A DNA stretch of 64,000 nt from Gemmobacter serpentinus (GTDB taxonomy: Bacteria; Pseudomonadota; Alphaproteobacteria; Rhodobacterales; Rhodobacteraceae): positions 124,001 through 188,000 of the forward strand of contig NZ_WCHR01000004.1 of NCBI RefSeq assembly GCF_008973825.1, in the 5' to 3' direction. Every line of letters starts with the position of its first letter. The first letter of the stretch is position 1. A program made the position numbers and the translations under genes. Shown in pieces: positions 1 through 64,000 of the stretch. The notes under the pieces are model-generated. The model was given only the letters and a program-made list of their open reading frames with translations. It was not told the origin of the DNA and searched no databases.

Positions 1-957
1 GCCGTCTTCCAGGATCTTGGCGGTGTAATCGGTCAGGTTCACCCAGACATAGCGGCGGCCCAGATCGATATTGATCCAGCGTTCGCGCTCCAGCGCGACC
101 AGCACGGATTTCAACCGCTCGGACGGGGCGATGTTCAGCTCGGCCAGCGTCAGTTCATCGACGATCCCGTCCGGCTCCAGACCATGGGCGATCTGAAAAC
201 GTTGCACCGCCTTTTGCAGGGTGTCATCGAAATCGCGCGTGGCCGACCGGCTCAGGAACCCCATCGCCGCCAGCCGGTCGCGCAAGGCCACCACCGCATC
301 GCCGCTGGCACCCGGGCGCAGCACCTGCGCAGGCAGCGTGGCCCCCCAGCCGCCCGCCGCGATCTGGCTTTCCAGCCGCAGCTTGGCCTTCAGCAACTGG
401 GCATAGGCCGGCGAGGTCGGCGCGAGGCTGTCGAGATAATCCGCAAGATAGGGCGAGGTCAGCGCCGCCAGCGCGACGGCTGGATCGATGCGCGGCAGGT
501 CCCGCACGATGGTGCTGTCGATCTTCTTGGGGTCAAGAACGCCGGAATGCAGGTCATGCACATAATCCAAATAGGCGCGGGTCATCCGCAGCTCCAGCCG
601 GCCGCGATCGCCTTCGGTCTGGGCCGACCGGAAGGCATCGGCCAGCGCGCCCGCGCTGTAATGCTGCACCGGAAGCCCGTGATCGCCGGCCCTCGACAGT
701 GCGGCCAGCAGCGTCGTGCGCCGCTCCGCATCTTCCGGCCCGGTCCAGAGCGGGGCGTAATTGCGCGCGGCATAGAATGCCGCCAGATCCTTGTCTTCGG
801 ATGCCGCAACCGCCAGCGACTGGGTGAAGGGGCTGATCTGCGCCAACGTCTGCGCCTGGGCCGCGTCGATCAACCCGGCCATGGCACCGCCCCAGACGGT
901 CAGGGCAAGGGCTGCGGAAAGGAGCGGGCGACGAAATACGGGCGCAAGTTCAAGCAT
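1..957 (-). CDS. L,D-transpeptidase (YcbB/LdtD type), 3' end cut by window edge
   Basis: Reading leftward from an ATG at 957, the frame stays open for 319 codons to the window edge, so the C-terminus, including the YkuD catalytic domain with its Cys, lies outside. The start is a hydrophobic export signal (LLSAALALTVWGGAMAGLI), followed by the helical scaffold typical of YcbB-type enzymes and, at about residues 245–285, a peptidoglycan-binding-like segment (LRPGASGDAVVALRDRLAAM). The visible end (LERERWINIDLGRRYVWVNL) matches the run-in to the YkuD domain. The family makes 3-3 cross-links in periplasmic peptidoglycan. It diverges from a MepK-like endopeptidase gene, which supports the cell-wall role. 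The assignment rests on the N-terminal two thirds only. Confidence 0.85.
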   Translation of the reverse strand, partial: MLELAPVFRRPLLSAALALTVWGGAMAGLIDAAQAQTLAQISPFTQSLAVAASEDKDLAAFYAARNYAPLWTGPEDAERRTTLLAALSRAGDHGLPVQHYSAGALADAFRSAQTEGDRGRLELRMTRAYLDYVHDLHSGVLDPKKIDSTIVRDLPRIDPAVALAALTSPYLADYLDSLAPTSPAYAQLLKAKLRLESQIAAGGWGATLPAQVLRPGASGDAVVALRDRLAAMGFLSRSATRDFDDTLQKAVQRFQIAHGLEPDGIVDELTLAELNIAPSERLKSVLVALERERWINIDLGRRYVWVNLTDYTAKILEDG

Positions 958-1280
958 AAGGACCTCTGAAACACGGGTTGCGCAAATCTCGGGGATTTAT
1001 GCGGGTGAGTCCATTCACAACGCCTCCAGCACTGTGACGAAAACCCCTCCGCAAGCGGCAAGAATGTCACATTTTCGCCACGCGGCCAAAAATTGCCATA
1101 GGTCGCACAAAAATCGGCGCTGTTCAGCAAATCTTTGCCGATCTGGCTTCTCTTGGGAACCGTGCGCCAAAACTGCACTTCTGTTGCGATTCGACTTGTG
1201 CCATAAGATTGGAGCACTTGGGGAAAGTGGCAGGAACCGCAGGCACATGCGGTAATCGAAAGACCAAGGGACAGGCACCA

Positions 1281-1850
1281 ATGACCAAACTTGCGCAATC
1301 CGGTTTTTCGCGGCGTGGCCTTCTGGGGGCATTCGCGGCGGCAACGGTTGTGGCAGCGCCCACCTATTCCAACGCGTTCGGCCTGTTGCGGGGCGCAGGC
1401 GATATCCGTCGCATTCGGATGTATTCCGGCCGCACCGGCGAAAGCATCGATACGATCTACTGGATCGAAGGCAAATACATCAAAGAAGTGTTGAAGGAAA
1501 TCAATCACTTCATGCGCGACTGGCGCACCGATGATGCCATGGGCATGGATGCCCGCACCGTCGATATCATGGCGGCCTCGCATCGTCTGATGGATGTGTC
1601 GGAACCCTATATGCTGCTGTCGGGCTATCGCAGCCCGCGCACCAATGCGATGCTGCGGTCGAAATCCGGCGGCGTTGCGAAAAATTCGCTGCATATGAAG
1701 GGCCAGGCGGCAGATCTGCGGCTGAAGTCGCGCTCGGTCGGCCAGATGGCCCGCGCGGCAGAGGCCTGCGCATCGGGCGGCGTCGGCCGGTATTCCGGTT
1801 CCAACTTCGTGCATATGGATTGCGGCCCGGTGCGGCATTGGGGCGGCTGA
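1281..1850 (+). CDS. MepK-like (YcbK/DUF882, M15A) murein endopeptidase with Tat signal
   Basis: This is a 189-residue protein. It opens with a twin-arginine signal (SRRGLLGAFAAATVVAA), so export in folded form is likely. The M15-type zinc motif is present: H138-x6-D145 in HMKGQAAD, and H178 in VHMDCG. E. coli MepK (YcbK) hydrolyses 3-3 cross-links and its gene sits next to ldtD; here the homologous pair is divergent, so maker and cleaver of the same bond share an intergenic region. The ATG at 1281 is chosen because it places the RR motif near the N-terminus; an upstream in-frame start would add about 24 unlikely residues. Substrate specificity is inferred from family and neighbour. Confidence 0.85.
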   Translation: MTKLAQSGFSRRGLLGAFAAATVVAAPTYSNAFGLLRGAGDIRRIRMYSGRTGESIDTIYWIEGKYIKEVLKEINHFMRDWRTDDAMGMDARTVDIMAASHRLMDVSEPYMLLSGYRSPRTNAMLRSKSGGVAKNSLHMKGQAADLRLKSRSVGQMARAAEACASGGVGRYSGSNFVHMDCGPVRHWGG

Positions 1851-1877
1851 GGCCCCGCTATACGAGCCGGACGGAAT

Positions 1878-1907
1878 GAAAAAGGGCACCATCGCGGTGC
1901 CCTTTTC
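1878..1907. terminator. bidirectional intrinsic terminator
   Basis: A near-perfect hairpin, GAAAAAGGGCACC / GGTGCCCTTTTC with a 5-nt loop, lies between the convergent ends of the MepK-like gene and rlmE. A-run and T-run flank the GC stem on both sides, so it can serve both strands. Confidence 0.85.
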
Positions 1908-1937
1908 ATATCCTGCGGCAGCAAGCCTGGCCGGGCC

Positions 1938-2702
1938 TCATTCCTCGGCGTCATCATCCTGTGCCGGCGCGTCACCACGGCCCCGGAACCCCATGGCGAC
2001 CACAAATTTCTCCGAACTGTCAGAGCGGCTGGCCGGCGGCTTCACATTGGCGACCTTCTTGAAGTTGCGCTTCAGGATGGTCTGCATCTCGTTTTCGGCA
2101 CCCCCTGCCAGAACCTTGGCGACAAAGGTGCCGCCATCTTCCAGAACGTCAAAGGCAAAGGCCAAGGCCGCCTCGATCAATGCGATGATGCGCAGGTGAT
2201 CGGTGCCCTTATGCCCCGAGGCAGCGGCAGCCATATCCGACATCACCACATCGGCGCGCCCACCGAGCCAGCCTTTCACCAACTCATCCGCCTCGTCCGT
2301 GAGGAAATCGAGCTGGTGCAACTCCACCCCGGCGATCGGCTCCACCTCTTGCAAATCGATGCCGATGATGCGGCCTTGCGGCTTCTTCGCATTCTCACCA
2401 AGCGCATTGACGCGCGGCACCGCGACCTGGCACCACCCGCCCGGCGCGCAACCCAGATCGACGACACGGGCCCCCGGTTTCAGGAAGCCGTAACGGTCGT
2501 CCAGTTCCATGATCTTGAAGGCCGCGCGACCGCGATAGCCCTCGCGCTTGGCGCGTTGGACATAGGGGTCGTTCAATTGCCGTTCCAGCCAGAGCGTGGA
2601 CGAGAGCTTGCGCCCCTTGGCGGTCTTCACCTTCACCCGCAGGTCGCGCTGGCCGCGCCCTGACGTGTTCTTGCCATCACCGGGTTTCGAGGGTGTCTTC
2701 AT
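1938..2702 (-). CDS. rlmE: 23S rRNA (uridine-2552-2'-O)-methyltransferase RlmE (FtsJ)
   Basis: The 254-residue protein has the FtsJ/RrmJ core: [19 protein letters not shown] (catalytic K), the SAM-binding [27 protein letters not shown] (catalytic D) and the late GGTFVAKVL and FVVAMGF strands. These fit the K-D-K-E 2'-O-methyltransferase set. The enzyme modifies the A-loop of 23S rRNA during 50S maturation. There is a basic N-terminal extension of about 35 residues and an acidic tail, common in alphaproteobacterial members. Its ATG overlaps the stop of the upstream Ppx/GppA gene by 4 nt, so the two are translationally coupled. Confidence 0.95.
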
Positions 2703-3850
2703 CTGTAGGGTCCATCTCCGAGCACGCCATCCGCGCTCATCTGGGCATAAAGCAGGCCTTCACGCAGGCCACGGTCGGCCACCGACAAGCGGTCGGTCGG
2801 CCAGATTCGCATCAGCGCCTGCAGGATCGCGGCGCCCGACATGATCAGCGAATGGCGGTCGCGCCCGATGCGCGGATCGGTGCGCCGCCCCTCGGGGCCA
2901 AGTGACAGGTATTCGCGGATCACGCTGTCAATCTGGTCGGAGCTCATCGACAACCCATCCACCTTGGTGCGGTCATAGCGGCGCAGCCCCAGAAACGAGG
3001 CCGCAACCGTGGTCACCGTGCCGGAAGTGCCGATGATCTGAAAGCCCTTGCGCGGATTTTCTGCATTATAGGGCGTGAAACTCGCCAGATTTTCTTCAAA
3101 GAACCAGCTCATCAGGGCGAAGCGCGCGGCGTCATCCTCCACATCGATGAACTGGTCTTTCAGCGTGGCCACCCCAAGCGGCACCGAAATCCAGTCGACA
3201 ACGCGGGCTGCCGGATGGTTGCCCTTGGGCGCAAAGCCCGAATGCAGCCGCATGATCGCGCGGGACCGCTCATTCTTTGGCACGTCGGACAGGTCGATCC
3301 AGACCAGTTCGGTCGAGCCACCGCCAATGTCAAGCACCAGCAATTGTTCGGTGCGTGGCGAGACCAGCGGCGCGCAGGAGATGACAGCAAGCCGCGCCTC
3401 CTCCTCTGGGGTGATGATCTCCATCGCAAGGCCGGTTTCGCGGCGGATCTGACGCATGAAATCGCGCGAATTGCGCGCGCGCCTGCAGGCCTCGGTCGCA
3501 ACCAGCCGCATTCGTGTCACGCCATGCTTTTCGATCTTCTTCTGGCAGATGCGCAGCGCCTGTATCGTCCGCGACATGGATGAGCGCGACAGGCGGCCCG
3601 AAGCTTCAAGCCCGGTGCCCAATTGGACAGATTTCGAAAAACTGTCCACGACCGTAAACTGGCTGCCCTTGGGTTGGGCAATCAGCATCCGGCAACTGTT
3701 TGTGCCCAGATCGAGCGCCGCATAGAGCTGCGGCCCCGGCTGGGCGGGACGAGGGGTCGACGGTTCGACCGCAGCCGCCGGGGCCGGATTGGCTGAGCGG
3801 GCGGCTTTCTGCGGGATCGCGTCCTCCCCTCGGGGACGCTCGGGCGTCAT
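2699..3850 (-). CDS. Ppx/GppA family phosphatase
   Basis: The 383-residue protein of the actin-like ASKHA fold has a phosphate-binding loop near residue 45 ([16 protein letters not shown]) and a second one ([16 protein letters not shown]), both diagnostic of exopolyphosphatase/guanosine pentaphosphate phosphatase. It acts in the cytoplasm on polyphosphate or pppGpp; sequence alone does not separate the two. It lacks the C-terminal HD extension of long Ppx enzymes. The N-terminal 40 residues are Pro/Ala rich and probably disordered. It is followed by rlmE with a 4-nt overlap, an arrangement found in other Rhodobacteraceae. Confidence 0.9.
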
Positions 3851-4082
3851 ATCCGCCCTCCATATGTGGTTGGAACCAAGGTAATCGCGGAACCCGGTTC
3901 ACGCAAGCATCCATCCGAGCGTCTGCCGTGCAAAAAGAGACAATGCCGCCATATCTTTGTGCGCAGGCGCAGGGCAGCGCCCGGTATCGCTGTCGCCTTG
4001 GCGGCGGCGCATGTCGATTATGCACCCGCAGACCGATGCGCGTCATGCGAAACAGGCCCCGCATCTGCCGGAGGTTTAGGGC

Positions 4083-4988
4083 ATGTCACTGTTCGGTCTA
4101 ACGCGCAAACTGACCCGACCCACGGATGAAATGGTGACCGCCGGTCACGCGGATTTCCTGCGCGGCTATTCGATTGAGGTCATGCCGCGCACCGCCGCAA
4201 GCGTGCCCGATTTCCGCGCCGCGCTGCCCGCTGGCACGCGCGTTTACATCGCCCATATCCAGGGCACGCCGATTGCCGATATGGTGGCAACCGCAAGGCG
4301 GCTGGCGCGCGACGGCTTTGCCGTAATGCCGCATTTCCCCGCCCGCATCATCCCCGATCGCGCGACATTGGCCGATTGGATCGCACAATATCGCGGCGAG
4401 GCGGGGGTGGATCAGGCGCTGCTGCTTGGTGGCGGTGTCACCTCGCCCGCCGGTGACTTCGACAGTTCCATGCAGATGATCGAGACTGGGCTGTTCGACG
4501 GTTTCACCCGCCTGCATGTCGCGGGCCATCCTGAGGGCAATCGCGATATCGATGGCACCGCCCGGCCCGACGATCCAGAGGCGCAGACGATGAAGGCGCT
4601 GAGATGGAAGCAGGATTATGCCAATCGGTCGGATGCGACGCTGGCGATCACCACCCAATTCTGTTTCGAGGCGCAGCCGGTGATTGACTGGGTGAACCGG
4701 ATCAATGCGGCAGGCGTCGCCCTGCCCGTCCATATCGGCCTGGCCGGACCAGCGAAGTTGCAGACCATGCTGAAATTTGCCCTGGCTTGCGGCGTCGGAC
4801 CCAGCCTGCGGGTGTTGCAGCGGCGCGCGCTTGATCTGGGCAAGCTGCTGCTGCCCTATGAACCGACCGAAGTGATCGCGGATCTTGCCGCCCACAAGGC
4901 GCAGGTGCCGGACTTTGCCATTGAACAGGCGCATCTCTTTCCCTTTGGCGGCATTGCGGCCACGGCGGCTTGGGCCGCGCGCGGCTGA
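4083..4988 (+). CDS. methylenetetrahydrofolate reductase-like protein
   Basis: A 301-residue TIM-barrel protein of the MetF family: SIEVMPRTAASVPDF at the N-terminus, HIQGTPIADMVATARRLARDG, VDQALLLGGGVTSPAGDF and LPVHIGLAGPAKLQTMLKFA are the typical strand-loop elements for FAD and folate binding. It would reduce methylene-THF to methyl-THF. Rhodobacteraceae often have several MetF-like paralogues used in methyl-group oxidation, so it need not be the housekeeping MetF for methionine synthesis. GGAGG precedes the ATG by about 10 nt. It diverges from ppx/gppA across 232 bp in which I recognise no other gene. Confidence 0.75.
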   Translation: MSLFGLTRKLTRPTDEMVTAGHADFLRGYSIEVMPRTAASVPDFRAALPAGTRVYIAHIQGTPIADMVATARRLARDGFAVMPHFPARIIPDRATLADWIAQYRGEAGVDQALLLGGGVTSPAGDFDSSMQMIETGLFDGFTRLHVAGHPEGNRDIDGTARPDDPEAQTMKALRWKQDYANRSDATLAITTQFCFEAQPVIDWVNRINAAGVALPVHIGLAGPAKLQTMLKFALACGVGPSLRVLQRRALDLGKLLLPYEPTEVIADLAAHKAQVPDFAIEQAHLFPFGGIAATAAWAARG

Positions 4989-5215
4989 TCGCCTGAAGCC
5001 ATATACTATTTGAACACAGGCCTGTTGCCGCAAATCCGCCGTGAAATCCGCGGCGGCGTTTCCGGTTTGTCAACGGATCTTCCCCAAACTGAGCAACAAG
5101 GGCGCATTTCTGCCACCTTCCCAACGCATTGCGGCCCCTCGGCTCCGCAAGATCGGAAGGGTTGGGTGAACCGTGGCATGTTGCTGCGCCCGGAAGGTCA
5201 AGCAAAGCAGGTCTG

Positions 5216-7963
5216 ATGAGCAATCTGGGCGATATCAACGCGATCCATATCCTGTTTCTGGCAGAGGATGTCGCGGCCAGGGATCGTCTCGATGGCACAT
5301 ATGACGCCAATCTTGCCGCCGATCCGCGCCATTACATGTGGCAGGGCCAGCAGCGTCTGCTGCCGCTTGGCATGGATGGCAATCCCGAAGGCTTCGCGGC
5401 TGGCCTGCGCGCCGCCCTGCCCGGCGTCAACACGCTGCGCCTGACTTTCAACGATTACGCCTTTGACGATTCCGGCACCCTGCATCCGCAATACGCGCGC
5501 TTCCTCGCCGCCGCCGCCGCGCAAGGGTTCAAGCTGCTGTTCACCCATTTCGATGGGGCGCAGCAGCAACTTGGCGCAGATGGCAGTCTTGATGCGGCAA
5601 CGCTGACGGCCCTGTTGAACGAAGAGGTGCAGCCGCGCGCGGTGGCGGCCTTTGAAAAATTGCTGAACTGGCTGGATGCCCATCCCGATGTGAAGGACAG
5701 GGTCTGGGGCTATGAACTGGCCAATGAACCCGCCGCCTATGAGCGTGCGGTGACGCTGGCGGTGCGCGGCACCAAACTGGCCGTGCAATCCGAGGTGGTC
5801 GGGCTTTACACCAAACATATGGTGGAACTGGGCCAGATGGTGGCCGAACGCGACGCGGATGCCCGGATCCTTGTCGGCGGATGGGGCTATTCGGGGCGTT
5901 TCACCGAACTTGCGACCGTGCAGGTCGATGGCGTTTCGGCGCTGGATCATCTGCGCGCGGCCTTCGGCCCGGCCCTTGCCTGGGCAGCCCATCTTTACCC
6001 CGGCTGGCACGCCGATGCGACGGTCACCGATGCTGACAGCTATGCGGCGGCGCTGGACCGGGCCTATGCGGCGCTTGGGACAGATGATCTGATGATCACC
6101 GAGACCAGCCTTGCCGGTCATGCGATCAACGATTTCAGCCTTGGCCAGACCAGCACCGCCTGGCTGTCGCGGATGCAGGAATGGTTCAGCGACCGTGGCA
6201 TCGGCATCGGCTGGTTTGCCGGGGCCGAGGCGGGCAGTTCCAGCCTCGTCTCTGTCGATGGCAGCGGCGCGCTGCGCTATCTGCACCAGCATAGCCTTGC
6301 CTTCGCGCTGAACCTGATGTCGCTGGCCGAAGACCCGGAGGCGCATCGCGCGGGGCAACTTGTCCATGCCGAAACCCGCACAGCGCGCTTGCGCAATGAA
6401 AGCTATGAGGGTGGTGCCGCGATTGACGTGGTAAAGCAGGCGGGCTTTGCCTTTGGCCATGGCGGCAATGACACGCTTCTCGGGGCGGCTGCGGCCAACA
6501 ACTTTCTCTATGGCGGTCTGGGGGACGATAGCCTGACCGGGGCCGAGGCCGAGGATTTCCTGTTCGGACAGGATGGTGCCGACACGCTGCATGGCGGTGC
6601 CGGGGCCGATCTGCTGTTTGGCGGGCGCGGCAATGATTCCCTGACGGGTGGCACCGGCAATGACACGCTGGAAGGCGGGCGCGGTGCCGACCGGTTCGAC
6701 GCCCGCCATGGCAGCGATGTCATCAGCGATTTCAGCGTGGCCGAGGGGGACCGCCTGGTTCTCGGCCATGGCTATGCCAGCTTTGCCGAACTGCGGACGC
6801 GGATGCATTGGGTGGCGCATGATGGTGGCAAGGCCGATGATCTGGCGATCCGTCATGCCGATGGAAGTGTGACGCTTTTGCTGGATCTCAGCCAGAGCCT
6901 GACCGCCGCTGTGCTTGAGCTGCCCGAGGTTGCGCCGCCTGCGCCGGTGCCCCCAAAGCCGCCTGCCGTCCCGACCCCGGTCGTGGTCAAACCCGGGGGC
7001 GTGGCCCCCACCCCGCCCATCGTGACGCCCGGCCCGACACAGGAACATCCGAAGGACCCATCCGCTTCGCTGAACCTGCACGGCAGCGCCGCCGCTGAAA
7101 CGCTGACAGGCGGTGTCGCGGCGGATCGGATCTTGGGCGGCGGCGGCAATGATCTTTTGCTGGGCCATGGCGGGCGCGATCGCCTTTTTGGCGAGGCCGG
7201 TCACGACACGCTGCGCGGCGGCGGCGACAATGATCTGGCCTATGGGGGTGTAGGGCGGGACCGACTGCTGGGCGAGAGCGGCAATGACACGCTGCGCGGT
7301 GGCGACGATGCCGATACGATCTTCGGTGGGACAGGTCAGGACCGATTGTTCGGGGGCCGCGGCAGCGATCTTCTGCAAGGGGATGCCGGGCGCGATCACC
7401 TGCGGGGTGAGGCTGGCAATGACCGCCTGCTGGGCGGGGCCGATGCCGATACCCTGCTGGGCGGCGCCGGGCGCGATATCCTGTTCGGCGGCCATGGCGC
7501 GGATCACCTGCGTGGTAGCGCGGCGAATGACAGCCTGCATGGCGGCGCGGGCAATGACCGGATTTACGGCGATGCGGGCGATGACCAATTGCGCGGCGAT
7601 GAGGGGCAAGACCGTTTGTATGGCGGCAGCGGCAATGACCAGATCTTCAGTGGCACCGGACGCAGCCATCTGTTCGGCGGCAGCGGCAATGACCTGATGG
7701 TGGCGCAGATCAAATCCAGCGGCCATGTGTTGACGGGGGGCGCGGGCCGCGACAGCTTTGTCTTTCACGGGGCCGATGCACGCGGCAGCCACCAATCGGT
7801 GATTACCGATTTCACCCGCGGTCAGGATCGTATCGTCTTCGGCACCAGATCCCTGTCTTTGCAAGACCTGCCCGACACCATGGACCTGCGGGAGGTGGCC
7901 ACCGGCACCATGCTGACCCTGTCACCCGGCAATTCGGTGCTGCTGCTGGATGTTTTTCTTTAG
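5216..7963 (+). CDS. RTX protein with GH5-like glycoside hydrolase head
   Basis: A 915-residue modular protein without a signal peptide. Residues 1–about 390 look like a clan GH-A (GH5-like) barrel: YELANEP carries a candidate acid/base Glu171 and LMITETSLAG a candidate nucleophile Glu296. Two blocks of Ca-binding nonapeptides (GGxGxDxLx) follow, about residues 414–515 and 625–830, separated by a Pro/Val linker near 572–617. The C-terminus (VITDFTRGQDRIVFG…LLLDVFL) is typical of type I secretion substrates, so secretion by an ABC/HlyD/TolC system encoded elsewhere is inferred. A polysaccharide substrate is likely but cannot be named. The start is the ATG at 5216, just before MSNLGDIN; longer in-frame starts add implausible sequence. 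Confidence 0.8.
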   Translation: MSNLGDINAIHILFLAEDVAARDRLDGTYDANLAADPRHYMWQGQQRLLPLGMDGNPEGFAAGLRAALPGVNTLRLTFNDYAFDDSGTLHPQYARFLAAAAAQGFKLLFTHFDGAQQQLGADGSLDAATLTALLNEEVQPRAVAAFEKLLNWLDAHPDVKDRVWGYELANEPAAYERAVTLAVRGTKLAVQSEVVGLYTKHMVELGQMVAERDADARILVGGWGYSGRFTELATVQVDGVSALDHLRAAFGPALAWAAHLYPGWHADATVTDADSYAAALDRAYAALGTDDLMITETSLAGHAINDFSLGQTSTAWLSRMQEWFSDRGIGIGWFAGAEAGSSSLVSVDGSGALRYLHQHSLAFALNLMSLAEDPEAHRAGQLVHAETRTARLRNESYEGGAAIDVVKQAGFAFGHGGNDTLLGAAAANNFLYGGLGDDSLTGAEAEDFLFGQDGADTLHGGAGADLLFGGRGNDSLTGGTGNDTLEGGRGADRFDARHGSDVISDFSVAEGDRLVLGHGYASFAELRTRMHWVAHDGGKADDLAIRHADGSVTLLLDLSQSLTAAVLELPEVAPPAPVPPKPPAVPTPVVVKPGGVAPTPPIVTPGPTQEHPKDPSASLNLHGSAAAETLTGGVAADRILGGGGNDLLLGHGGRDRLFGEAGHDTLRGGGDNDLAYGGVGRDRLLGESGNDTLRGGDDADTIFGGTGQDRLFGGRGSDLLQGDAGRDHLRGEAGNDRLLGGADADTLLGGAGRDILFGGHGADHLRGSAANDSLHGGAGNDRIYGDAGDDQLRGDEGQDRLYGGSGNDQIFSGTGRSHLFGGSGNDLMVAQIKSSGHVLTGGAGRDSFVFHGADARGSHQSVITDFTRGQDRIVFGTRSLSLQDLPDTMDLREVATGTMLTLSPGNSVLLLDVFL

Positions 7964-8071
7964 ACGCGGGATGCGATCGCCCGGCCGGTCCGTATAAACA
8001 GCAGGCCCCCGCAAGGGAAAAGCCACCACGCGCGGCCGGGCGCAGATTTGCCCCCACGGTGCGCCCGGTCG

Positions 8072-8106
8072 AAGGCCCTGCTTGCCAAATGGCAGGCAGG
8101 GCCTTT
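8072..8106 (+). terminator. intrinsic terminator after the RTX gene
   Basis: A 15-bp stem (AAGGCCCTGCTTGCC pairing with GGCAGGCAGGGCCTT, 4-nt loop) is followed by a short T-run. It lies between the RTX gene and the VWA gene. The T-run is weak, so partial read-through is possible. Confidence 0.65.
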
Positions 8107-8142
8107 AGCATTCGGTCAACGAATTTTGGCCGGAGATTTCAG

Positions 8143-9813
8143 ATGCTGTTTCGCTCGCTGACCCTTTGCCTTCTTGCCTCGACGGGCAGCCTTGCCCTGT
8201 CAACCGCCGCACAGGCCGAGGGGCGCTCGATCATCGTGCTGGATGGCTCCGGCTCGATGTGGGGCCAGATCGATGGTCGCCCCAAGCTGGAGATCGCACG
8301 CGAGGCGCTTGGGCAGGTCCTGTCCTCGATCCCGCCAGAGACCGAGCTGGGCCTGATGGCCTATGGCCACCGCTCCAAGGGCGATTGCGGTAATATCGAG
8401 CTGGTGGTGCCACCCGCCGCCGGCAGCGCCGGGGCGATCTCTGCGGCGGCCAACAGCATGAAGTTCCTTGGCAAGACCCCGCTTTCCGATGCGGTGCGGC
8501 GGGCGGCGGCCGAGCTGCGCTCGACCGAGGCCAAAGCGACCGTGATCCTGATCACCGATGGGATCGAGACCTGCGAGGCTGACCCTTGCGCCGTCGCCAC
8601 CGAATTGGAGCAGCAGGGCATCGACTTCACCGCCCATGTCGTGGGCTTTGGCCTGACCGCCGAGGAGGGGCAGCAAGTCGCCTGCCTCGCGCAGAATACG
8701 GGGGGCCAATATATCGAGGCCAAGGATGCCGGATCGCTGGTCGAGGCGCTGAAAACCACCGTTGTGCAAGCCGAGCCCGAGCCAGCCCCCGCCCCGGTGC
8801 CGGAACCCGCCCCGGCCCCGGCAGTGCTGGAACAGAATGTCGATCCGCAGATCTATCTGGCCCAAGGCGGGCCGGAACTGACCGATGGCCTGCTGGCTGA
8901 CGCGGTGTTCGAATTCCGGCCGGTACTCGCCGATGGCAGCACCTCCTCCGACTGGACAACGATCTATGGTGCCATGACGGGGGCCCTGCCACCCGGCAAG
9001 TATATGATGACCGCCCGCATTCACAGCGCGCATCAGACGGTCCCGGTCGAGATCGGCCCGCAGACCGAACTGTCGAAACCGGCAGCCACGCTGGATGCGG
9101 GCATCCTGAACCTGACCCTGCGCGCCAGCCCGGGGGCCGAACCTGACAAGGACGCGTTCTGGGAGATGTTCGGCCCGGATGATGTGCGCGAAAGCGGCTA
9201 TACCAAGGCGCTGCGCATGTTCCCTGCGGGCGAATATTCGATGAATGTGAAACTCGGCGCGGGCGAAACCTCGCGGACCGTCGTCATCGAAGCGGGCAAG
9301 ACCACCGATCTGGATGTGGTTCTGGGCGTTGGCCATGCGGTGATCGACGCCTTCTATACCGAGGGCCTGAAATCCGAGGCCGACCAGTTCGTCGAGATCT
9401 TGTCGGCCGCGCAGGATATCGAGGGCAATCGCAAGCAATTCGGCTATGCCTATGGCCCCAATGCCGGGTTTGACCTTCCACCGGGCGATTACATTGCCCG
9501 CGTCACCCTGGGCGGCACCATCGCCGAGGCCCCGCTGGTGGTGAAAAGCGGCGAGCGCACCGCGCTTGCCGTAGCACTGAATGCGGGCGTCGCTGCCTTC
9601 ACCAGCCCCGGTGACCAGCATATCGAGGTGCTCTCCGCCACCAAGGACATCACGGGCCAACGCAAATCGCTGGCCTATGGTTATGGCCCCAACTGGCAGA
9701 CCACGCTGCCTGCGGGCGATTATGTGGTGAAGATGGAGGGCGGCGGCGTCCTGAGCGAGACACCGATGACGGTGAAGGCCGGCGAACGGATCGAGCTGAC
9801 GCTGGCCCCCTGA
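8143..9813 (+). CDS. secreted von Willebrand factor A domain protein
   Basis: A 556-residue protein with a Sec signal peptide ending near AQA-EG. A VWA domain occupies about residues 28–200: the MIDAS motif DGSGS (from D34), later TPLSDAVRRA and LITDGIETCEADPC, so a divalent cation site is intact. A Pro/Ala/Glu linker near 208–225 leads to a C-terminal half of repeated beta-rich modules: three related stretches containing a hydrophobic strand, then 'FGYAYGPNAGFDLPPGDYIARV' or 'LAYGYGPNWQTTLPAGDYVV' type segments. It is probably periplasmic or surface-exposed; the binding partner is unknown. The start at 8143 gives the signal peptide directly at the N-terminus. Confidence 0.8.
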   Translation: MLFRSLTLCLLASTGSLALSTAAQAEGRSIIVLDGSGSMWGQIDGRPKLEIAREALGQVLSSIPPETELGLMAYGHRSKGDCGNIELVVPPAAGSAGAISAAANSMKFLGKTPLSDAVRRAAAELRSTEAKATVILITDGIETCEADPCAVATELEQQGIDFTAHVVGFGLTAEEGQQVACLAQNTGGQYIEAKDAGSLVEALKTTVVQAEPEPAPAPVPEPAPAPAVLEQNVDPQIYLAQGGPELTDGLLADAVFEFRPVLADGSTSSDWTTIYGAMTGALPPGKYMMTARIHSAHQTVPVEIGPQTELSKPAATLDAGILNLTLRASPGAEPDKDAFWEMFGPDDVRESGYTKALRMFPAGEYSMNVKLGAGETSRTVVIEAGKTTDLDVVLGVGHAVIDAFYTEGLKSEADQFVEILSAAQDIEGNRKQFGYAYGPNAGFDLPPGDYIARVTLGGTIAEAPLVVKSGERTALAVALNAGVAAFTSPGDQHIEVLSATKDITGQRKSLAYGYGPNWQTTLPAGDYVVKMEGGGVLSETPMTVKAGERIELTLAP

Positions 9814-10243
9814 TTTGCGGCGGCGGCGGGGCAGCCCGCCGCACGCCTTGCTCCTGGAACGGCCCGCAGGCATCATCGCGAGGAAGCCTCATATCCGTCC
9901 ATCTCGCTGGATTGCCACAGGGTGACGGCCATGCGCCCGCCCTCGCCGCGTCCGGTGCAGGCCGCCCTGCGGCGCGCTGGCAGATCTGATGCGCCATTAT
10001 GCCGCCGCCCAGCGGGCCGCGTCAGGCCATTTTCACGCCCGCCGGGCCTCCGGCGGATGGTGCAAGATCTGCCCCGCCGGGCCCGCCCAGGCCCCCGCGC
10101 CTGCCGATGCCAGTTCGCGCCATAAGTTCCCTGAATGTTCTTGATTGGCGTGGCGTTTTGCGCGACCATGCAGCCGCACCATGCGTTAGCCTTGGACAAG
10201 CACCACGGGCCTGAGGTAGTCAAAAGGGAGCGAAGGAGAGCCC
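9814..10243. other. 430-bp gap without a convincing gene
   Basis: Very GC-rich. Just after the VWA stop, 9816–9843 can fold into a GC-rich hairpin (TGCGGCGG / CCGCCGCA) without a clear T-run, a possible weak terminator. Short open frames exist on both strands, but none has family-like sequence or a good ribosome-binding site. The last 100 bp are less GC-rich and should contain the promoter of the methyltransferase gene, with AAGGAG just before its ATG. Confidence 0.5.
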
Positions 10244-11389
10244 ATGCCGCACATCTATTATGATTTCTTTGCTGGCGGCGGCATGGCTGGATTTGGTCTT
10301 GGCTCGGGCTGGCAATGTCTCTTTGCGAACGATATCGACGCGAAAAAGGCGGCGAGTTACCGCGCCAATCACGATGGCGGCAAGGAATTGCTGCTCAAGG
10401 ACGTCGCGAAGGTGACCCCGGACGAGATTCCGGGCATGGCAGATCTGGTTTGGGCATCCTTTCCCTGCCAGGATCTTTCCCTCGCCGGCAAGGGGGCTGG
10501 CCTCGCGGGCAAACGCTCGGGCATGTTCAAGCCATTCTGGCAATTGGTGCGCGATCTTCACGCCGCCGGACGCGGCCCCAGGATGATTGCCGTCGAAAAC
10601 GTCTATGGTGCCATCACCAGCAATGGCGGGCGCGATTTTGCCACCCTGGCTGCGGCCTTTTCGGGGCTTGGCTATCGTTTTGGCGCTGTTGTGGTCGATG
10701 CGGTGCATTTCCTGCCCCAATCCCGGCCGCGGTTTTTCATTATCGGCATCCGGGGCGATCTTGCCATTCCTGACCTCTGCATCCAGGAAACACCGTCATC
10801 CGTGTGGCATCCGCCCGCACTGATCGAGGGGCAAAATCTGCTTTCCGCCGCCGCAAAATCGCGTTGGGTCTGGTGGAAACTGCCGGTTCCCGCCTGCCGG
10901 AATGTGGCATTGGCCGATCTGATCGAAGAAAACCCAAAGGGGGTGACTTGGCACAGCGCGGCAGAGACGCAATACCTGCTCGACATGATGACGGATCTCA
11001 ATCGCAAGAAGGTTGAGGCTGCGATGCAGTTGGGCACCCGCAAGGTTGGCACGATTTACCGCCGCACCCGGCTGGATGAAGCAGGTCACAAGCGGCAGCG
11101 CGCCGAGGTCCGGTTTGACGATGTGGCGGGCTGCTTGCGCACCCCTTCGGGCGGCTCCAGCCGGCAAACGATCATGGTCGTTGAGGGCGAGACGGTCCGG
11201 TCGCGGCTGTTATCGCCGCGCGAGGCGGTATCGCTGATGGGCCTGCCGGAAACCTTCATCCTGCCAGAGCGTTACAATGACGCCTATAAACTTGCCGGGG
11301 ATGGTGTGGCGGTGCCTGTTGTCCGGCATCTGGCCGAGGCGATCTTTGAGCCGGTGCTGAAGCGCAATCGTCTGGCCCTGGTTGCATGA
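10244..11389 (+). CDS. DNA (cytosine-5) methyltransferase of a type II RM system
   Basis: The 381-residue protein has the C5-methyltransferase motifs in order: I DFFAGGGMAGFGL (SAM), IV FPCQDLSLAG with catalytic Cys75, VI AVENV with Glu118, VIII QSRPRFFIIG, a variable target-recognition region, IX RLLSPREAVSLMGLP and X AGDGVAVPVVRHLAEAI. It methylates a specific DNA sequence and protects against the partner nuclease encoded directly downstream. AAGGAG lies 6 nt before the ATG. The Eco29kI-like partner suggests recognition of CCGCGG, but that is an inference from the nuclease family, not read from the sequence. Confidence 0.93.
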   Translation: MPHIYYDFFAGGGMAGFGLGSGWQCLFANDIDAKKAASYRANHDGGKELLLKDVAKVTPDEIPGMADLVWASFPCQDLSLAGKGAGLAGKRSGMFKPFWQLVRDLHAAGRGPRMIAVENVYGAITSNGGRDFATLAAAFSGLGYRFGAVVVDAVHFLPQSRPRFFIIGIRGDLAIPDLCIQETPSSVWHPPALIEGQNLLSAAAKSRWVWWKLPVPACRNVALADLIEENPKGVTWHSAAETQYLLDMMTDLNRKKVEAAMQLGTRKVGTIYRRTRLDEAGHKRQRAEVRFDDVAGCLRTPSGGSSRQTIMVVEGETVRSRLLSPREAVSLMGLPETFILPERYNDAYKLAGDGVAVPVVRHLAEAIFEPVLKRNRLALVA

Positions 11390-11408
11390 TAGTTGTTATT
11401 GCTCGGTC

Positions 11409-12125
11409 ATGATGGACCGAAACCCGGATGACACCAATTTTCCGCCCTTCGAGACCGAAGACCTGCGGACCAATCTGGCGGCCTTCCTTTCTGCCCCATT
11501 TGACGACGCGCTGCGCGGCCGCCCACGGCCGGTGGGGTCGTTCACCTGGGGCGTCTATGCCTTTTTCGATTACGATGGGGAGCCGATCTATGTCGGCCAA
11601 ACCAAAGAGAAGATCAGCACCCGCATCCGCCGCCATCTGACCAATCAGCGCACGGATGCGGTTGCCATGTCGGTTCTCGACCCTTTCGAGGTCTTTGAAA
11701 TCGAGGTCTGGCCGCTGCCGCAATTCGAGCGGACCCCCAAAGGGGATCTGGCGGCAAAGGCCCATCTCGATGCGCTGGAACACTTGATCTACCAGAAAGC
11801 CATCGCCGACAGCCGGTTCAAGGCCGTGCTGAACGAAAAGGACCCGCCGACACCAATGGTTGCGGTGACGGCACCGCCGTCATTGCGCGATCGGATCGTG
11901 TCCGAGCCGGTCTACAGGATCAGGTCGCACCCGGATTTCCGCATCGCACGGCGCGCCCTGATTATCTCGCGGCTTGGGCAGGTGATCGCAGAACGGAAGG
12001 TTCAGGGCGGCCTGCGCCGCGTGCTGCTGACCCAGGCAAAGCGGCTGCAATGGCTGGCCGACCGCCGTTATAGCGCCCTTGGTGGCGCGGCCTCGGTCGA
12101 AACGGGCGCTGGTGAAGACGACTGA
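11409..12125 (+). CDS. Eco29kI-like GIY-YIG restriction endonuclease
   Basis: A 238-residue protein. The GIY-YIG signature appears as GVYAFF near residue 48 and IYVGQTKEKISTRIRRHL near 59, including the Arg that follows the second motif in Eco29kI-family nucleases. LEHLIYQKAIADSRFKAVLNE contributes the helix with the metal-binding Glu. Close coupling behind a C5 methyltransferase gene makes a type II restriction role very likely. The start is uncertain: ATGs at 11409 and 11412 lack a clear Shine-Dalgarno, and a TTG at 11382 inside the methyltransferase gene is in frame. Keeping nuclease translation behind the methyltransferase stop is a usual way of delaying cleavage until protection is made. 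Confidence 0.88.
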   Translation: MMDRNPDDTNFPPFETEDLRTNLAAFLSAPFDDALRGRPRPVGSFTWGVYAFFDYDGEPIYVGQTKEKISTRIRRHLTNQRTDAVAMSVLDPFEVFEIEVWPLPQFERTPKGDLAAKAHLDALEHLIYQKAIADSRFKAVLNEKDPPTPMVAVTAPPSLRDRIVSEPVYRIRSHPDFRIARRALIISRLGQVIAERKVQGGLRRVLLTQAKRLQWLADRRYSALGGAASVETGAGEDD

Positions 12126-12396
12126 ACCGGATGCCCATCGGCTGGCGGCCCTGCGGGTCTGGATGCAGGTGGGGAGGCGCGTCGCCCCGGGCTGGGCCAG
12201 ATTTCGTCTGCCTTTAGAAAAATCTCTGCCACGGTTGGGTGTGCGATGATGCGCAGGAGTGCAATTCTGTGCGCGGCACCGATGCCCAGCCTGCCGGCCC
12301 ACGCGCTGCAGCGCCTATATCCACCGGGAATTTCCCCGCAGACCCGCGCGCGACGTCTTGCGCTTTCAGATCGCTGCGGCTAGTAAGACTGCCATT

Positions 12397-12470
12397 GCGG
12401 GTGTAGCTCAATGGTAGAGCCGCAGCTTCCCAAGCTGATGACGAGGGTTCGATTCCCTTCACCCGCTCCA
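12397..12470 (+). tRNA. tRNA-Gly (anticodon CCC)
   Basis: A 74-nt cloverleaf with encoded CCA. The acceptor stem is GCGGGTG/CACCCGC, the D-arm GCTC-AATGGTA-GAGC, the anticodon loop TTCCCAA (CCC, reading GGG) and the T-loop TTCGATT. Its 3' 16 nt form the left end of the integrated element, and the gene remains intact after integration. Confidence 0.95.
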
Positions 12471-12471
12471 A
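12455..12471. repeat. attL: 17-bp direct repeat in the tRNA 3' end
   Basis: CCCTTCACCCGCTCCAA is identical to positions 27556–27572. It covers the T-arm/acceptor 3' half of tRNA-Gly, the classic target of P4-type integrases. Confidence 0.9.
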
Positions 12472-12527
12472 TCATCCAGCTAAGTAATTGAATTTGCTCG
12501 GTAATTATCCGGAATGCGATCCACGCT

Positions 12528-12551
12528 ATCCCATTGGCTAGCCAATGGGAT
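12528..12551. promoter_or_regulatory. perfect 24-bp palindrome next to attL
   Basis: ATCCCATTGGCT is followed immediately by its exact reverse complement. No T-run follows, so it is more likely a protein-binding site than a terminator. It contains GCTAGCCAA, which also occurs at 27431–27439 between attR and the integrase gene, so integrase or excisionase arm binding is possible. Confidence 0.5.
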
Positions 12552-12739
12552 GGTTCCGAATTGAAACGGGGTTTAATCGCGTTTAGCAGTGTATTCGGCA
12601 CCTGCCTATCGGTATTCCTGAGCCGCCCGAACCACTTTTGGGAACCGCGACAAGCCCTCTGGCCGTGTCGTTTTACACTGTTGCCCATGCCGTGCTCACG
12701 TCGGTATCTTGCCAGCATCGTGCTATCAGGGAGGCGGCC

Positions 12740-13291
12740 ATGTGCGGGCGCTTTGTTGATCCGAACCTGCGCAGCGAGGGGCTAGATACCTCTTGGCTAA
12801 AGATCACTCCCTTCCCCCGGCGCTTCAATGTGAAGCCGACGCAGGATGTACTGATCCTCGCAAAGCCCACGCTGGAGCCGCTGGTCGCCCGCTGGTGGCT
12901 TGTGCCCTCATGGTTCAAAGGCGAGGAGGCGAAGGGCTGGAAGGCTGCGACCTTCAACGCCCGGATCGAGGAGGCGAAGGAGAAACCGGCCTTTCGCGCC
13001 GTGTGGCGCTTTGGCCGATGCCTGATCCCGGCGGCAGGCTATTGCGAGTAGACGGGCGACAGAGGGGCCAAGCAACCGCATTTCATCTATCCGGCGGGCA
13101 ACGACGAAACCTTGTTCTTTGCCGGGCTAGCCTCCCGCTGGCACGACATGCTGACCTGCACCGTCCTGACCCGAGCCGCCAATGACACCACCGCCGACCT
13201 ACATCCCCGAATGCAGGTTATCCTGAACACCGAGGAGCGGGATGCATGGCTGGGCGGGGCGGATGATCTGGACCTCGGCGCCGGAGCGTAG
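12740..13291 (+). pseudogene. SRAP (HMCES/YedK) protein, broken by an amber codon
   Basis: It starts MCGRF, with the Cys2 that in this family forms a covalent bond with abasic sites in single-stranded DNA. NVKPTQDVLIL, ARWWLVPSWFKG, FNARIEEAKEKPAFR and RCLIPAAGYCE are typical SRAP segments. The reading frame is then stopped by TAG at 13049–13051 exactly where the family has Trp (YEW). Beyond it the same frame continues for 79 codons (TGDRGAKQPHFIYP…DLHPRMQVILNTEERDAWL) with the family's C-terminal elements, ending at 13291. A single TGG to TAG change explains it. The coding strand faces away from the rest of the element. The N-terminal fragment could still form the thiazolidine-type adduct, but the active-site His (LHPRM) is lost. 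Confidence 0.85.
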
Positions 13292-13658
13292 ATTCGCCAC
13301 TATAGGGTCCGGCCTGCTTCCGGCAGAGTGGCCGCAGTACAGTTGCGAGAAGAGCTGATCAGAGATAGTTGATCTCGCTACAGCGATGAATTGCACTTCG
13401 CAGGTGCAGCGCAAGTCGCGGCCCTCAGCAGTCATGCGCCAAGTGCAAATGCTGCGCGGCGGCATTCCCCGAAGCCGCGCCTCGAGAAGCGACGTAGCAG
13501 AACGCGCGAGCAACAAGCTTGGCTTTCCAGAACGCTTCCCGCGAAGGATATCCCTCGGGGACATGTCCGAGGACGCGACTCTAGGATCGTCACGGCATAT
13601 ATTCACTGCATCCAGTGCTAGGAAAAGAGGTCATATGCAGCGGAAACCCATGCTTTTA
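13292..13658. other. 367-bp gap between SRAP pseudogene and the Abi_C gene
   Basis: No protein of recognisable family on either strand, and no RNA gene seen. Composition is intermediate. It is the 3' side of both neighbouring genes (convergent). Confidence 0.5.
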
Positions 13659-14486
13659 TTATGTCAATTCAATCAGATAAGCTGCCACAGTGTGGGCGCT
13701 GTGGATTGCCAGACGCGCATGTCTTGGTTTGATCACGTAGATTTTGGCCTGGCCGGACGATCTGCCATGCGCCGCGCTCTTCCGGTTCCGAATATACATG
13801 ATGCCGGTGACGATATTGTTGAGGCCAGAGCCGATGAGCTTGAGGTCTTTATCGTCCCAATCCTCAGAGTTCAGCCCCATTGCATCCGAGGCCAATTTCC
13901 AAAGAGGTGATAGCGTGTCCTTGTCGGTGAAGAGGATGTTCTTGTGGTCAAGATAGACCTTGATAGCTGCCTCAAGAACGTTGCCCGCATAGTGTGCCGC
14001 CGCGTGTGGATCTTCTTCGATCTGAGCCAAAGCACGGGTGATTTCTATCTCAACGGTAGAGAGGCCATGCTTCTTGACGTTCTCGAAGAGTGACAGCGTG
14101 GAGCTGGTGCCTGCTTTGACTATTGCCCCACCTTTGACGTAGGAGAACCCCTCTCGCCCAAGGGTCTCACGGATGTCCGCCTTACATTTCTCTAGCGCTA
14201 TCTCTTGTTCAGAGGGGGTCGTTTGGCCCCAAGACCGCGTATCCTTGGCGTCCTTCTCCATGAAGTCGTCAAGGATCACGCCCAGCACATTTATCGGGAA
14301 AGAACTGTGGGTGTTTGTCGCTCGCAGGCAGGCCACTACCGCCTTGGCTTTGCTCAACTCGGGGTCGCTAGCCGGTGTTCCGGCATAGAGAAATAGCGCG
14401 TCTTGACTGGCGCGCGTATAGTATTCAGGAATAATCCTTGAGAGCAGCCCAATCAGGCTAGTCGGAATTTTATCTTCATCTGCCAC
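13659..14486 (-). CDS. Abi_C-domain (HEPN-type) abortive-infection-like protein
   Basis: A 275-residue protein. The C-terminal ~140 residues match the abortive infection C-terminal (Abi_C) pattern: HAAAHYAGNVLEAAIKVYL, LWKLASDAMGLN, LIGSGLNNIVTGIMYIRN and the end HTVAAYLIEL. It includes R233-x6-H240 in RNRKSAAHG, the catalytic signature of HEPN ribonucleases. The N-terminal half is helical without a recognised domain. The start is taken as GTG at 14486 because TTAGGAGT lies directly upstream; an upstream in-frame ATG would overlap the preceding gene's end. It follows a membrane/coiled-coil gene by 55 bp on the same strand. A phage-triggered RNA-cleaving effector role is inferred. Confidence 0.75.
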   Translation of the reverse strand: MADEDKIPTSLIGLLSRIIPEYYTRASQDALFLYAGTPASDPELSKAKAVVACLRATNTHSSFPINVLGVILDDFMEKDAKDTRSWGQTTPSEQEIALEKCKADIRETLGREGFSYVKGGAIVKAGTSSTLSLFENVKKHGLSTVEIEITRALAQIEEDPHAAAHYAGNVLEAAIKVYLDHKNILFTDKDTLSPLWKLASDAMGLNSEDWDDKDLKLIGSGLNNIVTGIMYIRNRKSAAHGRSSGQAKIYVIKPRHARLAIHSAHTVAAYLIELT

Positions 14487-14541
14487 GCTAGGACTCCTAA
14501 ACCATCTGCCTGTTCTAAGGTGACTACTGAAGAGGATCGTC

Positions 14542-15579
14542 CTAGCCGTCTTTTCCAAGCATGATCTGGAGATTGGAGCGCCCCAACCTCACACTTTCGA
14601 TTGCATCCTGAAGCTGGGTGATGTCCCGAGCAATTTCTGCCTCTTCATCCGTTTCCAGCTTCGGCGGAGCGATCATGTCGATTTCTCCGCCTTTTTCCGT
14701 GAAGGCAAAGTATTTCTCGACTGACTTTTGAAGCTGGCCCTCAACTTCTTTGTTGATAGCTTTTCCAATCTGATTTTTCACATCGTTAACAGCTTCTGCG
14801 ACACCGGATGCCCTGATCGCTTCGGCTTGTTCCTTCATGGCATCTTCGATGGTTTTGTTAAGAACCTTCTTATGTCGAAGATCTTCGATGCCGTTGAGCA
14901 CATCTAGTACACTCTTAGCGATGGTGTTCACTCGCAATGCCAGGACGGCTAGCGTTGAGGCGATGGCAACCGTAGTTGCCAAAACGAGGATGAGAGAGCC
15001 TGTACCTGCGCCGATGATTCGAACATCCTCGGGCTTTTCTCCAACGGCTGCCGAAAGTCCGCGCGCAATTTCATACCACTCAGCCGACCACTTCTTGAGC
15101 TCAGCAACGTCACCAATGTTCGCTTTATCCTTGAAGTGAAGGCGAGTGACGATACCCTCATCAATGACGAATGGCCGTTGGACGGGTACGTTAGCGGCCT
15201 CCAAGGCTCTCTTCATACTATCCAGTTTGCTGACGGTCTCGCTGACCACTGTGTACGCGGCGCGAGCTTCTTCCCATGCCGTCACAGGATCAAAAGTATT
15301 GCTGCGCACTATCCTCTTAAAGCGGCTTAAGCCCTCCTTACCGAGGTAGGAAAGAGCGCCATTTGCCTTGAGCAGCTCAATCTGCTCTGAAGAGAGCTGT
15401 TCCATCGGCATCGCGGCGAGCATATTCTCAAGATCCTGCAGAGGCTCAGCGACAGCAGACTTCTGAGCGGCTCGGGCATTGTGCTCCAAGACGGATGCGA
15501 GATTGTCGTAGAGGCCCAAATTGGGAGCGACCTCTCGGTTCAGCCACACCGCAAGCCCGTACAGCTCATCAACGATCAT
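14542..15579 (-). CDS. unknown protein: single membrane segment plus coiled coil
   Basis: A 345-residue protein of no family I recognise. Residues 1–185 are helical and charged. One strong transmembrane segment is at about 189–214 (GAGTGSLILVLATTVAIAST). Residues 215–345 are predicted coiled coil, rich in K/E/D/A, ending in repeated acidic-basic heptads. An ATG with GGGGG 6 nt upstream gives the start. It is the first gene of a two-gene operon with the Abi_C/HEPN-type protein, so a membrane-anchored sensor or regulator of that effector is a reasonable inference. Composition is clearly more AT-rich than the host genes. Confidence 0.6.
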   Translation of the reverse strand: MIVDELYGLAVWLNREVAPNLGLYDNLASVLEHNARAAQKSAVAEPLQDLENMLAAMPMEQLSSEQIELLKANGALSYLGKEGLSRFKRIVRSNTFDPVTAWEEARAAYTVVSETVSKLDSMKRALEAANVPVQRPFVIDEGIVTRLHFKDKANIGDVAELKKWSAEWYEIARGLSAAVGEKPEDVRIIGAGTGSLILVLATTVAIASTLAVLALRVNTIAKSVLDVLNGIEDLRHKKVLNKTIEDAMKEQAEAIRASGVAEAVNDVKNQIGKAINKEVEGQLQKSVEKYFAFTEKGGEIDMIAPPKLETDEEAEIARDITQLQDAIESVRLGRSNLQIMLGKDG

Positions 15580-15924
15580 TTATGCCCCCTCGCCGGATCT
15601 TAGCAGACCTCATCACAGCCGATGAAGCGGCGCAAGGCTGCGGCCTGTATGAACGCCTGCTTTCCCGGTGTGGCTGCAGCTGCGGTGCCGCAGTGTCAAC
15701 GGGCAGCTTTCCGCCCAGCAGGACAATCATGCCGCCATTCTGGTTAGTTTCGTGCTGCAGTTGCGAACTGCAGCTTCGCCTAGCGTAGCAGTCCTTAAGC
15801 AGCCTTCAGAAATCAATCCGGCAGGACACCGTGTCGCGGGGGCCATGGTGCCCTCCCATATCCCTGCCCGCGTAGAAGGATGGGCAAAACGTTCGACAAA
15901 GCCCCGAGATGCTCACAGGCCTGA
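15580..15924. other. 345-bp gap upstream of the two-gene operon
   Basis: It holds the promoter region of the membrane/coiled-coil gene (minus strand, nearest 15580). A region around 15660–15780 is rich in GCAGC/GCTGC words. No intact gene is seen; part may be the degraded N-terminus of the ParB-like gene that follows. Confidence 0.45.
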
Positions 15925-16210
15925 ACGTCTGTATCGCTGGGAGAGCTTGGCGAGATTGATCGGGCCGAGCTTATGGCACTGTGGGTGGAGATCGCGGCGA
16001 TGTGGCCGGTGCATAACGTGGTGGCGTCCGTTGCGCCACCTTCTGGCGGCAGGCAGCCGAAGGACAAGGACATCTACAGGCCGCCCGCGACCTTGGCGTC
16101 ACCCGGGATTATGTTGCCTACGCCATCGAGATCGCGTCCCTCTCCCCGAAGCGAAGGTCGCATGGCGTGCAGCCCCGCAAGCCACGCCGCTCGCTGCGGC
16201 CAAGGAGTGA
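15925..16210 (+). pseudogene. ParB/Srx-type nuclease-domain protein remnant
   Basis: Three frames together rebuild a ParB-like segment. GEIDRAELMALWVEIAAMW and then ASVAPPSGGRQPKDKDI are read from 15949 to about 16075. A shift gives QAARDLGVTRDYVAYAIEIA and SLSP, and another shift gives PEAKVAWRAAPQATPLAAAKE ending at a TGA at 16208–16210. The order (family helix, GGRQPKDK linker, 'ARDLGVTRDxVxxAxxIASLSPEAK') is that of ParB-domain proteins common on mobile elements. At least two frameshifts and the missing N-terminal nuclease part make it a decayed copy. Boundaries are approximate. Confidence 0.6.
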
Positions 16211-16441
16211 TAATCGGCGGCGCATGTGGCGACAAAGAGGCGCACATGAGCAAGGGCAGACATGCATCTTTCAAAAAACGCCGAGAGCATTTCCACATGT
16301 TGTGGCGTGGTCGTTTGACATCAGTACAACCCAATAAGCTGTTGCGCTGCCTCCATCACTATTTCCACCTTCGCCACAAGCTCGACCTCTTATGTTGCAC
16401 TTTGACCTTACAAAAAATATCTCTGAGTTTAGGCACTAATC

Positions 16442-17311
16442 TTATTCCCCCTCGCATTGCGGGAACTGAAAATCTGAATCAGGCCGGATCAACACCTGAT
16501 AGGATGGAGTGGGCAGCCAGTTAAAAAGATTGACCGTGGTAAGGATTGCAGTTTCATCACTACCCCGCCTTACTAGCTTCTGGTGAGATACCCAGTGCAT
16601 GTCGTCTGTGATCTTATGCCTAGGACTGGCGCCGATAAATTCAGATGTGTCGGATTTACCCTCAAGAATATAATTCGAAATCTTGGAATCTCTTATGCTA
16701 ACATCAACAGATCGGATAGCTTCACATAAAGCAATCTTTGCTATGCATCTCTCTATGTCTTCCGAGTTAAATGTCACCCAGTTATCCTCCAGGTGCGCGG
16801 GAATGACCGAAGCCGGGGAATTTATAGCAACGAAGGAAACTGATCGCGTTTTGTGTCGATCATCCAAATCCTCTACGGACAAAGCTCGTGGAGGATAATC
16901 TGGATACACCAACAACAGACCAACCACCCCCTCCTCGATAGGGAGGTAAACTTTCTCGCCCGTAAGTGAATTAATTAATGTCCGCTTACCTGACCAAGAC
17001 CCATTCTTTCGCGCTTTCCGGCTTGGAAACTGGAGATATTCCCGTGTCAACTTGAAAGTATCTCGAAGGAGGCGCTGCTCAAATTGTTGAGTTTTCACTG
17101 CACAGGCTCTGCATGAGGCTTTCTTTAGCAATGCCACACCAAAAATGGCATACGGAATAGTGTGCTCATCCGTAAGATCGCGCGAACTGCCGCAGTATAC
17201 ACACTCATTAACAGTAGGACTTCTCGGGTTATCCGGCAAATATATCGTACCATCTCCTGGAATATTCCTACCTAGGCGGCCGGATATCTTAATTGGACCT
17301 TTGACGCTCAT
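16442..17311 (-). CDS. HNH-type protein, probable accessory/defence nuclease
   Basis: A 289-residue protein. Near residues 37–72 a zinc-finger/HNH-like module reads CVYCGSSRDLTDEHTIPYAI followed by a second Cys pair (SCRACA) and helix, the layout of restriction-associated HNH proteins with a C-x2-C…C-x2-C frame and the catalytic E-H (DEHTIP). The remainder has no recognised domain. The start at the ATG at 17311 follows GGAAGG; an upstream in-frame extension is Cys-rich and unlikely. This is the most AT-rich gene in the window, with codon use unlike the flanking genes, so it was acquired separately. Function in phage defence is inferred from location. Confidence 0.6.
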   Translation of the reverse strand: MSVKGPIKISGRLGRNIPGDGTIYLPDNPRSPTVNECVYCGSSRDLTDEHTIPYAIFGVALLKKASCRACAVKTQQFEQRLLRDTFKLTREYLQFPSRKARKNGSWSGKRTLINSLTGEKVYLPIEEGVVGLLLVYPDYPPRALSVEDLDDRHKTRSVSFVAINSPASVIPAHLEDNWVTFNSEDIERCIAKIALCEAIRSVDVSIRDSKISNYILEGKSDTSEFIGASPRHKITDDMHWVSHQKLVRRGSDETAILTTVNLFNWLPTPSYQVLIRPDSDFQFPQCEGE

Positions 17312-17504
17312 GTCACACGCCTTCCATCGCCATTTACGAAATTTAGACCCAAAGCAAACAATTCTCTGTTTTATTTTACAGACAGACCGACAGCCACATT
17401 GCAGATTCATTACGTCTAATTTGACGCAGGAACCGCAACCGCCCCCGCCGTGTAACAGAAGTGTTAACAAAACTATCTAGCTTCGAGAGAGATCAATTCG
17501 GACG

Positions 17505-18116
17505 CTACCTCCAATCGCGGTCAAGCCCCACGCTGATGATCGAAAGCCCGCGATCCCGCATCCGATAGGCTGTGGCGCGGGCAATGGTGCCCCTGCGCTT
17601 CACCGCCGCATCGAACGACACCCGGCGGGCCTTGCAACGCGCCCAGAGGCAGAGCATCCGCGCGCTGCCCTCATAGGCCGGATACAGGTAGACGGCGGGC
17701 CAGATCAGGGCGGCCTCATAAGCCGTGACCTGCGCCGCCGTGGCCTGCACCACCAGCCGCTTGCCGTCTCCCGGCTCGCCGTCTCCGGCCACCTCCGGCA
17801 GGCCCCAGCCCTCGTCTAGGTGGTCGTCCATCGTCGGGTTATAAGCGGGCATTGATCCCCGGATGCCCGCCGGGCCGACCGCGCCGCCGGAATAGGTGGC
17901 CCATCGCAGGGCCGCGACGAACCGCTCGCCCACCAGCTTTGGGGTCCAAGTATCAACGACTGGCGTAGGGATTTGCAGGATCGCCTGACGCCCCCGCAGG
18001 CGCTCGGCCCCACGGGCGACTGGCCCCGCCCGCTGGGCGTCCTCAGCGCGCATCTGGTCAAGGATCGACGCCGCCGCCCGGATCATGGCCTGCGGTCCGC
18101 CTGTCATCGCGTTCAT
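17505..18116 (-). CDS. DUF6362-like helix-turn-helix protein
   Basis: A 203-residue protein, last gene of the element's long minus-strand transcription unit. The C-terminal ~70 residues (YEAALIWPAVYLYPAYEGS, LCLWARCKARRVSFDAAV, ARATAYRMRDRGLSIISVGL) resemble the DUF6362/HTH proteins of alphaproteobacterial prophages, in which a 'WARA…W…ISRPTAHRR' helix pair probably binds DNA. The N-terminal half is low complexity. The start is the ATG at 18116, preceded by CAGGTGGG. The ~290 bp between it and the next upstream gene contain a small hairpin (GAACCGGGG…CCCGGCTC, about 18359–18384) and no clear gene. Confidence 0.5.
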   Translation of the reverse strand: MNAMTGGPQAMIRAAASILDQMRAEDAQRAGPVARGAERLRGRQAILQIPTPVVDTWTPKLVGERFVAALRWATYSGGAVGPAGIRGSMPAYNPTMDDHLDEGWGLPEVAGDGEPGDGKRLVVQATAAQVTAYEAALIWPAVYLYPAYEGSARMLCLWARCKARRVSFDAAVKRRGTIARATAYRMRDRGLSIISVGLDRDWR

Positions 18117-18406
18117 GGGTGTCCCACCTGCAATATGGATACCGACAGGATAGCGATACCGGGCAGCGAAAACAAATATGCCTGCGGCGTTGGCGGTCAT
18201 CCGCTGCATATGGGCCTTGTCAGCCTTCCTAATGCACGAGGGGCGGTGCCCTACCGGCGCTCCCTCTCGTGCTTGCCGATTACCGGCCCGTTCCCAGCAT
18301 CCCCGCCCCATTGCTGCGCCATCTCGGCGGCAATACCGGGGCTGATCAGCAGGAGCGATTGAGCCGGGTGTGATAACCCCGGTTCAGCGCCTTACGCCCC
18401 TAGCCA

Positions 18407-18730
18407 TCAGCCCTCACGCGCGGTCAGCTCGGCCATTTCAGCCCGGATCACGGATTGCAGGTGAACGACGGCAGCCTTAGCAGCAATGGACTTGCGAGCT
18501 TTCCACACATTTATGTGCGTAACCGAGAAGCGCGCGGCCTGCGCGGCTTTCGCCCTTGGCTCCCAATAAGCGGCGGCGGCCCGAAAGGCGGCGCCAAAGG
18601 TCAGGCGGGGGTCTCTGCGACCGTCTGGCAAAGCATGTGCGAGAAAGACGCCATAAGGGGTGCCGGGAAACAGGCGCTTGGCAGTGGGCAGGTCGATCAG
18701 GACGGCAAGGGCAGTGTGGCGTTCAGGCAT
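18407..18730 (-). CDS. small protein of the satellite operon, function unknown
   Basis: A 107-residue protein starting MPERHTALAVLIDL with its ATG inside the end of the upstream terminase-like gene (8-nt overlap). The sequence is Ala/Arg rich and helical, with FPGTPYGVFLAHALPDGRRD as the only non-helical stretch and 'AARFSVTHINVWKARKSIAA' resembling a recognition helix. Tight coupling to three small-terminase-like genes suggests a packaging or structural-interference role, but nothing in the sequence proves it. Confidence 0.5.
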   Translation of the reverse strand: MPERHTALAVLIDLPTAKRLFPGTPYGVFLAHALPDGRRDPRLTFGAAFRAAAAYWEPRAKAAQAARFSVTHINVWKARKSIAAKAAVVHLQSVIRAEMAELTAREG

Positions 18731-19112
18731 CCCGCATAATCCCATCGGCTTCGGCACGGGCAGCCCTGATCCGGGCCTGCGCCGCGCGGATCGCGGCGCG
18801 CCGGGCAGGATCAGCACGGCGCGCCATGCGGTCAAGGCGGAGAAGTGCGCGATCTTCCATGTCGAGGAGCTTCCGGCGCGTTCTGTCGTCAGCGCGGTTC
18901 GCGGTCGTGCTGGCGGTGGTGGAAGGCAGGTTGCGGGCATCGTTGCGCAGTGCAGCGACATACGCGACAACACAGGAAATCAGGCCAATCCGGCCCCTAA
19001 CCTGCTGCTCAATGTATTTGCCCCGGATCAGGGCGTGGAGGCGGTGCAGGGGAAGTCCAAGGAGGCGCGCGGCGTCTGCGGTTTTAACTTCATCGGGCGC
19101 GCGGGTGGTCAT
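18723..19112 (-). CDS. Nu1/TerS-like protein, copy 3
   Basis: A 129-residue protein. The N-terminal winged-helix segment, VKTADAARLLGLPLHRLHAL followed by IRGKYIEQQVRGRIGLISCV and VAYVAAL, has the layout of phage lambda Nu1-type small terminase DNA-binding domains: HTH, wing, then the helix that starts 'Y-x-AL'. The C-terminal half is a charged helix (ADPARRAAIRAAQARIRAAR) that could oligomerise. It lies last of three consecutive genes of the same layout, and its start codon overlaps the stop of the preceding copy by 1 nt. An alternative reading is a transcription factor of MerR-like fold. Confidence 0.5.
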   Translation of the reverse strand: MTTRAPDEVKTADAARLLGLPLHRLHALIRGKYIEQQVRGRIGLISCVVAYVAALRNDARNLPSTTASTTANRADDRTRRKLLDMEDRALLRLDRMARRADPARRAAIRAAQARIRAARAEADGIMRDA

Positions 19113-19612
19113 CAGGCCGTCCTCCCCTTCGTCGTCGGCGTGGACTTGGCAGGCTCGCTGGGCAGGACAGGCTCTGCTGTCGCGATGGCGTCTGCCAGTG
19201 CTGTCTGCGCATTGTGAAGGAGGTTCTCAATTGCCCGACGTTCACGCACGTCGCGGGTGGCGATTGCGGGCAAGGAGGCAAACTCGTGCAGGATAGTTCC
19301 GGCGATGGAGGTAGTCGCCTCATCGCCGGCGGCATCGGGAACGAGCTTTCCGGTCTCGATGTCGAGGGCAAGTTCGGAGGCTTCGGCTCGCGCCGCCCGC
19401 GCCTCGGTCTGTGCGGCGGTCAAGCGGGCATTCCGGGTGGTCGCCCGGATGCGGTCAAGGAAGGCGCGGACGCCTGAAACCAACGGCACCTGTCCGTCCC
19501 GCAGCACAATCTGGCGCGCCCGGATCAAGCCCTCAACCTCACCCGGCGATGCGCCGCAGATCGACCGGAAGGCATCAACCGTCACCAGCATTTCCGGGGG
19601 GCGTTCAGCCAT
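19112..19612 (-). CDS. Nu1/TerS-like protein, copy 2
   Basis: A 166-residue protein and the clearest small-terminase look-alike of the three. Its HTH reads LVTVDAFRSICGASPGEVEG, then the wing and joining helix (VPLVSGVRAFLDRIRATTRN). It continues with the family-typical long helix (RLTAAQTEARAARAEASELA) that ends in 'ETGKLVP', as in TerS proteins of prophages (…ERARLAKEQADxxALxNALxRGELVP). In phages this protein binds pac/cos DNA and recruits the large subunit. No large subunit is encoded in the element, so a helper's would have to be used. The start at 19612 overlaps the upstream stop by 8 nt. Confidence 0.6.
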   Translation of the reverse strand: MAERPPEMLVTVDAFRSICGASPGEVEGLIRARQIVLRDGQVPLVSGVRAFLDRIRATTRNARLTAAQTEARAARAEASELALDIETGKLVPDAAGDEATTSIAGTILHEFASLPAIATRDVRERRAIENLLHNAQTALADAIATAEPVLPSEPAKSTPTTKGRTA

Positions 19613-20099
19613 TGCCGCGCCCTCCCCGGAGGCCGTCCACAATCCGGGTTGCCTCAGTCTCGATCCGTGCAGCCGCGTTCCGAGCCGCAACGGCCAGCGC
19701 CTGAGCCGTGGCAGGGGAAACGTGCCCAGCAGCGTCGAGGCCCCGCAGGCAGGACGTAGCCGCCTCAGCGACCGTACGCACGATCAGTTCAGCCTCGGCG
19801 GCCTCGATCAGACCAGCCCGGCGCCGGGCAGTCGTGGCGCGGATGACCGATGCCCGCGCGATATGTTGCCGTGACTGGTCCGCATGCGCATCAGCGCGGG
19901 CGGTATCCTGTTTTAGAAAACGAGCGTAGCCGCTCACCGCAGAGGTTGCGGTGGTGAAGCCGCGCCGATGGACTGTGATGTGCCCGGCCCGAGCGACCTT
20001 CCTGAACATTTCGTCCGACACGCCAATCAAGCGCGCAGCTGTGGAAGTCGAAATTTCGTCGTGAAGGTCACGCACTGGGACTGGCCTGCGATACGGCAT
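19605..20099 (-). CDS. Nu1/TerS-like protein, copy 1
   Basis: A 164-residue protein. A 15-residue N-terminal tail precedes the HTH (EISTSTAARLIGVSDEMFRK), the wing (ARAGHITVHRRG) and the joining helix (SAVSGYARFLKQDTARADAH), followed by long Ala/Arg/Glu helices. It has the same architecture as the two genes downstream but low identity, so the trio is either an old tandem duplication or successive acquisition. An internal GTG at 20075 could be the true start, because the ATG at 20099 overlaps the upstream gene by 32 nt and has no clear ribosome-binding site. Confidence 0.5.
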   Translation of the reverse strand: MPYRRPVPVRDLHDEISTSTAARLIGVSDEMFRKVARAGHITVHRRGFTTATSAVSGYARFLKQDTARADAHADQSRQHIARASVIRATTARRRAGLIEAAEAELIVRTVAEAATSCLRGLDAAGHVSPATAQALAVAARNAAARIETEATRIVDGLRGGRGNG

Positions 20100-20793
20100 C
20101 AGCGCCCGCTGCCTGATTGACGCCAGCGACAGCCCTTTTCCACATCGCCGCCGACCGTTCGGTCTTGCTCATATGCCCGCCGCCCGAAAGATCGGCACCA
20201 AAATCGCCCGCGTCTAGGCTGCGCTGCTCAAGCGATTGCCAGATTTTGGACTGTTCAACGGGCATGGAAGCGAGAAGCGGCGCGATCTGCGCAGCGGTCA
20301 GGCCCTCGCCATCATCCTCAAGGATGAGGGCTGCTGTGGCTTTCGTCCGCCCGTGCGCTTCGGACGAGGCAAACGCCCGTCTGATCCTTTCGCGTTCGGC
20401 CTGCGCAGCGGCACCGCCAAAGCTCGCGGCGCCGGGCATGGCCGTTGCGGCGACATCGGCTACCCGGTCGGTCGGTAGGCAGGCCAGCGCCTGAGAAATG
20501 GCAGCGGCAGAGAGCGGCGCCGACAACGCAAAGCGGAGTGCCTGCAACGGCCTGCCGCAATCGACCCCGGCCCGGTATGCGGATCGAATACGCGCACGTT
20601 CTTGCATGGCTTCAGCATGAGAGGCGGCAGCCTCCGCTTCGCGGAGTTCATCGGCTTCGATCTGAGCCTCGATGCGGCGACGCTCAGCGGCACGGGCGGA
20701 ACCGGTCAGCGCGCAAGAAGCGAGGGCTGCGTCCACAGCGGCAGCCCGTCGCCGACATGCCTCATTGCTCAAGTCCAGTGCGGATTTTGTCAC
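20068..20793 (-). CDS. helical protein with duplicated motif, function unknown
   Basis: A 241-residue protein starting at GTG 20793 with GAGGAA 5 nt upstream. Two related stretches, ALRFALSAPLSAAAISQALA and ALILEDDGEGLTAAQIAPLL, each followed by a short 'LP/MP' turn, recall the repeated C-terminal helices of phage head maturation protease/scaffold proteins. That resemblance is pattern-based and weak. The N-terminal 90 residues are a charged coiled coil. The start overlaps the previous stop by 4 nt. Confidence 0.5.
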   Translation of the reverse strand: MTKSALDLSNEACRRRAAAVDAALASCALTGSARAAERRRIEAQIEADELREAEAAASHAEAMQERARIRSAYRAGVDCGRPLQALRFALSAPLSAAAISQALACLPTDRVADVAATAMPGAASFGGAAAQAERERIRRAFASSEAHGRTKATAALILEDDGEGLTAAQIAPLLASMPVEQSKIWQSLEQRSLDAGDFGADLSGGGHMSKTERSAAMWKRAVAGVNQAAGADAVSQASPSA

Positions 20794-20921
20794 TTTGTTT
20801 CCTCGGTTTGGGGGGCAGCCGGGGCGGATGCGGCGGCTCGAAATTGTTCGGCGGCGCGACGCAGGAGTGCGACGGCAGCGGGTCGGTCGGACAGATCGGG
20901 GGGCGAGGTTCTGGTGGTCAT
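20790..20921 (-). CDS. small 43-residue protein of the satellite operon
   Basis: MTTRTSPPDLSDRPAAVALL and the following helix RRAAEQFRAAASAP form a short amphipathic protein. The stop overlaps the next gene's GTG by 4 nt (GTGA), which supports translation. No known family. It is the first gene after a 385-bp gap, so it may open a second transcription unit leading into the terminase-like genes. Confidence 0.45.
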   Translation of the reverse strand: MTTRTSPPDLSDRPAAVALLRRAAEQFRAAASAPAAPQTEETK

Positions 20922-21306
20922 GGAGGCCTCGGGACTGGGGGTTGAAGGTTGGGCTGGCGCGCAACCCAACTCGAATTTTCGCAAGCACAGAAAGGCTGAA
21001 GGCCGGGGCCAATGCCTTGCCGCCTCGGAGGGGGCCTGCCCTAAGGTCCCTTAAAGGCGTGGCATGCCCGCAGGACTCGCGAGACGACCGTTGCAGGGGC
21101 CTTGGGCCTTTCCGGGCGGGTCAAGGGCGGGAATGCGCGCGCCCCTGTAGCGCCCCAGCACCGCGCCTGTGGCGGTGCCGGGGGCTGGTCGGCCCGCCCG
21201 CAGGGACGAGGGGCCGGAGTGCGGGCGGACATCGCGGCGAGCGCCGGGGGCGCCGTGGTGCCACGATTACGGCGACGAAAGGGACGCCTGCCCGCCCGCG
21301 CATGGA
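20922..21306. other. 385-bp non-coding region inside the element
   Basis: The only long break in the backbone gene chain. It contains a short inverted repeat (TTGGGCT…AACCCAA, about 20951–20971), a second imperfect hairpin (AGGGGGCCTGCCC / AAGGTCCCTT) and very GC-rich sequence. It probably carries the promoter for 20921–17505, and it is a candidate place for a packaging-recognition or small-RNA function. A 63-codon frame exists here but looks like a composition artefact. Confidence 0.4.
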
Positions 21307-21894
21307 TCAGACCTGCGGCAAGGCGACGGCGGCAGCCAACAACGCATAGGCCGGTGCATCGCGGCGGCGGATGACCGCAAGGCCACTCCCTTCCATTTCC
21401 CGAACAAGGCGCTCCTCAGCGAGGCAGAGGCTGTGCAGTTCGGCCTCGGCCAGCGCGATCTGGGCGGCGCGCTGGTCCGGTGTCAGCCCCTGACGCCCGC
21501 CGAGCAGGTCGTCAATTTGGTCCGAAACGATTTCGCGAAGCCGGTCGCGGCAGCCGAGGAAAATCAGGCCGGTCAGCATTTCGAGAGCCGGTTGGTGGAT
21601 GGGCTGCGCCCCGGCCATGACGGTATCGATATGCAGACCCCGCGCGGATGCCTGAGCCTCAAGAAGGCGCCCGATGGGCAGTCGGTCCACAGCCTTGGTC
21701 GCGGCTTGATCCGCCCACGCATCGAAGGCGGTCAGTGCCGCCTCGCGGGTCTGCGGCGCCATGCGAATAGTTTCGATTTCGCGGGCCTTTTTGGCGATCT
21801 CGATACGGACAGCCTCAAGGGCGTCGTGGGTGGATGCGGCGGCGGCGCGCTGCCGTCCAAAGGATTTCAGAAGATCACCGAGCACGGCGGGCAT
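21307..21894 (-). CDS. unknown protein, prophage-type
   Basis: A 195-residue protein starting MPAVLGDLLKSFGRQ, its ATG inside the upstream gene (20-nt overlap). It is mostly helical: two charged helices, then a hydrophobic central segment (PALEMLTGLIFLGCRDRLRE) and a C-terminal module (AQIALAEAELHSLCLAEERL, then GLAVIRRRDAPAYALL). The last part resembles small prophage proteins that pair 'EALxxxAEAxGxxVxRRxDADPxAVL', whose role is unknown. Confidence 0.5.
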   Translation of the reverse strand: MPAVLGDLLKSFGRQRAAAASTHDALEAVRIEIAKKAREIETIRMAPQTREAALTAFDAWADQAATKAVDRLPIGRLLEAQASARGLHIDTVMAGAQPIHQPALEMLTGLIFLGCRDRLREIVSDQIDDLLGGRQGLTPDQRAAQIALAEAELHSLCLAEERLVREMEGSGLAVIRRRDAPAYALLAAAVALPQV

Positions 21895-22267
21895 CCTCCA
21901 TGTCAATGCCGACCGGGATCGGGAGGTTCTCGGCTTCCGCAAGTTCGAGGGCGCTGCGGAGGTTGATCCGTGCCGATGCGGCGGCATCGGCGGATGCCTC
22001 GACCTCGGCCTCGGCTTCGGAGATTTGGGCAGCCAGCCCGGCAGCCTCGGTGCGAAGTTCCGCTATCTGCGGCGCAGCGTAGATGTGAGGATCGCTGACG
22101 GTTCGGCCTTCGAGATGCGCGAGCCGAGCCAGCGTGTCGTTGCTTTTGTCGCGTAGACCATGCAGCCGGTCGTTCAAACCTGTGGTCGTAGCGCGGTGCT
22201 GGCGAGCGATGCGGTCGAGGACGGCGAGGCGGGCCGGGTCTAGTTGCATATCTGGGATGGGCGGCAT
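21875..22267 (-). CDS. coiled-coil protein, function unknown
   Basis: A 130-residue protein starting MPPIPDMQLDPARL with AAGGAG 9 nt upstream. Residues 20–115 are an almost continuous coiled coil (LRTEAAGLAAQISEAEAEVE). The tail IPVGIDMEDARRAR overlaps the next gene. No recognised family. Such proteins in phages and satellites are often scaffold-like or regulators, which remains speculation here. Confidence 0.5.
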   Translation of the reverse strand: MPPIPDMQLDPARLAVLDRIARQHRATTTGLNDRLHGLRDKSNDTLARLAHLEGRTVSDPHIYAAPQIAELRTEAAGLAAQISEAEAEVEASADAAASARINLRSALELAEAENLPIPVGIDMEDARRAR

Positions 22268-22343
22268 GAGACGGCTCCTTTCGTTGGAGCCAAAATCGGC
22301 GGCGCGGATCGGAAATCGCTGCGCCGCCAAATTCCGATGCCAA

Positions 22344-23237
22344 TCAGCCCTTGAGAATGTGCACGAGGGTCTTTGTGTCGGTCGGGAATGCGCCGCCCGG
22401 CGCGGCTTCCAGCTTGCTAAGCCGAAAGAATGACGCACGGGGTTGGTCAGCAGGGGCGCGGCCTTCGCGCCCGGCTTCGCTGCGGGCACAATCATGAGCG
22501 AAGCCCGTCGCGCAATACTTGGAAAACCCCTCCAACAACAATCGCGCTGCGGTATATGGCCGCGCGTCTCGCCACTCGGGAACGGAGGCCCGAGCGGTTC
22601 GGATCAGAGCATCTCGGCGCCGCTTTGCAATCGCCGGGGCGGCAGTCGTTCCGCTTGCAGGTTGAAGGCCCATCAGGCGTCCCAGCGGGATCACCCGACC
22701 GTCAAGGTCCGTGTCGCCCCGCAGGATCGCCTCGCCCGCCTCAATGCCCCGTGCAGCTAGCGCCCTTACCGCCGGGTCAATGGACATCTGTGACCATTCC
22801 ATCATGGCGAACCAATCATCGAGCAGATGGGCGGCACCCTTCCCGCGCAGCACCTCTGGCCCGTCCGGCGCATAGAGGCCGCCAGTTCGGTATGCGTCGA
22901 GATATCTGCCCGTCTTGCGCCACGCCCGATCAGGATCGCCTGCAAGCGTGGTTGTGCCGGGCGGATCGACTGGAGGCGGGCCGGGCGGCAAAGGCGGCAC
23001 AGCGGTCGAAGCCTGTTCGACCAGATCGCTCAGGGCGGCATCTGACATGACCGCCCGTCGTTGCCGGACAGAAGGTGCCTTGACGGGCGTGGCGTCCAGC
23101 GCAGCCGCAATTTGCGCTGGATCGAAATCCAGCGCGAATAGGATGCCGTCGATGAGGGCTGTCCGATCTTCCGCTCTGCGGCCCGCAAGGGTCGCGCGCA
23201 GAGCGGTTTGCAACTGACTGGTTGCGGTTGGCGTCAT
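22344..23237 (-). CDS. unknown 297-residue protein
   Basis: Its ATG overlaps the upstream stop by 4 nt (ATGA). The N-terminal ~90 residues are helical, followed by a Pro-rich spacer (AVPPLPPGPPPVDPPG) and a compact C-terminal domain (DAYRTGGLYAPDGPEVL, LLDDWFAMMEWSQMSIDPAV, RLLLEGFSKYCATGF). I do not recognise a family. Its position directly after the initiator-like gene suggests a replication or copy-control function. Confidence 0.5.
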   Translation of the reverse strand: MTPTATSQLQTALRATLAGRRAEDRTALIDGILFALDFDPAQIAAALDATPVKAPSVRQRRAVMSDAALSDLVEQASTAVPPLPPGPPPVDPPGTTTLAGDPDRAWRKTGRYLDAYRTGGLYAPDGPEVLRGKGAAHLLDDWFAMMEWSQMSIDPAVRALAARGIEAGEAILRGDTDLDGRVIPLGRLMGLQPASGTTAAPAIAKRRRDALIRTARASVPEWRDARPYTAARLLLEGFSKYCATGFAHDCARSEAGREGRAPADQPRASFFRLSKLEAAPGGAFPTDTKTLVHILKG

Positions 23238-23563
23238 AGCGTGCGCCCTTTTGCGGAGAAGACGATGACCTGTGCAACCGGGCGAGGTGGTTGTTTTGAC
23301 CGCTCCTCCGCGATCAACCGGCGCGTTTCGGAGGTGAGGCGGGCGATCACGGCGGCAGTCACTGCGGTGTCATGAACGCCGCGTTCATTGAGTGCGGCGC
23401 GGGCGCCGAAAATATGCGCAGCCCATAGCTGTTTTGCGGTTCCCGTGTCGCCCTTGGCGAGCAGACGCACGAGGCGAGACGAGATGGACTGCGGTCGATG
23501 GCGTGGGAGAAGCGCTTCCATCGTGGCAGCGGTGACCGCGATTTTTTCAGAACCGTACGACAT
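23234..23563 (-). CDS. small protein following the initiator-like gene
   Basis: A 109-residue protein, start MSYGSEKIAVTAATMEALLP, 17-nt overlap with the end of the upstream initiator-like gene and 4-nt overlap with the next. It is helical and basic (RPQSISSRLVRLLAKGDTGT, VIARLTSETRRLIAEERSKQ). No family recognised. Possible replication accessory protein by position only. Confidence 0.5.
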   Translation of the reverse strand: MSYGSEKIAVTAATMEALLPRHRPQSISSRLVRLLAKGDTGTAKQLWAAHIFGARAALNERGVHDTAVTAAVIARLTSETRRLIAEERSKQPPRPVAQVIVFSAKGRTL

Positions 23564-24764
23564 TCACGACCTCCAAGATTTCAGGGGTTGCAAGGCCGCC
23601 CTTTGTTTCTTCCGCCGCTTCGGGTGCATACTCCGGGAATGCTCCGATAAAGGCCGACACGGCAGTCTTCGGATCAATCGCGCCGGGTGCGGCCCGATGC
23701 GCCTTCTGGGCAATCGCGCGCAGGCAGTCAGCCAGCTCTTGCAGGTGCTCTCTGGGCGTTATGCGGTCTTCGTCAAGGAGCGCGGCCAGCGGGGCCAGAG
23801 CCGAAGCTACACCATCAACTACAAACCGGCGCTGCTTTCCATCGCGGCGCATGAAACCTGAAACATAGGCGACCGCCAAATCGTGGGCAGTCATCCTGTG
23901 TTGCGCACCTTCGGCAGTAGCGAAGGCCATCGCACAGGAAAGTCGTTCAATATCGTCCACCGCAAGACCGAGTTCTGCGAGACCAGTCTTCCGACGAGCC
24001 GTATGACCGGGCGCGGAACGCGCGCCCGGATCAGCCCCAATCGTGTGGTCAGCCGCACGACCAAGTTTCCCGGAGAAAGCTCGCTGAGTGCTGCCAGTCG
24101 CGAAGTCAGGATCGGAACGCCACGCGTCGGGATCAGCGGGATCGACGGAAGCGGCAAGAGGCTCCTCAAGAGCCTCGCTGCCGTTTTCTGCTGCCGCGTC
24201 GGTTTCCAAATGGCGATCTTCACTCTCGATAATTACGGAATAAACATCTTTTATAGAATTGGCGGGCGCGCCCTTAGGCGCGCGCCCGCCTTCCAAAGAT
24301 TTCTTTCTAGTAATGGTCCCCGATTTTTCGGGGGAAACCTTCCCCGATTTTTCGGGGGAAACCTCCTTGAGAGGCTTAGTGGTATTACCCGATTTTCCGG
24401 GTGAAACCCTAAGGCAAGTTTTCACCGATTTTTCGGGGGAAACTGCATCGGGGATCGACATCACATAAGTGTTGGCGAGCCGCCCACCGTTCTCTCCGCT
24501 GGTGGCCTTCGGTGTCTCGGCAATGAGCAGATACTCCCGCGCCCGGAAGCGGCCAAGCGACGCCTCAGCGGTGCTTTCTTCGCACCGCATCAAGTCTGCG
24601 AGGCGTCGCGCGGACATAAAGAACCGAAAGTCGTCACCAACAATTTCGATAAAGAAAAGCGCGGCGAATGCGTCCCGCGGCTTCATCTCGGGATCGCGTT
24701 TGAGGGCATCGAGGAAGGTAAATATGAACGTGGCCTTTTGCGACTTAGGGTTGCTACCATTCAT
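23547..24764 (-). CDS. replication-initiator-like protein with internal repeats
   Basis: A 405-residue protein. Residues 10–95 look like a winged-helix replication domain as in phage O/DnaD-type initiators: AFAALFFIEIVGDDFRFFMS, ARRLADLMRCEESTAEASLG and RFRAREYLLIAE. A 45-residue linker (about 107–149) contains four copies of V-S-P-x-K-S-G encoded by nearly identical 24-bp DNA repeats. The acidic middle is probably disordered, and the C-terminal ~150 residues are helical (VDDIERLSCAMAFATAEGAQ, HDLAVAYVSGFMRRDGKQRR). Placing origin iterons inside the initiator gene is the arrangement of phage lambda O. Function is inferred from that layout. Confidence 0.6.
   Translation of the reverse strand: MNGSNPKSQKATFIFTFLDALKRDPEMKPRDAFAALFFIEIVGDDFRFFMSARRLADLMRCEESTAEASLGRFRAREYLLIAETPKATSGENGGRLANTYVMSIPDAVSPEKSVKTCLRVSPGKSGNTTKPLKEVSPEKSGKVSPEKSGTITRKKSLEGGRAPKGAPANSIKDVYSVIIESEDRHLETDAAAENGSEALEEPLAASVDPADPDAWRSDPDFATGSTQRAFSGKLGRAADHTIGADPGARSAPGHTARRKTGLAELGLAVDDIERLSCAMAFATAEGAQHRMTAHDLAVAYVSGFMRRDGKQRRFVVDGVASALAPLAALLDEDRITPREHLQELADCLRAIAQKAHRAAPGAIDPKTAVSAFIGAFPEYAPEAAEETKGGLATPEILEVVNVVRF
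24317..24445. repeat. four iteron-like 24-bp repeats inside the initiator-like gene
   Basis: Copies at 24317–24340 and 24341–24364 are identical and directly abutting; variant copies are at 24386–24409 and 24422–24445. The core on the plus strand is CCCCGATTTTTCGGGGGAAA, which itself has dyad symmetry (CCCCGA…TCGGGG). The surrounding sequence is locally AT-richer. The repeats are in frame and encode V-S-P-E-K-S-G. DNA conservation extends through wobble positions in copies 1 and 2, which favours selection on, or recent duplication of, the DNA. Confidence 0.75.
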
Positions 24765-24898
24765 TCCCGGCCCTCCCGCGAGGGCGGGTCTTGCCGCCAG
24801 ACCAAGGCCGTGGCATCATGTTCCCGATCCATCCTGATCTGGAATTCTGCCCCGTTCGCCGTTTCCCCGGCGGCGGGGCTTTCCAATTCTAGCCGCAC
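24761..24898 (-). CDS. small 45-residue protein upstream of the initiator-like gene
   Basis: GTG start at 24898 with AGGAGG 7 nt upstream; the stop overlaps the next gene's ATG by 4 nt. The sequence (RLELESPAAGETANGAEFQI, RMDREHDATALVWRQDPPSR) is acidic then basic, with no known family. The strong ribosome-binding site and coupling support translation. Confidence 0.55.
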   Translation of the reverse strand: MRLELESPAAGETANGAEFQIRMDREHDATALVWRQDPPSREGRE

Positions 24899-25068
24899 GT
24901 CTGTGCCTCCTGCTTGCCGCCCGTGGGCGGCGTGTTTCCATCCGGCTCTCCAATCAGAAAAGTTTGCCTCGCACCGAATGCGGGCAGGCCTTGACAGATT
25001 GATGTGATGTCCTGCTGTTGTCCACCCGGAGAGCCTACGCGGGGCCACCAGCGGCCCCGTAGCCGCGA

Positions 25069-25241
25069 TCAGGCGCAGATGCGTGCGGCCTCCCAAGCCT
25101 CAAGATCTTCGAGGCGAAACCGGACACAGCCGGGGGAGAGTTGGACGGGCTTGGGAAAAGATGGATCGACCTTGCGCCAGCGCCAAACGGTCGTTCTGGT
25201 CACGTTGTAGCGTTCGCCAACTGTTTATCGGTGAGAAACAT
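25069..25241 (-). pseudogene. AlpA-like HTH regulator, 1-bp frameshift
   Basis: From the ATG at 25241 the reading is MFLTDKQLA, then after loss of one base (about 25215) the second frame continues ERYNVTRTTVWRWRKVDPSF, PKPVQLSPGCVRFRLEDLEA, WEAARICA and a TGA at 25069. The rebuilt 57-residue protein is a textbook AlpA/phage-regulatory HTH: 'LTDKQLAERYNVTRTTVWRWRKxDPxFPKPVxLSPGxxRFRLxDLEAWE'. The second frame has no start codon of its own. AlpA proteins activate excision or satellite operons. Either the gene is dead and the element is locked in, or the base is a sequencing error. Confidence 0.75.
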
Positions 25242-25344
25242 TTTGCACCCATTTCGTTGCGGATGCCCACCAACTTGAACATATTAAAAGCTATGGCAAA
25301 ACCTTTCGGTAACTCCACGGGAACGCAGGGTAGTTATGAAAAAC

Positions 25345-26022
25345 TCAGAGCTTTCGCAGATCGGCCAGAAGCCCCGCCATACCGGGGACCGGCGCTCCGG
25401 TGACATGCTCAGCAACGATGGCAATGAAGGCCGCGAAGCCTTTGTCGCCGCTAGAGTTTCCACCAAGCGGGATACCAGCCGCGCGGAAGATCGGGACAAT
25501 TGCCTCGCCAAACACTTCGACAGGCTTCTTTCTCAGGTTCGCTGTATAACTACCGCGTCCACCGGCCTTTTCTGGCATGCCCTCAATTTCATCTAGTACC
25601 TCGTCTACTGCTGAAAGGACCTCGCTATGAAGCAAATCGAAGAGCGAGCCTACGAATGTTGCAGTGAGTTGATCCAAATCTCCCCCCTCCGCGACCAGCT
25701 GAAGCCCGCGTGTATCATTGATTAGGCCGACGACCTCGCCACGGATGCGCCGGGCCCGTTCAATAAGGGCCTCCACTTCTGGGCGCGACCATTCCCGGGG
25801 TATTCCCACGGTCGCAATTTCCCCCCGCCACACCCCGACTCGAGCCTCGATCTCAGCCCTCCAGTCGTCATTGTCGCACAATCTGGCGAGCCGCCCGTCA
25901 GATGCGATAACGCGCTCCCACAATGGACGCAGAGCTTCATCCTTTGCCGCCTTGGCACGCTCACCGGCAAGGACAAGAGCGGCGACCAGCCGCGTTCCGT
26001 CCTCAGGATTGAGGTCTGTCAT
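25345..26022 (-). CDS. unknown protein coupled to the integrase
   Basis: A 225-residue protein; ATG at 26022 overlaps the integrase stop by 4 nt. Charged helical N-terminal half (LVLAGERAKAAKDEALRPLW, RPEVEALIERARRIRGEVVG) and a Gly-rich C-terminal part (FRAAGIPLGGNSSGDKGFAA, FIAIVAEHVTGAPVPGMAGL). No family recognised. Co-transcription with integrase suggests a role in excision or element stability. The following 103 bp hold no gene and lead into the AlpA-like remnant. Confidence 0.5.
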   Translation of the reverse strand: MTDLNPEDGTRLVAALVLAGERAKAAKDEALRPLWERVIASDGRLARLCDNDDWRAEIEARVGVWRGEIATVGIPREWSRPEVEALIERARRIRGEVVGLINDTRGLQLVAEGGDLDQLTATFVGSLFDLLHSEVLSAVDEVLDEIEGMPEKAGGRGSYTANLRKKPVEVFGEAIVPIFRAAGIPLGGNSSGDKGFAAFIAIVAEHVTGAPVPGMAGLLADLRKL

Positions 26023-27344
26023 GCTCGCACCGCCGGAAAGGCGACCACAGTGCTCGTGTCCCCCCCCTCGATGAAGTCGGCCCATGCCTGCATCATCGCC
26101 CGGCGCCGCTCCACCATGTCGGTTCGACGATAGGCTCGCTCAACTGCGCTTCCAACCTGATGCGCGAGCGCGATCTCAGCCATTTCCCGGTCATATCCGC
26201 TCTCGGCGGCCCAATCACGAAACACGCTGCGTAGACCATGCGGCACTGCCGCCCTACCGCTGCGGGGATCGCGCCACCCGGCTTTATCCGGATCGTTACC
26301 CGCTTCTTTAGCGGCGGCTTCCGCTTCCTCTTGCATCCGACGCATGACAGCGGACACGCTCATATCAGACAGCATTTTGCCGGTGACACTTGGAAAGACA
26401 AAAGGAACGTCTAACATCTTCGGAAGCGTCTCAAGCAGGGCAATTGCCGAAGGCGAAAGAGGAACGCGGTGCTCACGGTCCATTTTCATCCTCTCCTTCG
26501 GAATCACCCACATCCGAGCTATCAGGTCGATTTCATCCCACCTCGCACCCCGAACCTCGCCTGAGCGGCTGGCGCAAAGGGCCGCGAACCTCAAGGCGAG
26601 CGCGCCCTGCCCGTCGCGCAGGCAAAGCTCGGCCCACCATGCTGGAACGTCCGTGAGTGCCAACGCGGGAAAGTTGCCAACCTTTCCCTTCTCGACCACG
26701 CTCGGAGCAGGCAGCAATTCCTTAAGATTGCCGCCCCATCTGGCCGGGTTGTCACCTGCCCTGTGCCCCGCGACCGTCGCCCACGACAAAATCCCTTCAA
26801 GGTAGCTGCGGAGCTTTTGGCCCGTGTCGGGCTTGCCGCTCCATACGCCACCCAAGGCTCGCACGATGTCCTGCACGGTGATTTCCTGCACAGACAGCGC
26901 TCCGATCTCCGGTAACGCATATCGGGTGATCGTGGACCGGATCGCTTTCTGTGATTTTTCCGGTCGGTGGGTCATCTTCGCGGCAACCCATTTCTCCATC
27001 GCATCGGAAAATAGAAGGGTCCGAGCCGATGCCGCCGCCAGCGCAGCGCGGACGGCCTTGCGCTCTTCGATAGGATCAACGCCAGCTTCGATCTTCGCCT
27101 TGGCCTCTCGCGCCTTATCGCGCGCGGCGGCAAGACCGATTTCGGGATATGGGCCAAGACCGATGGCTCGGCGCGTGGTGCCAACCGTTGTCCGCAAGAG
27201 CCAGCTTTTCGTCTGGCCGGGTGTGATCTGCAGAAGCAGGCCAGCCACGCCACCAACCGCGAACCATTCGTTGCGATCTTTCGTCCCACTGTGAACCGCC
27301 CGCTTCACATCAAGCGCGCCCCATTCCTTCGCCCGCTTCGGCAT
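26019..27344 (-). CDS. int: P4-type tyrosine recombinase (integrase)
   Basis: A 441-residue protein. N-terminal DUF4102 arm-binding domain (GVAGLLLQITPGQTKSWLLR, RRAIGLGPYPEIGLAAARDK), core-binding helices, and the catalytic domain with CASRSGEVRGARWDEID (first Arg), HGLRSVFRDWAAESG (His near 369 and Arg), ALAHQ (His near 395) and the nucleophile Tyr near 405 in ERAYRRTD. All catalytic residues are present. The gene starts about 210 bp from attR and reads into the element. The enzyme would recombine the 17-bp tRNA-Gly repeat. Confidence 0.95.
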   Translation of the reverse strand: MPKRAKEWGALDVKRAVHSGTKDRNEWFAVGGVAGLLLQITPGQTKSWLLRTTVGTTRRAIGLGPYPEIGLAAARDKAREAKAKIEAGVDPIEERKAVRAALAAASARTLLFSDAMEKWVAAKMTHRPEKSQKAIRSTITRYALPEIGALSVQEITVQDIVRALGGVWSGKPDTGQKLRSYLEGILSWATVAGHRAGDNPARWGGNLKELLPAPSVVEKGKVGNFPALALTDVPAWWAELCLRDGQGALALRFAALCASRSGEVRGARWDEIDLIARMWVIPKERMKMDREHRVPLSPSAIALLETLPKMLDVPFVFPSVTGKMLSDMSVSAVMRRMQEEAEAAAKEAGNDPDKAGWRDPRSGRAAVPHGLRSVFRDWAAESGYDREMAEIALAHQVGSAVERAYRRTDMVERRRAMMQAWADFIEGGDTSTVVAFPAVRA

Positions 27345-27555
27345 ATGTCTCCTCCTCCATCATCCAAGGGGAGACCGGGTTATATTCCCAATTCTGGAAT
27401 AGAACTGACCCAAAGCGCGCTAGCCGCCCCGCTAGCCAAAAACTTTGCGACAAAATGCAATTTCACGCAATAGGATGTGGCCGAAAATATCCATAACCAC
27501 TTGATTTATTGAAACAATGCAACGGATCGCAACGGAGTAAAAATGGCTCTTGGCG

Positions 27556-27572
27556 CCCTTCACCCGCTCCAA
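27556..27572. repeat. attR: 17-bp direct repeat
   Basis: CCCTTCACCCGCTCCAA, identical to the tRNA-Gly 3' end at 12455–12471. Between attR and the integrase start, GCTAGCC occurs at 27419–27425 and 27431–27437 (12-bp period), possible arm-type sites. Confidence 0.9.
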
Positions 27573-27679
27573 GCTCCCATCAAGTCTTCCGATCGATCTG
27601 TGACGTCAGGTCACGCGATGCAACCATATGGGGTGTTGCGCGTTGATATCGCATGGAATGGAAGAAGATGGAGAGTGCC

Positions 27680-27838
27680 ATGACACGCATCCCCTATGGT
27701 ATCCGCGTGAATGAGGCGGGCTTTCGTGAAGCAGGCTTTCGCCCGGTTCATGTGCAGCCCGGACCGCCGCAGCCCCTGCCCTTTTTCGCGCTTGGCGCGG
27801 CCATCGGGCTGGTCAGCGCCATGATGGCGCTGCTGTAA
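27680..27838 (+). CDS. small 52-residue membrane protein
   Basis: MTRIPYGIRVNEAGFREAGF is a basic leader; the C-terminus has one transmembrane segment (PFFALGAAIGLVSAMMALL). GGAGA lies 6 nt before the ATG at 27680. It lies just outside attR, so it belongs to the host side. No family recognised. Confidence 0.55.
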   Translation: MTRIPYGIRVNEAGFREAGFRPVHVQPGPPQPLPFFALGAAIGLVSAMMALL

Positions 27839-28313
27839 AGCATTTCAGTTTATCCGTGTCGTTGAGAGGTTATTGGGGGCGTTGCGACGTTTGTGGGTCG
27901 GCATTGACTAGCTGTTTTGCCAACCGAGTGTGAGCGCCAGCACTTGAAGATGCCACGAATTGAAAGATGTGTGCTCGCAAGGCGTGATGCGTTTCACATC
28001 ATCTTGGCAAGATGCAAGCAAGGCGTATCCCTGCGCGATGTAAGGTCAGCTTCGGCTCGTCATCGATGGCATCTTGGGTTCTGCCCGCCCCTCTCCACGC
28101 AAGCAAACGGGCGCGCTTTCCACGCGCCTTTGCACTCTGCGCGTATGCTTTCGGCACGGGCGGCAGGGGTTCAATCAGCGCAGCTATCTTGATGGTCTAT
28201 ACGAGGGGCGACGCACAGCCGGGCACGCAAGCCTGAACAAGCTAGAAAGCGCCGCCGGTCGTGATGGCACAGGTCAATTTGACCGTTCAGACTGGGATCA
28301 CTTCAGACGCTGT
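27839..28313. other. 475-bp gap without a recognised gene
   Basis: Lower-GC sequence just outside the element. No protein family, tRNA or clear insertion-sequence end is seen on either strand. Several short direct words (GCAAGGCGT at 27979 and 28019) recur. It may be remnant of older insertions at the same tRNA-associated spot, but there is no positive evidence. Confidence 0.4.
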
Positions 28314-28895
28314 TCAGTTGTAGATGAAGCCAAAGATCGGATTCACACGGCCCATGCTGCCATCGGCATTCACCACACGCACCTCAGACCAGTCATTGGC
28401 GGCGGAAACGTCGATCACCAGCTGATCCTTGGTGATACGGTTGCGCACCCAATTGGCATGGTCGATCTGGATCCGGCGGGAATCGATGATGTTCGACACC
28501 ACCGCGACATGGCCCATCGGCATCTTCTTGGTGCCACGGAAGTTCATCACCGCACCGATCTTGGGATCCGAGCCGCGCTCGTAACGCGCTGCGGCCTGTT
28601 TCCACCAGGTGACGGCATTGCCCTTGATCTCGACCCCGGTGACCGCACGGGCGAACGGCACGCACCAGATGCGGCCCTTGCTCGGCTTGGTATTGGCCTC
28701 GGCCACGGCAACGGCCTGCTTCAGTTCGGCCCGGGCCAGTTCCAGTTCGGCCGCCGCCTTGCGCAGCGCGCGCTTCTGCCCCGGCTTCATCGCCTGTTCC
28801 GTGGCACCGGTATGACCCTGATTGGCAAGCGCGCCCTGGGCGGGCAGGATCAGGGCAAGGGCGACAAGGGCGGCGTTGAGCGGGCGAAGAAGCAT
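28314..28895 (-). CDS. secreted CHAP-domain protein
   Basis: A 193-residue protein with a signal peptide (NAALVALALILPAQGALA). The C-terminal ~115 residues are a CHAP (NlpC/P60-like) amidase domain: WCVPFARAVTGVEIKGNA with the catalytic Cys, MGHVAVVSNIIDSRRIQIDH with the catalytic His, then ANW. The family cleaves peptidoglycan peptide bonds or transfers glutathionyl groups; a cell-wall role is likely. It is monocistronic, with no close neighbours. Confidence 0.8.
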   Translation of the reverse strand: MLLRPLNAALVALALILPAQGALANQGHTGATEQAMKPGQKRALRKAAAELELARAELKQAVAVAEANTKPSKGRIWCVPFARAVTGVEIKGNAVTWWKQAAARYERGSDPKIGAVMNFRGTKKMPMGHVAVVSNIIDSRRIQIDHANWVRNRITKDQLVIDVSAANDWSEVRVVNADGSMGRVNPIFGFIYN

Positions 28896-29184
28896 CTTAT
28901 GTCCGGGTGTTGTGACAGCCCGGCAGGTTTGGCATGGCCGGGTTCAATTCTGCAACGCAGCAGAATCTTGCCGGGCAGAATCCCGCCATCTGTCAAAACC
29001 TGCCCGGCGGGATTTCGCTGGTGCAGTATGATCACGGTCTGTAACCGGATATTTCACAGTTGACCGATCCGTGATTTGCCGTGATTCGGGCGTGTCTTGG
29101 CAGTTCGGACCCTCATCCACCGTCAATGGCTTCCCTTTCTGCCCCCAAGCCGCTAGCACTTCTGCAACCAATCAGGAGGTTCGC

Positions 29185-29538
29185 ATGAACGGCGATATCA
29201 AGCGCTTCGGCACAGGCCCCCGCATGAGCGAGGGCGTGAGCTATAACGGCATCATCTGGCTGGCAGGCCAGGTCGGCAATCCCGGCGATAGTGTCGCGGA
29301 TCAAACCCGCACCTGCCTGGCAGAAGTTGACCGCATTCTGGCCGAGGCCGGCACCGACAAGACCCGGATCCTGTCGACCCAGATCTGGCTGGCCGATATG
29401 GCCGATTTCGCCGAGATGAATGCGGTCTGGGATGCCTGGGTGCCGCAGGGGCATACGCCCGCACGCGCCACCGGCGAGGCCAAGCTGGCGACGCCTGCCT
29501 ATCTGGTCGAGGTCATCGTGACCGCCGCGCTGAAGTAA
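29185..29538 (+). CDS. RidA family protein
   Basis: A 117-residue protein of the YjgF/RidA fold: RFGTGPRMSEGVSYNGIIWL, AGQVGNPGDSVADQTRTCL, EVDRILAEAGTDKTRIL and ARATGEAKLATPAYLVEVIV. The Arg of the C-terminal 'ARAT' segment is where enamine deaminases bind the carboxylate. It follows the subgroup with short length and no fused domains. AGGAGGT precedes the ATG at 29185 by 4 nt. Substrate is likely 2-aminoacrylate or related reactive enamines, but several RidA subgroups have other roles. Confidence 0.85.
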   Translation: MNGDIKRFGTGPRMSEGVSYNGIIWLAGQVGNPGDSVADQTRTCLAEVDRILAEAGTDKTRILSTQIWLADMADFAEMNAVWDAWVPQGHTPARATGEAKLATPAYLVEVIVTAALK

Positions 29539-29541
29539 GCG

Positions 29542-29562
29542 CGAATTTTCGACGAAAATTCG
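29542..29562. repeat. 21-bp palindromic element, copy 1
   Basis: CGAATTTTCG-A-CGAAAATTCG, 3 nt after the ridA-like stop and before the terminator hairpin. A second copy of the same design is at 45552–45572 after icd. Both are followed by GTG. Confidence 0.6.
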
Positions 29563-29586
29563 TGGGCCTGCAGACGGCCTCAGATA

Positions 29587-29628
29587 GAAAAGGCCCCGGT
29601 GCGCAGCTCTTCGCGCCGGGGCCTTTTT
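29587..29628. terminator. bidirectional terminator between ridA-like gene and pgi
   Basis: Stem AAAAGGCCCCGG / CCGGGGCCTTTT with inner GCG/CGC pairs and a loop of about 10 nt. A-run and T-run on either side serve the convergent genes. Confidence 0.85.
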
Positions 29629-29640
29629 CGTTCAAGGTGC

Positions 29641-31242
29641 TCAGCCGCGCAGATAATCGACCAATTGCCGCGTCGAGCCATCCTTGCTCGCGGCATCCGC
29701 CTTGCCCTCAAGGATCGGCTGCAGCGCCAGTGCCAGTTCCTTGCCCAGCTCCACCCCCCATTGGTCATAGGAGTTGATGCCAAGGATCACGCCTTCGACA
29801 AACACCCGATGCTCATAAAGCGCAATGATCTGACCCAGAGTGAAGGGCGTCAGCTGCGGAATGGCCAGCGTGGTCGAGGGGCGATTGCCCGGAAAGACGC
29901 GGTGGCGCGCCTGACGGTCAAGCTCGGCCCCGGTCAGGCCCTTCTTCGCCATGATGGCGCGGGCATCATCCAGGCTGCGACCGCGCATCAGCGCCTCGGA
30001 TTGCGCAAGGCAATTGGCCACCAGCAAAAGATGCTGATGCGCCAGATCCGGTTCATGGCCCTGCCGCGCCACGATGAATTCGCAAGGGATCACCCGGCTG
30101 CCCTGATGGATCAGCTGGTAGAAGGCGTGTTGGCCATTGGTGCCGGGCTCGCCCCAGACCACCGGGCCGGAATCATACTCCAGATCGCTGCCATCCATCG
30201 CGACGCGCTTGCCGTTGCTTTCCATCTCCAGCTGCTGAAGATAGGCGGGCAGCCGCGACAGCCGCTGGTCATAGGGCAGCACGGCGCGGGTAGCATAACC
30301 GCAGATCTGGTTGTGCCAGACGCCGACCAGCGCCAGCAGAACCGGCAGGTTTTCCGCGAATGGGGCCGCGCGGAAATGCGCATCCATATCGGCACCGCCC
30401 TTGAGAAAGTCGTCAAACGCCTCCGGGCCGATCGCGATGGTCAGCGCAAGGCCGATCGGCCCCCACATGGAATAGCGCCCGCCAACCCAATCCTCAAAGC
30501 CGAAGACCCGTTCGGGATCAATCCCATAGGCAGCGGTCTTGTCGGCCGCGGTGGACACGGCCGCAAATTGTGCCGCCGGGTTCTTGACCTTTTCCGCCAT
30601 CCACCGCTTGGCGGTATCGGCATTGGTCATGGTCTCGATGGTGGTGAAGGTCTTGGAGGCCACAATGACCAGCGTGGTCTCGGGGTTCAGGCCCTTCAGC
30701 GTGTCGGCGATATGCGCGCCATCGACATTGGAAACGAAATGACAGCGCGGCCCGTCAGCAAAGGGCGCCAGCGCCAGATAGGCCATGGCGGGGCCAAGAT
30801 CCGATCCGCCAATGCCGATATTCACCACATCGGTGATGCGTCCGCCCTGACCCTGGATGCGGCCCTCGCGCAGATCGCGGGCAAAAGCCGCGACCCGGGC
30901 ATGGGTCGCGCGCAGCTCGGGCATGACATCCTGGCCATCGACGATCACCGATGCGTCCAGATTGCGCAGCGCGGTATGCAGCACGGCGCGGCCCTCGGTC
31001 TCGTTGATCTTGGCCCCTGCGAACATCGCGTCGCGTTTGGTCGCAACCCCTGCCCCATCGGCCAGTTTCACCAGAAGATCAAAGGCTTCGGCGTCGATGT
31101 TTGTTTTGGAAAAGTCGAACAGCATCCCGGCATGGCGGGCAGAAAAGGCCGCCGCCCGACCGGGATCGGCAAAACGCGCCGCAATGGCGGTGCCGGAATT
31201 TGCGGCCCAATGCTGGCGCAGCGCGTCGAAACGGGTGGTCAT
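29641..31242 (-). CDS. pgi: glucose-6-phosphate isomerase
   Basis: A 533-residue protein with all the PGI landmarks: [55 protein letters not shown], the catalytic region [20 protein letters not shown] and the C-terminal [14 protein letters not shown]. It interconverts glucose-6-P and fructose-6-P. It is the third gene of a zwf-pgl-pgi operon, 80 bp after pgl, so in this organism it probably returns fructose-6-P to the oxidative/ED entry point rather than running glycolysis. Confidence 0.97.
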
Positions 31243-31322
31243 CCGGGATCTCCGTGATCGGTCTATGGGCAGAAATATTGGCGTCAGAATATGTGCGTCA
31301 GGGCCAGTGCGCGCGTGTCAGC

Positions 31323-31994
31323 TCATTCGGCCCAATGGACCGTGGCGTTCTTCAACACTGCCGCAATCGGCGCTTCAAGGGGGGACAGATGCGCTGCGCG
31401 TTCCAGCGCCGCGCGTTTTTCGGTCCCGGTGATCAGCACATGAATGTTCATCGCCCCGGCCAGATGCGGCGCGGTCAGGGTGATGCGCGGCTCACCTGCG
31501 GCCTCGGCCCGCATCGGCAGCAGGATCGGCGCATCAGGGCTCAGCCCCTCTGCCAGACGGTCCGCGCCGGGAAAGAGGCTTGCGGTATGCATATCCGCCC
31601 CCATGCCCAGCAACAGGACCGAGATCGGCAGATGCGGGCGCAGGCCCTCGGCCAGTTGATCCAGCACCTGCTCGGGCTGGTCGGCCGGCGCATAAAGCGG
31701 CACAAGATCGGCGTTCAAGGCCTTGCCACGCAACAGTCTTTCGCGCAGCAGCCTTGTGTTGGAGCGCGGACTGTCCTCAGGCACCCAGCGTTCATCGTTC
31801 AGGAAAACACTGACATTTTCCCAATCCAGATCGACGCCGGACAGCGTGTCGAAGATCGGCCCGGGCGTGGTGCCGCCGGGCACGCAAAACGATGCGCGCC
31901 CCTCGCGGCGCAGGAAATCGGCCAATTCACCGGCGATGCGGTCGGCCAGCGACAGCATCAGCAATTCGCGGTCCGGATAGGTTTCGAAATTCAT
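31323..31994 (-). CDS. pgl: 6-phosphogluconolactonase (DevB type)
   Basis: A 223-residue protein: FCVPGGTTPGPIFDTLSG (phosphate loop), WENVSVFLNDERWVPEDSPR (NDERWV signature), LLGMGADMHTASLFPGAD (family motif G-x-G-x-DGHTASLFPG, here with M for G) and NIHVLITGTEKRAAL. It hydrolyses 6-phosphogluconolactone made by Zwf. Its ATG overlaps the zwf stop by 4 nt, so the two are translationally coupled. Confidence 0.95.
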   Translation of the reverse strand: MNFETYPDRELLMLSLADRIAGELADFLRREGRASFCVPGGTTPGPIFDTLSGVDLDWENVSVFLNDERWVPEDSPRSNTRLLRERLLRGKALNADLVPLYAPADQPEQVLDQLAEGLRPHLPISVLLLGMGADMHTASLFPGADRLAEGLSPDAPILLPMRAEAAGEPRITLTAPHLAGAMNIHVLITGTEKRAALERAAHLSPLEAPIAAVLKNATVHWAE

Positions 31995-33448
31995 TCCCGC
32001 ACCTCGCGCCAGCGACGCCCGTCGCGATGCATCAGCATCAGCGCATCCTCGGGCCCGGAAGACCCGGCATCATAGCCCTTGGGCCGGTCCCCGCGTGCCT
32101 CCCATCCCTCGATGATCGGGTCGGTCCAGGCCCAGGCGGCCTCCAGCTCGTCGCCGCGCATGAACAGCGTCTGGTTGCCGCGGATCACATCCATAATCAG
32201 TCGCTCATAAGCATCGGGAATATCGGCCCCCTCTTCGCCAAGCGCCTCGGCAAAGCTCATGTCGAGAGGCACCTGCACCAAACGCATCCCGCCCGGCCCC
32301 GGTTCCTTGATCATGACCTTCAGGTTCATGCCCTCATTCGGTTGCAGCCGGATCACCAGGACATTCTCGCGCCAGCCTGCGGCATCATCGAAAATCGAAT
32401 GTGGCGGTTCCTTGAAGGTGATGGCGATCTCGCTGGCACGGGCACGCAACTTCTTGCCGGTGCGCAGATAGAAGGGCGTGCCCTTCCAGCGCCAATTGGC
32501 GACATGGACCTTCAGCGCAATATAGCTTTCGGTCCGGCTTTCAGGGTTCTCGGCATCTTCCAGATAGCCCGGCGCGGTTTTGCTGGCCAGATACTGGCCG
32601 CGCACGATGTCTTCGGGTGGCACCGGCTGCAAGGCACGGATCACTTTAAGTTTTTCGTCGCGCACCGCATTCGGGTCAAAGTGATAGGGCGGCTCCATCG
32701 CGATCAGGCACAGAAGCTGCATCATATGGTTCTGCACCATGTCACGCATGGCACCCGATTTGTCATAGTAGCTGCCGCGCCCCTCGACCCCCACGGTTTC
32801 CGACACGGTGATCTGCACATGGTCGATATATTGGGTGTTCCACAGCGGCTCGAACAGGATATTGGCGAAACGTACCGCCATCAGGTTCTGCACCGTCTCC
32901 TTGCCCAGATAATGGTCGATCCGGTAGATCTGATTTTCAGAGAAATGGCTGGCCAGCGTGGCATTCAGCGCCTTTGCCGTTGCCAGATCGCGGCCAAAGG
33001 GCTTTTCCACCACGATGCGCGAATGGGCATTGGCGATGCCATGCGAATGCAGTTTTTCGGCCAGTTCCCCAAACAGCGCAGGCGCCACCGAGAAATAGAA
33101 GGCCCGCACCACACCCTTGCGCATCAGGCCTTTCAACGTGGTCCAGCCCGCCTCGCCGCGTGCGGCATCGATCGAGACATAATCGAGCCTTTGCAGGAAA
33201 TCCGCGATCACCTTGGGGTCGCGCCGGTCTGCCGGCACAAATTCATCGATGGCCGCAGTCACCAGCGCGCGAAAGCCGTCGGCATCCAGATCGGTGCGGG
33301 CGGCACCGATGATGCGGCATTCTGCCGGCACCTGGCCGGCGAGATAGCGGCGATACAGGCCGGGAAGGATCTTGCGGCGGGCGAGATCGCCCGTGGCACC
33401 GAAGATGACAAGGTCGAAGACCTCAACAGGAATGACACGCGAAACCAT
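31991..33448 (-). CDS. zwf: glucose-6-phosphate 1-dehydrogenase
   Basis: A 485-residue protein. NADP-binding VIFGATGDLARRKILPGLYR, the catalytic RIDHYLGKETVQNLMAVRFA (substrate K and H), and the C-terminal GDQTLFMRGDELEAAWAWTD. First gene of zwf-pgl-pgi and the committed step into the oxidative pentose-phosphate/ED route. A LacI-type palindrome at 33492–33505, 44 bp upstream of the ATG, suggests sugar-responsive repression. Confidence 0.97.
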   Translation of the reverse strand: MVSRVIPVEVFDLVIFGATGDLARRKILPGLYRRYLAGQVPAECRIIGAARTDLDADGFRALVTAAIDEFVPADRRDPKVIADFLQRLDYVSIDAARGEAGWTTLKGLMRKGVVRAFYFSVAPALFGELAEKLHSHGIANAHSRIVVEKPFGRDLATAKALNATLASHFSENQIYRIDHYLGKETVQNLMAVRFANILFEPLWNTQYIDHVQITVSETVGVEGRGSYYDKSGAMRDMVQNHMMQLLCLIAMEPPYHFDPNAVRDEKLKVIRALQPVPPEDIVRGQYLASKTAPGYLEDAENPESRTESYIALKVHVANWRWKGTPFYLRTGKKLRARASEIAITFKEPPHSIFDDAAGWRENVLVIRLQPNEGMNLKVMIKEPGPGGMRLVQVPLDMSFAEALGEEGADIPDAYERLIMDVIRGNQTLFMRGDELEAAWAWTDPIIEGWEARGDRPKGYDAGSSGPEDALMLMHRDGRRWREVRE

Positions 33449-33491
33449 GGCTCTCCTCGCAGGATGGCGCCGGGTCGCCTGACGCCACCGC

Positions 33492-33505
33492 CGTTAGCGC
33501 TAACG
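33492..33505. promoter_or_regulatory. LacI-family-like operator upstream of zwf
   Basis: CGTTAGCGCTAACG is a perfect 14-bp palindrome with the central CG typical of LacI/GalR operators. It lies 44 bp before the zwf start, where binding would block the operon promoter. Confidence 0.65.
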
Positions 33506-33572
33506 TGACAGGTTCTAGCCCCGGACGCGCAGAAAGTCTAGCATCGGTTTCAGGCGGGCGGAACTGTCGGGA

Positions 33573-34271
33573 TCAGGCCTCGTCCAGCCCATGCCAGCGC
33601 ACGGATTTCAAGCCCGGTTCTGCGGCAAGCCGGGTCATGATCTGCTCCAGATCGTGCTCGGTCTTGCCCGGCGCGCTGACATTGGCGGTCAGTGCGACCG
33701 ACTCACCCCCGTCCAGCGCCTTCATCGTCAATTCGCTGACCTGCCACCCCGCCACCCCCAGCGTGCGCAGCATCAGCGCGCGAGTGTCGCCTTCGCGCGC
33801 GGGCAGACAGATCACGGTCACATCGTAATGCCGGATCAGCCCGGTATCTGTGCCGGTCTTGCGCTTCATCCATTGCACCAGCGGCCGCAGCCCGAGATTG
33901 ACAAAAACCACAAGGCCGGTGGTGACCAGAGCATGGGCCCAATAGCCGCCGCCCGCCAGCACGCCCACAGCCGCCGCGCACCACATGGTCGCCGCTGTGG
34001 TCAGGCCATGCACATTCAGCCCGTCGCGAAAGATGATCCCCGCGCCAAGAAAGCCGATGCCCGAGACCACCTGCGCAGCGATCCGGGTCGGGCTGGTATC
34101 CTGCTCATGCGTCATCGAGAACACGACAAAGGCCGCAGCGCCTAGCGCCACCAGCGCATTTGTGCGCAGACCCGCCTTGCGCTGCCGCATCTGGCGCTCC
34201 ACCCCGATCAGGGCACCGCATCCCAATGCAACCGACATGTTGAACGCCGCCGCCGCAAGACTCACCAGCAT
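33573..34271 (-). CDS. MgtC/SapB family membrane protein
   Basis: A 232-residue protein with four or five transmembrane helices in the first 140 residues, including the MgtC signatures ALGCGALIGVERQMRQRKAG LRTNALV and QVVSGIGFLGAGIIFRDG. The C-terminal ~85 residues form an ACT-like cytoplasmic domain. MgtC proteins modulate Mg2+/phosphate homeostasis and, in some bacteria, ATP synthase. The gene is monocistronic, with start ATG at 34271. Confidence 0.9.
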   Translation of the reverse strand: MLVSLAAAAFNMSVALGCGALIGVERQMRQRKAGLRTNALVALGAAAFVVFSMTHEQDTSPTRIAAQVVSGIGFLGAGIIFRDGLNVHGLTTAATMWCAAAVGVLAGGGYWAHALVTTGLVVFVNLGLRPLVQWMKRKTGTDTGLIRHYDVTVICLPAREGDTRALMLRTLGVAGWQVSELTMKALDGGESVALTANVSAPGKTEHDLEQIMTRLAAEPGLKSVRWHGLDEA

Positions 34272-34361
34272 TTCCGACGACTCCCTGTCAGGTCAAAACG
34301 CCAGCCTAGCCGAAAGCGGCACGAGATCGGCATGTTTTGCGACAGATTTATGACAATCCCG

Positions 34362-34946
34362 TCAGGCTTCCAGCTCGGCATCCCAGTAGAGGAAATCCAG
34401 CCAGCTGTCATGCAGGTGGTTGGGCGGGAAACGGCGGCCATGGGCGTGCATTTCCTCGGGGCTTGGCTGCACCGGCTGGCGTTTCAGATGCATTCCGACC
34501 TGTCGCAGCGTCTTGTTCGCCTTGCGCAAGTTACAGGGGCTGCAGGCCGCCACGACATTCTGCCACGAGGTCACCCCCCCCTTGGAGCGCGGCACGACAT
34601 GGTCAAAGGTCAGATCGCCGCGCCCGCCGCAATACTGGCAACAGAATTCGTCCCGCAGAAAAAGATTGAAGCGCGTGAAGGCCACGCGCTTCTGGGGTTT
34701 GACAAAATCTTTCAGCACCACGACCGAGGGTATGCGGAACTCTGCCCTCTGACTGCGCACGGTCGTATCATATTCGGCGAGGATCTGCACCCGTTCCAGA
34801 CAGACCGCCTTGATCGCCTCCTGCCAGGGCCAGAGGCTGAGCGGATAATAGGAAAGCGGCCGGTAATCGGCATTAAGCACAAGTGCCGGATAATGCTTCA
34901 GTGCCGCAGGTTCGCGCACGAAACTCGTCCTGAAATCGCCGTCCAT
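34362..34946 (-). CDS. HNH endonuclease family protein
   Basis: A 194-residue protein; the C-terminal half has the HNH core RDEFCCQYCGGRGDLTFDHV, then VPRSKGGVTSWQNVVAACSP CN LRKANKT: two CxxC pairs and the D-H of the active site. The N-terminal half (YPALVLNADYRPLSYYPLSL) is typical of a widely conserved, chromosomally encoded alphaproteobacterial HNH family. The start at 34946 follows GGAGG. Its cellular role is not known; conservation argues against a selfish nuclease. Confidence 0.85.
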   Translation of the reverse strand: MDGDFRTSFVREPAALKHYPALVLNADYRPLSYYPLSLWPWQEAIKAVCLERVQILAEYDTTVRSQRAEFRIPSVVVLKDFVKPQKRVAFTRFNLFLRDEFCCQYCGGRGDLTFDHVVPRSKGGVTSWQNVVAACSPCNLRKANKTLRQVGMHLKRQPVQPSPEEMHAHGRRFPPNHLHDSWLDFLYWDAELEA

Positions 34947-35114
34947 CGTCAATCCGCCTCCGTCCCGTAGACCATCCGGCCGACCGGGGCGAGGAACCCG
35001 CCCCGACAGCCAAACTATATATCGCGTCCTGAGGCTGGCAAGCCCCATGCTGTCGCATAGAAGGCTCGCAATCTTTGGTAAAAGTCTGATGAAACCTGCG
35101 GCGCTCCGTTGCGG

Positions 35115-36320
35115 TCAGCGCGTCTCTTTCGGGCGCATTGCGAACCAGATCAGCGCGGCCCCGGCCAGGATCAGGAAAGGCAGCATCGCCATGTTCACCG
35201 CAGACCACCCGGCCTGCACAGTGCCGCCCGAACAATTCATCAGCCCGCCCGATGCAAAAGAGGCGATCGAGACCCCGCCAAAGACGATGGCATCGTTGAG
35301 CCCCTGCATCGTGCCGCGCTCCTCGGGGCGGTTGTTCGCGGCAATCATCGTGGTGGCACCGATGAAGCCGAAGTTCCACCCGACGCCGAGCAGGATCAGC
35401 GCGGCATAGAAATTCTCCAGCGCCACCCCGCTCATCGCGACGGCCCCGGCAGCGGCAAGGATCACAAGGCCAAGCGCAATCACCCGCTCCACCCCGAAGC
35501 GGGCGATGACATGGCCGGTAAAGAACGAGGGCGCATACATCGCCAGAACATGGGCCGAGACGATGCTGGCCGCATCCGATGTCTCGAAGCCGCAACCCAC
35601 CACCGCCAGCGGCGAGGAGGTCATCACAAGGTTCATCAAAGCATAGGACACCGTGCCGCAGATCACAGCGACGGCAATCGCGGGGGTGCGCAGCAGCTCC
35701 ATCCGGCTGCGCCCGCGCGGGGCCTCTGCCGTGCGGACCACCGGGCGCGGCGCGTGCAGGGCGGCAAACAGGAACGGCCCGATCAGGTTCAGCCCGATCA
35801 CCGCCAGATAGCTGCCAAGGAAGGGCACGACCATCGCATCCGCCGTCACCTTCACCAGTTGCGGCCCGAAGATCGCCGAAGCAAGGCCCCCAGCCATCAC
35901 GCCGGAAATCACCTTGGGGCGGATCGCATCTGAGGCCAGATCGGCGGCAGCAAAGCGGAAGAATCCTTGCGCCGACATATAGCCGCCCGAGATCAGGCTG
36001 GCCGATGCAAAGAGCCAAAATGATCCGATGAACAGCGCATAGGCCGCGATGGCGGCACCAACCGCCCCCGCCAGCGTGCCGATGGTGAAGCCTGCCTTGC
36101 GGCCAAAGCGCTGCATGATCGCGCTCAGCGGTTGCGCCCATAGCATTGAGCCGATCACCATTGCCGTGATCGGCAGCGTCGCCCAACAGGGATTGCTGGC
36201 AAGCGAACTGCCCGCAAGGCCCGCGACTGTAAAGATCAGCGGCATCTGGGCCCCGATCACCGCCTGCGCGACGATCAGCACCCACATATTGTGACGGGCA
36301 AGGCGGTCATTCTGGTCCAT
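35115..36320 (-). CDS. MFS transporter
   Basis: A 401-residue protein with about 12 hydrophobic segments. The loop 2-3 motif appears as MQRFGRKAGFTIG and the later GHVIARFGVERVIALGL is the symmetric copy, as in drug/metabolite MFS exporters. Its own promoter region (36321–36399) is shared with the divergent alkA-type gene. Substrate cannot be predicted. Confidence 0.88.
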   Translation of the reverse strand: MDQNDRLARHNMWVLIVAQAVIGAQMPLIFTVAGLAGSSLASNPCWATLPITAMVIGSMLWAQPLSAIMQRFGRKAGFTIGTLAGAVGAAIAAYALFIGSFWLFASASLISGGYMSAQGFFRFAAADLASDAIRPKVISGVMAGGLASAIFGPQLVKVTADAMVVPFLGSYLAVIGLNLIGPFLFAALHAPRPVVRTAEAPRGRSRMELLRTPAIAVAVICGTVSYALMNLVMTSSPLAVVGCGFETSDAASIVSAHVLAMYAPSFFTGHVIARFGVERVIALGLVILAAAGAVAMSGVALENFYAALILLGVGWNFGFIGATTMIAANNRPEERGTMQGLNDAIVFGGVSIASFASGGLMNCSGGTVQAGWSAVNMAMLPFLILAGAALIWFAMRPKETR

Positions 36321-36399
36321 GACCGGCGACTATCCCTGCGGCACTGCCTTGTGCAAGGGCCTTCTGTCCGGCTAGCCTGCGGCAAAACGGAGGGACCGC

Positions 36400-37029
36400 A
36401 TGGTCGGACGCATCATCGAGGGGCCTGACGATATTGCCGAAGGGGTGGATTGGCTCTCACGCCATGACAAGCGTTTCGCACAAGCCTATGAAATGACAGG
36501 TGAATTGCCACTTCGCCGCAACCCGGAGGGGTTTGCGCAACTGTTGGGTGCCATTGTCAGCCAGCAGGTCTCGGTGGCCTCGGCCCGCGCGATCTGGGGC
36601 CGGGTTCAGGCGGCAGGGCTGCACAGCCCCGAGGCCGTGCGCGGCGCGACGGATGAGGATCTGCGCGCCTGTGGCCTGTCGCGCCCCAAGCTGCGCTATG
36701 CCCGTGCCTTGGCCGAGGCCGATCTGGATTTCACCGCGTTGCGCCTGATGTCCGATGATCAGATCATCACGCAACTCATTGAACTGCCTGGGATCGGCCG
36801 CTGGACGGCCGAGATCTACGCGATGTTCAGTCTGGGCCGCGCCGATGTCTTTGCCCATAATGATCTGGCCTTGCAGGAATCCTGGCGGCTGCTGTTTGAG
36901 CAGGAAAATCGCCCCAATGAGCGCGAGATGCGCGCCATTGCGGCAGCATGGAGCCCGTGGCGCGCGGTTGCGGCGCGGCTGCTCTGGGCCTACTACCATG
37001 TGGCCAAAGGTCGGGAAGGGATCAGATGA
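36400..37029 (+). CDS. alkA: DNA-3-methyladenine glycosylase (AlkA-like)
   Basis: A 209-residue HhH-GPD glycosylase: FAQLLGAIVSQQVSVASARA, then the helix-hairpin-helix LIELPGIGRWTAEIYAMFSL with the catalytic Asp in ADVFAHNDLALQESW (here V-F-A-H-N-D; family has F-P-x-x-D) and a final SPWRAVAARLLWAYYHV. It lacks the N-terminal AlkA domain of E. coli, as short alphaproteobacterial forms do. It excises alkylated purines in base-excision repair. GGAGG precedes the ATG; the stop overlaps the next gene by 4 nt. Confidence 0.9.
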   Translation: MVGRIIEGPDDIAEGVDWLSRHDKRFAQAYEMTGELPLRRNPEGFAQLLGAIVSQQVSVASARAIWGRVQAAGLHSPEAVRGATDEDLRACGLSRPKLRYARALAEADLDFTALRLMSDDQIITQLIELPGIGRWTAEIYAMFSLGRADVFAHNDLALQESWRLLFEQENRPNEREMRAIAAAWSPWRAVAARLLWAYYHVAKGREGIR

Positions 37030-37682
37030 CGCTGGAATCAAAACGTCGCGCACCGCAATCGGGCACTGCCCGCTCCATGGTGATTTTTGTCCATGGCTAT
37101 GGTGCCGATGGCGCGGACCTGCTGGGTCTTGCCGATCCACTGGCACCACATCTGCCCGATACGGTGTTTTACAGTCCGAACGCGCCGGAAAAATGCACCA
37201 ACAACCCGTTCGGCTATCAGTGGTTTCCGATCCCCTGGCTGGACGGGTCCAGCGAACAGGCGGCGAAAACCTCGATGGCGGCCTCGGTCGATCTGCTGAA
37301 CGCCTTCATTGATGAGAAGCTTGCCGAGAACAACCTCACCGCGGAAGCCCTTGCTCTGGTTGGGTTTTCGCAAGGCACGATGATGAGCCTGCATATCGCG
37401 CCGCGCCGTGACACGGCGATTGCCGGGGTGGTCGGCTTTTCGGGCCGCCTGCTGGAACCCGAACGCCTGCATCCGGAAACCCGGGTCAAGCCGCCGATCC
37501 TGCTGGTTCATGGCGATGCCGATGAAATGGTCCCGTTCGAGGATATGGGCCGCGCCGGAAACGCATTGGTCGAAGAGGGGTTCGAGGTCTATGCCCATGT
37601 GATGAAGGGCACCGGCCACGGCATCGCGCCCGACGGGCTGCAAGTGGCGCTGTCTTTCCTCAGCGACAAGCTGCCCGCCTGA
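37026..37682 (+). CDS. alpha/beta hydrolase (carboxylesterase/phospholipase family)
   Basis: A 218-residue protein: VIFVHGYGADGADLLGLADP (oxyanion), LALVGFSQGTMMSLHIAPRR (nucleophile Ser in GFSQG), ILLVHGDADEMVPFEDMGRA (Asp) and MKGTGHGIAPDGLQVALSFL (His). The set matches the YpfH/acyl-protein-thioesterase-like esterases. It is translationally coupled to alkA through ATGA, although no functional link is obvious. Confidence 0.88.
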   Translation: MTLESKRRAPQSGTARSMVIFVHGYGADGADLLGLADPLAPHLPDTVFYSPNAPEKCTNNPFGYQWFPIPWLDGSSEQAAKTSMAASVDLLNAFIDEKLAENNLTAEALALVGFSQGTMMSLHIAPRRDTAIAGVVGFSGRLLEPERLHPETRVKPPILLVHGDADEMVPFEDMGRAGNALVEEGFEVYAHVMKGTGHGIAPDGLQVALSFLSDKLPA

Positions 37683-37778
37683 ACCCGCCTTGCGGCCCGC
37701 GCAACTTTGCGGCGTAACCTTGCTTCCCTGCTCAGGCTTGCTTTGCGGCCTGCAATTGCTTTGCTGATTGCCCAAATA

Positions 37779-37806
37779 CTCCCGCCGGAGGCATCCGCCG
37801 GCGGAG
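37779..37806. repeat. GC-rich hairpin, member of a recurring intergenic element
   Basis: CTCCCGCCGGAG/CTCCGCCGG-type stem with a short loop. Read on the minus strand it is followed by AGTATTTGGGCAAT, similar to the GGATATTTTCAGACAGA and GGATATTTGCGAACAGATGA tails at 48971 and 61622. It lies between convergent genes, so it may also terminate transcription. Confidence 0.5.
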
Positions 37807-37825
37807 CAAGAGTAAACGCATCACA

Positions 37826-38581
37826 TTAATAATGTCCGGTAAGCGATTGCCATAACAAGCGTTTTCGCCGGGTGAACTCGGTCGGAACCAGCTTGCCCTC
37901 CGCCACCAATGCCGGGTCCCGCACCGCCATTTCCAGCACAGGCCGTGTCAGATAGGCGGCAAGCGCCGCGCCGCGCGGCAAGGGTTGCCGTGCCTCGGCC
38001 AGCCGCAGCAGACCGGCGCGGGCCAGTGCCGCAACCCCGGCGCGGGTGCCATCCAGCAGGGGCACCCGCCCCAATTCCTCCAGCTTTGGCACCGCCCGCA
38101 GATAATTCGCCAGGGCCTGCCCGGTGCCAAGCGCAAGGGCCGAAGGGCCGCTGCTGGCGGCCGCGCCAAGCGCCAGGGCAGAGACCTGCATCAACGCGCC
38201 CCCCGTCGCCTCCAGATAGGCCCAAAGTCCTGCCTCATCGGCATGGGGGTCGCGATAGATATCCCATTGCCGGGCCGCCGCCATCCCGTCCAGAAGATCC
38301 AGCGGCAAGGCCTTGGTGCGGATCAGTTTTCCCAACGGGGACGCCACCTCATGCGGCTGCGCCGGCCCCTGCGCCTCGGCCTCGATCACATCGCGCCACC
38401 ATTGCAGGCGCATCTCGGCGATCATCGGCTCCTTGCTGGCCCAGGGCGCGCGCGCCAGTTCGGCATTGAAGGCGTAAAGGACCGCGAGGGTCGCGCGGTC
38501 GCCCACGGGGGCCGCCATCAGTGCCGCAAACCGCTCCGGGTCGCTGCGTTGGACGATCTCGGCGCAGGCCTCGATACTCAT
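37826..38581 (-). CDS. squalene/phytoene synthase-fold protein, catalytic Asp motifs absent
   Basis: A 251-residue protein with the synthase fold outline (RFAALMAAPVGDRATLAVLY AFNAELARAPW, IAEMRLQWWRDVIEAEAQG, ALANYLRAVPKLEELGRVPL). The two DxxxD motifs needed for prenyl-diphosphate binding are not seen: the first helix reads YAFNAELARAP and the second GQALANYLRAVP. It therefore resembles NDUFAF6-type proteins, linked to complex I assembly, more than CrtB. The start at 38581 is preferred; an ATG at 38614 would overlap cimA by 23 nt. It follows cimA on the same strand. Confidence 0.75.
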   Translation of the reverse strand: MSIEACAEIVQRSDPERFAALMAAPVGDRATLAVLYAFNAELARAPWASKEPMIAEMRLQWWRDVIEAEAQGPAQPHEVASPLGKLIRTKALPLDLLDGMAAARQWDIYRDPHADEAGLWAYLEATGGALMQVSALALGAAASSGPSALALGTGQALANYLRAVPKLEELGRVPLLDGTRAGVAALARAGLLRLAEARQPLPRGAALAAYLTRPVLEMAVRDPALVAEGKLVPTEFTRRKRLLWQSLTGHY

Positions 38582-38591
38582 GCAGAAAGGC

Positions 38592-40214
38592 TCATCTTGC
38601 CGGCACCACTTCATCGCGGATCAGTTTCCACCGCACCGCATCGAGCAGCGCCTCGAAACTGGCGTCAACAATATTGGGCGAAACGCCGACGGTCGACCAG
38701 CGTTGCCCACGCCCGTCCTCGCTGTCGATGATGACGCGGGTCACCGCCTCGGTGCCGCCTTGCGTGATGCGCACCTTGAAATCCACCAGCTTCATGTCGT
38801 CGATACAGGCCTGATACGGCCCCAGATCCTTTGCCAAGGCCTTGGACAGCGCATTGACCGGCCCGCGGTCGCTGCCCGTCGCATCGCGGCTTTCCGAGAC
38901 CGACAGCATCTGCTGGCCCGCGACGGTGACCACAACCACCGCTTCCGACAGGCTGATGCGGCGACCATCGGGTTCATTGCGGCGCTCCACCGTCACGCGG
39001 TAGCGCTCCACATCGAAGAAATGCGGCGCAAGGCCCAATGCGCTGCGCGCCAGCATCTCGAAGGAGGCCAGCGCCCCGTCATAGGCGTAACCCTCATCCT
39101 CGCGCTGCTTCACCACATCCAGGATATGGCCAAGGCGCGGATCGTCCGATGCCACCTCGATCCCCGCCGCCTTCAACCGCGCGCGCAGATTGGACTGTCC
39201 CGCCTGATTGCTCATCGGAATCAGACGGGTATTGCCGATCACCGCCGGATCGACATGTTCATAGGTCGAGGGGTCTTTCAGGATGGCCGAGGCATGTAGC
39301 CCGGCCTTGTGCGCAAAGGCCGATGCGCCGACATAGGGCGCGGAGCGCAGCGGCACCCGGTTCAGGATATCATCCAGCATCCGCGAGGTTTTCACCAGAT
39401 CCGCCAGCGCCGCCGCGCTGATGCCGGTCTCCAATGTGCTGCAGAATGGCTCCTTCAGCGCCAGCGTCGGAATCAGCGTGACAAGATTGGCATTGCCGCA
39501 ACGCTCGCCCAACCCGTTCAACGTGCCCTGGATCTGTCGCGCCCCGGCCCGCACCGCCGCAAGGCTGTTGGCCACCGCATTGCCGGTGTCGTCATGGCAA
39601 TGGATGCCCAAATTCGCGCCCGGAATGCCCGAGGCGATCACCGCGCGGGTGATCGCGCCGACCTCTTCGGGCAGCGTGCCGCCATTGGTATCGCATAGCA
39701 CGATCCAGCGCGCCCCGGCCGCAAACCCGGCATGAAGGCAGGCCAGCGCATAATCCGGGTTGGCCTTGTAGCCATCAAAGAAATGCTCGGCATCCAGCAT
39801 GGCCTCGCGGCCCCTTGCCACGACATGGGCGATGGAGGCGCGGATATTCTCGACATTCTCTTCCAGCGTGATGCCAAGCGCGGTGGTCACATGGAAGTCA
39901 TGGCTTTTGCCGACCAGACAGACGGCGGGGGTCGCGGCGTCCAGCACGGCTGCCAGAACATCGTCATTCTCGGCCGAACGCCCGGCGCGCTTGGTCATGC
40001 CAAAGGCGGTAAAGCGCGCCCGGGTTTCCGGGCGGGCGCGAAAGAAATCGCTGTCGGTCGGATTGGCCCCCGGCCATCCGCCTTCGATGTAATCCACCCC
40101 AAGCGCATCAAGGGCCGCGGTGATATGCAGCTTTTCTGCCAGCGAGAACTGCACCCCTTGGGTCTGCTGCCCGTCACGCAGGGTTGTGTCGAAAAGGTAA
40201 AGACGCTCGCGCAT
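38592..40214 (-). CDS. cimA: citramalate synthase
   Basis: A 540-residue protein. The HMGL-like TIM barrel starts LYLFDTTLRDGQQTQGVQFS and has IEGGWPGANPTDSDFF, LCDTNGGTLPEEVGAI and GIHCHDDTGNAVANSLAAV RAG, followed by a C-terminal LeuA dimer/regulatory domain (RRISLSEAVVVVTVAGQQML). Length and GGWPG/NPTD motifs indicate the CimA type rather than LeuA: acetyl-CoA plus pyruvate to citramalate, for isoleucine. The start at ATG 40214 is preferred over a TTG six codons upstream. Confidence 0.93.
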   Translation of the reverse strand: MRERLYLFDTTLRDGQQTQGVQFSLAEKLHITAALDALGVDYIEGGWPGANPTDSDFFRARPETRARFTAFGMTKRAGRSAENDDVLAAVLDAATPAVCLVGKSHDFHVTTALGITLEENVENIRASIAHVVARGREAMLDAEHFFDGYKANPDYALACLHAGFAAGARWIVLCDTNGGTLPEEVGAITRAVIASGIPGANLGIHCHDDTGNAVANSLAAVRAGARQIQGTLNGLGERCGNANLVTLIPTLALKEPFCSTLETGISAAALADLVKTSRMLDDILNRVPLRSAPYVGASAFAHKAGLHASAILKDPSTYEHVDPAVIGNTRLIPMSNQAGQSNLRARLKAAGIEVASDDPRLGHILDVVKQREDEGYAYDGALASFEMLARSALGLAPHFFDVERYRVTVERRNEPDGRRISLSEAVVVVTVAGQQMLSVSESRDATGSDRGPVNALSKALAKDLGPYQACIDDMKLVDFKVRITQGGTEAVTRVIIDSEDGRGQRWSTVGVSPNIVDASFEALLDAVRWKLIRDEVVPAR

Positions 40215-40313
40215 GTGGCTGGCTTTCGGCAAGGATCAGGCTTGTGCGGCCGCACAGGCTTCGGGGCTGGGGCGATCGGTCCGGGTCGGTTGAACCGGGG
40301 CAAGCAGCCTGGT

Positions 40314-40775
40314 TCAATCTTCGTCAACGACGCGGAACAGCGCGGGCACAGCCGGGCAAGGCCGCATTTCGTTGCGGATCACATCGGACAGACGGGTCTG
40401 GTGCAAAAAGACATAGACATGGGCCGAAAGGCCTTCCCAAAGCCGGTTGGTCAGCGATTGCGCGCGCGACCCCGATACCCCGCCCGAGGCACCTGCCCCG
40501 GTATGCAGCGCGTTCACCGTCTCCTCGACGGCCTCCATCACCTCGGAGACCCGGATGTCGGACGGGCTGCGCGACAGGCGATAGCCACCGCCCGGGCCGC
40601 GCACGGCCTCGACCAGCCCCGACCGGCGCAGCTTCACGAACAGCTGTTCCAGATAGGGCAGCGAAATATCCTGCCGTTTCGAGATTTCGGCCAGCGAAAC
40701 CAGATCCTCAGGCTTGGCCAAGGCCAGATCGGCCAAAGCGACCATGGCATAGCGGCCTTTCGTCGAGAGTTTCAT
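40314..40775 (-). CDS. iscR: Rrf2-family regulator IscR, single-Cys type
   Basis: A 153-residue protein. N-terminal winged helix KLSTKGRYAMVALADLALAK and SLAEISKRQDISLPYLEQLF, then the wing GPGGGYRLSRSPSDIRVSEV, all typical of IscR. The stretch where E. coli IscR has Cys92/98/104 (here HTGAGASGGVSGSR, residues 91–104) has no Cys. The only Cys in the protein is C140 (MRPCPAVP). Rhodobacter IscR proteins are known to sense iron with such an unusual ligand set. It diverges from the alpha/beta-hydrolase gene at 40933, so one promoter region serves both. Confidence 0.88.
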   Translation of the reverse strand: MKLSTKGRYAMVALADLALAKPEDLVSLAEISKRQDISLPYLEQLFVKLRRSGLVEAVRGPGGGYRLSRSPSDIRVSEVMEAVEETVNALHTGAGASGGVSGSRAQSLTNRLWEGLSAHVYVFLHQTRLSDVIRNEMRPCPAVPALFRVVDED

Positions 40776-40932
40776 CTGCAGCCCTCCCCAAATCCATTGA
40801 CGCCACCGACCGGGGCGCTTAACTCAACCCCATGCCTGCGGCATCGCCGCTTGGGATTAGAACAACCGCCCGGATTGCGCAATCTTCAAGGAAGGTTCTA
40901 TCGCGGGCGTTGACAAGGACAAAGGCGACGAA

Positions 40933-41592
40933 ATGCCCGAAGTGATCTTTGCCGGCCCCGAGGGCCGTCTGGAAGGCCGTTATCACCCGCAAAAGGACCG
41001 TGACGCGCCGATTGCCATCGTGCTGCATCCGCATCCGCAATTCGGCGGCACGATGAACCAGAAGGTCGTCTATAACCTGCATTACACCTTCTACAATCTG
41101 GGTTTCACCGTTCTGCGCTTCAATTTCCGTGGTGTCGGGCGCAGTCAGGGCGAATATGATCAGGGCATTGGCGAGCTGTCCGATGCAGCCTCGGCGCTGG
41201 ATTACCTGCAAGCGATGAACCCCAATTCCAAGCATTGCTGGGTTGCGGGCTTCAGCTTCGGGGCCTGGATCGGGATGCAGCTTCTGATGCGCCGCCCCGA
41301 GATCACCGGCTTCATCTCGGTGTCGCCCGATGCGTCGCGCTATGATTTCAGCTTCCTCGCGCCCTGCCCGGCCTCCGGCCTGATCATCAACGGCACCGCC
41401 GACCGGATCGCGCCGCCGAAGGAAACGCTGACCCTGGTGAACAAGCTGCATGAGCAAAAGGGCATCACCATCACCCACGATCAGGTGGACGGTGCCGACC
41501 ACTTCTTCACCAATGAAGAACAGCATATGAAACCGATGCTGGACACGGTTTCGGGCTATGTGAAACGTCGTCTGGGCGAAGGCACGCGCTGA
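40933..41592 (+). CDS. alpha/beta hydrolase
   Basis: A 219-residue protein: IAIVLHPHPQFGGTMNQKVV (HPHPxxGGxMxNxVV signature of the YhgA/YfbB-like 'dienelactone hydrolase-related' group), NFRGVGRSQGEYDQGIGELS, VAGFSFGAWIGMQLLMRRPE (nucleophile Ser in GFSFG), TADRIAPPKE (Asp) and VDGADHFFTNEE (His). This group often lies beside Fe-S assembly genes in Rhodobacteraceae, as here beside iscR. Substrate unknown. The stop overlaps the next ATG (TGATG). Confidence 0.85.
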   Translation: MPEVIFAGPEGRLEGRYHPQKDRDAPIAIVLHPHPQFGGTMNQKVVYNLHYTFYNLGFTVLRFNFRGVGRSQGEYDQGIGELSDAASALDYLQAMNPNSKHCWVAGFSFGAWIGMQLLMRRPEITGFISVSPDASRYDFSFLAPCPASGLIINGTADRIAPPKETLTLVNKLHEQKGITITHDQVDGADHFFTNEEQHMKPMLDTVSGYVKRRLGEGTR

Positions 41593-41825
41593 TGGGCGTC
41601 ACCGAAGACCTGGCCGATGCCCTGGCCCGCGACGTGCTGGCCGCGATGGACGAGATGGGCGACGAGCGTTACTTCATGGAGATCGGCAAGATGCTGGCCT
41701 CGCTCTCGCCCTCGATGGAAGACGGGTTCATGACGGCCATGCGGGTGCGGCTGGCCGAACGGCGGGCGCGCGATATGCTGGCGCGTCGGCTGGCCAGCTT
41801 CCGCAAGGAAAAGGCGGGTGAATAG
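41592..41825 (+). CDS. small helical protein, function unknown
   Basis: A 77-residue protein starting in the stop codon of the upstream hydrolase gene. It is entirely helical and charged (LADALARDVLAAMDEMGDER, YFMEIGKMLASLSPSMEDGF, RLAERRARDMLARRLASFRK). No family recognised. Coupling on both sides makes it a genuine gene of the cluster. Confidence 0.7.
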   Translation: MGVTEDLADALARDVLAAMDEMGDERYFMEIGKMLASLSPSMEDGFMTAMRVRLAERRARDMLARRLASFRKEKAGE

Positions 41826-42234
41826 CACGCGGCAGCCGGGCGCGGGAAATCCGTTGCGGCTGATTGCATTCATGGCGCTTGGTATGGGCGGCTTTCTGGG
41901 CCTGCCTTTGGCGATCCGGGGGCAATCCTGCACGGCCCCCGCCGCGCCTCTGTCCGACCTGCTGGTGCAGCCTGTCGCGCTGCTCTCCATTCTGGCCCCC
42001 ATCGTCGCGGGCTATTTCATCCTTTTCGCTGCCCCGCCGGGTCGTCGGATCTCGCCGATCCTGCGCCTCTCCGCGATCCTGCTTGCGGTCATCCTGCCGA
42101 TCACCGCGCTGACCCTGATGATGTCAGGCTTTTGTAATAGCGGCCTCAGCGCCGTCGAATTTGCCCTGCGCATCGGTGTCGGGCTTGCCGCAGCAGCCCT
42201 TGCGCTGCGCCTGATCTCGGTGCCCCAACGATGA
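41818..42234 (+). CDS. small membrane protein
   Basis: A 138-residue protein from a GTG at 41818, inside the end of the previous gene (8-nt overlap). Three hydrophobic segments: LIAFMALGMGGFLGLPLAI, PVALLSILAPIVAGYFILF and LSAILLAVILPITALTLMM, with a fourth weaker one near the end. No family recognised. It links the hydrolase/small-protein genes to the tandem-HD gene. Confidence 0.65.
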   Translation: MNSTRQPGAGNPLRLIAFMALGMGGFLGLPLAIRGQSCTAPAAPLSDLLVQPVALLSILAPIVAGYFILFAAPPGRRISPILRLSAILLAVILPITALTLMMSGFCNSGLSAVEFALRIGVGLAAAALALRLISVPQR

Positions 42235-43382
42235 GCGACCGCCTGCAACTCCAGTTCGATTTCCTGAATGCGGCCGACCGGCTGAAATCGGTGGATCGCG
42301 CCAATGTGCTGATGGATATCAGCCGCCCAGAAAATGTCGCCGAACATAGCTGGCATCTGGCGCTTTGGGCGCTGATCATGGGCGCGCCAGATGGGGTCGA
42401 TCTGGACCGGGTCATTGCGATGCTCTTGCTGCATGACCTCCCCGAGATTGACTGCGGCGATCACCCGATCCATCTGCAGCATGATCTGGCCGCGGTGGCG
42501 GCCGCCGAGCTTGCGGCGGCGCAGCATCTGTTCAGCCTGTTGCCCACCGATCTCCATGCCCGCTTCCTTGCCTTGTGGCAGGAGTTTGAGGCGGCCGAGA
42601 CGCCCGAGGCCCGGCTGGCCAAACGCTATGACCATGCGCAGCCGATCTTTCAGGTGCTGATGGCGCAAGACCCGCTTGAGGATCATCTGGCAGTCGTGCG
42701 CGACAATCTGTCTACCGGGCGCGCCGCGCGGTTTCGCGGCGAATGGCCCGCGATCCATATCCATGCCTCCGATCTGCTGAACGGTGGCCCCGGCACCGCT
42801 GACACCGACCTGCGCGCATGTCTGGCCTTTCTGGCCGAAGCCGACCGGCTGAAATCGGTTTACCGCGCCACCACGCTTGTCGATGCCTCGCGCCCCGAAA
42901 ATTCCGGTGAGCACAGCTGGCATCTGGCGCTTTACGCCTTGACCCTTGCCGATCAGGCCGCAGAGGGCGTCGATATCACTCGCGTCATCCGCATGTTGTT
43001 GCTGCATGATCTTGTAGAGATCGATGTGGGCGATGTGCCGATCCATTCCGCCAATGGCACGGCGCATGGCAGCACCGCCACGCAGGATGCCGAGGCCCGC
43101 GCCGCCGACCGTATTTTCGGCCTGCTGCCCGCCGCACAAGGCGCGGAAATGCGCGCGCTTTGGGATGAGTTCGAGGCGGCGGAAAGTCCTGACGCCGTTT
43201 TCGCCAAGAGCCTGGACCGGGTGCAACCGGTCATGGCCAATCTGATGTCAGGCGGCGGCACATGGATCAGCTATCAGGTGACAGCCGAGCAGCTGGAGAC
43301 CCGCGTCGGCGTCAAGATCGCCCGCGGTGCGCCGCAGCTCTGGCCCTGGGTCCGCGCCCAGACCGCGCGCTATTTCGGCTGA
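42231..43382 (+). CDS. tandem HD-domain (YfbR-like) phosphohydrolase
   Basis: A 383-residue protein that consists of two homologous HD domains. Domain 1 (about 1–185): ADRLKSVDRANVLMDISRPE, NVAEHSWHLALWAL, LLLHDLPEIDCGDHPIH. Domain 2 (about 200–383): ADRLKSVYRATTLVDASRPE, NSGEHSWHLALYAL, LLLHDLVEIDVGDVPIH. Both keep the H…HD…D metal set. Single-domain relatives are YfbR-type 5'-deoxynucleotidases acting on dNMPs. An intragenic duplication gives a built-in dimer. The start overlaps the upstream gene by 4 nt. Confidence 0.88.
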   Translation: MSDRLQLQFDFLNAADRLKSVDRANVLMDISRPENVAEHSWHLALWALIMGAPDGVDLDRVIAMLLLHDLPEIDCGDHPIHLQHDLAAVAAAELAAAQHLFSLLPTDLHARFLALWQEFEAAETPEARLAKRYDHAQPIFQVLMAQDPLEDHLAVVRDNLSTGRAARFRGEWPAIHIHASDLLNGGPGTADTDLRACLAFLAEADRLKSVYRATTLVDASRPENSGEHSWHLALYALTLADQAAEGVDITRVIRMLLLHDLVEIDVGDVPIHSANGTAHGSTATQDAEARAADRIFGLLPAAQGAEMRALWDEFEAAESPDAVFAKSLDRVQPVMANLMSGGGTWISYQVTAEQLETRVGVKIARGAPQLWPWVRAQTARYFG

Positions 43383-43512
43383 CCGCCGGCAAGCGCGCCC
43401 GGCGACTGGCCGAATGCGCCTGGCGCAATGCAGAGGACCCCGGCGATAAAATGTTCATATCGCCTGGCCCAAACCATTATTTCGATTGAGAAAACCTCTT
43501 CACGATATCGCT

Positions 43513-44193
43513 TCACGGCAAATGTCGCCCCGCCCGGAGCATGGGCACGATTCCCTTCAGCTTGCGTCCCTCGGCCAGCCAATCGCGCACCGCGCAGGCC
43601 GAGCGGGTATAGACCGGCAGGGCCCGCTTGGCATCGGGGGCCAAGCGATTGAATTCCAGCGCATTGCGCGGCAGCGCGCCCTTTTGTGGCTTGGTGCAGG
43701 CGGATTTCTGGGCTGCTTCGGGTGGCTGCTGCGACAGGATCACCGCCACCCCCTCATCAAACCAGAGCGGCAGCGCCTTGCTGAACAGCCCGCCCATCGG
43801 CAGCGCGCCATGCAGCGTCGCATGGGTCAGTTCATGCACATAGACGCCACCATCCCTTGAGGCATTGGCATCCAGCGTGATCAGGCTCGCGCCATAGGTC
43901 ATGCCACGCGCCTTCATGCCATTGGCGCGATTGCATTCCGGGCTGGCACAGATCCACCACTCCACCGCCTGCACATCCCCCATATATTTCAGCACCTTGG
44001 CACTGGCTTTGTTGATGCGTTCGCGGATCGCCGCGACCTCTTCGGGCGTGGCATTGCTGTCGATCCACAGACCCGGCACGATCTGTGACATGCCCTTGCG
44101 CGAAGGCAGCCCCTGCGCCGCTGCGGCCCCGGCCCCGGCCCCGATCCCCGCGATCCCCATCACCACCACCAGGGCAAGGCCAATGATCCGCAT
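43513..44193 (-). CDS. secreted gluzincin-type metalloprotease-like protein
   Basis: A 226-residue protein. A signal peptide ([18 protein letters not shown]…AAAAQG) is followed by a compact domain with [20 protein letters not shown] (HExxH as HELTH) and [13 protein letters not shown] (the downstream Glu of gluzincins). ICASPECNR may form a disulfide. It is probably periplasmic; substrate unknown. It diverges from icd. Confidence 0.7.
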
Positions 44194-44238
44194 CGATTTT
44201 CCTTCCGTTTCGTCTTGTCTTCAACATCGGCGGAATTT

Positions 44239-44256
44239 GGTATGCAATTGCATACC
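44239..44256. promoter_or_regulatory. 18-bp perfect palindrome between protease-like gene and icd
   Basis: GGTATGCAATTGCATACC, 72 bp upstream of icd and 45 bp upstream of the divergent gene. Its length and symmetry suit a GntR/MarR-type dimer, and it could act on either promoter. No matching regulator gene is in the window. Confidence 0.5.
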
Positions 44257-44327
44257 GGGCTTTCCATCTTCCGCCTTTTCCGTTATGCAAACCCCATCCG
44301 AATCCTCAACCTGAAAAGGCCAGGCGT

Positions 44328-45542
44328 ATGAGCAAGATCAAGGTAGCAAACCCCATCGTCGAGATGGATGGCGACGAGATGACCCGGATCATCTGGGACT
44401 TCATCAAGAAGAAACTGATCCTGCCCTATCTGGATGTCGATCTGCTCTATTACGATCTGGGCATCGAGGAGCGTGACCGCACCAATGACCAGATCACCAT
44501 CGATTCGGCACTGAAGACCAAAGAGGTCGGCGTTGCGGTGAAATGCGCAACCATCACCCCCGACGAACAGCGCGTCGAGGAATTTGGCCTGAAACAGATG
44601 TGGAAATCGCCCAACGGCACCATCCGCAACATTCTGGGCGGCGTGATCTTCCGCGAGCCGATCATCTGCAAGAACGTGCCGCGTCTGGTGCCGGGCTGGA
44701 CCCAGCCGATCGTCGTGGGCCGCCATGCCTTTGGTGACCAGTATCGCGCGACCGACTTCCTGTTCCCCGGCAAGGGCAAGCTGACGATGAAATTCGTCGG
44801 CGAAGACGGCACCGTGATCGAGCGTGACGTGTTCGACGCCCCCGCTGCAGGTGTGGCCATGGGCATGTATAACCTGGACCAGTCGATCATCGACTTCGCC
44901 CGGTCGTCGATGAACTATGGCTTGCTGAAGGGCTGGCCGGTCTATCTCTCGACCAAGAACACCATCCTCAAGGCCTATGATGGCCGCTTCAAGGATCTGT
45001 TCCAGAAGGTCTATGAGGAAGAATTTGCCGACAAGTTCAAGGCCGCGGGCATCCATTACGAACACCGCCTGATCGACGATATGGTGGCATCTGCCCTGAA
45101 ATGGTCGGGCGGCTATGTCTGGGCCTGCAAGAACTACGATGGCGACGTGCAGTCGGACACCGTGGCGCAGGGCTTCGGCAGCCTTGGTCTGATGACTTCG
45201 GTGCTGATGACGCCCGATGGGCAGGTGGTGGAGGCCGAAGCGGCGCACGGCACCGTGACCCGTCACTACCGCCAGCACCAGGCGGGCAAGGAAACCTCGA
45301 CCAACTCCATCGCGTCGATCTTTGCCTGGACCGGCGGCCTCAAGCACCGCGCCAAGCTGGATGGCAACGAGGCGCTGGCGAAATTCGCTGCGACCTTGGA
45401 GAAGGTTTGCGTGCAGACCGTCGAAGATGGCTGGATGACCAAGGATCTGGCGCTGCTGGTCGGCCCGGATCAGAAATGGCTCACCACCATGGGCTATCTG
45501 GAAAAGGTCGACGAATATCTGAACAAGGCGCTTGCCGCCTGA
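44328..45542 (+). CDS. icd: NADP-dependent isocitrate dehydrogenase
   Basis: A 404-residue protein of the eukaryotic-like homodimeric subfamily: [60 protein letters not shown] (substrate Ser/Asn/Arg), [29 protein letters not shown] (metal Asp) and [19 protein letters not shown] (NADP-binding). It converts isocitrate to 2-oxoglutarate in the TCA cycle. Followed by a palindromic element and a terminator. Confidence 0.97.
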
Positions 45543-45551
45543 TCGGGATCC

Positions 45552-45572
45552 CGATTTTTCGTCGAAAAATCG
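45552..45572. repeat. 21-bp palindromic element, copy 2
   Basis: CGATTTTTCG-T-CGAAAAATCG, 9 nt after the icd stop, of the same design as 29542–29562 (CGAWTTTTCG, one base, reverse complement) and again followed by GTG. Confidence 0.6.
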
Positions 45573-45589
45573 TGCAGGAAAAATCATAT

Positions 45590-45614
45590 GGGGCGGCCTT
45601 CGGGTCGCCCCTTT
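45590..45614 (+). terminator. intrinsic terminator after icd
   Basis: GGGGCGGCC-TTC-GGGTCGCCCC hairpin followed by TTT. It separates icd from the YitT-like genes. Confidence 0.75.
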
Positions 45615-45664
45615 GCAATCACAGCGGGTCTTGCACGGCGTGCGGCCGCATGGAACAAGGCACC

Positions 45665-46279
45665 ATGACCGAGATCATCGCTGAAAACCCCGCAAGACAT
45701 GGCCTGCTGGATGACGCGCAGGGCCTGGCCTATGGCGCGACCATGGCGGCCTTCGGCATCGTGATGCTGACCCATCTGGGGCTTGTCACCGGGCAGACCG
45801 CAGGGCTTGCCGTGCTGATCTCCTATGCGACAGGCTGGGGCTTCGGGCCGGTCTTCTTCGTGCTGAACCTGCCCTTCTACTGGCTTGGCTATCGCCGCTT
45901 CGGCACGGCCTTCGTGGTCAAGACCTTCATCGCGGTGGCGGCGCTTTCGGTGCTGAGCCAAGTGCTGCCACATTACATCCGCTTCGATCTGCTGAACCCC
46001 GGCATCGGCGCGGTGCTGATCGGCTTCATCTCCGGCTCCGCACTGCTGGCCCTGTTCCGCCATGGCGCAAGCCTTGGCGGCGTCGGTATTGTGGCGCTGT
46101 GGTTGCAGGACCGGACCGGCTTCAAGGCGGGCTGGACGCAGCTCTCGTTCGATCTGGTCGTCTTTGCCCTGGCGCTGACGCTGCGCGATGTGCAAACCGT
46201 GGCCTGGTCCTTTCTGGGGGCGGTCGTCCTCAATCTGGTCATCACCTTCAACCATCGGCGCGACCGCTATATCGCCTGA
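45665..46279 (+). CDS. YitT-like membrane protein, copy 1
   Basis: A 204-residue protein with five hydrophobic segments and family words LLDDAQGLAYGATMAAFGI, GLAVLISYATGWGFGPVFF, LNLPFYWLGYRRFGTAFVVK, LFRHGASLGGVGIVALWL and the end FNHRRDRY. AAGG precedes the ATG at 45665 by 5 nt. The next gene encodes a close homologue. Function of the family is not established; a transport or lipid-related role is possible. Confidence 0.8.
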   Translation: MTEIIAENPARHGLLDDAQGLAYGATMAAFGIVMLTHLGLVTGQTAGLAVLISYATGWGFGPVFFVLNLPFYWLGYRRFGTAFVVKTFIAVAALSVLSQVLPHYIRFDLLNPGIGAVLIGFISGSALLALFRHGASLGGVGIVALWLQDRTGFKAGWTQLSFDLVVFALALTLRDVQTVAWSFLGAVVLNLVITFNHRRDRYIA

Positions 46280-46406
46280 AGGGTCGCGGCCGGAACTGAG
46301 CCAGAGCATGACGCGACCTGGACCAGATCCAGCCATTCGATACGCGCAGACCTGACATGCGCAATCGGCATGAGGATTCAGCGCTGCAATGCGGCAAAAT
46401 AAGGTC

Positions 46407-47018
46407 ATGAGCACTGACCTTTCAATCCCCCGCTATTCCTGGATCGAAGACCTGCAAGGCCTTCTGGTCGCCACGACCGAGGCCGCCCTCGGGATGCATC
46501 TGCTGCGCGCGGCGGGCTTGATTACAGGTGGCACCGCAGGGCTTGCGCTGCTGATCTCCTATGCATCGGGCTGGGGATTCGGCCTCGTGTTCTTTCTGGT
46601 CAACCTGCCCTTCTACGCCTTTGCCTGGATGCGCAAGGGCCGTGGTTTTGCCGTGAAAAGCCTCGTCTCGGTCACCGCGGTATCGCTGTTGGCCGAGGCC
46701 ATGGCCCCCTTCGTGCCGGTGGACGGCATCCACCCCGCCGCCGCCGCCACCCTGTTCGGCGTGGTCTGCGGCGTGGGGCTGCTGGGGCTGTTCCGCCATG
46801 ACAGCAGCCTGGGCGGCGTCTCCATCGTGGCGCTGATCCTGCAAGACCGCCTTGGCATCCGTGCGGGCTGGATCCAACTTGGCTATGACCTGAGCCTGTT
46901 CGCCGTGGCGCTTGCCGTGCTGCCCGCCGACCGGGTGCTGTGGTCGGCGCTTGGCGCGTTGATCCTGAATGCGATCATTGCCATGAATCACCGGCGCGAC
47001 TGGTATGTCGTGACCTGA
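46407..47018 (+). CDS. YitT-like membrane protein, copy 2
   Basis: A 203-residue protein, collinear with the preceding gene: [60 protein letters not shown] and ending [10 protein letters not shown]. The conserved GLSLGGxxIVALxLQD and terminal NHRRDxY mark a tandem duplication with moderate divergence. It starts at 46407 after AAGG and is separated from copy 1 by 127 bp. Confidence 0.8.
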
Positions 47019-47093
47019 ATCCCGTTTCCGCTGGCATTTCCGCCCTGCCTCCTGTAAGGCGCGCCCGATACCAGATAGAAAGAGACACTCCCG

Positions 47094-48911
47094 ATGGAGC
47101 TTCGCAATATCGCGATCATCGCACACGTTGACCATGGCAAGACGACGCTGGTGGACGAGCTGCTGAAACAATCCGGCACCTTCCGCGAAAACCAGGCGAC
47201 CACCGAACGCGCCATGGACAGCAATGACATCGAACGCGAGCGCGGGATCACCATCCTTGCGAAAGCGACCTCGGTGGAGTGGGAAGGCACCCGCATCAAC
47301 ATCGTCGACACCCCCGGCCACGCCGATTTCGGCGGCGAGGTGGAGCGCATCCTGAACATGGTGGATGGTGTGGTGCTGCTGGTGGACGCGGCCGAAGGCC
47401 CGATGCCGCAAACCAAATTCGTGACCTCCAAGGCGCTTGCCCTTGGTCTGCGCCCCATCGTGGTGCTGAACAAGGTCGACAAGCCCGATGCCGAGCCGGA
47501 CCGGGCGCTGAACGAGGTGTTCGACCTCTTCGCCAATCTGGGCGCGGATGACGATCAGCTTGATTTCCCGGTGCTTTATGCCTCGGGCCGCTCCGGCTGG
47601 GCTGATGCGGATCTCGATGGCCCGCGCAAGGACCTGAACGCGCTGTTCGAACTTGTCGTGCGCCATGTGCCCGCACCCAAGCAGCTGGCCCGCGCCGAAG
47701 AGCCCTTCCAGATGCTGGCGACCACACTGTCGGCCGACCCGTTCATCGGGCGCATCCTGACCGGCCGTGTCGAGGCAGGCACCCTGAAAGTGGGCGCGAC
47801 GTTGAAGGCGCTGACCCGTACCGGCGAGCGTATCGAGCAATTCCGCGTCACCAAGATCCTCGCCTTCCGCGGCCTGTCGCAACAGCCGATCGAAGAGGCG
47901 GTGGCCGGTGACATCGTGACCATCGCCGGCATGACCAAGGCCACCGTGGCCGATACGCTTTGCGATCTGTCGATCGAAACTGCCCTGCCCGCCCAACCCA
48001 TTGATCCGCCGACCATCTCGGTCACTTTCGGCATCAATGACAGCCCACTGGCCGGCAAGGATGGCAACAAGGTGCAAAGCCGCGTGATCCGCGAGCGCCT
48101 GCTGCGCGAATCCGAGGTGAATGTTGCGATCAAGGTTGAAGACACCCCCGGTGGCGAGGCCTTCGTTGTGTCTGGCCGCGGCGAGCTTCAGATGGGTGTG
48201 TTGATCGAGAACATGCGCCGCGAAGGGTTCGAGCTGTCGATCTCGCGCCCGCGTGTGATCTTTGCCGAAGAGAACGGCGTGCGGATGGAGCCGGTGGAAG
48301 AGGTCATCGTCGATGTCGATGACGAATATTCCGGCGCGGTCATCGAAAAGCTGACCGGCGAACGCAAGGGCGATCTGGTCGAGATGAAACCGGCAGGCGT
48401 CGGCAAGACCCGCATTGTGGCCCATGTGCCCTCGCGCGGACTGATCGGCTATCACGGCCAGTTCATGACTGATACCCGTGGCTCGGGCGTGCTGAACCGG
48501 ATCTTCCATGGTTGGGTGCCGCATAAGGGCCCGATCCAGGGCCGTCGCCAAGGCGTCATGATCTCGATGGAGAATGGCGTTTCGGTGTCTTACGCGCTGT
48601 GGAAGCTGGAAGATCGCGGGCGTTTCTTCATCGGTGCGCAGGAAGCCGTCTATCAGGGCATGATCCTGGGCGAGCACAACCGCGACAACGATCTGGAAAT
48701 CAACCCGATCAAGGGCAAGCAGCTGACCAACGTCCGCGCCTCTGGCACGGATGAGGCAGTGCGCCTGACCACGCCAGTGCGGATGAGCCTTGAGGAATCC
48801 ATCGCCTATATCGAGGATGATGAGCTGGTCGAAGTGACGCCGAAATCCATCCGGATGCGCAAGCGCCACCTTGACCCGCATGAGCGCAAGCGCGCCAGCC
48901 GTCTGGAGTGA
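47094..48911 (+). CDS. typA: ribosome-associated GTPase TypA/BipA
   Basis: A 605-residue protein. GTPase motifs [15 protein letters not shown] (G1), [19 protein letters not shown] (G2), [15 protein letters not shown] (G3) and [19 protein letters not shown] (G4), followed by EF-G-like domains II, III and V and the TypA-specific C-terminal domain ([40 protein letters not shown]). It functions in 50S assembly and stress adaptation. AAAGAGA precedes the ATG. Confidence 0.97.
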
Positions 48912-48948
48912 TGCAGCGGGCGTTGAGCCCTGCATTTGAAGCGGTAAC

Positions 48949-49001
48949 GGGGGGCCAGCCCCCCGCACCCCCTTGGATATTTTCAGACAGAAAATAGAGA
49001 A
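48949..49001. repeat. recurring intergenic element, copy 2
   Basis: GGGGGGCCAGCCCCCC hairpin, then GCACCCCCTTGGATATTTTC and AGACAGAAAATA. The same plan (G6 hairpin, CCCCC, GATATTTnnnnACAGA) occurs at 61579–61644, and a shorter form at 37771–37806. Confidence 0.6.
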
Positions 49002-49004
49002 GAC

Positions 49005-49050
49005 CTAATACAAAAGGCGGAAGGGTTACCCCTTCCACCTTTTGTATTAG
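49005..49050. terminator. strong bidirectional hairpin between typA and the amidotransferase gene
   Basis: Stem CTAATACAAAAGG…GGAAGGG and CCCCTTCC…CCTTTTGTATTAG, about 20 bp, with a 4–5-nt loop. It lies between convergent genes. Confidence 0.8.
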
Positions 49051-49060
49051 CGAGATCAGG

Positions 49061-49855
49061 TCAGGCAGCAGCGGCCAGACGGCAGGGCAGGAAAGGTTCC
49101 ACCGTAACGCGCTCGCCCTCAAAGGTGCAAAAACTGGCGGCCGGGATTTCAAGCCAGTCATCCTCGCCGGTCTCCAGCGGCTCTGATACCACTGCACGGC
49201 CCTGACGGGTGGCGGACCAGCGATGATAAAGGCTTGGAGCGAGGTTGTCGGTGGCATAGCGCATGGCATAAAGCCGCGTGCCATCGGACATTGCCACCGT
49301 CAGCCGCAGATGCGGGGCCTCCCCCTTGTCGCGCGCCAGCCGGATGAAACTTGCCGCCGCGCGCTCCATCGCGCCGCGCGGATCGTGATCCAGCCCTTCG
49401 GCAACGGCGGCCAGAAACAGCGCCTCACTGTCGGTAGCCCCTTTGCGATACGGATAAAGCGCATCGGGGATCAGCATATCGGCATAGCGGCGGAAGCTGT
49501 CATAGCCGCCGACCTGCCCGTTATGCATGAAGCTCCAGCGGCCCCAGGTGAAGGGGTGACAATTGTTGCGGCTGGTGGCAGTTCCGGTGGACGCCCGCAC
49601 ATGCGCCAGAAACAGGCCGGATTTCACCGTTGCCACCAGACTGCGCAAATTCGGATCGCTCCAGGCCGGCATGACATCACGATAGAGACCAGGTTCCGGC
49701 CGGTCGCCATACCAGCAGATACCGAACCCGTCGGCATTGATCGCCGTGCGGCATTCGGTGGCACCATGGCTTTGATGGATCAGCGAATGCTTCGGCAGGC
49801 TGACGATATCTTCCAGATAGATTGGTGCGCCGATATAGGCGGCCCAACGGCACAT
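49061..49855 (-). CDS. class II glutamine amidotransferase (YafJ-like)
   Basis: A 264-residue protein starting MCRWAAYIGAPIYLEDIVSL, where Cys2 is the N-terminal nucleophile after Met removal. ADGFGICWYGDRPEPGLYRD, LFLAHVRASTGTATSRNNCH PF and WSFMHNGQVGG are the Ntn-hydrolase glutaminase motifs, with oxyanion N-G. Single-domain proteins of this type are annotated as putative amidotransferases; the acceptor is unknown. An upstream in-frame extension is rejected because it would bury Cys2. Confidence 0.9.
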   Translation of the reverse strand: MCRWAAYIGAPIYLEDIVSLPKHSLIHQSHGATECRTAINADGFGICWYGDRPEPGLYRDVMPAWSDPNLRSLVATVKSGLFLAHVRASTGTATSRNNCHPFTWGRWSFMHNGQVGGYDSFRRYADMLIPDALYPYRKGATDSEALFLAAVAEGLDHDPRGAMERAAASFIRLARDKGEAPHLRLTVAMSDGTRLYAMRYATDNLAPSLYHRWSATRQGRAVVSEPLETGEDDWLEIPAASFCTFEGERVTVEPFLPCRLAAAA

Positions 49856-50032
49856 CAGCGCCCCCTTGCGGCCAAAGCCGCCCCGTTTGCTGCCCGCTTG
49901 CCCACCATGCCTCACCTGCAATCGTTTCGTGTTGATTGCCATCCATTCTACAGGATGTCGCATGGAAATGAATACGGAATGAATGGGCGGGGTCGCTTGC
50001 CAGCGGGACGATTTCCCTTGATACTGTGAAAC

Positions 50033-50491
50033 ATGGAGAAACTTGACCATCTTGATCGCCGCATCCTGACCATCCTGCAGACTGATGCCGCGCTGTCGCT
50101 GGAGGAGCTTGGCGACCGTATCGGCCTGTCCCGCAACGCAGTCTGGCGGCGCGTCAAGGCATTGGAGGAGATCGGGATCATCCGCGCCCGCGTGGCGCTG
50201 CTGGATGCAGAAAGGCTGGATCTTGGCCTGACCGTGTTCATGATGATCAAGGCCGAACGCCACACCCCGGACTGGCTGGATCGCTTTACCCGCGCCACGC
50301 GCGACATGCCGCAGATCCTGGGGGCCTACCGCATGACGGGGGAACTCGATTACCTGATCCGCGCCCGCGTCGCCGATGTGAAGGCTTATGACCGGCTTTA
50401 CAAGGATCTGATCGCGCGGGTCGAACTGCATGATGTCTCCGCCAGTTTCGTGATGGAAGAGATCAAGGAGACGACCGCGCTGCCGGTTTGA
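50033..50491 (+). CDS. Lrp/AsnC family regulator
   Basis: A 152-residue protein. Classic AsnC HTH LDHLDRRILTILQTDAALSL EELGDRIGLSRNAVWRRVKA LEEIGII, then the RAM ligand-binding domain (ILGAYRMTGELDYLIRARVA, DVKAYDRLYKDLI). It diverges from the amidotransferase gene. The regulated amino acid is unknown. Confidence 0.92.
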   Translation: MEKLDHLDRRILTILQTDAALSLEELGDRIGLSRNAVWRRVKALEEIGIIRARVALLDAERLDLGLTVFMMIKAERHTPDWLDRFTRATRDMPQILGAYRMTGELDYLIRARVADVKAYDRLYKDLIARVELHDVSASFVMEEIKETTALPV

Positions 50492-50594
50492 CGCTGCGGC
50501 GACCTGAGGCGCGGCAGATTTGAGGCGCGGTCGGTCCTGGGGGATGCCAGGCTAATGCACCGGCGACCTGAGGCAAAGTTGGTTGACGCCTGAA

Positions 50595-50636
50595 ATGACA
50601 AACGGGGCCGCCCTGAGGACGGCCCCGTTTTGTCAT
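50595..50636. terminator. bidirectional terminator
   Basis: AACGGGGCCG / CGGCCCCGTT stem with 9-nt loop, flanked by TGACAAA and TTTTGTCA that extend the pairing. It serves the convergent Lrp and DUF1330 genes. Confidence 0.85.
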
Positions 50637-50646
50637 GAGGAAAGCC

Positions 50647-50937
50647 TCAGGCGCTTTCTTCGACCACGACCAGATCGCGCACGCTGGCCCCTTTGGCATG
50701 GGCCAGCGCCGCCTGGTATTCTGCGCTGTGATAGCAGTCCACCGCTGCCTCCAGCGAGGGGAAGCGCGCCACCACATTGCGGGCGCGGTCATTGCCCTCC
50801 AACTGGACATAGCGTGTGGCGCGGGCGAGGAAGACCCCGCCATGCGCGGCAATCGCGGGCCCGGCACCAGCAGCATATTTGCCATATGCCTCGGGGTCGG
50901 TCACTTCGACATGGGCAATCCAAAGGGCGGTCGGCAT
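50647..50937 (-). CDS. DUF1330 family protein
   Basis: A 96-residue protein: WIAHVEVTDPEAYGKYAAGA, IAAHGGVFLARATRYVQLEG and ARFPSLEAAVDCYHSAEYQA are the DUF1330 dimeric α+β barrel signature. Biochemical function unknown. Starts 3 nt after the alaS stop, so it is co-transcribed. Confidence 0.88.
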   Translation of the reverse strand: MPTALWIAHVEVTDPEAYGKYAAGAGPAIAAHGGVFLARATRYVQLEGNDRARNVVARFPSLEAAVDCYHSAEYQAALAHAKGASVRDLVVVEESA

Positions 50938-50940
50938 GGT

Positions 50941-53601
50941 TCAAGCTCCCATTGCGGCTTCGGCGGCGGCGATCGCCTGATCCGCCAGTGAAATATCTGC
51001 GCCCCCGGCCTGTGCCATATCGGGGCGGCCGCCGCCGCCCTTGCCGCCAAGCGCCTCGGCCGCAGCCTTGACCAGCGTCACTGCCGACAGACGGTCGGTC
51101 AGGTCGGCTGTCACGCCCGCAGCAACGGCGGGTTTGGCACCAGTATCGGCAATCAGCAGCACCGCGCCCGAGCCTAGCCGCGCCTTCATCTCGTCGATCA
51201 GGCCGGGCAGATCCTTGCCGGACACCCCGTTCAACACCTGGGCGATGAACTTGATGCCGTTGATTTCCTTGGCTTCCGGCCCACCGGATTTGCCCCCCAT
51301 CGCCAGTTCGCGGCGCAACTGCGCCACTTCGTTTTCCAGCTTCTTGCGCTCATCCAGCAGGGATTTCGCGCGATCCGCCAGATCCGGTGCGGGCACTTTC
51401 AGCACGGCTGCAACATCGGCCAGAAGCCGCGCCTGCTGCGCCATATGCGCCATGGCGGCAGCCCCGGTCAGCGCCTCGATCCGGCGCACGCCGGACGATG
51501 ACGCGCTGTCCGACAGCAGCACGAAAGCCCCGACTTCGCCCAGATTGCGGACATGGGTGCCGCCGCACAGCTCGATCGAATAGGTATTGCCGTCATTGCC
51601 CTTGCCGGACCCGCTTTGGCGCCCCATCGACACCACGCGGACCTCTTCGCCATATTTCTCGCCAAACAGCGCCTGCGCGCCAAGCGCGCGGGCATCATTG
51701 GGCGACATCAGCCGGGTTTCCACCGCGCCATTCTGGCGGATATAGCCGTTCACCTCGGCCTCGACCGCCGCAAGTTCCTCGGGCGACAATGCCTTGGAAT
51801 GGGCGAAGTCAAAGCGCAGACGGTCGGCCGCATTCAGCGAACCGCGCTGTGCGACGTGATCACCCAGATGCGCCCGCAGCGCCTCATTAAGCAGGTGTGT
51901 GGCGGAGTGGTTGGCACGGATCGCCTGACGGCGGGTGTGATCCAGTTCCAGCTTGGCGGGCTGGCCCTTGGCCACCGCCCCCTCAACGATTTCAGCGACA
52001 TGCAGGACGATGCCGGCAATCTTGCGCGTATCGATCACCTTCGCCAGACCGGTATCGGTGCGGATCCAGCCCTGATCGCCGACCTGACCGCCGCTTTCGG
52101 CATAGAACGGGGTCTGGTTGACCACGATGTTCAGCGTGGCCCCCTTGACCTCATCGCTGGAACCGATGGCCGCGCCATCCTTCACAATCGCCAGGATCTG
52201 GCCTTCGGCCACCTCGCCATCATAGCCAAGGAATTCGGTCGCGCCGTGCTGTTCGGCCAGTTCGAACCAGATCTTGGCGTCTGCCGCCTCGCCCGACCCG
52301 GCCCAATGGGCACGGGCCTTGGCGCGCTGCTCTTCCATCGCATCGTCAAAGCCCGCGACATCAACCGCAAGGCCCTTTTCGCGCAGCGCATCCTGCGTCA
52401 GATCAAGCGGGAAACCATAGGTGTCATACAGTTTGAAGGCCACAGGGCCGGGCAGATCGGCACCCTCGGGCAGTTCCGACAATTCCTCATCTAGAAGCTT
52501 CAGCCCGCGCTCCAGCGTGGTGCGGAACTTGGTTTCCTCAAGGCGCAGGGTCTCTTCGATCAGGTTCTGCGCGCGTGTCAGTTCGGGATAGGCATTGCCC
52601 ATCTGCCGCACCAGCGCCGGGACAAGCTTATACATGCTCACATCGCGGGTGCCGAGCATGTTGAGGTGGCGCATCGCGCGGCGCATGATCCGGCGCAGCA
52701 CATAGCCGCGCCCCTCATTCGAGGGCATGACGCCATCGGCAATCAGGAACGAGGTCGAGCGCAGGTGATCGGCCACCACGCGATGATGCACCTTGCCGGG
52801 GCCGTCCGGGTCGTTCGATGTCAGATGCGCCGAGGCCTCGATCAGACTGCGCATCAGATCGGTATCGTAATTGTCATGCTTGCCCTGCAGCAGCGCGCCG
52901 ATCCGCTCCAGCCCCATGCCGGTATCGATCGACTGCATCTCCAGCTCGATCATGGAGCCGTCTTCGAACTGCTCGTTCTGCATGAAGACGTTGTTCCAGA
53001 TCTCGATGAAGCGGTCGCCATCTTCATCAGCAGATCCGGGCGGGCCGCCCCAGATATGCTCGCCGTGATCGTAGAAGATCTCGGTGCAGGGGCCGCAGGG
53101 GCCGGTCGGCCCCATCTGCCAGAAATTGTCCTTGGTCGCGATGCGGATGATCTTGTGATCGGCAAAGCCGGTCACCTTCTTCCAGATCTCGGCCGCCTCG
53201 TCATCTGTATGGTAAACCGTGACCAGCAGCTTGTCTTTCGGCAGACCGAAATCCTTGGTCAGCAATTCCCAGGCAAAGTTGATCGCGCCTTCCTTGAAGT
53301 AATCGCCAAAGCTGAAATTGCCCAGCATTTCAAAGAAGGTATGGTGGCGCGCAGTATAGCCCACATTGTCGAGGTCATTGTGCTTGCCGCCCGCGCGCAC
53401 GCATTTCTGCGCGGTGGTGGCACGGACATAGTCGCGCTTTTCCACCCCGGTGAAGCAGTTCTTGAACTGCACCATGCCGGAATTGGTGAACATCAGCGTC
53501 GGATCGTTGCGTGGCACCAGCGGGCTGGAGTCGACGACCGTGTGACCGTTGCGGTTGAAGTAGTCGAGGAAGGTCGACCGGATGTCGTTCAGCGACGGCA
53601 T
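50941..53601 (-). CDS. alaS: alanyl-tRNA synthetase
   Basis: An 886-residue protein. Class II catalytic core: [59 protein letters not shown] (motif 2), [13 protein letters not shown] (motif 3). Editing domain [16 protein letters not shown] and [20 protein letters not shown] with the zinc H-x3-H / C-x3-H set. C-Ala domain with a Gly-rich oligomerisation tail ([20 protein letters not shown]). Full length. Confidence 0.98.
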
Positions 53602-53702
53602 GGCGAAAAGGCTCCGCTTCTGTGCCCGGGGGCGGAAAATCTGCCGTTTCGTTTAGCCTTGGCCGCGGGCCATGTCCACCATTGCAAGCCGGCACAGCCA
53701 TG

Positions 53703-53729
53703 AAAAAGGGTGCCCCGGAAGAGCACCCT
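53703..53729 (-). terminator. intrinsic terminator after recA
   Basis: On the minus strand AGGGTGC-loop-GCACCCT is followed by five T. It lies 29 nt beyond the recA stop and separates recA from alaS. Confidence 0.8.
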
Positions 53730-53757
53730 GATTCAGATCGCTTCGATCAGAATGTGA

Positions 53758-54831
53758 TCAAACGTCGACCACGTCTTCTTCCTGGCCCCCTTCGGCCATA
53801 TGGAAGTCCAGCCCATTGGCAGCGCGGATCTTGTCCTCGATCTCCAGCGCGACCGAAGGGTTGGCCTTCAGGAAGGATTTCGCATTCTCGCGGCCCTGCC
53901 CGATCCGCTCATCGCCGTAGGAATACCAGGAGCCGGATTTCTCCACCACACCGGCCTTCACACCGATATCGATCAACTCCCCGGTTTTGGAGATGCCCTC
54001 GCCATACATGATGTCGAACTCGACCTGTTTGAAGGGCGGCGCGACCTTGTTCTTCACCACTTTCACACGGGTGGAATTGCCGACAACCTCATCCTTTTCC
54101 TTGATCGCACCGATGCGGCGGATATCGAGGCGGACCGAGGCGTAGAATTTCAGCGCATGACCGCCGGTCGTGGTCTCCGGATTGCCGAACATCACGCCGA
54201 TCTTCATGCGGATCTGGTTGATGAAGATCACCATGCAGTTGGATCGCCCGATAGAGGCGGTCAGCTTGCGCATCGCCTGGCTCATCAAGCGGGCCTGGGC
54301 ACCGACGGTCGCGTCGCCCATATCGCCCTCGATCTCAGCCTTGGGGGTCAGTGCCGCAACCGAGTCGACCACGACAAGGCTGACCGCGCCGGAGCGCACC
54401 AGCGTATCGACAATTTCCAACGCCTGTTCGCCGGTATCGGGCTGGCTGATCAGCAATTCATCAAGATTGACGCCCAGTTTCTTGGCATAGGCCGGGTCCA
54501 GCGCGTGTTCGGCATCGACAAAAGCGCAGACCCCGCCCTTCTTCTGTTCTTCGGCCACGACATGCAGCGTCAACGTCGTCTTGCCGGAACTTTCCGGGCC
54601 GTAAATTTCAATAATCCGCCCCTTTGGCAGACCACCGATGCCAAGCGCGATGTCAAGCCCCAGCGACCCGGTCGAGGTTGCCTCGATCTCCATCGCGGGG
54701 TTGTCGGCACCGAGTTTCATGATTGAACCCTTGCCGAACTGCCGTTCGATTTGTGCCAGCGCGCTTTCCAGCGCCTTTTGCTTGTCCATGTCGCGCTTTC
54801 CGTTCAGATCGAAGAGGGTTGCCGTCGCCAT
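53758..54831 (-). CDS. recA: recombinase RecA
   Basis: A 357-residue protein with all RecA signatures: [19 protein letters not shown] (Walker A), [36 protein letters not shown] and the acidic C-terminus. The ATG at 54831 gives a 14-residue extension typical of Rhodobacteraceae; 54789 is an internal alternative. An SOS box lies upstream, and the terminator at 53703–53729 ends the transcript. Confidence 0.98.
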
Positions 54832-54898
54832 TATTCGCGGTCCTTATCCCATAGCCGCCCCGGTGCCGCAATGCCACCCCGGCCTGTCCACGCCAGAT

Positions 54899-54913
54899 GT
54901 TCCCATCTTGTTC
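54899..54913. promoter_or_regulatory. SOS box (LexA site) upstream of recA
   Basis: GTTC-CCATCTT-GTTC fits the alphaproteobacterial LexA consensus GTTC-N7-GTTC exactly. It lies 68 bp upstream of the recA ATG. Confidence 0.85.
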
Positions 54914-55101
54914 ACTTTATATGCGATCAAAACAAGAACATTCAATCCTTTTCTGCATGAGTCCAGCTTTCGGGCAATGAGGTTAAGATTTCGTTCACGA
55001 CAATCGGCTTTCGTGTCGAAGTCGCCTGCCATCACCGACGAAAATGACTTGAGTTCGCCCTCGCCCGGGTGTCATTGGAGATCAGGCAGCAAGAGGCGAT
55101 C

Positions 55102-55713
55102 ATGCTTGTATTTTGGCATCAGCATTTGACGATGCTGGCGACCCCGAAGACCGGAACCACGGCGATCGAGGCGGCACTGGAGTCGATGGCGCATATGGCG
55201 ATCCAGCGGCCGCCGCAGCTGAAGCATACATCGGTGCGCAAATACCATCGCTTTATCGGGCCCTGGTTGGAGAGTGTTGCCGGCCGCCCTTTCACTGTGA
55301 TTGCCACCATGCGTGAGCCGCTGGATTGGCTTGGCAGTTGGTATCGATACCGCCAACGCGAAGATATGGGGGATGCACGCAAGAGCACGGTTGGCATGAG
55401 CTTTGACGAATTTGTCCGGCTTTATTGCTCTGACAGCCCTCCGCCCGCGGTCGCCGTCGGGTCTCAGGCCCAGTTCCTGCGCGCCAAGCCTGACAAGTCG
55501 GGCGACAAGGGATTGGACCACCTGTTCCGATACGAGGACATACAGGCGCTGATCAACTTTCTGGAGAACCGGCTGGATTGCGAAATCCTTTTGCCCCGCC
55601 TTAATGTCTCGCCCAGCCTGCCCATGGATCTGGAACCCGCGACCGAACGCCTGTTGCGCCGCACTGCCTCGGACGATTTCGAGCTTTATGACCGGCTGTG
55701 CCAGCGGGCCTAG
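55102..55713 (+). CDS. sulfotransferase-family protein
   Basis: A 203-residue protein. ATPKTGTTAIEAALESMAHM is the 5'-PSB (PAPS-binding) loop and FTVIATMREPLDWLGSWYRY the 3'-PB segment of sulfotransferases. The start is taken at ATG 55102 (MLVFWHQHLTM); a GTG at 55069 is in frame. Related proteins in Rhodobacteraceae are annotated as sulfotransferase family or nodulation-type; substrate unknown. The stop codon overlaps the convergent cckA stop. Confidence 0.7.
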   Translation: MLVFWHQHLTMLATPKTGTTAIEAALESMAHMAIQRPPQLKHTSVRKYHRFIGPWLESVAGRPFTVIATMREPLDWLGSWYRYRQREDMGDARKSTVGMSFDEFVRLYCSDSPPPAVAVGSQAQFLRAKPDKSGDKGLDHLFRYEDIQALINFLENRLDCEILLPRLNVSPSLPMDLEPATERLLRRTASDDFELYDRLCQRA

Positions 55714-58043
55714 TGAAGCTGGTCCTGAACGGCATCGGTCAACGCCGAAAGCGAGAATGGCTTGGGCAGGAAGATCGAGTTCGGAATTCGGGCCTGGTGT
55801 TCCGCCAGACAATCCTCTGCATAGCCAGAGACGAAGATCGTTCGCACATTCGGGCGCGTTTCCAGGGCCTTGCGCACCCAGCCCGGACCATCCAGCCCCG
55901 GCATCACGACATCCGTCACAAAGATATCGATGTCGAGCCTTGGATCCTCCAGGGTCTCCAGCGCGGCCTCGGCGCAATCGGCCTCCAGCACGGTGAAGCC
56001 CCGCAGCCGCAAGGCGCGCGAGGCGAAGGCGCGCACCGGGGCCTCATCCTCCACCAGGAGAACGACGCCACCCTCAGTGCGGCGACGGTTGCGGCGCGGC
56101 GCGGGGGTGGCTTGTGGCTGAACCTCGTCAGAATTGGTATTGATCGGAAAATAGAGGTGGAAGGTCGTGCCTTTCTCCGCCTCGCTGTCAATGAAGATGA
56201 AGCCGCCGGATTGCTTCACGATGCCATAGGCCGTGGAAAGTCCCAGCCCGGTCCCCTCGCCGACGCGTTTGGTGGTGAAGAATGGCTCGAACACCTTGTG
56301 TAGCTGATCCGGCGGGATCCCGCAGCCGGTATCGCTGACCCGGATCACCGCATAGGCCCCAGGCGGCACCACGGCCTTGTCGCGCCGATACTCATCGCTC
56401 AGGGCAAGCGCCTCGGTCTCCACCCGGATCGTGCCGCCCTCTGGCATCGCATCGCGGGCGTTCACCACCAGATTCATGATGACCTGTTCCAGTTGCCTTT
56501 TATCGACCCGGATCGGCCCAAGATCGGGTGCATGAGACAGGCGCAGGCTGACCTTCTCGCCGATCAGCCGGTTCAAAAGATCTGTCAGATCCGACAGTAC
56601 CTCTTGCAAATCGAGCCGTTCGGGCTTGAGCGTCTGCTTGCGCGAGAAGGCCAGCAATTGCCCAACCAGACCCGCCGCACGATTGGCATTCTGGCGGATC
56701 TGTTCAAGATCGGCATATTCTGGATCCACCGTGTCATGGCGCAACAACAAGAGGTCGCAATGGCCGGAAATTGCGGTCAGCAGATTGTTGAAGTCATGGG
56801 AAATGCCGCCTGCAAGCTGCCCGATGGCCTGCATCTTCTGGCTTTGGGTGAACTGCGCCTCAAGCGTTTTCAGCGCGGTTGCATCGTTCAACACCGCCAA
56901 TACCACCGTGCGCCCCTGCTCGACGATCCGGCGCAGCGAGACCTGAAAGAACAGATCAGCCTCGCGGTTGCGCAGACGCAGCACTTCCGCCCCGGGCGGA
57001 ATGCGGGCGGCGGCGATATCGGCCAGCCAATCAGCCACGGGGCGCCCGAGCCCTTCAAAGACCTCGTGGAACGCGGGGGCCTCCTGCGTGCCAATCTCCA
57101 GCACCTCGCGGGCCGCACGATTGGCCACGCGCATCATGCCATCGGGTGCGAACTTGATCAGGGCGACCGGAACATGTTCAAAATCTGCCGAAGCATGATC
57201 GTCAAGATTGGCCTGCGGCACTGGCAACAAATAGATCTCGCGCCGCTCGCCGGGGCCTTCCACCTCTGCAAGCATCGCGCGGACACGGCCATTGGCGGTG
57301 CCAACCTCCACTTCCTCCCCCGAACGCAGGGTGGATGTTGCAAAAATCCGGTCAAGATGGCGCGGCCGCAAACCGACCAGCCGCCGCATCGCCTCATTGC
57401 TGAACAGGATGACACCGGATTTGTTGGCAACCAGCATCGGCAGGCTGAGCGCCTCTGCCCCCCGGCCAGAGCCACGATCCTGAAACTCCTCCAACCGCCA
57501 GAGGAAATGCGCGCCGCCGATCCGATGCACCGCGAGCCGCACCTGCCCGCTGCGTGTCACCAGATCCTCACGCGCGAAGCCCTGCACCATGGCGCGGCTT
57601 TGCAGGCGATACAGCACAGAGGCCGGGCTGGTGAAATGGTCCTGCAGCGCGCCGATCAGCGTCATGCCATCCTGATGGCCAAACCGATGCCGCGCGGCGG
57701 CATTCTGAAAACCAATTCGGCCCGATGCATCCGTCGAAAAGCACGCGGCGCTGTCATGCCCGGTCAGCGCCAGCAGATTATGTTCCAGCCGTCGATGTCG
57801 GGCACGGTCAAACCAGACCAGCCCCCGCACCACCAAGACCAACATGCAGAGCGTGATCCCGATCGCCCCTGCGGTGTCGCGCATCGCCCGATCCGGTGCG
57901 AGCATAACCGCCACAGCGGCGCAGATCGCCGCCACCAACACCAGCCAGACATGGTCGCTGATCCCACGCGCGGTGGCGAAAACTGCCTGTTCCAACCCTG
58001 TGCTGCGCCATTTCTTCGGCCCAGCCACCGTCTTGCCCGCCAT
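55710..58043 (-). CDS. cckA: hybrid histidine kinase CckA
   Basis: A 777-residue protein: two N-terminal transmembrane segments ([35 protein letters not shown]), PAS regions (about 90–410), HisKA with [20 protein letters not shown] (phospho-His), HATPase_c with [43 protein letters not shown], and a C-terminal receiver ([27 protein letters not shown] with phospho-Asp, FLPKPFS). In alphaproteobacteria CckA phosphorylates CtrA through ChpT, and in Rhodobacter it affects gene-transfer-agent release and motility. Confidence 0.95.
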
Positions 58044-58132
58044 TCACGCCTCCGGGAATCACCCAAGACCATTCGGCACGGAAAAGGTTAATCAGCCTTT
58101 AATCGCAGAATGGCCGGGAAAGGCGAGAAATT

Positions 58133-59287
58133 TCAATCTTTAGTTGATCTCCGCAGAACCGCGACAAAGAAGCCATCGCCCCCATCCAGCGGGGTCAAGC
58201 GGCGTTGCTGCACCAGATCCCAACCGCCTTGACGCGCCTGAAACGCGGTGATCTGCGCGCCGTTTTCGGCCGCAAGCAGCGAACAGGTCGCATAGGCCAG
58301 CACGCCTCCCGGCGCGACCAGACGCGCCGCATGGTCAAGGATCTCGGCCTGAACCTGCAACAGCGCGGCAAGCCTTGCCTCGGTCAGCAGCCATTTGCCC
58401 TCGGGTGCGCGGCGCCAACTGCCAGATCCCGAACAGGGCACATCGGTCAGCACCAGATCATACGGCCCCTTCGGCGCGTCGATCAGCGTGACCTTCGCCC
58501 CGGCGCGGCGCGCCCGCGCGGGCAGATCGCGCATCCGGCGCGAATCCGCATCATGCGCGAACAGCTTGAGCCGCGCGCGCGCTGCCATCGCCAGCGTCTT
58601 GCCGCCGCCGCCCGCACAGTAATCCAGCACGCGGATCCCGTCGCGCAGCGGCAGCGCGTCGATGACGGCCTGCGAGGCGGCATCCTGCAGTTCCACGACC
58701 CCGTCGGCAAAGGCGGTGCTGGCGGCAATCTTGCGCGCCCCCTCCACCACTTGCAGCGCGGTCGGCGACAACGGATGCGGCTCTGTGTCGATCCCCTCAT
58801 CAGCGAGCATCGCCATGGCTGAGTCAGGCGTGGCACGCGCGATGTTCACCCGCAGGAAGACCGGCGCACGGTGGCGCATCGCCTCGGCAATGGCTGCAAA
58901 ATCCGCCCCCAGATCGGTCCGCAACTGTGACACCAGCCAATCCGGCAGATCCGTCGCCGCGGCGGCATCTGGCGAATGGCCTGTATCGGTGTCGCGAAGC
59001 GGCGCCGGGGCGTGGCCCTCACCTGTAAACAGGGGGACCGGGTCCTGCCCGGTGGCACGCAAGCCGCCAAGGATCAGCCCGCGCCCGGTTTCCCCACCGC
59101 CAAGCGCCGCATAGCTGCGGCGGCAGCGCAGCGCGTCAAACACCAGATCGCGGATCGCGTTGCGATCCCCCGAGCCAGCAAAGCGCGAGGCGCGCGCCCA
59201 ATTGATCAGTGCCTGTTCGGCGGGGCTGCCGGCCAGGATGCGGTCAAGGATCTGCATCGCGGCAGAAAGGCGCGCGGCCGGGGTCAT
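58133..59287 (-). CDS. RsmB/NOP-family RNA (cytosine-5) methyltransferase
   Basis: A 384-residue protein: an NusB/RsmB-like N-terminal domain (AAMQILDRILAGSPAEQALI, NAIRDLVFDALRCRRSYAAL) and a Rossmann methyltransferase with VLDYCAGGGGKTLAMAARAR, VLTDVPCSGSGSWRRAPEGK (catalytic Cys) and GVLAYATCSLLAAEN (second Cys). It likely methylates rRNA or tRNA cytosine. The start at 59287 is preferred, 4 nt after the SDR stop; an upstream ATG lies inside that gene. Confidence 0.88.
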   Translation of the reverse strand: MTPAARLSAAMQILDRILAGSPAEQALINWARASRFAGSGDRNAIRDLVFDALRCRRSYAALGGGETGRGLILGGLRATGQDPVPLFTGEGHAPAPLRDTDTGHSPDAAAATDLPDWLVSQLRTDLGADFAAIAEAMRHRAPVFLRVNIARATPDSAMAMLADEGIDTEPHPLSPTALQVVEGARKIAASTAFADGVVELQDAASQAVIDALPLRDGIRVLDYCAGGGGKTLAMAARARLKLFAHDADSRRMRDLPARARRAGAKVTLIDAPKGPYDLVLTDVPCSGSGSWRRAPEGKWLLTEARLAALLQVQAEILDHAARLVAPGGVLAYATCSLLAAENGAQITAFQARQGGWDLVQQRRLTPLDGGDGFFVAVLRRSTKD

Positions 59288-59291
59288 GGCA

Positions 59292-60028
59292 TCACCCCTT
59301 CTTTTCCTGCAACAGATTGCCGCCATCGACGACCAGCGTGACCCCGTTCACATAGGATGCCCCCCTGGATGCCAGAAAGGACACGCAGGCCGCCACTTCT
59401 TCCGGTGTGCCGGCCCGGCCCATCGGCGATTTGCGGGCCGCCGCAAATTCGCCGCGCTGCGTGGCCTCGGTCGCGATCCAACCCGGAGCCACCGCATTCA
59501 CCGTCACCCCGTCCTTCGCAACCTCCAGCGCCAGCGTATGGGTCAGGCCGACCATCGCGGCCTTGGCCGCCGAATAGGCCGAACTGCCAGTGACCGAAAC
59601 CAGCGGCCCGGTAACCGAGGCCATCATCACCACCCGACCAAAGCCGCGCGCGATCATGCCCGGCAGGAAGGCGCGGGTCACCAGAACGGCGGTGGTCAGC
59701 GACAGGTCGAACTCGCGCCGCCATGTCTCGGGGTCAGAAACTGCAAAGGCACGGATCTTCTGTGGCGCGCCCTGCATCCCCATGCCGGCATTATTGACCA
59801 GAATATCGACCGGCCCCAGATCAGCCAGCCGATCCACCACCGCCGGATCGGTCAGATCGCCCTGAAAGGCTGTGACAACAATGCCTTCGGCCTGCAGCTC
59901 TGCTGCGCGGGCATGGATGCGCCCCGAGGCTCCGGCAATGAGGATTTCATGCCCCGCCGCCGCAAGGGCACGGGCGCAGGCGAGGCCAATCCCGCCTGCC
60001 GCCCCGGCTCCGGTGACCAGCGCACGCA

Positions 60029-60029
<1 letters not shown>
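59292..60029 (-). CDS. SDR family oxidoreductase
   Basis: A 245-residue Rossmann enzyme: ALVTGAGAAGGIGLACARAL (cofactor Gly-rich loop), VDILVNNAGMGMQG, MMASVTGPLVSVTGSSAYSA AKAAMVGL (Ser-Tyr-Lys triad), and an NADP-class tail. Substrate unknown; 3-oxoacyl-ACP reductase-like or dehydrogenase of a small alcohol/ketone. Its start overlaps the guaB stop by 1 nt. Confidence 0.88.
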
Positions 60030-61495
<1,466 letters not shown>

Positions 61496-61578
61496 TCAAT
61501 GGATGGGATCGTTTGGCGCTTCCCCTTTTCACGGGGCGCGCGTCAGTGCAAGCGGAATCGCCTGCGGCGGGCGCTGAC

Positions 61579-61644
61579 GGGGGGCTGTCTGCCCCCCACG
61601 GAGCCTGCGGCTCCTCCCCCCGAGGATATTTGCGAACAGATGAA
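61579..61644. repeat. recurring intergenic element, copy 3
   Basis: GGGGGGCTGTCTGCCCCCC hairpin, then ACGGAGCCTGCGGCTCC (second hairpin), TCCCCCCGAGGATATTTGCG and AACAGATGAA. The tail matches the element at 48971–48990 (GGATATTTTCAGACAGA). It lies in the 319-bp gap between guaB and the GATase gene, where I see no other feature. Confidence 0.6.
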
Positions 61645-61796
61645 TGGGGAGAGGGTGTCCCTTGTGCTTTCCTTGTGGGTGCCGTGAAGGCGGCGGCCGA
61701 GAGCCCCATGCTGCGCATGTCTCCGGCGATGTCGCGGACAGGCAAGCGTTGCGCGCCGCGCCATGCTGGATGGTCTTGTCAGTCAGGAGCCAGCCC

Positions 61797-62498
61797 ATGC
61801 GCGTCGCCATCGTCGAGAACACCGCGATCACCCATCACGGGCAGGTGGGTGTCGCCTTGCATGAGGCGGGGGCGCGGATCCGACAGTTCCGCCCCTTTGC
61901 GGATGGTGCCTTGCCCGATGCGGCGGATTTCGACGCGCTTGTGGTATTTGGCGGCGAACAGAATGCCTGTGCCGATGCCCAATTCCCCTATCTGCCCGAA
62001 CTGGCACGGCGGATGCGCGCCTTTTCCGAGGCGGATCGGGCCGTTCTGGGGATCTGCCTTGGGGCCCAGATCCTGGCGCGCGGCTTTGGCTCACAAAACC
62101 TGATCGGCGGATATGCCGAATTTGGGTGGTGCGGGATCGAGGCGCTGCCCCTTGCGGCAGCAGATCCGGTCTTTTCCGCCCTGCCCGCGCAATTCCCGCT
62201 GTTTCAGTGGCATTCGGACAGCTTCACCCTGCCCGCCGGCGCAATCCATCTGGCCCGATCCGGCGCCGCTTTGCATCAGGCCTTCCGCATGGGACGCGCA
62301 ACCTATGGCACGCAATTCCATTTCGAGGCCAATCGCCGCGTCGTTGCCGACTGGAGCCGCAGCTTCCCGGTGCAGATGCAGGCCATGCGGTCGGGCTGGG
62401 ACCGCGATCATGCCGCAGAGGCCGCAAGCCTGGGCATCGAAGCCGATCGCGTCGGGCTGGACATCGCGCGCGGCTTTGTGGCGTTGATTGGTGCCTGA
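61797..62498 (+). CDS. class I glutamine amidotransferase-type protein
   Basis: A 233-residue single GATase domain: VVFGGEQNACADAQFPYLPE, VLGICLGAQILARGFGSQNL (Cys nucleophile in GICLGAQ) and TYGTQFHFEANRRVVADWSR (His-x-Glu). No synthetase domain is attached, as in the YfeJ/GuaA-N-like proteins. CAGGAG precedes the ATG at 61797. It is adjacent to the agmatinase-type gene; a role in amine or polyamine nitrogen metabolism is possible but unproven. Confidence 0.85.
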   Translation: MRVAIVENTAITHHGQVGVALHEAGARIRQFRPFADGALPDAADFDALVVFGGEQNACADAQFPYLPELARRMRAFSEADRAVLGICLGAQILARGFGSQNLIGGYAEFGWCGIEALPLAAADPVFSALPAQFPLFQWHSDSFTLPAGAIHLARSGAALHQAFRMGRATYGTQFHFEANRRVVADWSRSFPVQMQAMRSGWDRDHAAEAASLGIEADRVGLDIARGFVALIGA

Positions 62499-62624
62499 CC
62501 CTTTCATCGCCCCTTTCAAGGGGCGATCCCACCGCACGCATGTCGCATCCAGACCGGACAGGCCCACGCCCCCGGCGCAATCTGGCACAAAACCGCAAGG
62601 TGAAAAACCACAGGGAGATCCCGG

Positions 62625-63575
62625 ATGACCACCAGCACGCCCCGCCTGAACCTGCCCTTTGTCGGCATCTCCACCTTCGGCAAACGCCCCTATCAGCCGG
62701 ATTGGGAGGCGATTGCCGCCGATGTGGCCGTGCTTGGTGCGCCTTTCGACTTTGGCACCCAGTTCCGCGCCGGTGCGCGTTTCGGGCCGCGCGCGGTGCG
62801 CGAGGCCTCGACCCTGTTCAGCTTTGGCCTTGGCGGTGCCTATGACCATGAGGATGACTGCACCTATCTGGCTGAAGACGTGCGCATCGTCGACATTGGC
62901 GATGCCGATATCGTTCATACCGATACCGAAACCAGCCATGCCAATATCGAGGCGGGCGTGCGCGCCATCCTGAAGGCGGGCGCGCTGCCGGTGGTGATCG
63001 GCGGCGATCATTCGGTGAACATCCCCTGCATCCGCGCCTTTGACGATCAGGGCCCGATCCATATCGTGCAGATCGACGCGCATCTCGATTTCGTCGATGT
63101 GCGGCACGGGGTGCGGCATGGCCATGGCAACCCGATGCGGCGCGCGGCGGAAAAGGACTATGTGAGCGGCATCACGGCCCTTGGCATCCGCAATGTCAGC
63201 TCCACCGCCAAGGATGGCTATGACGCCGCGCGGGTGATGGGCGATGACATCCTGTCGGTGCGGCAGGTCCGCAAGCTGGGCACTGAAGGGGTGCTGGCCC
63301 GCATCCCCAAGGGCGCGCGGATCTATGTCACCATCGACATTGACGGCTTCTGCCCCTCCATCGCGCCGGGCACCGGCACGCCCTCGCATGGCGGGTTCCT
63401 TTACTATGAGGTGCTGGAGATCCTGCAAGGCATCGCCCGCGATCACGAGGTGGTCGGCATCGATCTGGTGGAGGTCGCGCCCGATTACGACCCGACCCAA
63501 TCCACCGCGATCCTTGCAGCCCAGGTGCTGCTGAACTTCCTCGGCTTCATCTTCCACGCACGCGGGCAGCGGTGA
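62625..63575 (+). CDS. agmatinase-type ureohydrolase
   Basis: A 316-residue protein: VLGAPFDFGTQFRAGARFGP, LPVVIGGDHSVNIPCIRAFD, IVQIDAHLDFVDVRHGVRHG HGN and VTIDIDGFCPSIAPGTGTPS. The metal ligands (H of GGDHS, DAHxD, DxD) are intact. The usual Asp of 'D-x-D-x-x-DP' is Cys in DIDGFCP; it is not itself a metal ligand. Related enzymes act on agmatine or guanidinobutyrate, and exact substrate is open. GGGAGA precedes the ATG. Confidence 0.85.
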   Translation: MTTSTPRLNLPFVGISTFGKRPYQPDWEAIAADVAVLGAPFDFGTQFRAGARFGPRAVREASTLFSFGLGGAYDHEDDCTYLAEDVRIVDIGDADIVHTDTETSHANIEAGVRAILKAGALPVVIGGDHSVNIPCIRAFDDQGPIHIVQIDAHLDFVDVRHGVRHGHGNPMRRAAEKDYVSGITALGIRNVSSTAKDGYDAARVMGDDILSVRQVRKLGTEGVLARIPKGARIYVTIDIDGFCPSIAPGTGTPSHGGFLYYEVLEILQGIARDHEVVGIDLVEVAPDYDPTQSTAILAAQVLLNFLGFIFHARGQR

Positions 63576-63618
63576 TGCACACTGCCCCCCGGTTTTCGGG
63601 AGCAGCCCCTGATAACCG

Positions 63619-64000
63619 TCACGGGATCGGGTGACCACAGGTTTCAGGCGGATCAACAAGGCCCAAGGGCATCTGCATGGCCGCCTGCACCTCTGCCCCC
63701 GGCTCCAGCCCTGTTTCGGACAGTGCTTTCAGGGCGACGTTGCGCCGCCCAAGCGCCTGATCCAGCGCATGGGGCAATCTGGCGGGGGCATGGATGATTG
63801 CCGCAAGATAAGCGGTCTCGTGCAGGGAAAGCCCGGAAACCGGCTTGCCAAATTAGGCAGCCGCCGCCGCATCAACGCCATGGCACCCCCGTCCGAAGTC
63901 GACACTGTGCAGATACCAGTCCAGAAATTCGTCATGGGTCAGGGCCATCGAGATTGCACCGGCAATGGCGATCCCGCGCATATGACCGGAAAGCCCCTTT
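63619..64000 (-). pseudogene. penicillin-binding-protein-like transglycosylase remnant with nonsense codon
   Basis: Reading leftward from the edge: MRGIAIAGAISMALTHDEFL DWYLHSVDFGRGCHGVDAAA AA, then TAA at 63853–63855, then in the same frame FGKPVSGLSLHETAYLAAII HAPARLPHAL to a TGA at 63619. The family (PF00912) has 'YLNxVxFGRGxxGIxAAAxAYFGKPxxxLxLxExAxLAAxxxAPxRL', so the stop replaces the Tyr of AYFGK. Single substitution explains it. The N-terminal part lies outside the window. Either a pseudogene or a truncated product; the catalytic Glu is upstream of the visible part. Confidence 0.75.

Follow-up and report, generated by a model that had tools for sequence, protein, structure and literature searches.

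A putative helper-dependent phage satellite in a tRNA-Gly(CCC) gene of Gemmobacter serpentinus and its relatives, an apparently undescribed Rhodobacterales-associated family

P4-like satellites carry the genes psu, delta, sid and alpha, the Gram-negative PICI EcCICFT073 carries AlpA, and tycheposons and VEIMEs are elements from marine sources, associated with tRNA genes or virions, that contain packaging genes of phages. Previous studies describe satellite families mainly from Firmicutes, Gammaproteobacteria and Vibrionaceae, and the PICMI model, as given in the same source, consists of int, alpA and a DUF3987/DUF5906 primase, with six genes in the prototype (PMC10803314). The origin of PICIs, as outlined in PMC6092414, lies directly 3' of the replication gene, with an AT-rich stretch flanked by two iteron sets. 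According to PMC12409344, SaPI CpmB is a published case of a size switch that works by scaffold mimicry, and the same has been proposed for Rcm; the Streptomyces satellite MiniFlayer is described as having its own tail fibres (PMC10690885). Here we describe an element at positions 12455-27572 of a 64,000-nucleotide stretch of Gemmobacter serpentinus DNA (hereafter the window), which, judging from its genes, is very probably an integrated helper-dependent phage satellite of a separate, Rhodobacterales-associated family.

The element is inserted in a tRNA-Gly(CCC) gene (12397-12470, plus strand; ARAGORN) and is bounded by a perfect 17-bp repeat, whose two copies form the att cores on the tRNA side (12455-12471, plus strand) and on the integrase side (27556-27572, plus strand). 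A repeat search returned only these two matches in the window even at two mismatches (0.02 expected by chance), bearing out the site and the repeats given in the preliminary description. The tyrosine integrase (26019-27344, minus strand; 441 aa) is intact, as had been claimed, with Arm-DNA-bind_3, Phage_int_M and Phage_integrase domains, and is 77% and 68% identical to the integrases of two relatives, L027 and L008, respectively. A gene overlapping the 3' end of int (25345-26085, minus strand) has no family match in Pfam, PHROGs or PADLOC scans. Of ten other genomes in the genus, six are vacant at this site, where a tRNA gene identical in 74 of 74 positions adjoins the right-flank sequence.

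We found 12 relatives of this element, giving 13 elements in all; two of these, L029 and L068, are short contigs and therefore cannot show missing genes. Three consecutive genes, p297 (22344-23237), p206 (21875-22495, with the true start probably downstream) and p226 (21307-21894), all on the minus strand of the window, are common to the 13 elements in the same neighbour order. The p297 and p206 HMMs match in every element, the weakest p206 match being that of L069 (E 1.6e-4). The marker gene of the family, p226, has a helical predicted structure (pLDDT 72) with no viral match at E 0.001, and its relative in L008 had no match in phage and plasmid collections. A small gene, p109 (23234-23563, minus strand), has relatives in L008, L024 and L027, a cluster of four elements. 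Duplicated tRNA 3' ends bound nine of the 13 elements as direct repeats, and the bounded elements measure 12.3-15.1 kb in eight cases and 8.1 kb in the remaining one; the same gene order at tRNA sites elsewhere, which had been suggested as a check, is observed. The host genera are all different for the 11 elements whose genomes have kinship information, and none of the 27 sequence pairs measured reaches a dN/dS of 1 (range 0.05-0.61), the window entering the integrase pairs only. In the window and its relatives the core genes and int lie on one strand; the preliminary description of one overlapping minus-strand operon holds for most of the genes but not throughout, given gaps such as that from about 20778/21012 to 21307. 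Three loci were not counted as members: G380 (L030), with a p226 match at E 8.6e-4 and no other element gene; G182 contig C37 (L004/L009), with a TerS match at E 9.9e-4 and no other element gene; and G214 (L070), where the p226 match (E 1e-12) comes from a 3.4-kb contig and the genome shows 7% contamination.

The replication-initiator-like gene (23547-24764, minus strand) is related to a gene of L026 (28% identity over 142 aa, E 3e-6) and takes the position of an L008 gene with matches to HTH_36 and to O-like PHROGs; the window gene itself has no family match in Pfam or PHROGs. A repeat search located four iterons with dyads inside it (24317-24445), a putative origin, and the initiator-like gene with iterons described earlier is confirmed. 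Repeats within the gene, mostly dyads, are present in all seven O-like initiator genes examined, as in lambda O, and lie 317-630 nt into the gene; the 3' region was searched for a second set in the window only. A strict automatic iteron test was passed by six of the seven O-like initiators (that of L026 failing) and by 0 of 140 codon shuffles; among 140 other ORFs six passed, including the initiator candidate of L066. Initiator searches returned only its own genome among 101 relatives and nothing useful in IMG/VR. The AlpA-like gene (about 25069-25246, minus strand) can still be recognised (E 6e-28 for the HMM match of its main piece), although a break near the start disrupts the reading frame; the regulator proposed previously stands only in that form. 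Among the relatives, L027 and L067, for instance, have intact AlpA and core frames, and L024, which is carried by Cereibacter azotoformans ka25, showed no AlpA. A promoter scan found none against 4.6 expected, and terminator-like sites are at chance level.

None of the 18 window ORFs of the element matched a family of large terminases, portals, capsids, tails or lysis proteins in Pfam and PHROGs (E <=0.01), in agreement with the absence of these genes noted before; two tail families at E 0.2-0.5 are at chance level. Likewise, 88 further ORFs of at least 220 aa gave no large terminase, portal or capsid match in Pfam (E 0.001), nor among the 25 of 55 PHROG families listed for them. The Pfam and PHROGs scans show an integrase in the absence of a complete virion gene set, which is the general mark of a phage satellite. 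Two of the three small-terminase-like genes claimed for the window match PHROG 57, the "terminase small subunit": TerS1 (19112-19690, minus strand; E 4e-10), which in the alignment keeps the C-terminal TRD segment, and TerS2 (19605-20099, minus strand; E 4e-4), which is without it. The third, TerS3 (18723-19112, minus strand), a short terminase-like HTH protein, has no TerS match in PHROGs; only BLAST shows a TerS likeness, with matches to the Mae-JY30 phage TerS (E 2e-5) and to both neighbouring genes. A VopS-like NCBIfam assignment of TerS1 was rejected as chance (18 bits versus a cut-off of 364). Searches with TerS1 in IMG/VR and in phages, and with the L008 TerS in phages, gave nothing useful. 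An ORF at 18407-18973 (minus strand, start uncertain) has no Pfam or PHROGs match. Small terminases occur in seven of the 13 elements, six of which carry two or three TerS-like genes in tandem.

The scaffold-like protein p314 (20068-21012, minus strand; homology from about 20778 down) belongs to a family with an hhalign match to the C-terminal end of lambda-gpC-type proteases (probability 98.1, E 6.5e-14), and its relative L008:7149-7937 matches the head maturation protease PHROG 17040 (E 9e-7). A scaffold or gpC-type gene is present in nine of the 13 elements, two of which keep the whole protease. The family can do without either gene type, since no TerS was detected in L025, L027, L028 and L069 and no scaffold in L066 and L069. 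In addition, single members carry genes for a decoration protein (gpD), a tail fibre, a tape measure or a baseplate hub; the tail fibre shares 90% identity over 463 aa with the product of a fibre gene that adjoins lambda-head prophage head genes in another satellite host. The phage-gene relative p268 (17505-18311, minus strand; PHROG 6836, E 4e-17) occurs in ten of the 13 elements and in phages (IMG/VR loci), is 52% identical to a Mae-JY30 protein over 148 aa and is split in L008. Its predicted structure (pLDDT 77) had no PDB match, and a search of the genome contigs gave nothing useful.

These elements integrate in tRNA genes, share a conserved core and gene order, and carry packaging and assembly genes related to those of lambda-head phages. 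No P4-named family (psu, delta, sid, alpha) appeared in the Pfam and PHROG scans, a comparison of family names alone. Like SaPI-type PICIs (TerS, CpmB/Rcm), as presented in PMC6092414 and PMC12409344, the elements occupy a specific site, have their own TerS and accessory genes, lack a large terminase and capsid, and probably use a scaffold-mimicking size switch. They differ in a scaffold of the lambda gpC/Nu3 kind, in tandem TerS-like genes, in iterons inside the initiator gene and in their other core genes; by family names alone, no SaPI-named family occurred in the scans, and family scans alone gave no PICI-gene match among Pfam, PHROG and NCBIfam families. With EcCICFT073-type PICIs, in the account of PMC6092414, they share the integrase, the unidirectional gene order and probable lambda-type helpers, but EcCICFT073 is described there without TerS. 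AlpA is a further gene that EcCICFT073 and the elements have in common. The PICI label suggested at first agrees with the unidirectional transcription and disagrees with the origin, since all seven initiators examined hold the repeats within the gene. Compared with cf-PICIs and Streptomyces satellites (PMC10690885, as far as its descriptions go), a head maturation protease in two members and a tail fibre in one are alike, but cf-PICIs have their own capsid, portal, protease and both terminase subunits, and of this set only the protease (2/13) and TerS-like genes (7/13) were found here. PICMIs, as described in PMC10803314, resemble the elements in integrase, AlpA and defence cargo at one end, but Pfam showed no DUF3987/DUF5906 primase family in the window element. 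On the features compared, we reject membership in the PICIs, cf-PICIs and PICMIs; the family is apparently undescribed.

The closest phages are lambda-head phages of the Mae-JY30 (PP438422) kind and their IMG/VR relatives, which are like the elements in TerS, gpC, gpD, tail X, tape measure and p268, and share a serine recombinase likeness with the L025 element. TerS relatives adjoin TerL in Mae-JY30 and in IMG/VR phage contigs. Unlike the elements, Mae-JY30 as annotated has TerL, portal and capsid genes, and TerL was seen in nine of 15 IMG/VR loci. The terminase, scaffold, tail and p268 genes have relatives in phages, those of the terminase, scaffold and p268 genes in phages with a large terminase, and the broken AlpA frame, the split p268 of L008 and a SRAP-like cargo gene (12740-13291, plus strand) with one in-frame stop would also suit a phage that lost its late genes and is now decaying at the tRNA site. 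This reading is improbable, because all 13 elements repeat the core order, the size range and the lack of TerL, portal and capsid, because dN/dS is below 1 in every pair measured, and because the comparison with phages did not recover the core genes. Neither p226 nor p206 occurs in Mae-JY30, in the prophage stretches examined or in the 15 IMG/VR loci, of which many are fragments (L044 and L023 being one contig), and p297 has a weak match in L056 only (E 6e-6, on a doubtful contig). For p226 and p206, homologues inside complete prophages, which the preliminary description had named as its refutation, were not encountered among these loci, and the core order is shared with none of them. Phage relatives of the terminase, scaffold and p268 genes are, moreover, as expected if these were taken from the helper type. 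The window copy itself may be decaying, given its AlpA frame and SRAP stop.

Variable genes, including defence genes, lie at the end of the element far from the integrase. The SRAP-like gene clusters with a gene of the L027 element, and Pfam also assigned SRAP within the set of 88 ORFs. It is followed by an Abi_C/AbiJ-like defence gene (13659-14558, minus strand; Pfam PF14355, E 1e-15; PADLOC AbiJ, E 2e-12), a possible partner that overlaps it and has no convincing family in Pfam/PADLOC scans (14542-15579, minus strand), and a gene with no Pfam or PADLOC family (16442-17470, minus strand). Relatives carry PDC-S45 (L008), Mrr-like and HNH (L028) and type III R-M (L066) genes; in a further PADLOC scan, five of ten cargo ORFs had no defence match. 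It is very improbable that such AbiJ-like, Mrr-like and type III R-M cargo marks a plain defence island or non-phage integrative element in which TerS-like HTH proteins are regulators and p314 is an unrelated coiled-coil. Although the C-terminal segment of phage TerS is missing from TerS2 and TerS3, TerS1 keeps the full layout, and genes that clearly belong to virions (gpC protease, gpD, tail fibre, tape measure, baseplate hub) are present in members. A satellite variant in which capsid size is unchanged, multimers are packaged in full-size shells and the scaffold protein only interferes with the helper has a precedent in the PICMIs, as described in PMC10803314, and would suit L066 and L069; we consider it rather unlikely, since nine elements have a scaffold or gpC-type gene and eight of nine bounded elements are of a size that would be roughly one third of a lambda-type genome. 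The reading as an integrated phage satellite is supported by the shared core, the vacant sites, the dN/dS values and the missing large terminase, portal and capsid.

In the proposed cycle, a helper, either a phage or a prophage, whose head is of the lambda type (TerL-GpA, gpC, gpD, gpE) would become active, AlpA and the integrase would excise the island, and the O-like initiator would bind the iterons within its own gene and start replication. Proteins of the p314 family, corresponding to the gpC scaffold part without the protease part, would compete with the helper scaffold and yield smaller shells, while TerS1 and TerS2 (with TerS3 in the window) would recruit the helper large terminase for satellite DNA. 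The helper would contribute the shell and portal as well as tail and lysis, other members would swap further single helper parts for their own copies, and defence genes, in the window the AbiJ-like gene, would repay the host. A lambda-head prophage is present in the same genome as the window element, in which helper candidates lie on contigs C8 and C11. The stretches searched of the two prophage candidates of this genome have no p268 and no scaffold HMM match, no cos or pac site of the element was identified, and exact words of at least 15 bp shared with the two candidates gave no convincing packaging site. The decoration-protein family occurs in 5/12 satellite genomes versus 33/198 genomes of the taxonomic family, a weak co-occurrence (Fisher p 0.04, with two shared genomes taken out of the 198-genome group).

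We tentatively suggest that the family may have no one fixed hijacking tool and instead a slot for swappable copies of helper late genes, in which a Nu3/gpC-type scaffold mimic, sometimes with its own protease or decoration protein, remodels the capsid and some members alter the tail (tape measure, baseplate hub, tail fibre). If so, a satellite with such a slot would control not only how large the stolen particle is but also its target range. The scaffold gene matching the end of a lambda-type protease connects the hijacking of capsid size with an assembly protein that is well understood, and predicts small shells. The members with tail fibre, tape measure and baseplate hub genes raise the question of whether a chromosomal satellite alters the tail as well as the head, which, given the tail fibres of MiniFlayer (PMC10690885), would have a precedent. 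Some of the variation in defence genes at these tRNA loci may be due to the defence slot. A distinct family at Rhodobacterales tRNA genes would widen the range of satellites, and the p297-p206-p226 triad is a sequence handle for more of them.

The tRNA scan of the window places tRNA-Gly(CCC) on the plus strand at 12397-12470, and a perfect 17-bp copy of its 3' end is located at 12455-12471 on the tRNA side and at 27556-27572 on the integrase side. Both att copies claimed in the preliminary description are thus confirmed, and no other match exists in the 64 kb with up to two mismatches allowed. The tyrosine integrase of the enclosed 15.1-kb element adjoins one end and is intact, as had been proposed; the genes form a minus-strand run, but overlaps join most of them rather than all, as a single overlapping operon would imply. 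We compared the right flank with ten other genomes of the genus. The site is vacant in six, where the full 74-bp tRNA abuts the right-flank sequence and the island is absent, and one genome gave no informative match. In the remaining three (G205, G203, and G198; loci L080, L081, and L085), only the 3' part of tRNA-Gly(CCC) precedes the flank, and therefore different elements probably occupy the same site. The segment 12455-27572 is a real insertion at tRNA-Gly(CCC). In G205, the sequence inside att resembles that of the window element. Beyond the att sites, immediately to the left of the tRNA, a C5 cytosine methyltransferase (PADLOC DruM2-like, E 8e-153) overlaps a GIY-YIG gene at 10244-12125, which looks like a separate restriction-modification-like pair.

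The window element belongs to a family rather than standing alone. With p226, a core gene at window 21307-21894, as the probe, a two-sequence profile matched 8 of 394 genomes of the host's taxonomic family (one of the eight was rejected), one IMG/VR contig, and one genome contig, from Cereibacter azotoformans ka25. A nine-sequence profile matched 7 of 390 genomes of the order, all within the same family, and 2 of 289 genomes of the class, one of them the own genome and the other a contaminated outlier that was not counted. Once repeats and rejects were taken out, 13 elements remained: the window element, L008, L023 to L029, and L066 to L069, with the short contigs L029 and L068 included. Nine of them are flanked on either side by 15-19 bp direct repeats matching a tRNA 3' end, at tRNA-Gly(CCC) in the window, L008, L024, L027, and L067, at tRNA-Glu in L026 and L028, at tRNA-Ser in L066, and at tRNA-Met in L069; their lengths are 15118, 14099, 13866, 12341, 15079, 12849, 14468, 14408, and 8095 bp. 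No direct repeat was found beside the nearest tRNA of L025, and the contigs of L023, L029, and L068 contain no tRNA.

The core genes p297, p206, and p226 are adjacent, in that order, in every one of the 13 elements. The p297 and p206 HMMs, each made from six elements, match all 13 (the weakest being p206 of L069, E 1.6e-4), and p226 is present in the nine elements of its alignment and in L066-L069. In most members the triad is followed by a scaffold-like gene, small-terminase-like (TerS) genes, and p268, a relative of PHROG 6836, except that the terminase gene comes before the scaffold in L026. A scaffold or gpC type gene occurs in 9/13 elements, a TerS-like gene in 7/13, and p268 in 10/13, with the L008 copy split between two frames (L008:12213-12796); some bounded members have no TerS and some no scaffold. 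Twelve elements have a tyrosine integrase, that of L069 being judged by eye from the sequence, and L025 has a serine recombinase, 59% identical to that of phage Mae-JY30. The AlpA-like regulator previously described in the window does exist, as in nine elements overall, but its gene is broken; so is the SRAP gene, and both breaks count against the satellite reading. An intact SRAP-like relative is present in L027.

No match was found for p226 of L008 among 50,697 phage records or 72,556 plasmids, nor for its p297 among the phage records. Fifteen IMG/VR loci gathered via p268, some of them short fragments, contain a large terminase in nine cases and TerS in 11; p226 and p206 are absent from them, and p297 gave a single weak match (L056, E 6e-6). 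L056 (2675903164_000003, 15984 bp), which also has a serine-recombinase-like gene, p268, and a tape-measure-like gene, may be a remote relative within the family. Selection on the element genes is indicated by dN/dS values of 0.05-0.61 in 27/27 pairs; dS estimates beyond 1 are unreliable, and the window element contributes its integrase alone.

We scanned 18 ORFs of the window element against Pfam and PHROGs and obtained no large terminase, portal, capsid, tail, or lysis family at E 0.01 or better. The 13 elements hold 155 ORFs of 220 aa or longer, 11 of which are integrases; a further 56 were omitted as scanned singly, already identified, or seeming out-of-frame shadows. The remaining 88 matched 25 Pfam families at E 0.001, with no large terminase, portal, or capsid among them, nor among the 25 of 55 PHROG families listed. 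Lysis genes are often below 220 aa, and their absence was checked in the window element only. Judged from sequence, the window element and its relatives appear to have no virion of their own.

Single parts are nevertheless related to lambda-head phages such as Mae-JY30 (PP438422). The TerS proteins match PHROG 57; the TerS1 type retains the C-terminal segment with the TRD motif of Mae-JY30 TerS, whereas the TerS2 and TerS3 types do not. The alignment of seven scaffold-only proteins matches the C-terminal part of seven gpC-type proteases (columns 357-468 of 469, probability 98.1, E 6.5e-14). Full-length proteases in L024 (a PHROG 53 match) and L025 show 50% and 46% identity to Mae-JY30 over 385 and 432 residues. 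L008 encodes a lambda gpD-type decoration protein (PF02924, E 2e-30), L008 and L024 a baseplate hub/tail X gene, L026 a tail completion gene, and L023 a tail fibre, a tail protein, and a tape measure; the window element has TerS and scaffold genes and no recognisable tail gene. The L023 fibre (L023:5372-7078) shares 90% identity across 463 aa with a fibre encoded on contig C5 of G051 (L077:15205-16704), where a lambda-head prophage has its gpD gene ~10 kb away. G051 is itself a satellite host, that of L008, and the similarity between satellite and prophage region suggests a recent exchange of the fibre gene. PP438422 is labelled a Microcystis phage, yet genes of the Rhodobacterales satellites are closely related to its p268, TerS, and recombinase genes, and this host assignment may be worth verifying.

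All seven O-like initiator genes examined contain repeats, mostly dyads, 317-630 nt past the start codon, such as CCCCGATTTTTCGGGG in the window; the repeat sequences vary among element groups, and the position in the gene is similar. A strict automatic test (a dyad-containing 16-mer present at least three times) was passed by six of the seven, L026 failing, by 6/140 other ORFs, including the L066 initiator candidate and three L068 frames, and by 0/140 codon shuffles. An AAA-type ATPase replaces the O-like initiator in L028 and L067. The replication origin repeats of lambda sit within the O gene, and those of the elements are likewise inside the initiator gene. The origins of PICIs differ in lying 3' to the replication gene (PMC6092414).

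Variable genes occupy the end distal to the integrase: AbiJ/Abi_C in the window, a PDC-S45 protein in L008, an Mrr-like PDC-S02 with an HNH gene in L028, and a type III restriction-modification pair in L066. PADLOC gave no match for half of the ten cargo ORFs submitted, those of L027 and L067 among them. A second tyrosine-recombinase-like gene lies within the L027 cargo (L027:4715-6265).

The open-licence PMC literature yielded no report of phage satellites in Rhodobacteraceae or of Rhodobacterales satellites with a helper phage, and for alphaproteobacterial satellites or PICIs with an integrase and helper phage only a Streptomyces satellite paper. Judged by titles and abstract openings, the papers in this literature that mention both phage-inducible chromosomal islands and Rhodobacter do not deal with such an element, and the item on Roseobacter phage satellites concerns a virus-like marine element.

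Two putative, possibly incomplete prophages of the own genome are candidate helpers: one on contig C8 with GpA terminase, gpC, gpD, and gpE, and one on contig C11 with a second GpA terminase and a TerS akin to the satellite group (HMM E 3e-10). Comparison of the window element with these prophages revealed no packaging site, and lambda-head prophages co-occur with the elements only weakly above the base rate; both results, like the lack of TerS or of a scaffold in some bounded members, count against the satellite reading. Since CpmB imitates the scaffold of its helper, resulting in small shells, and Rcm is proposed to act similarly (both from an excerpt of PMC12409344), the scaffold-like protein of the elements may, by analogy, imitate a helper scaffold and would thereby direct the assembly of small shells.
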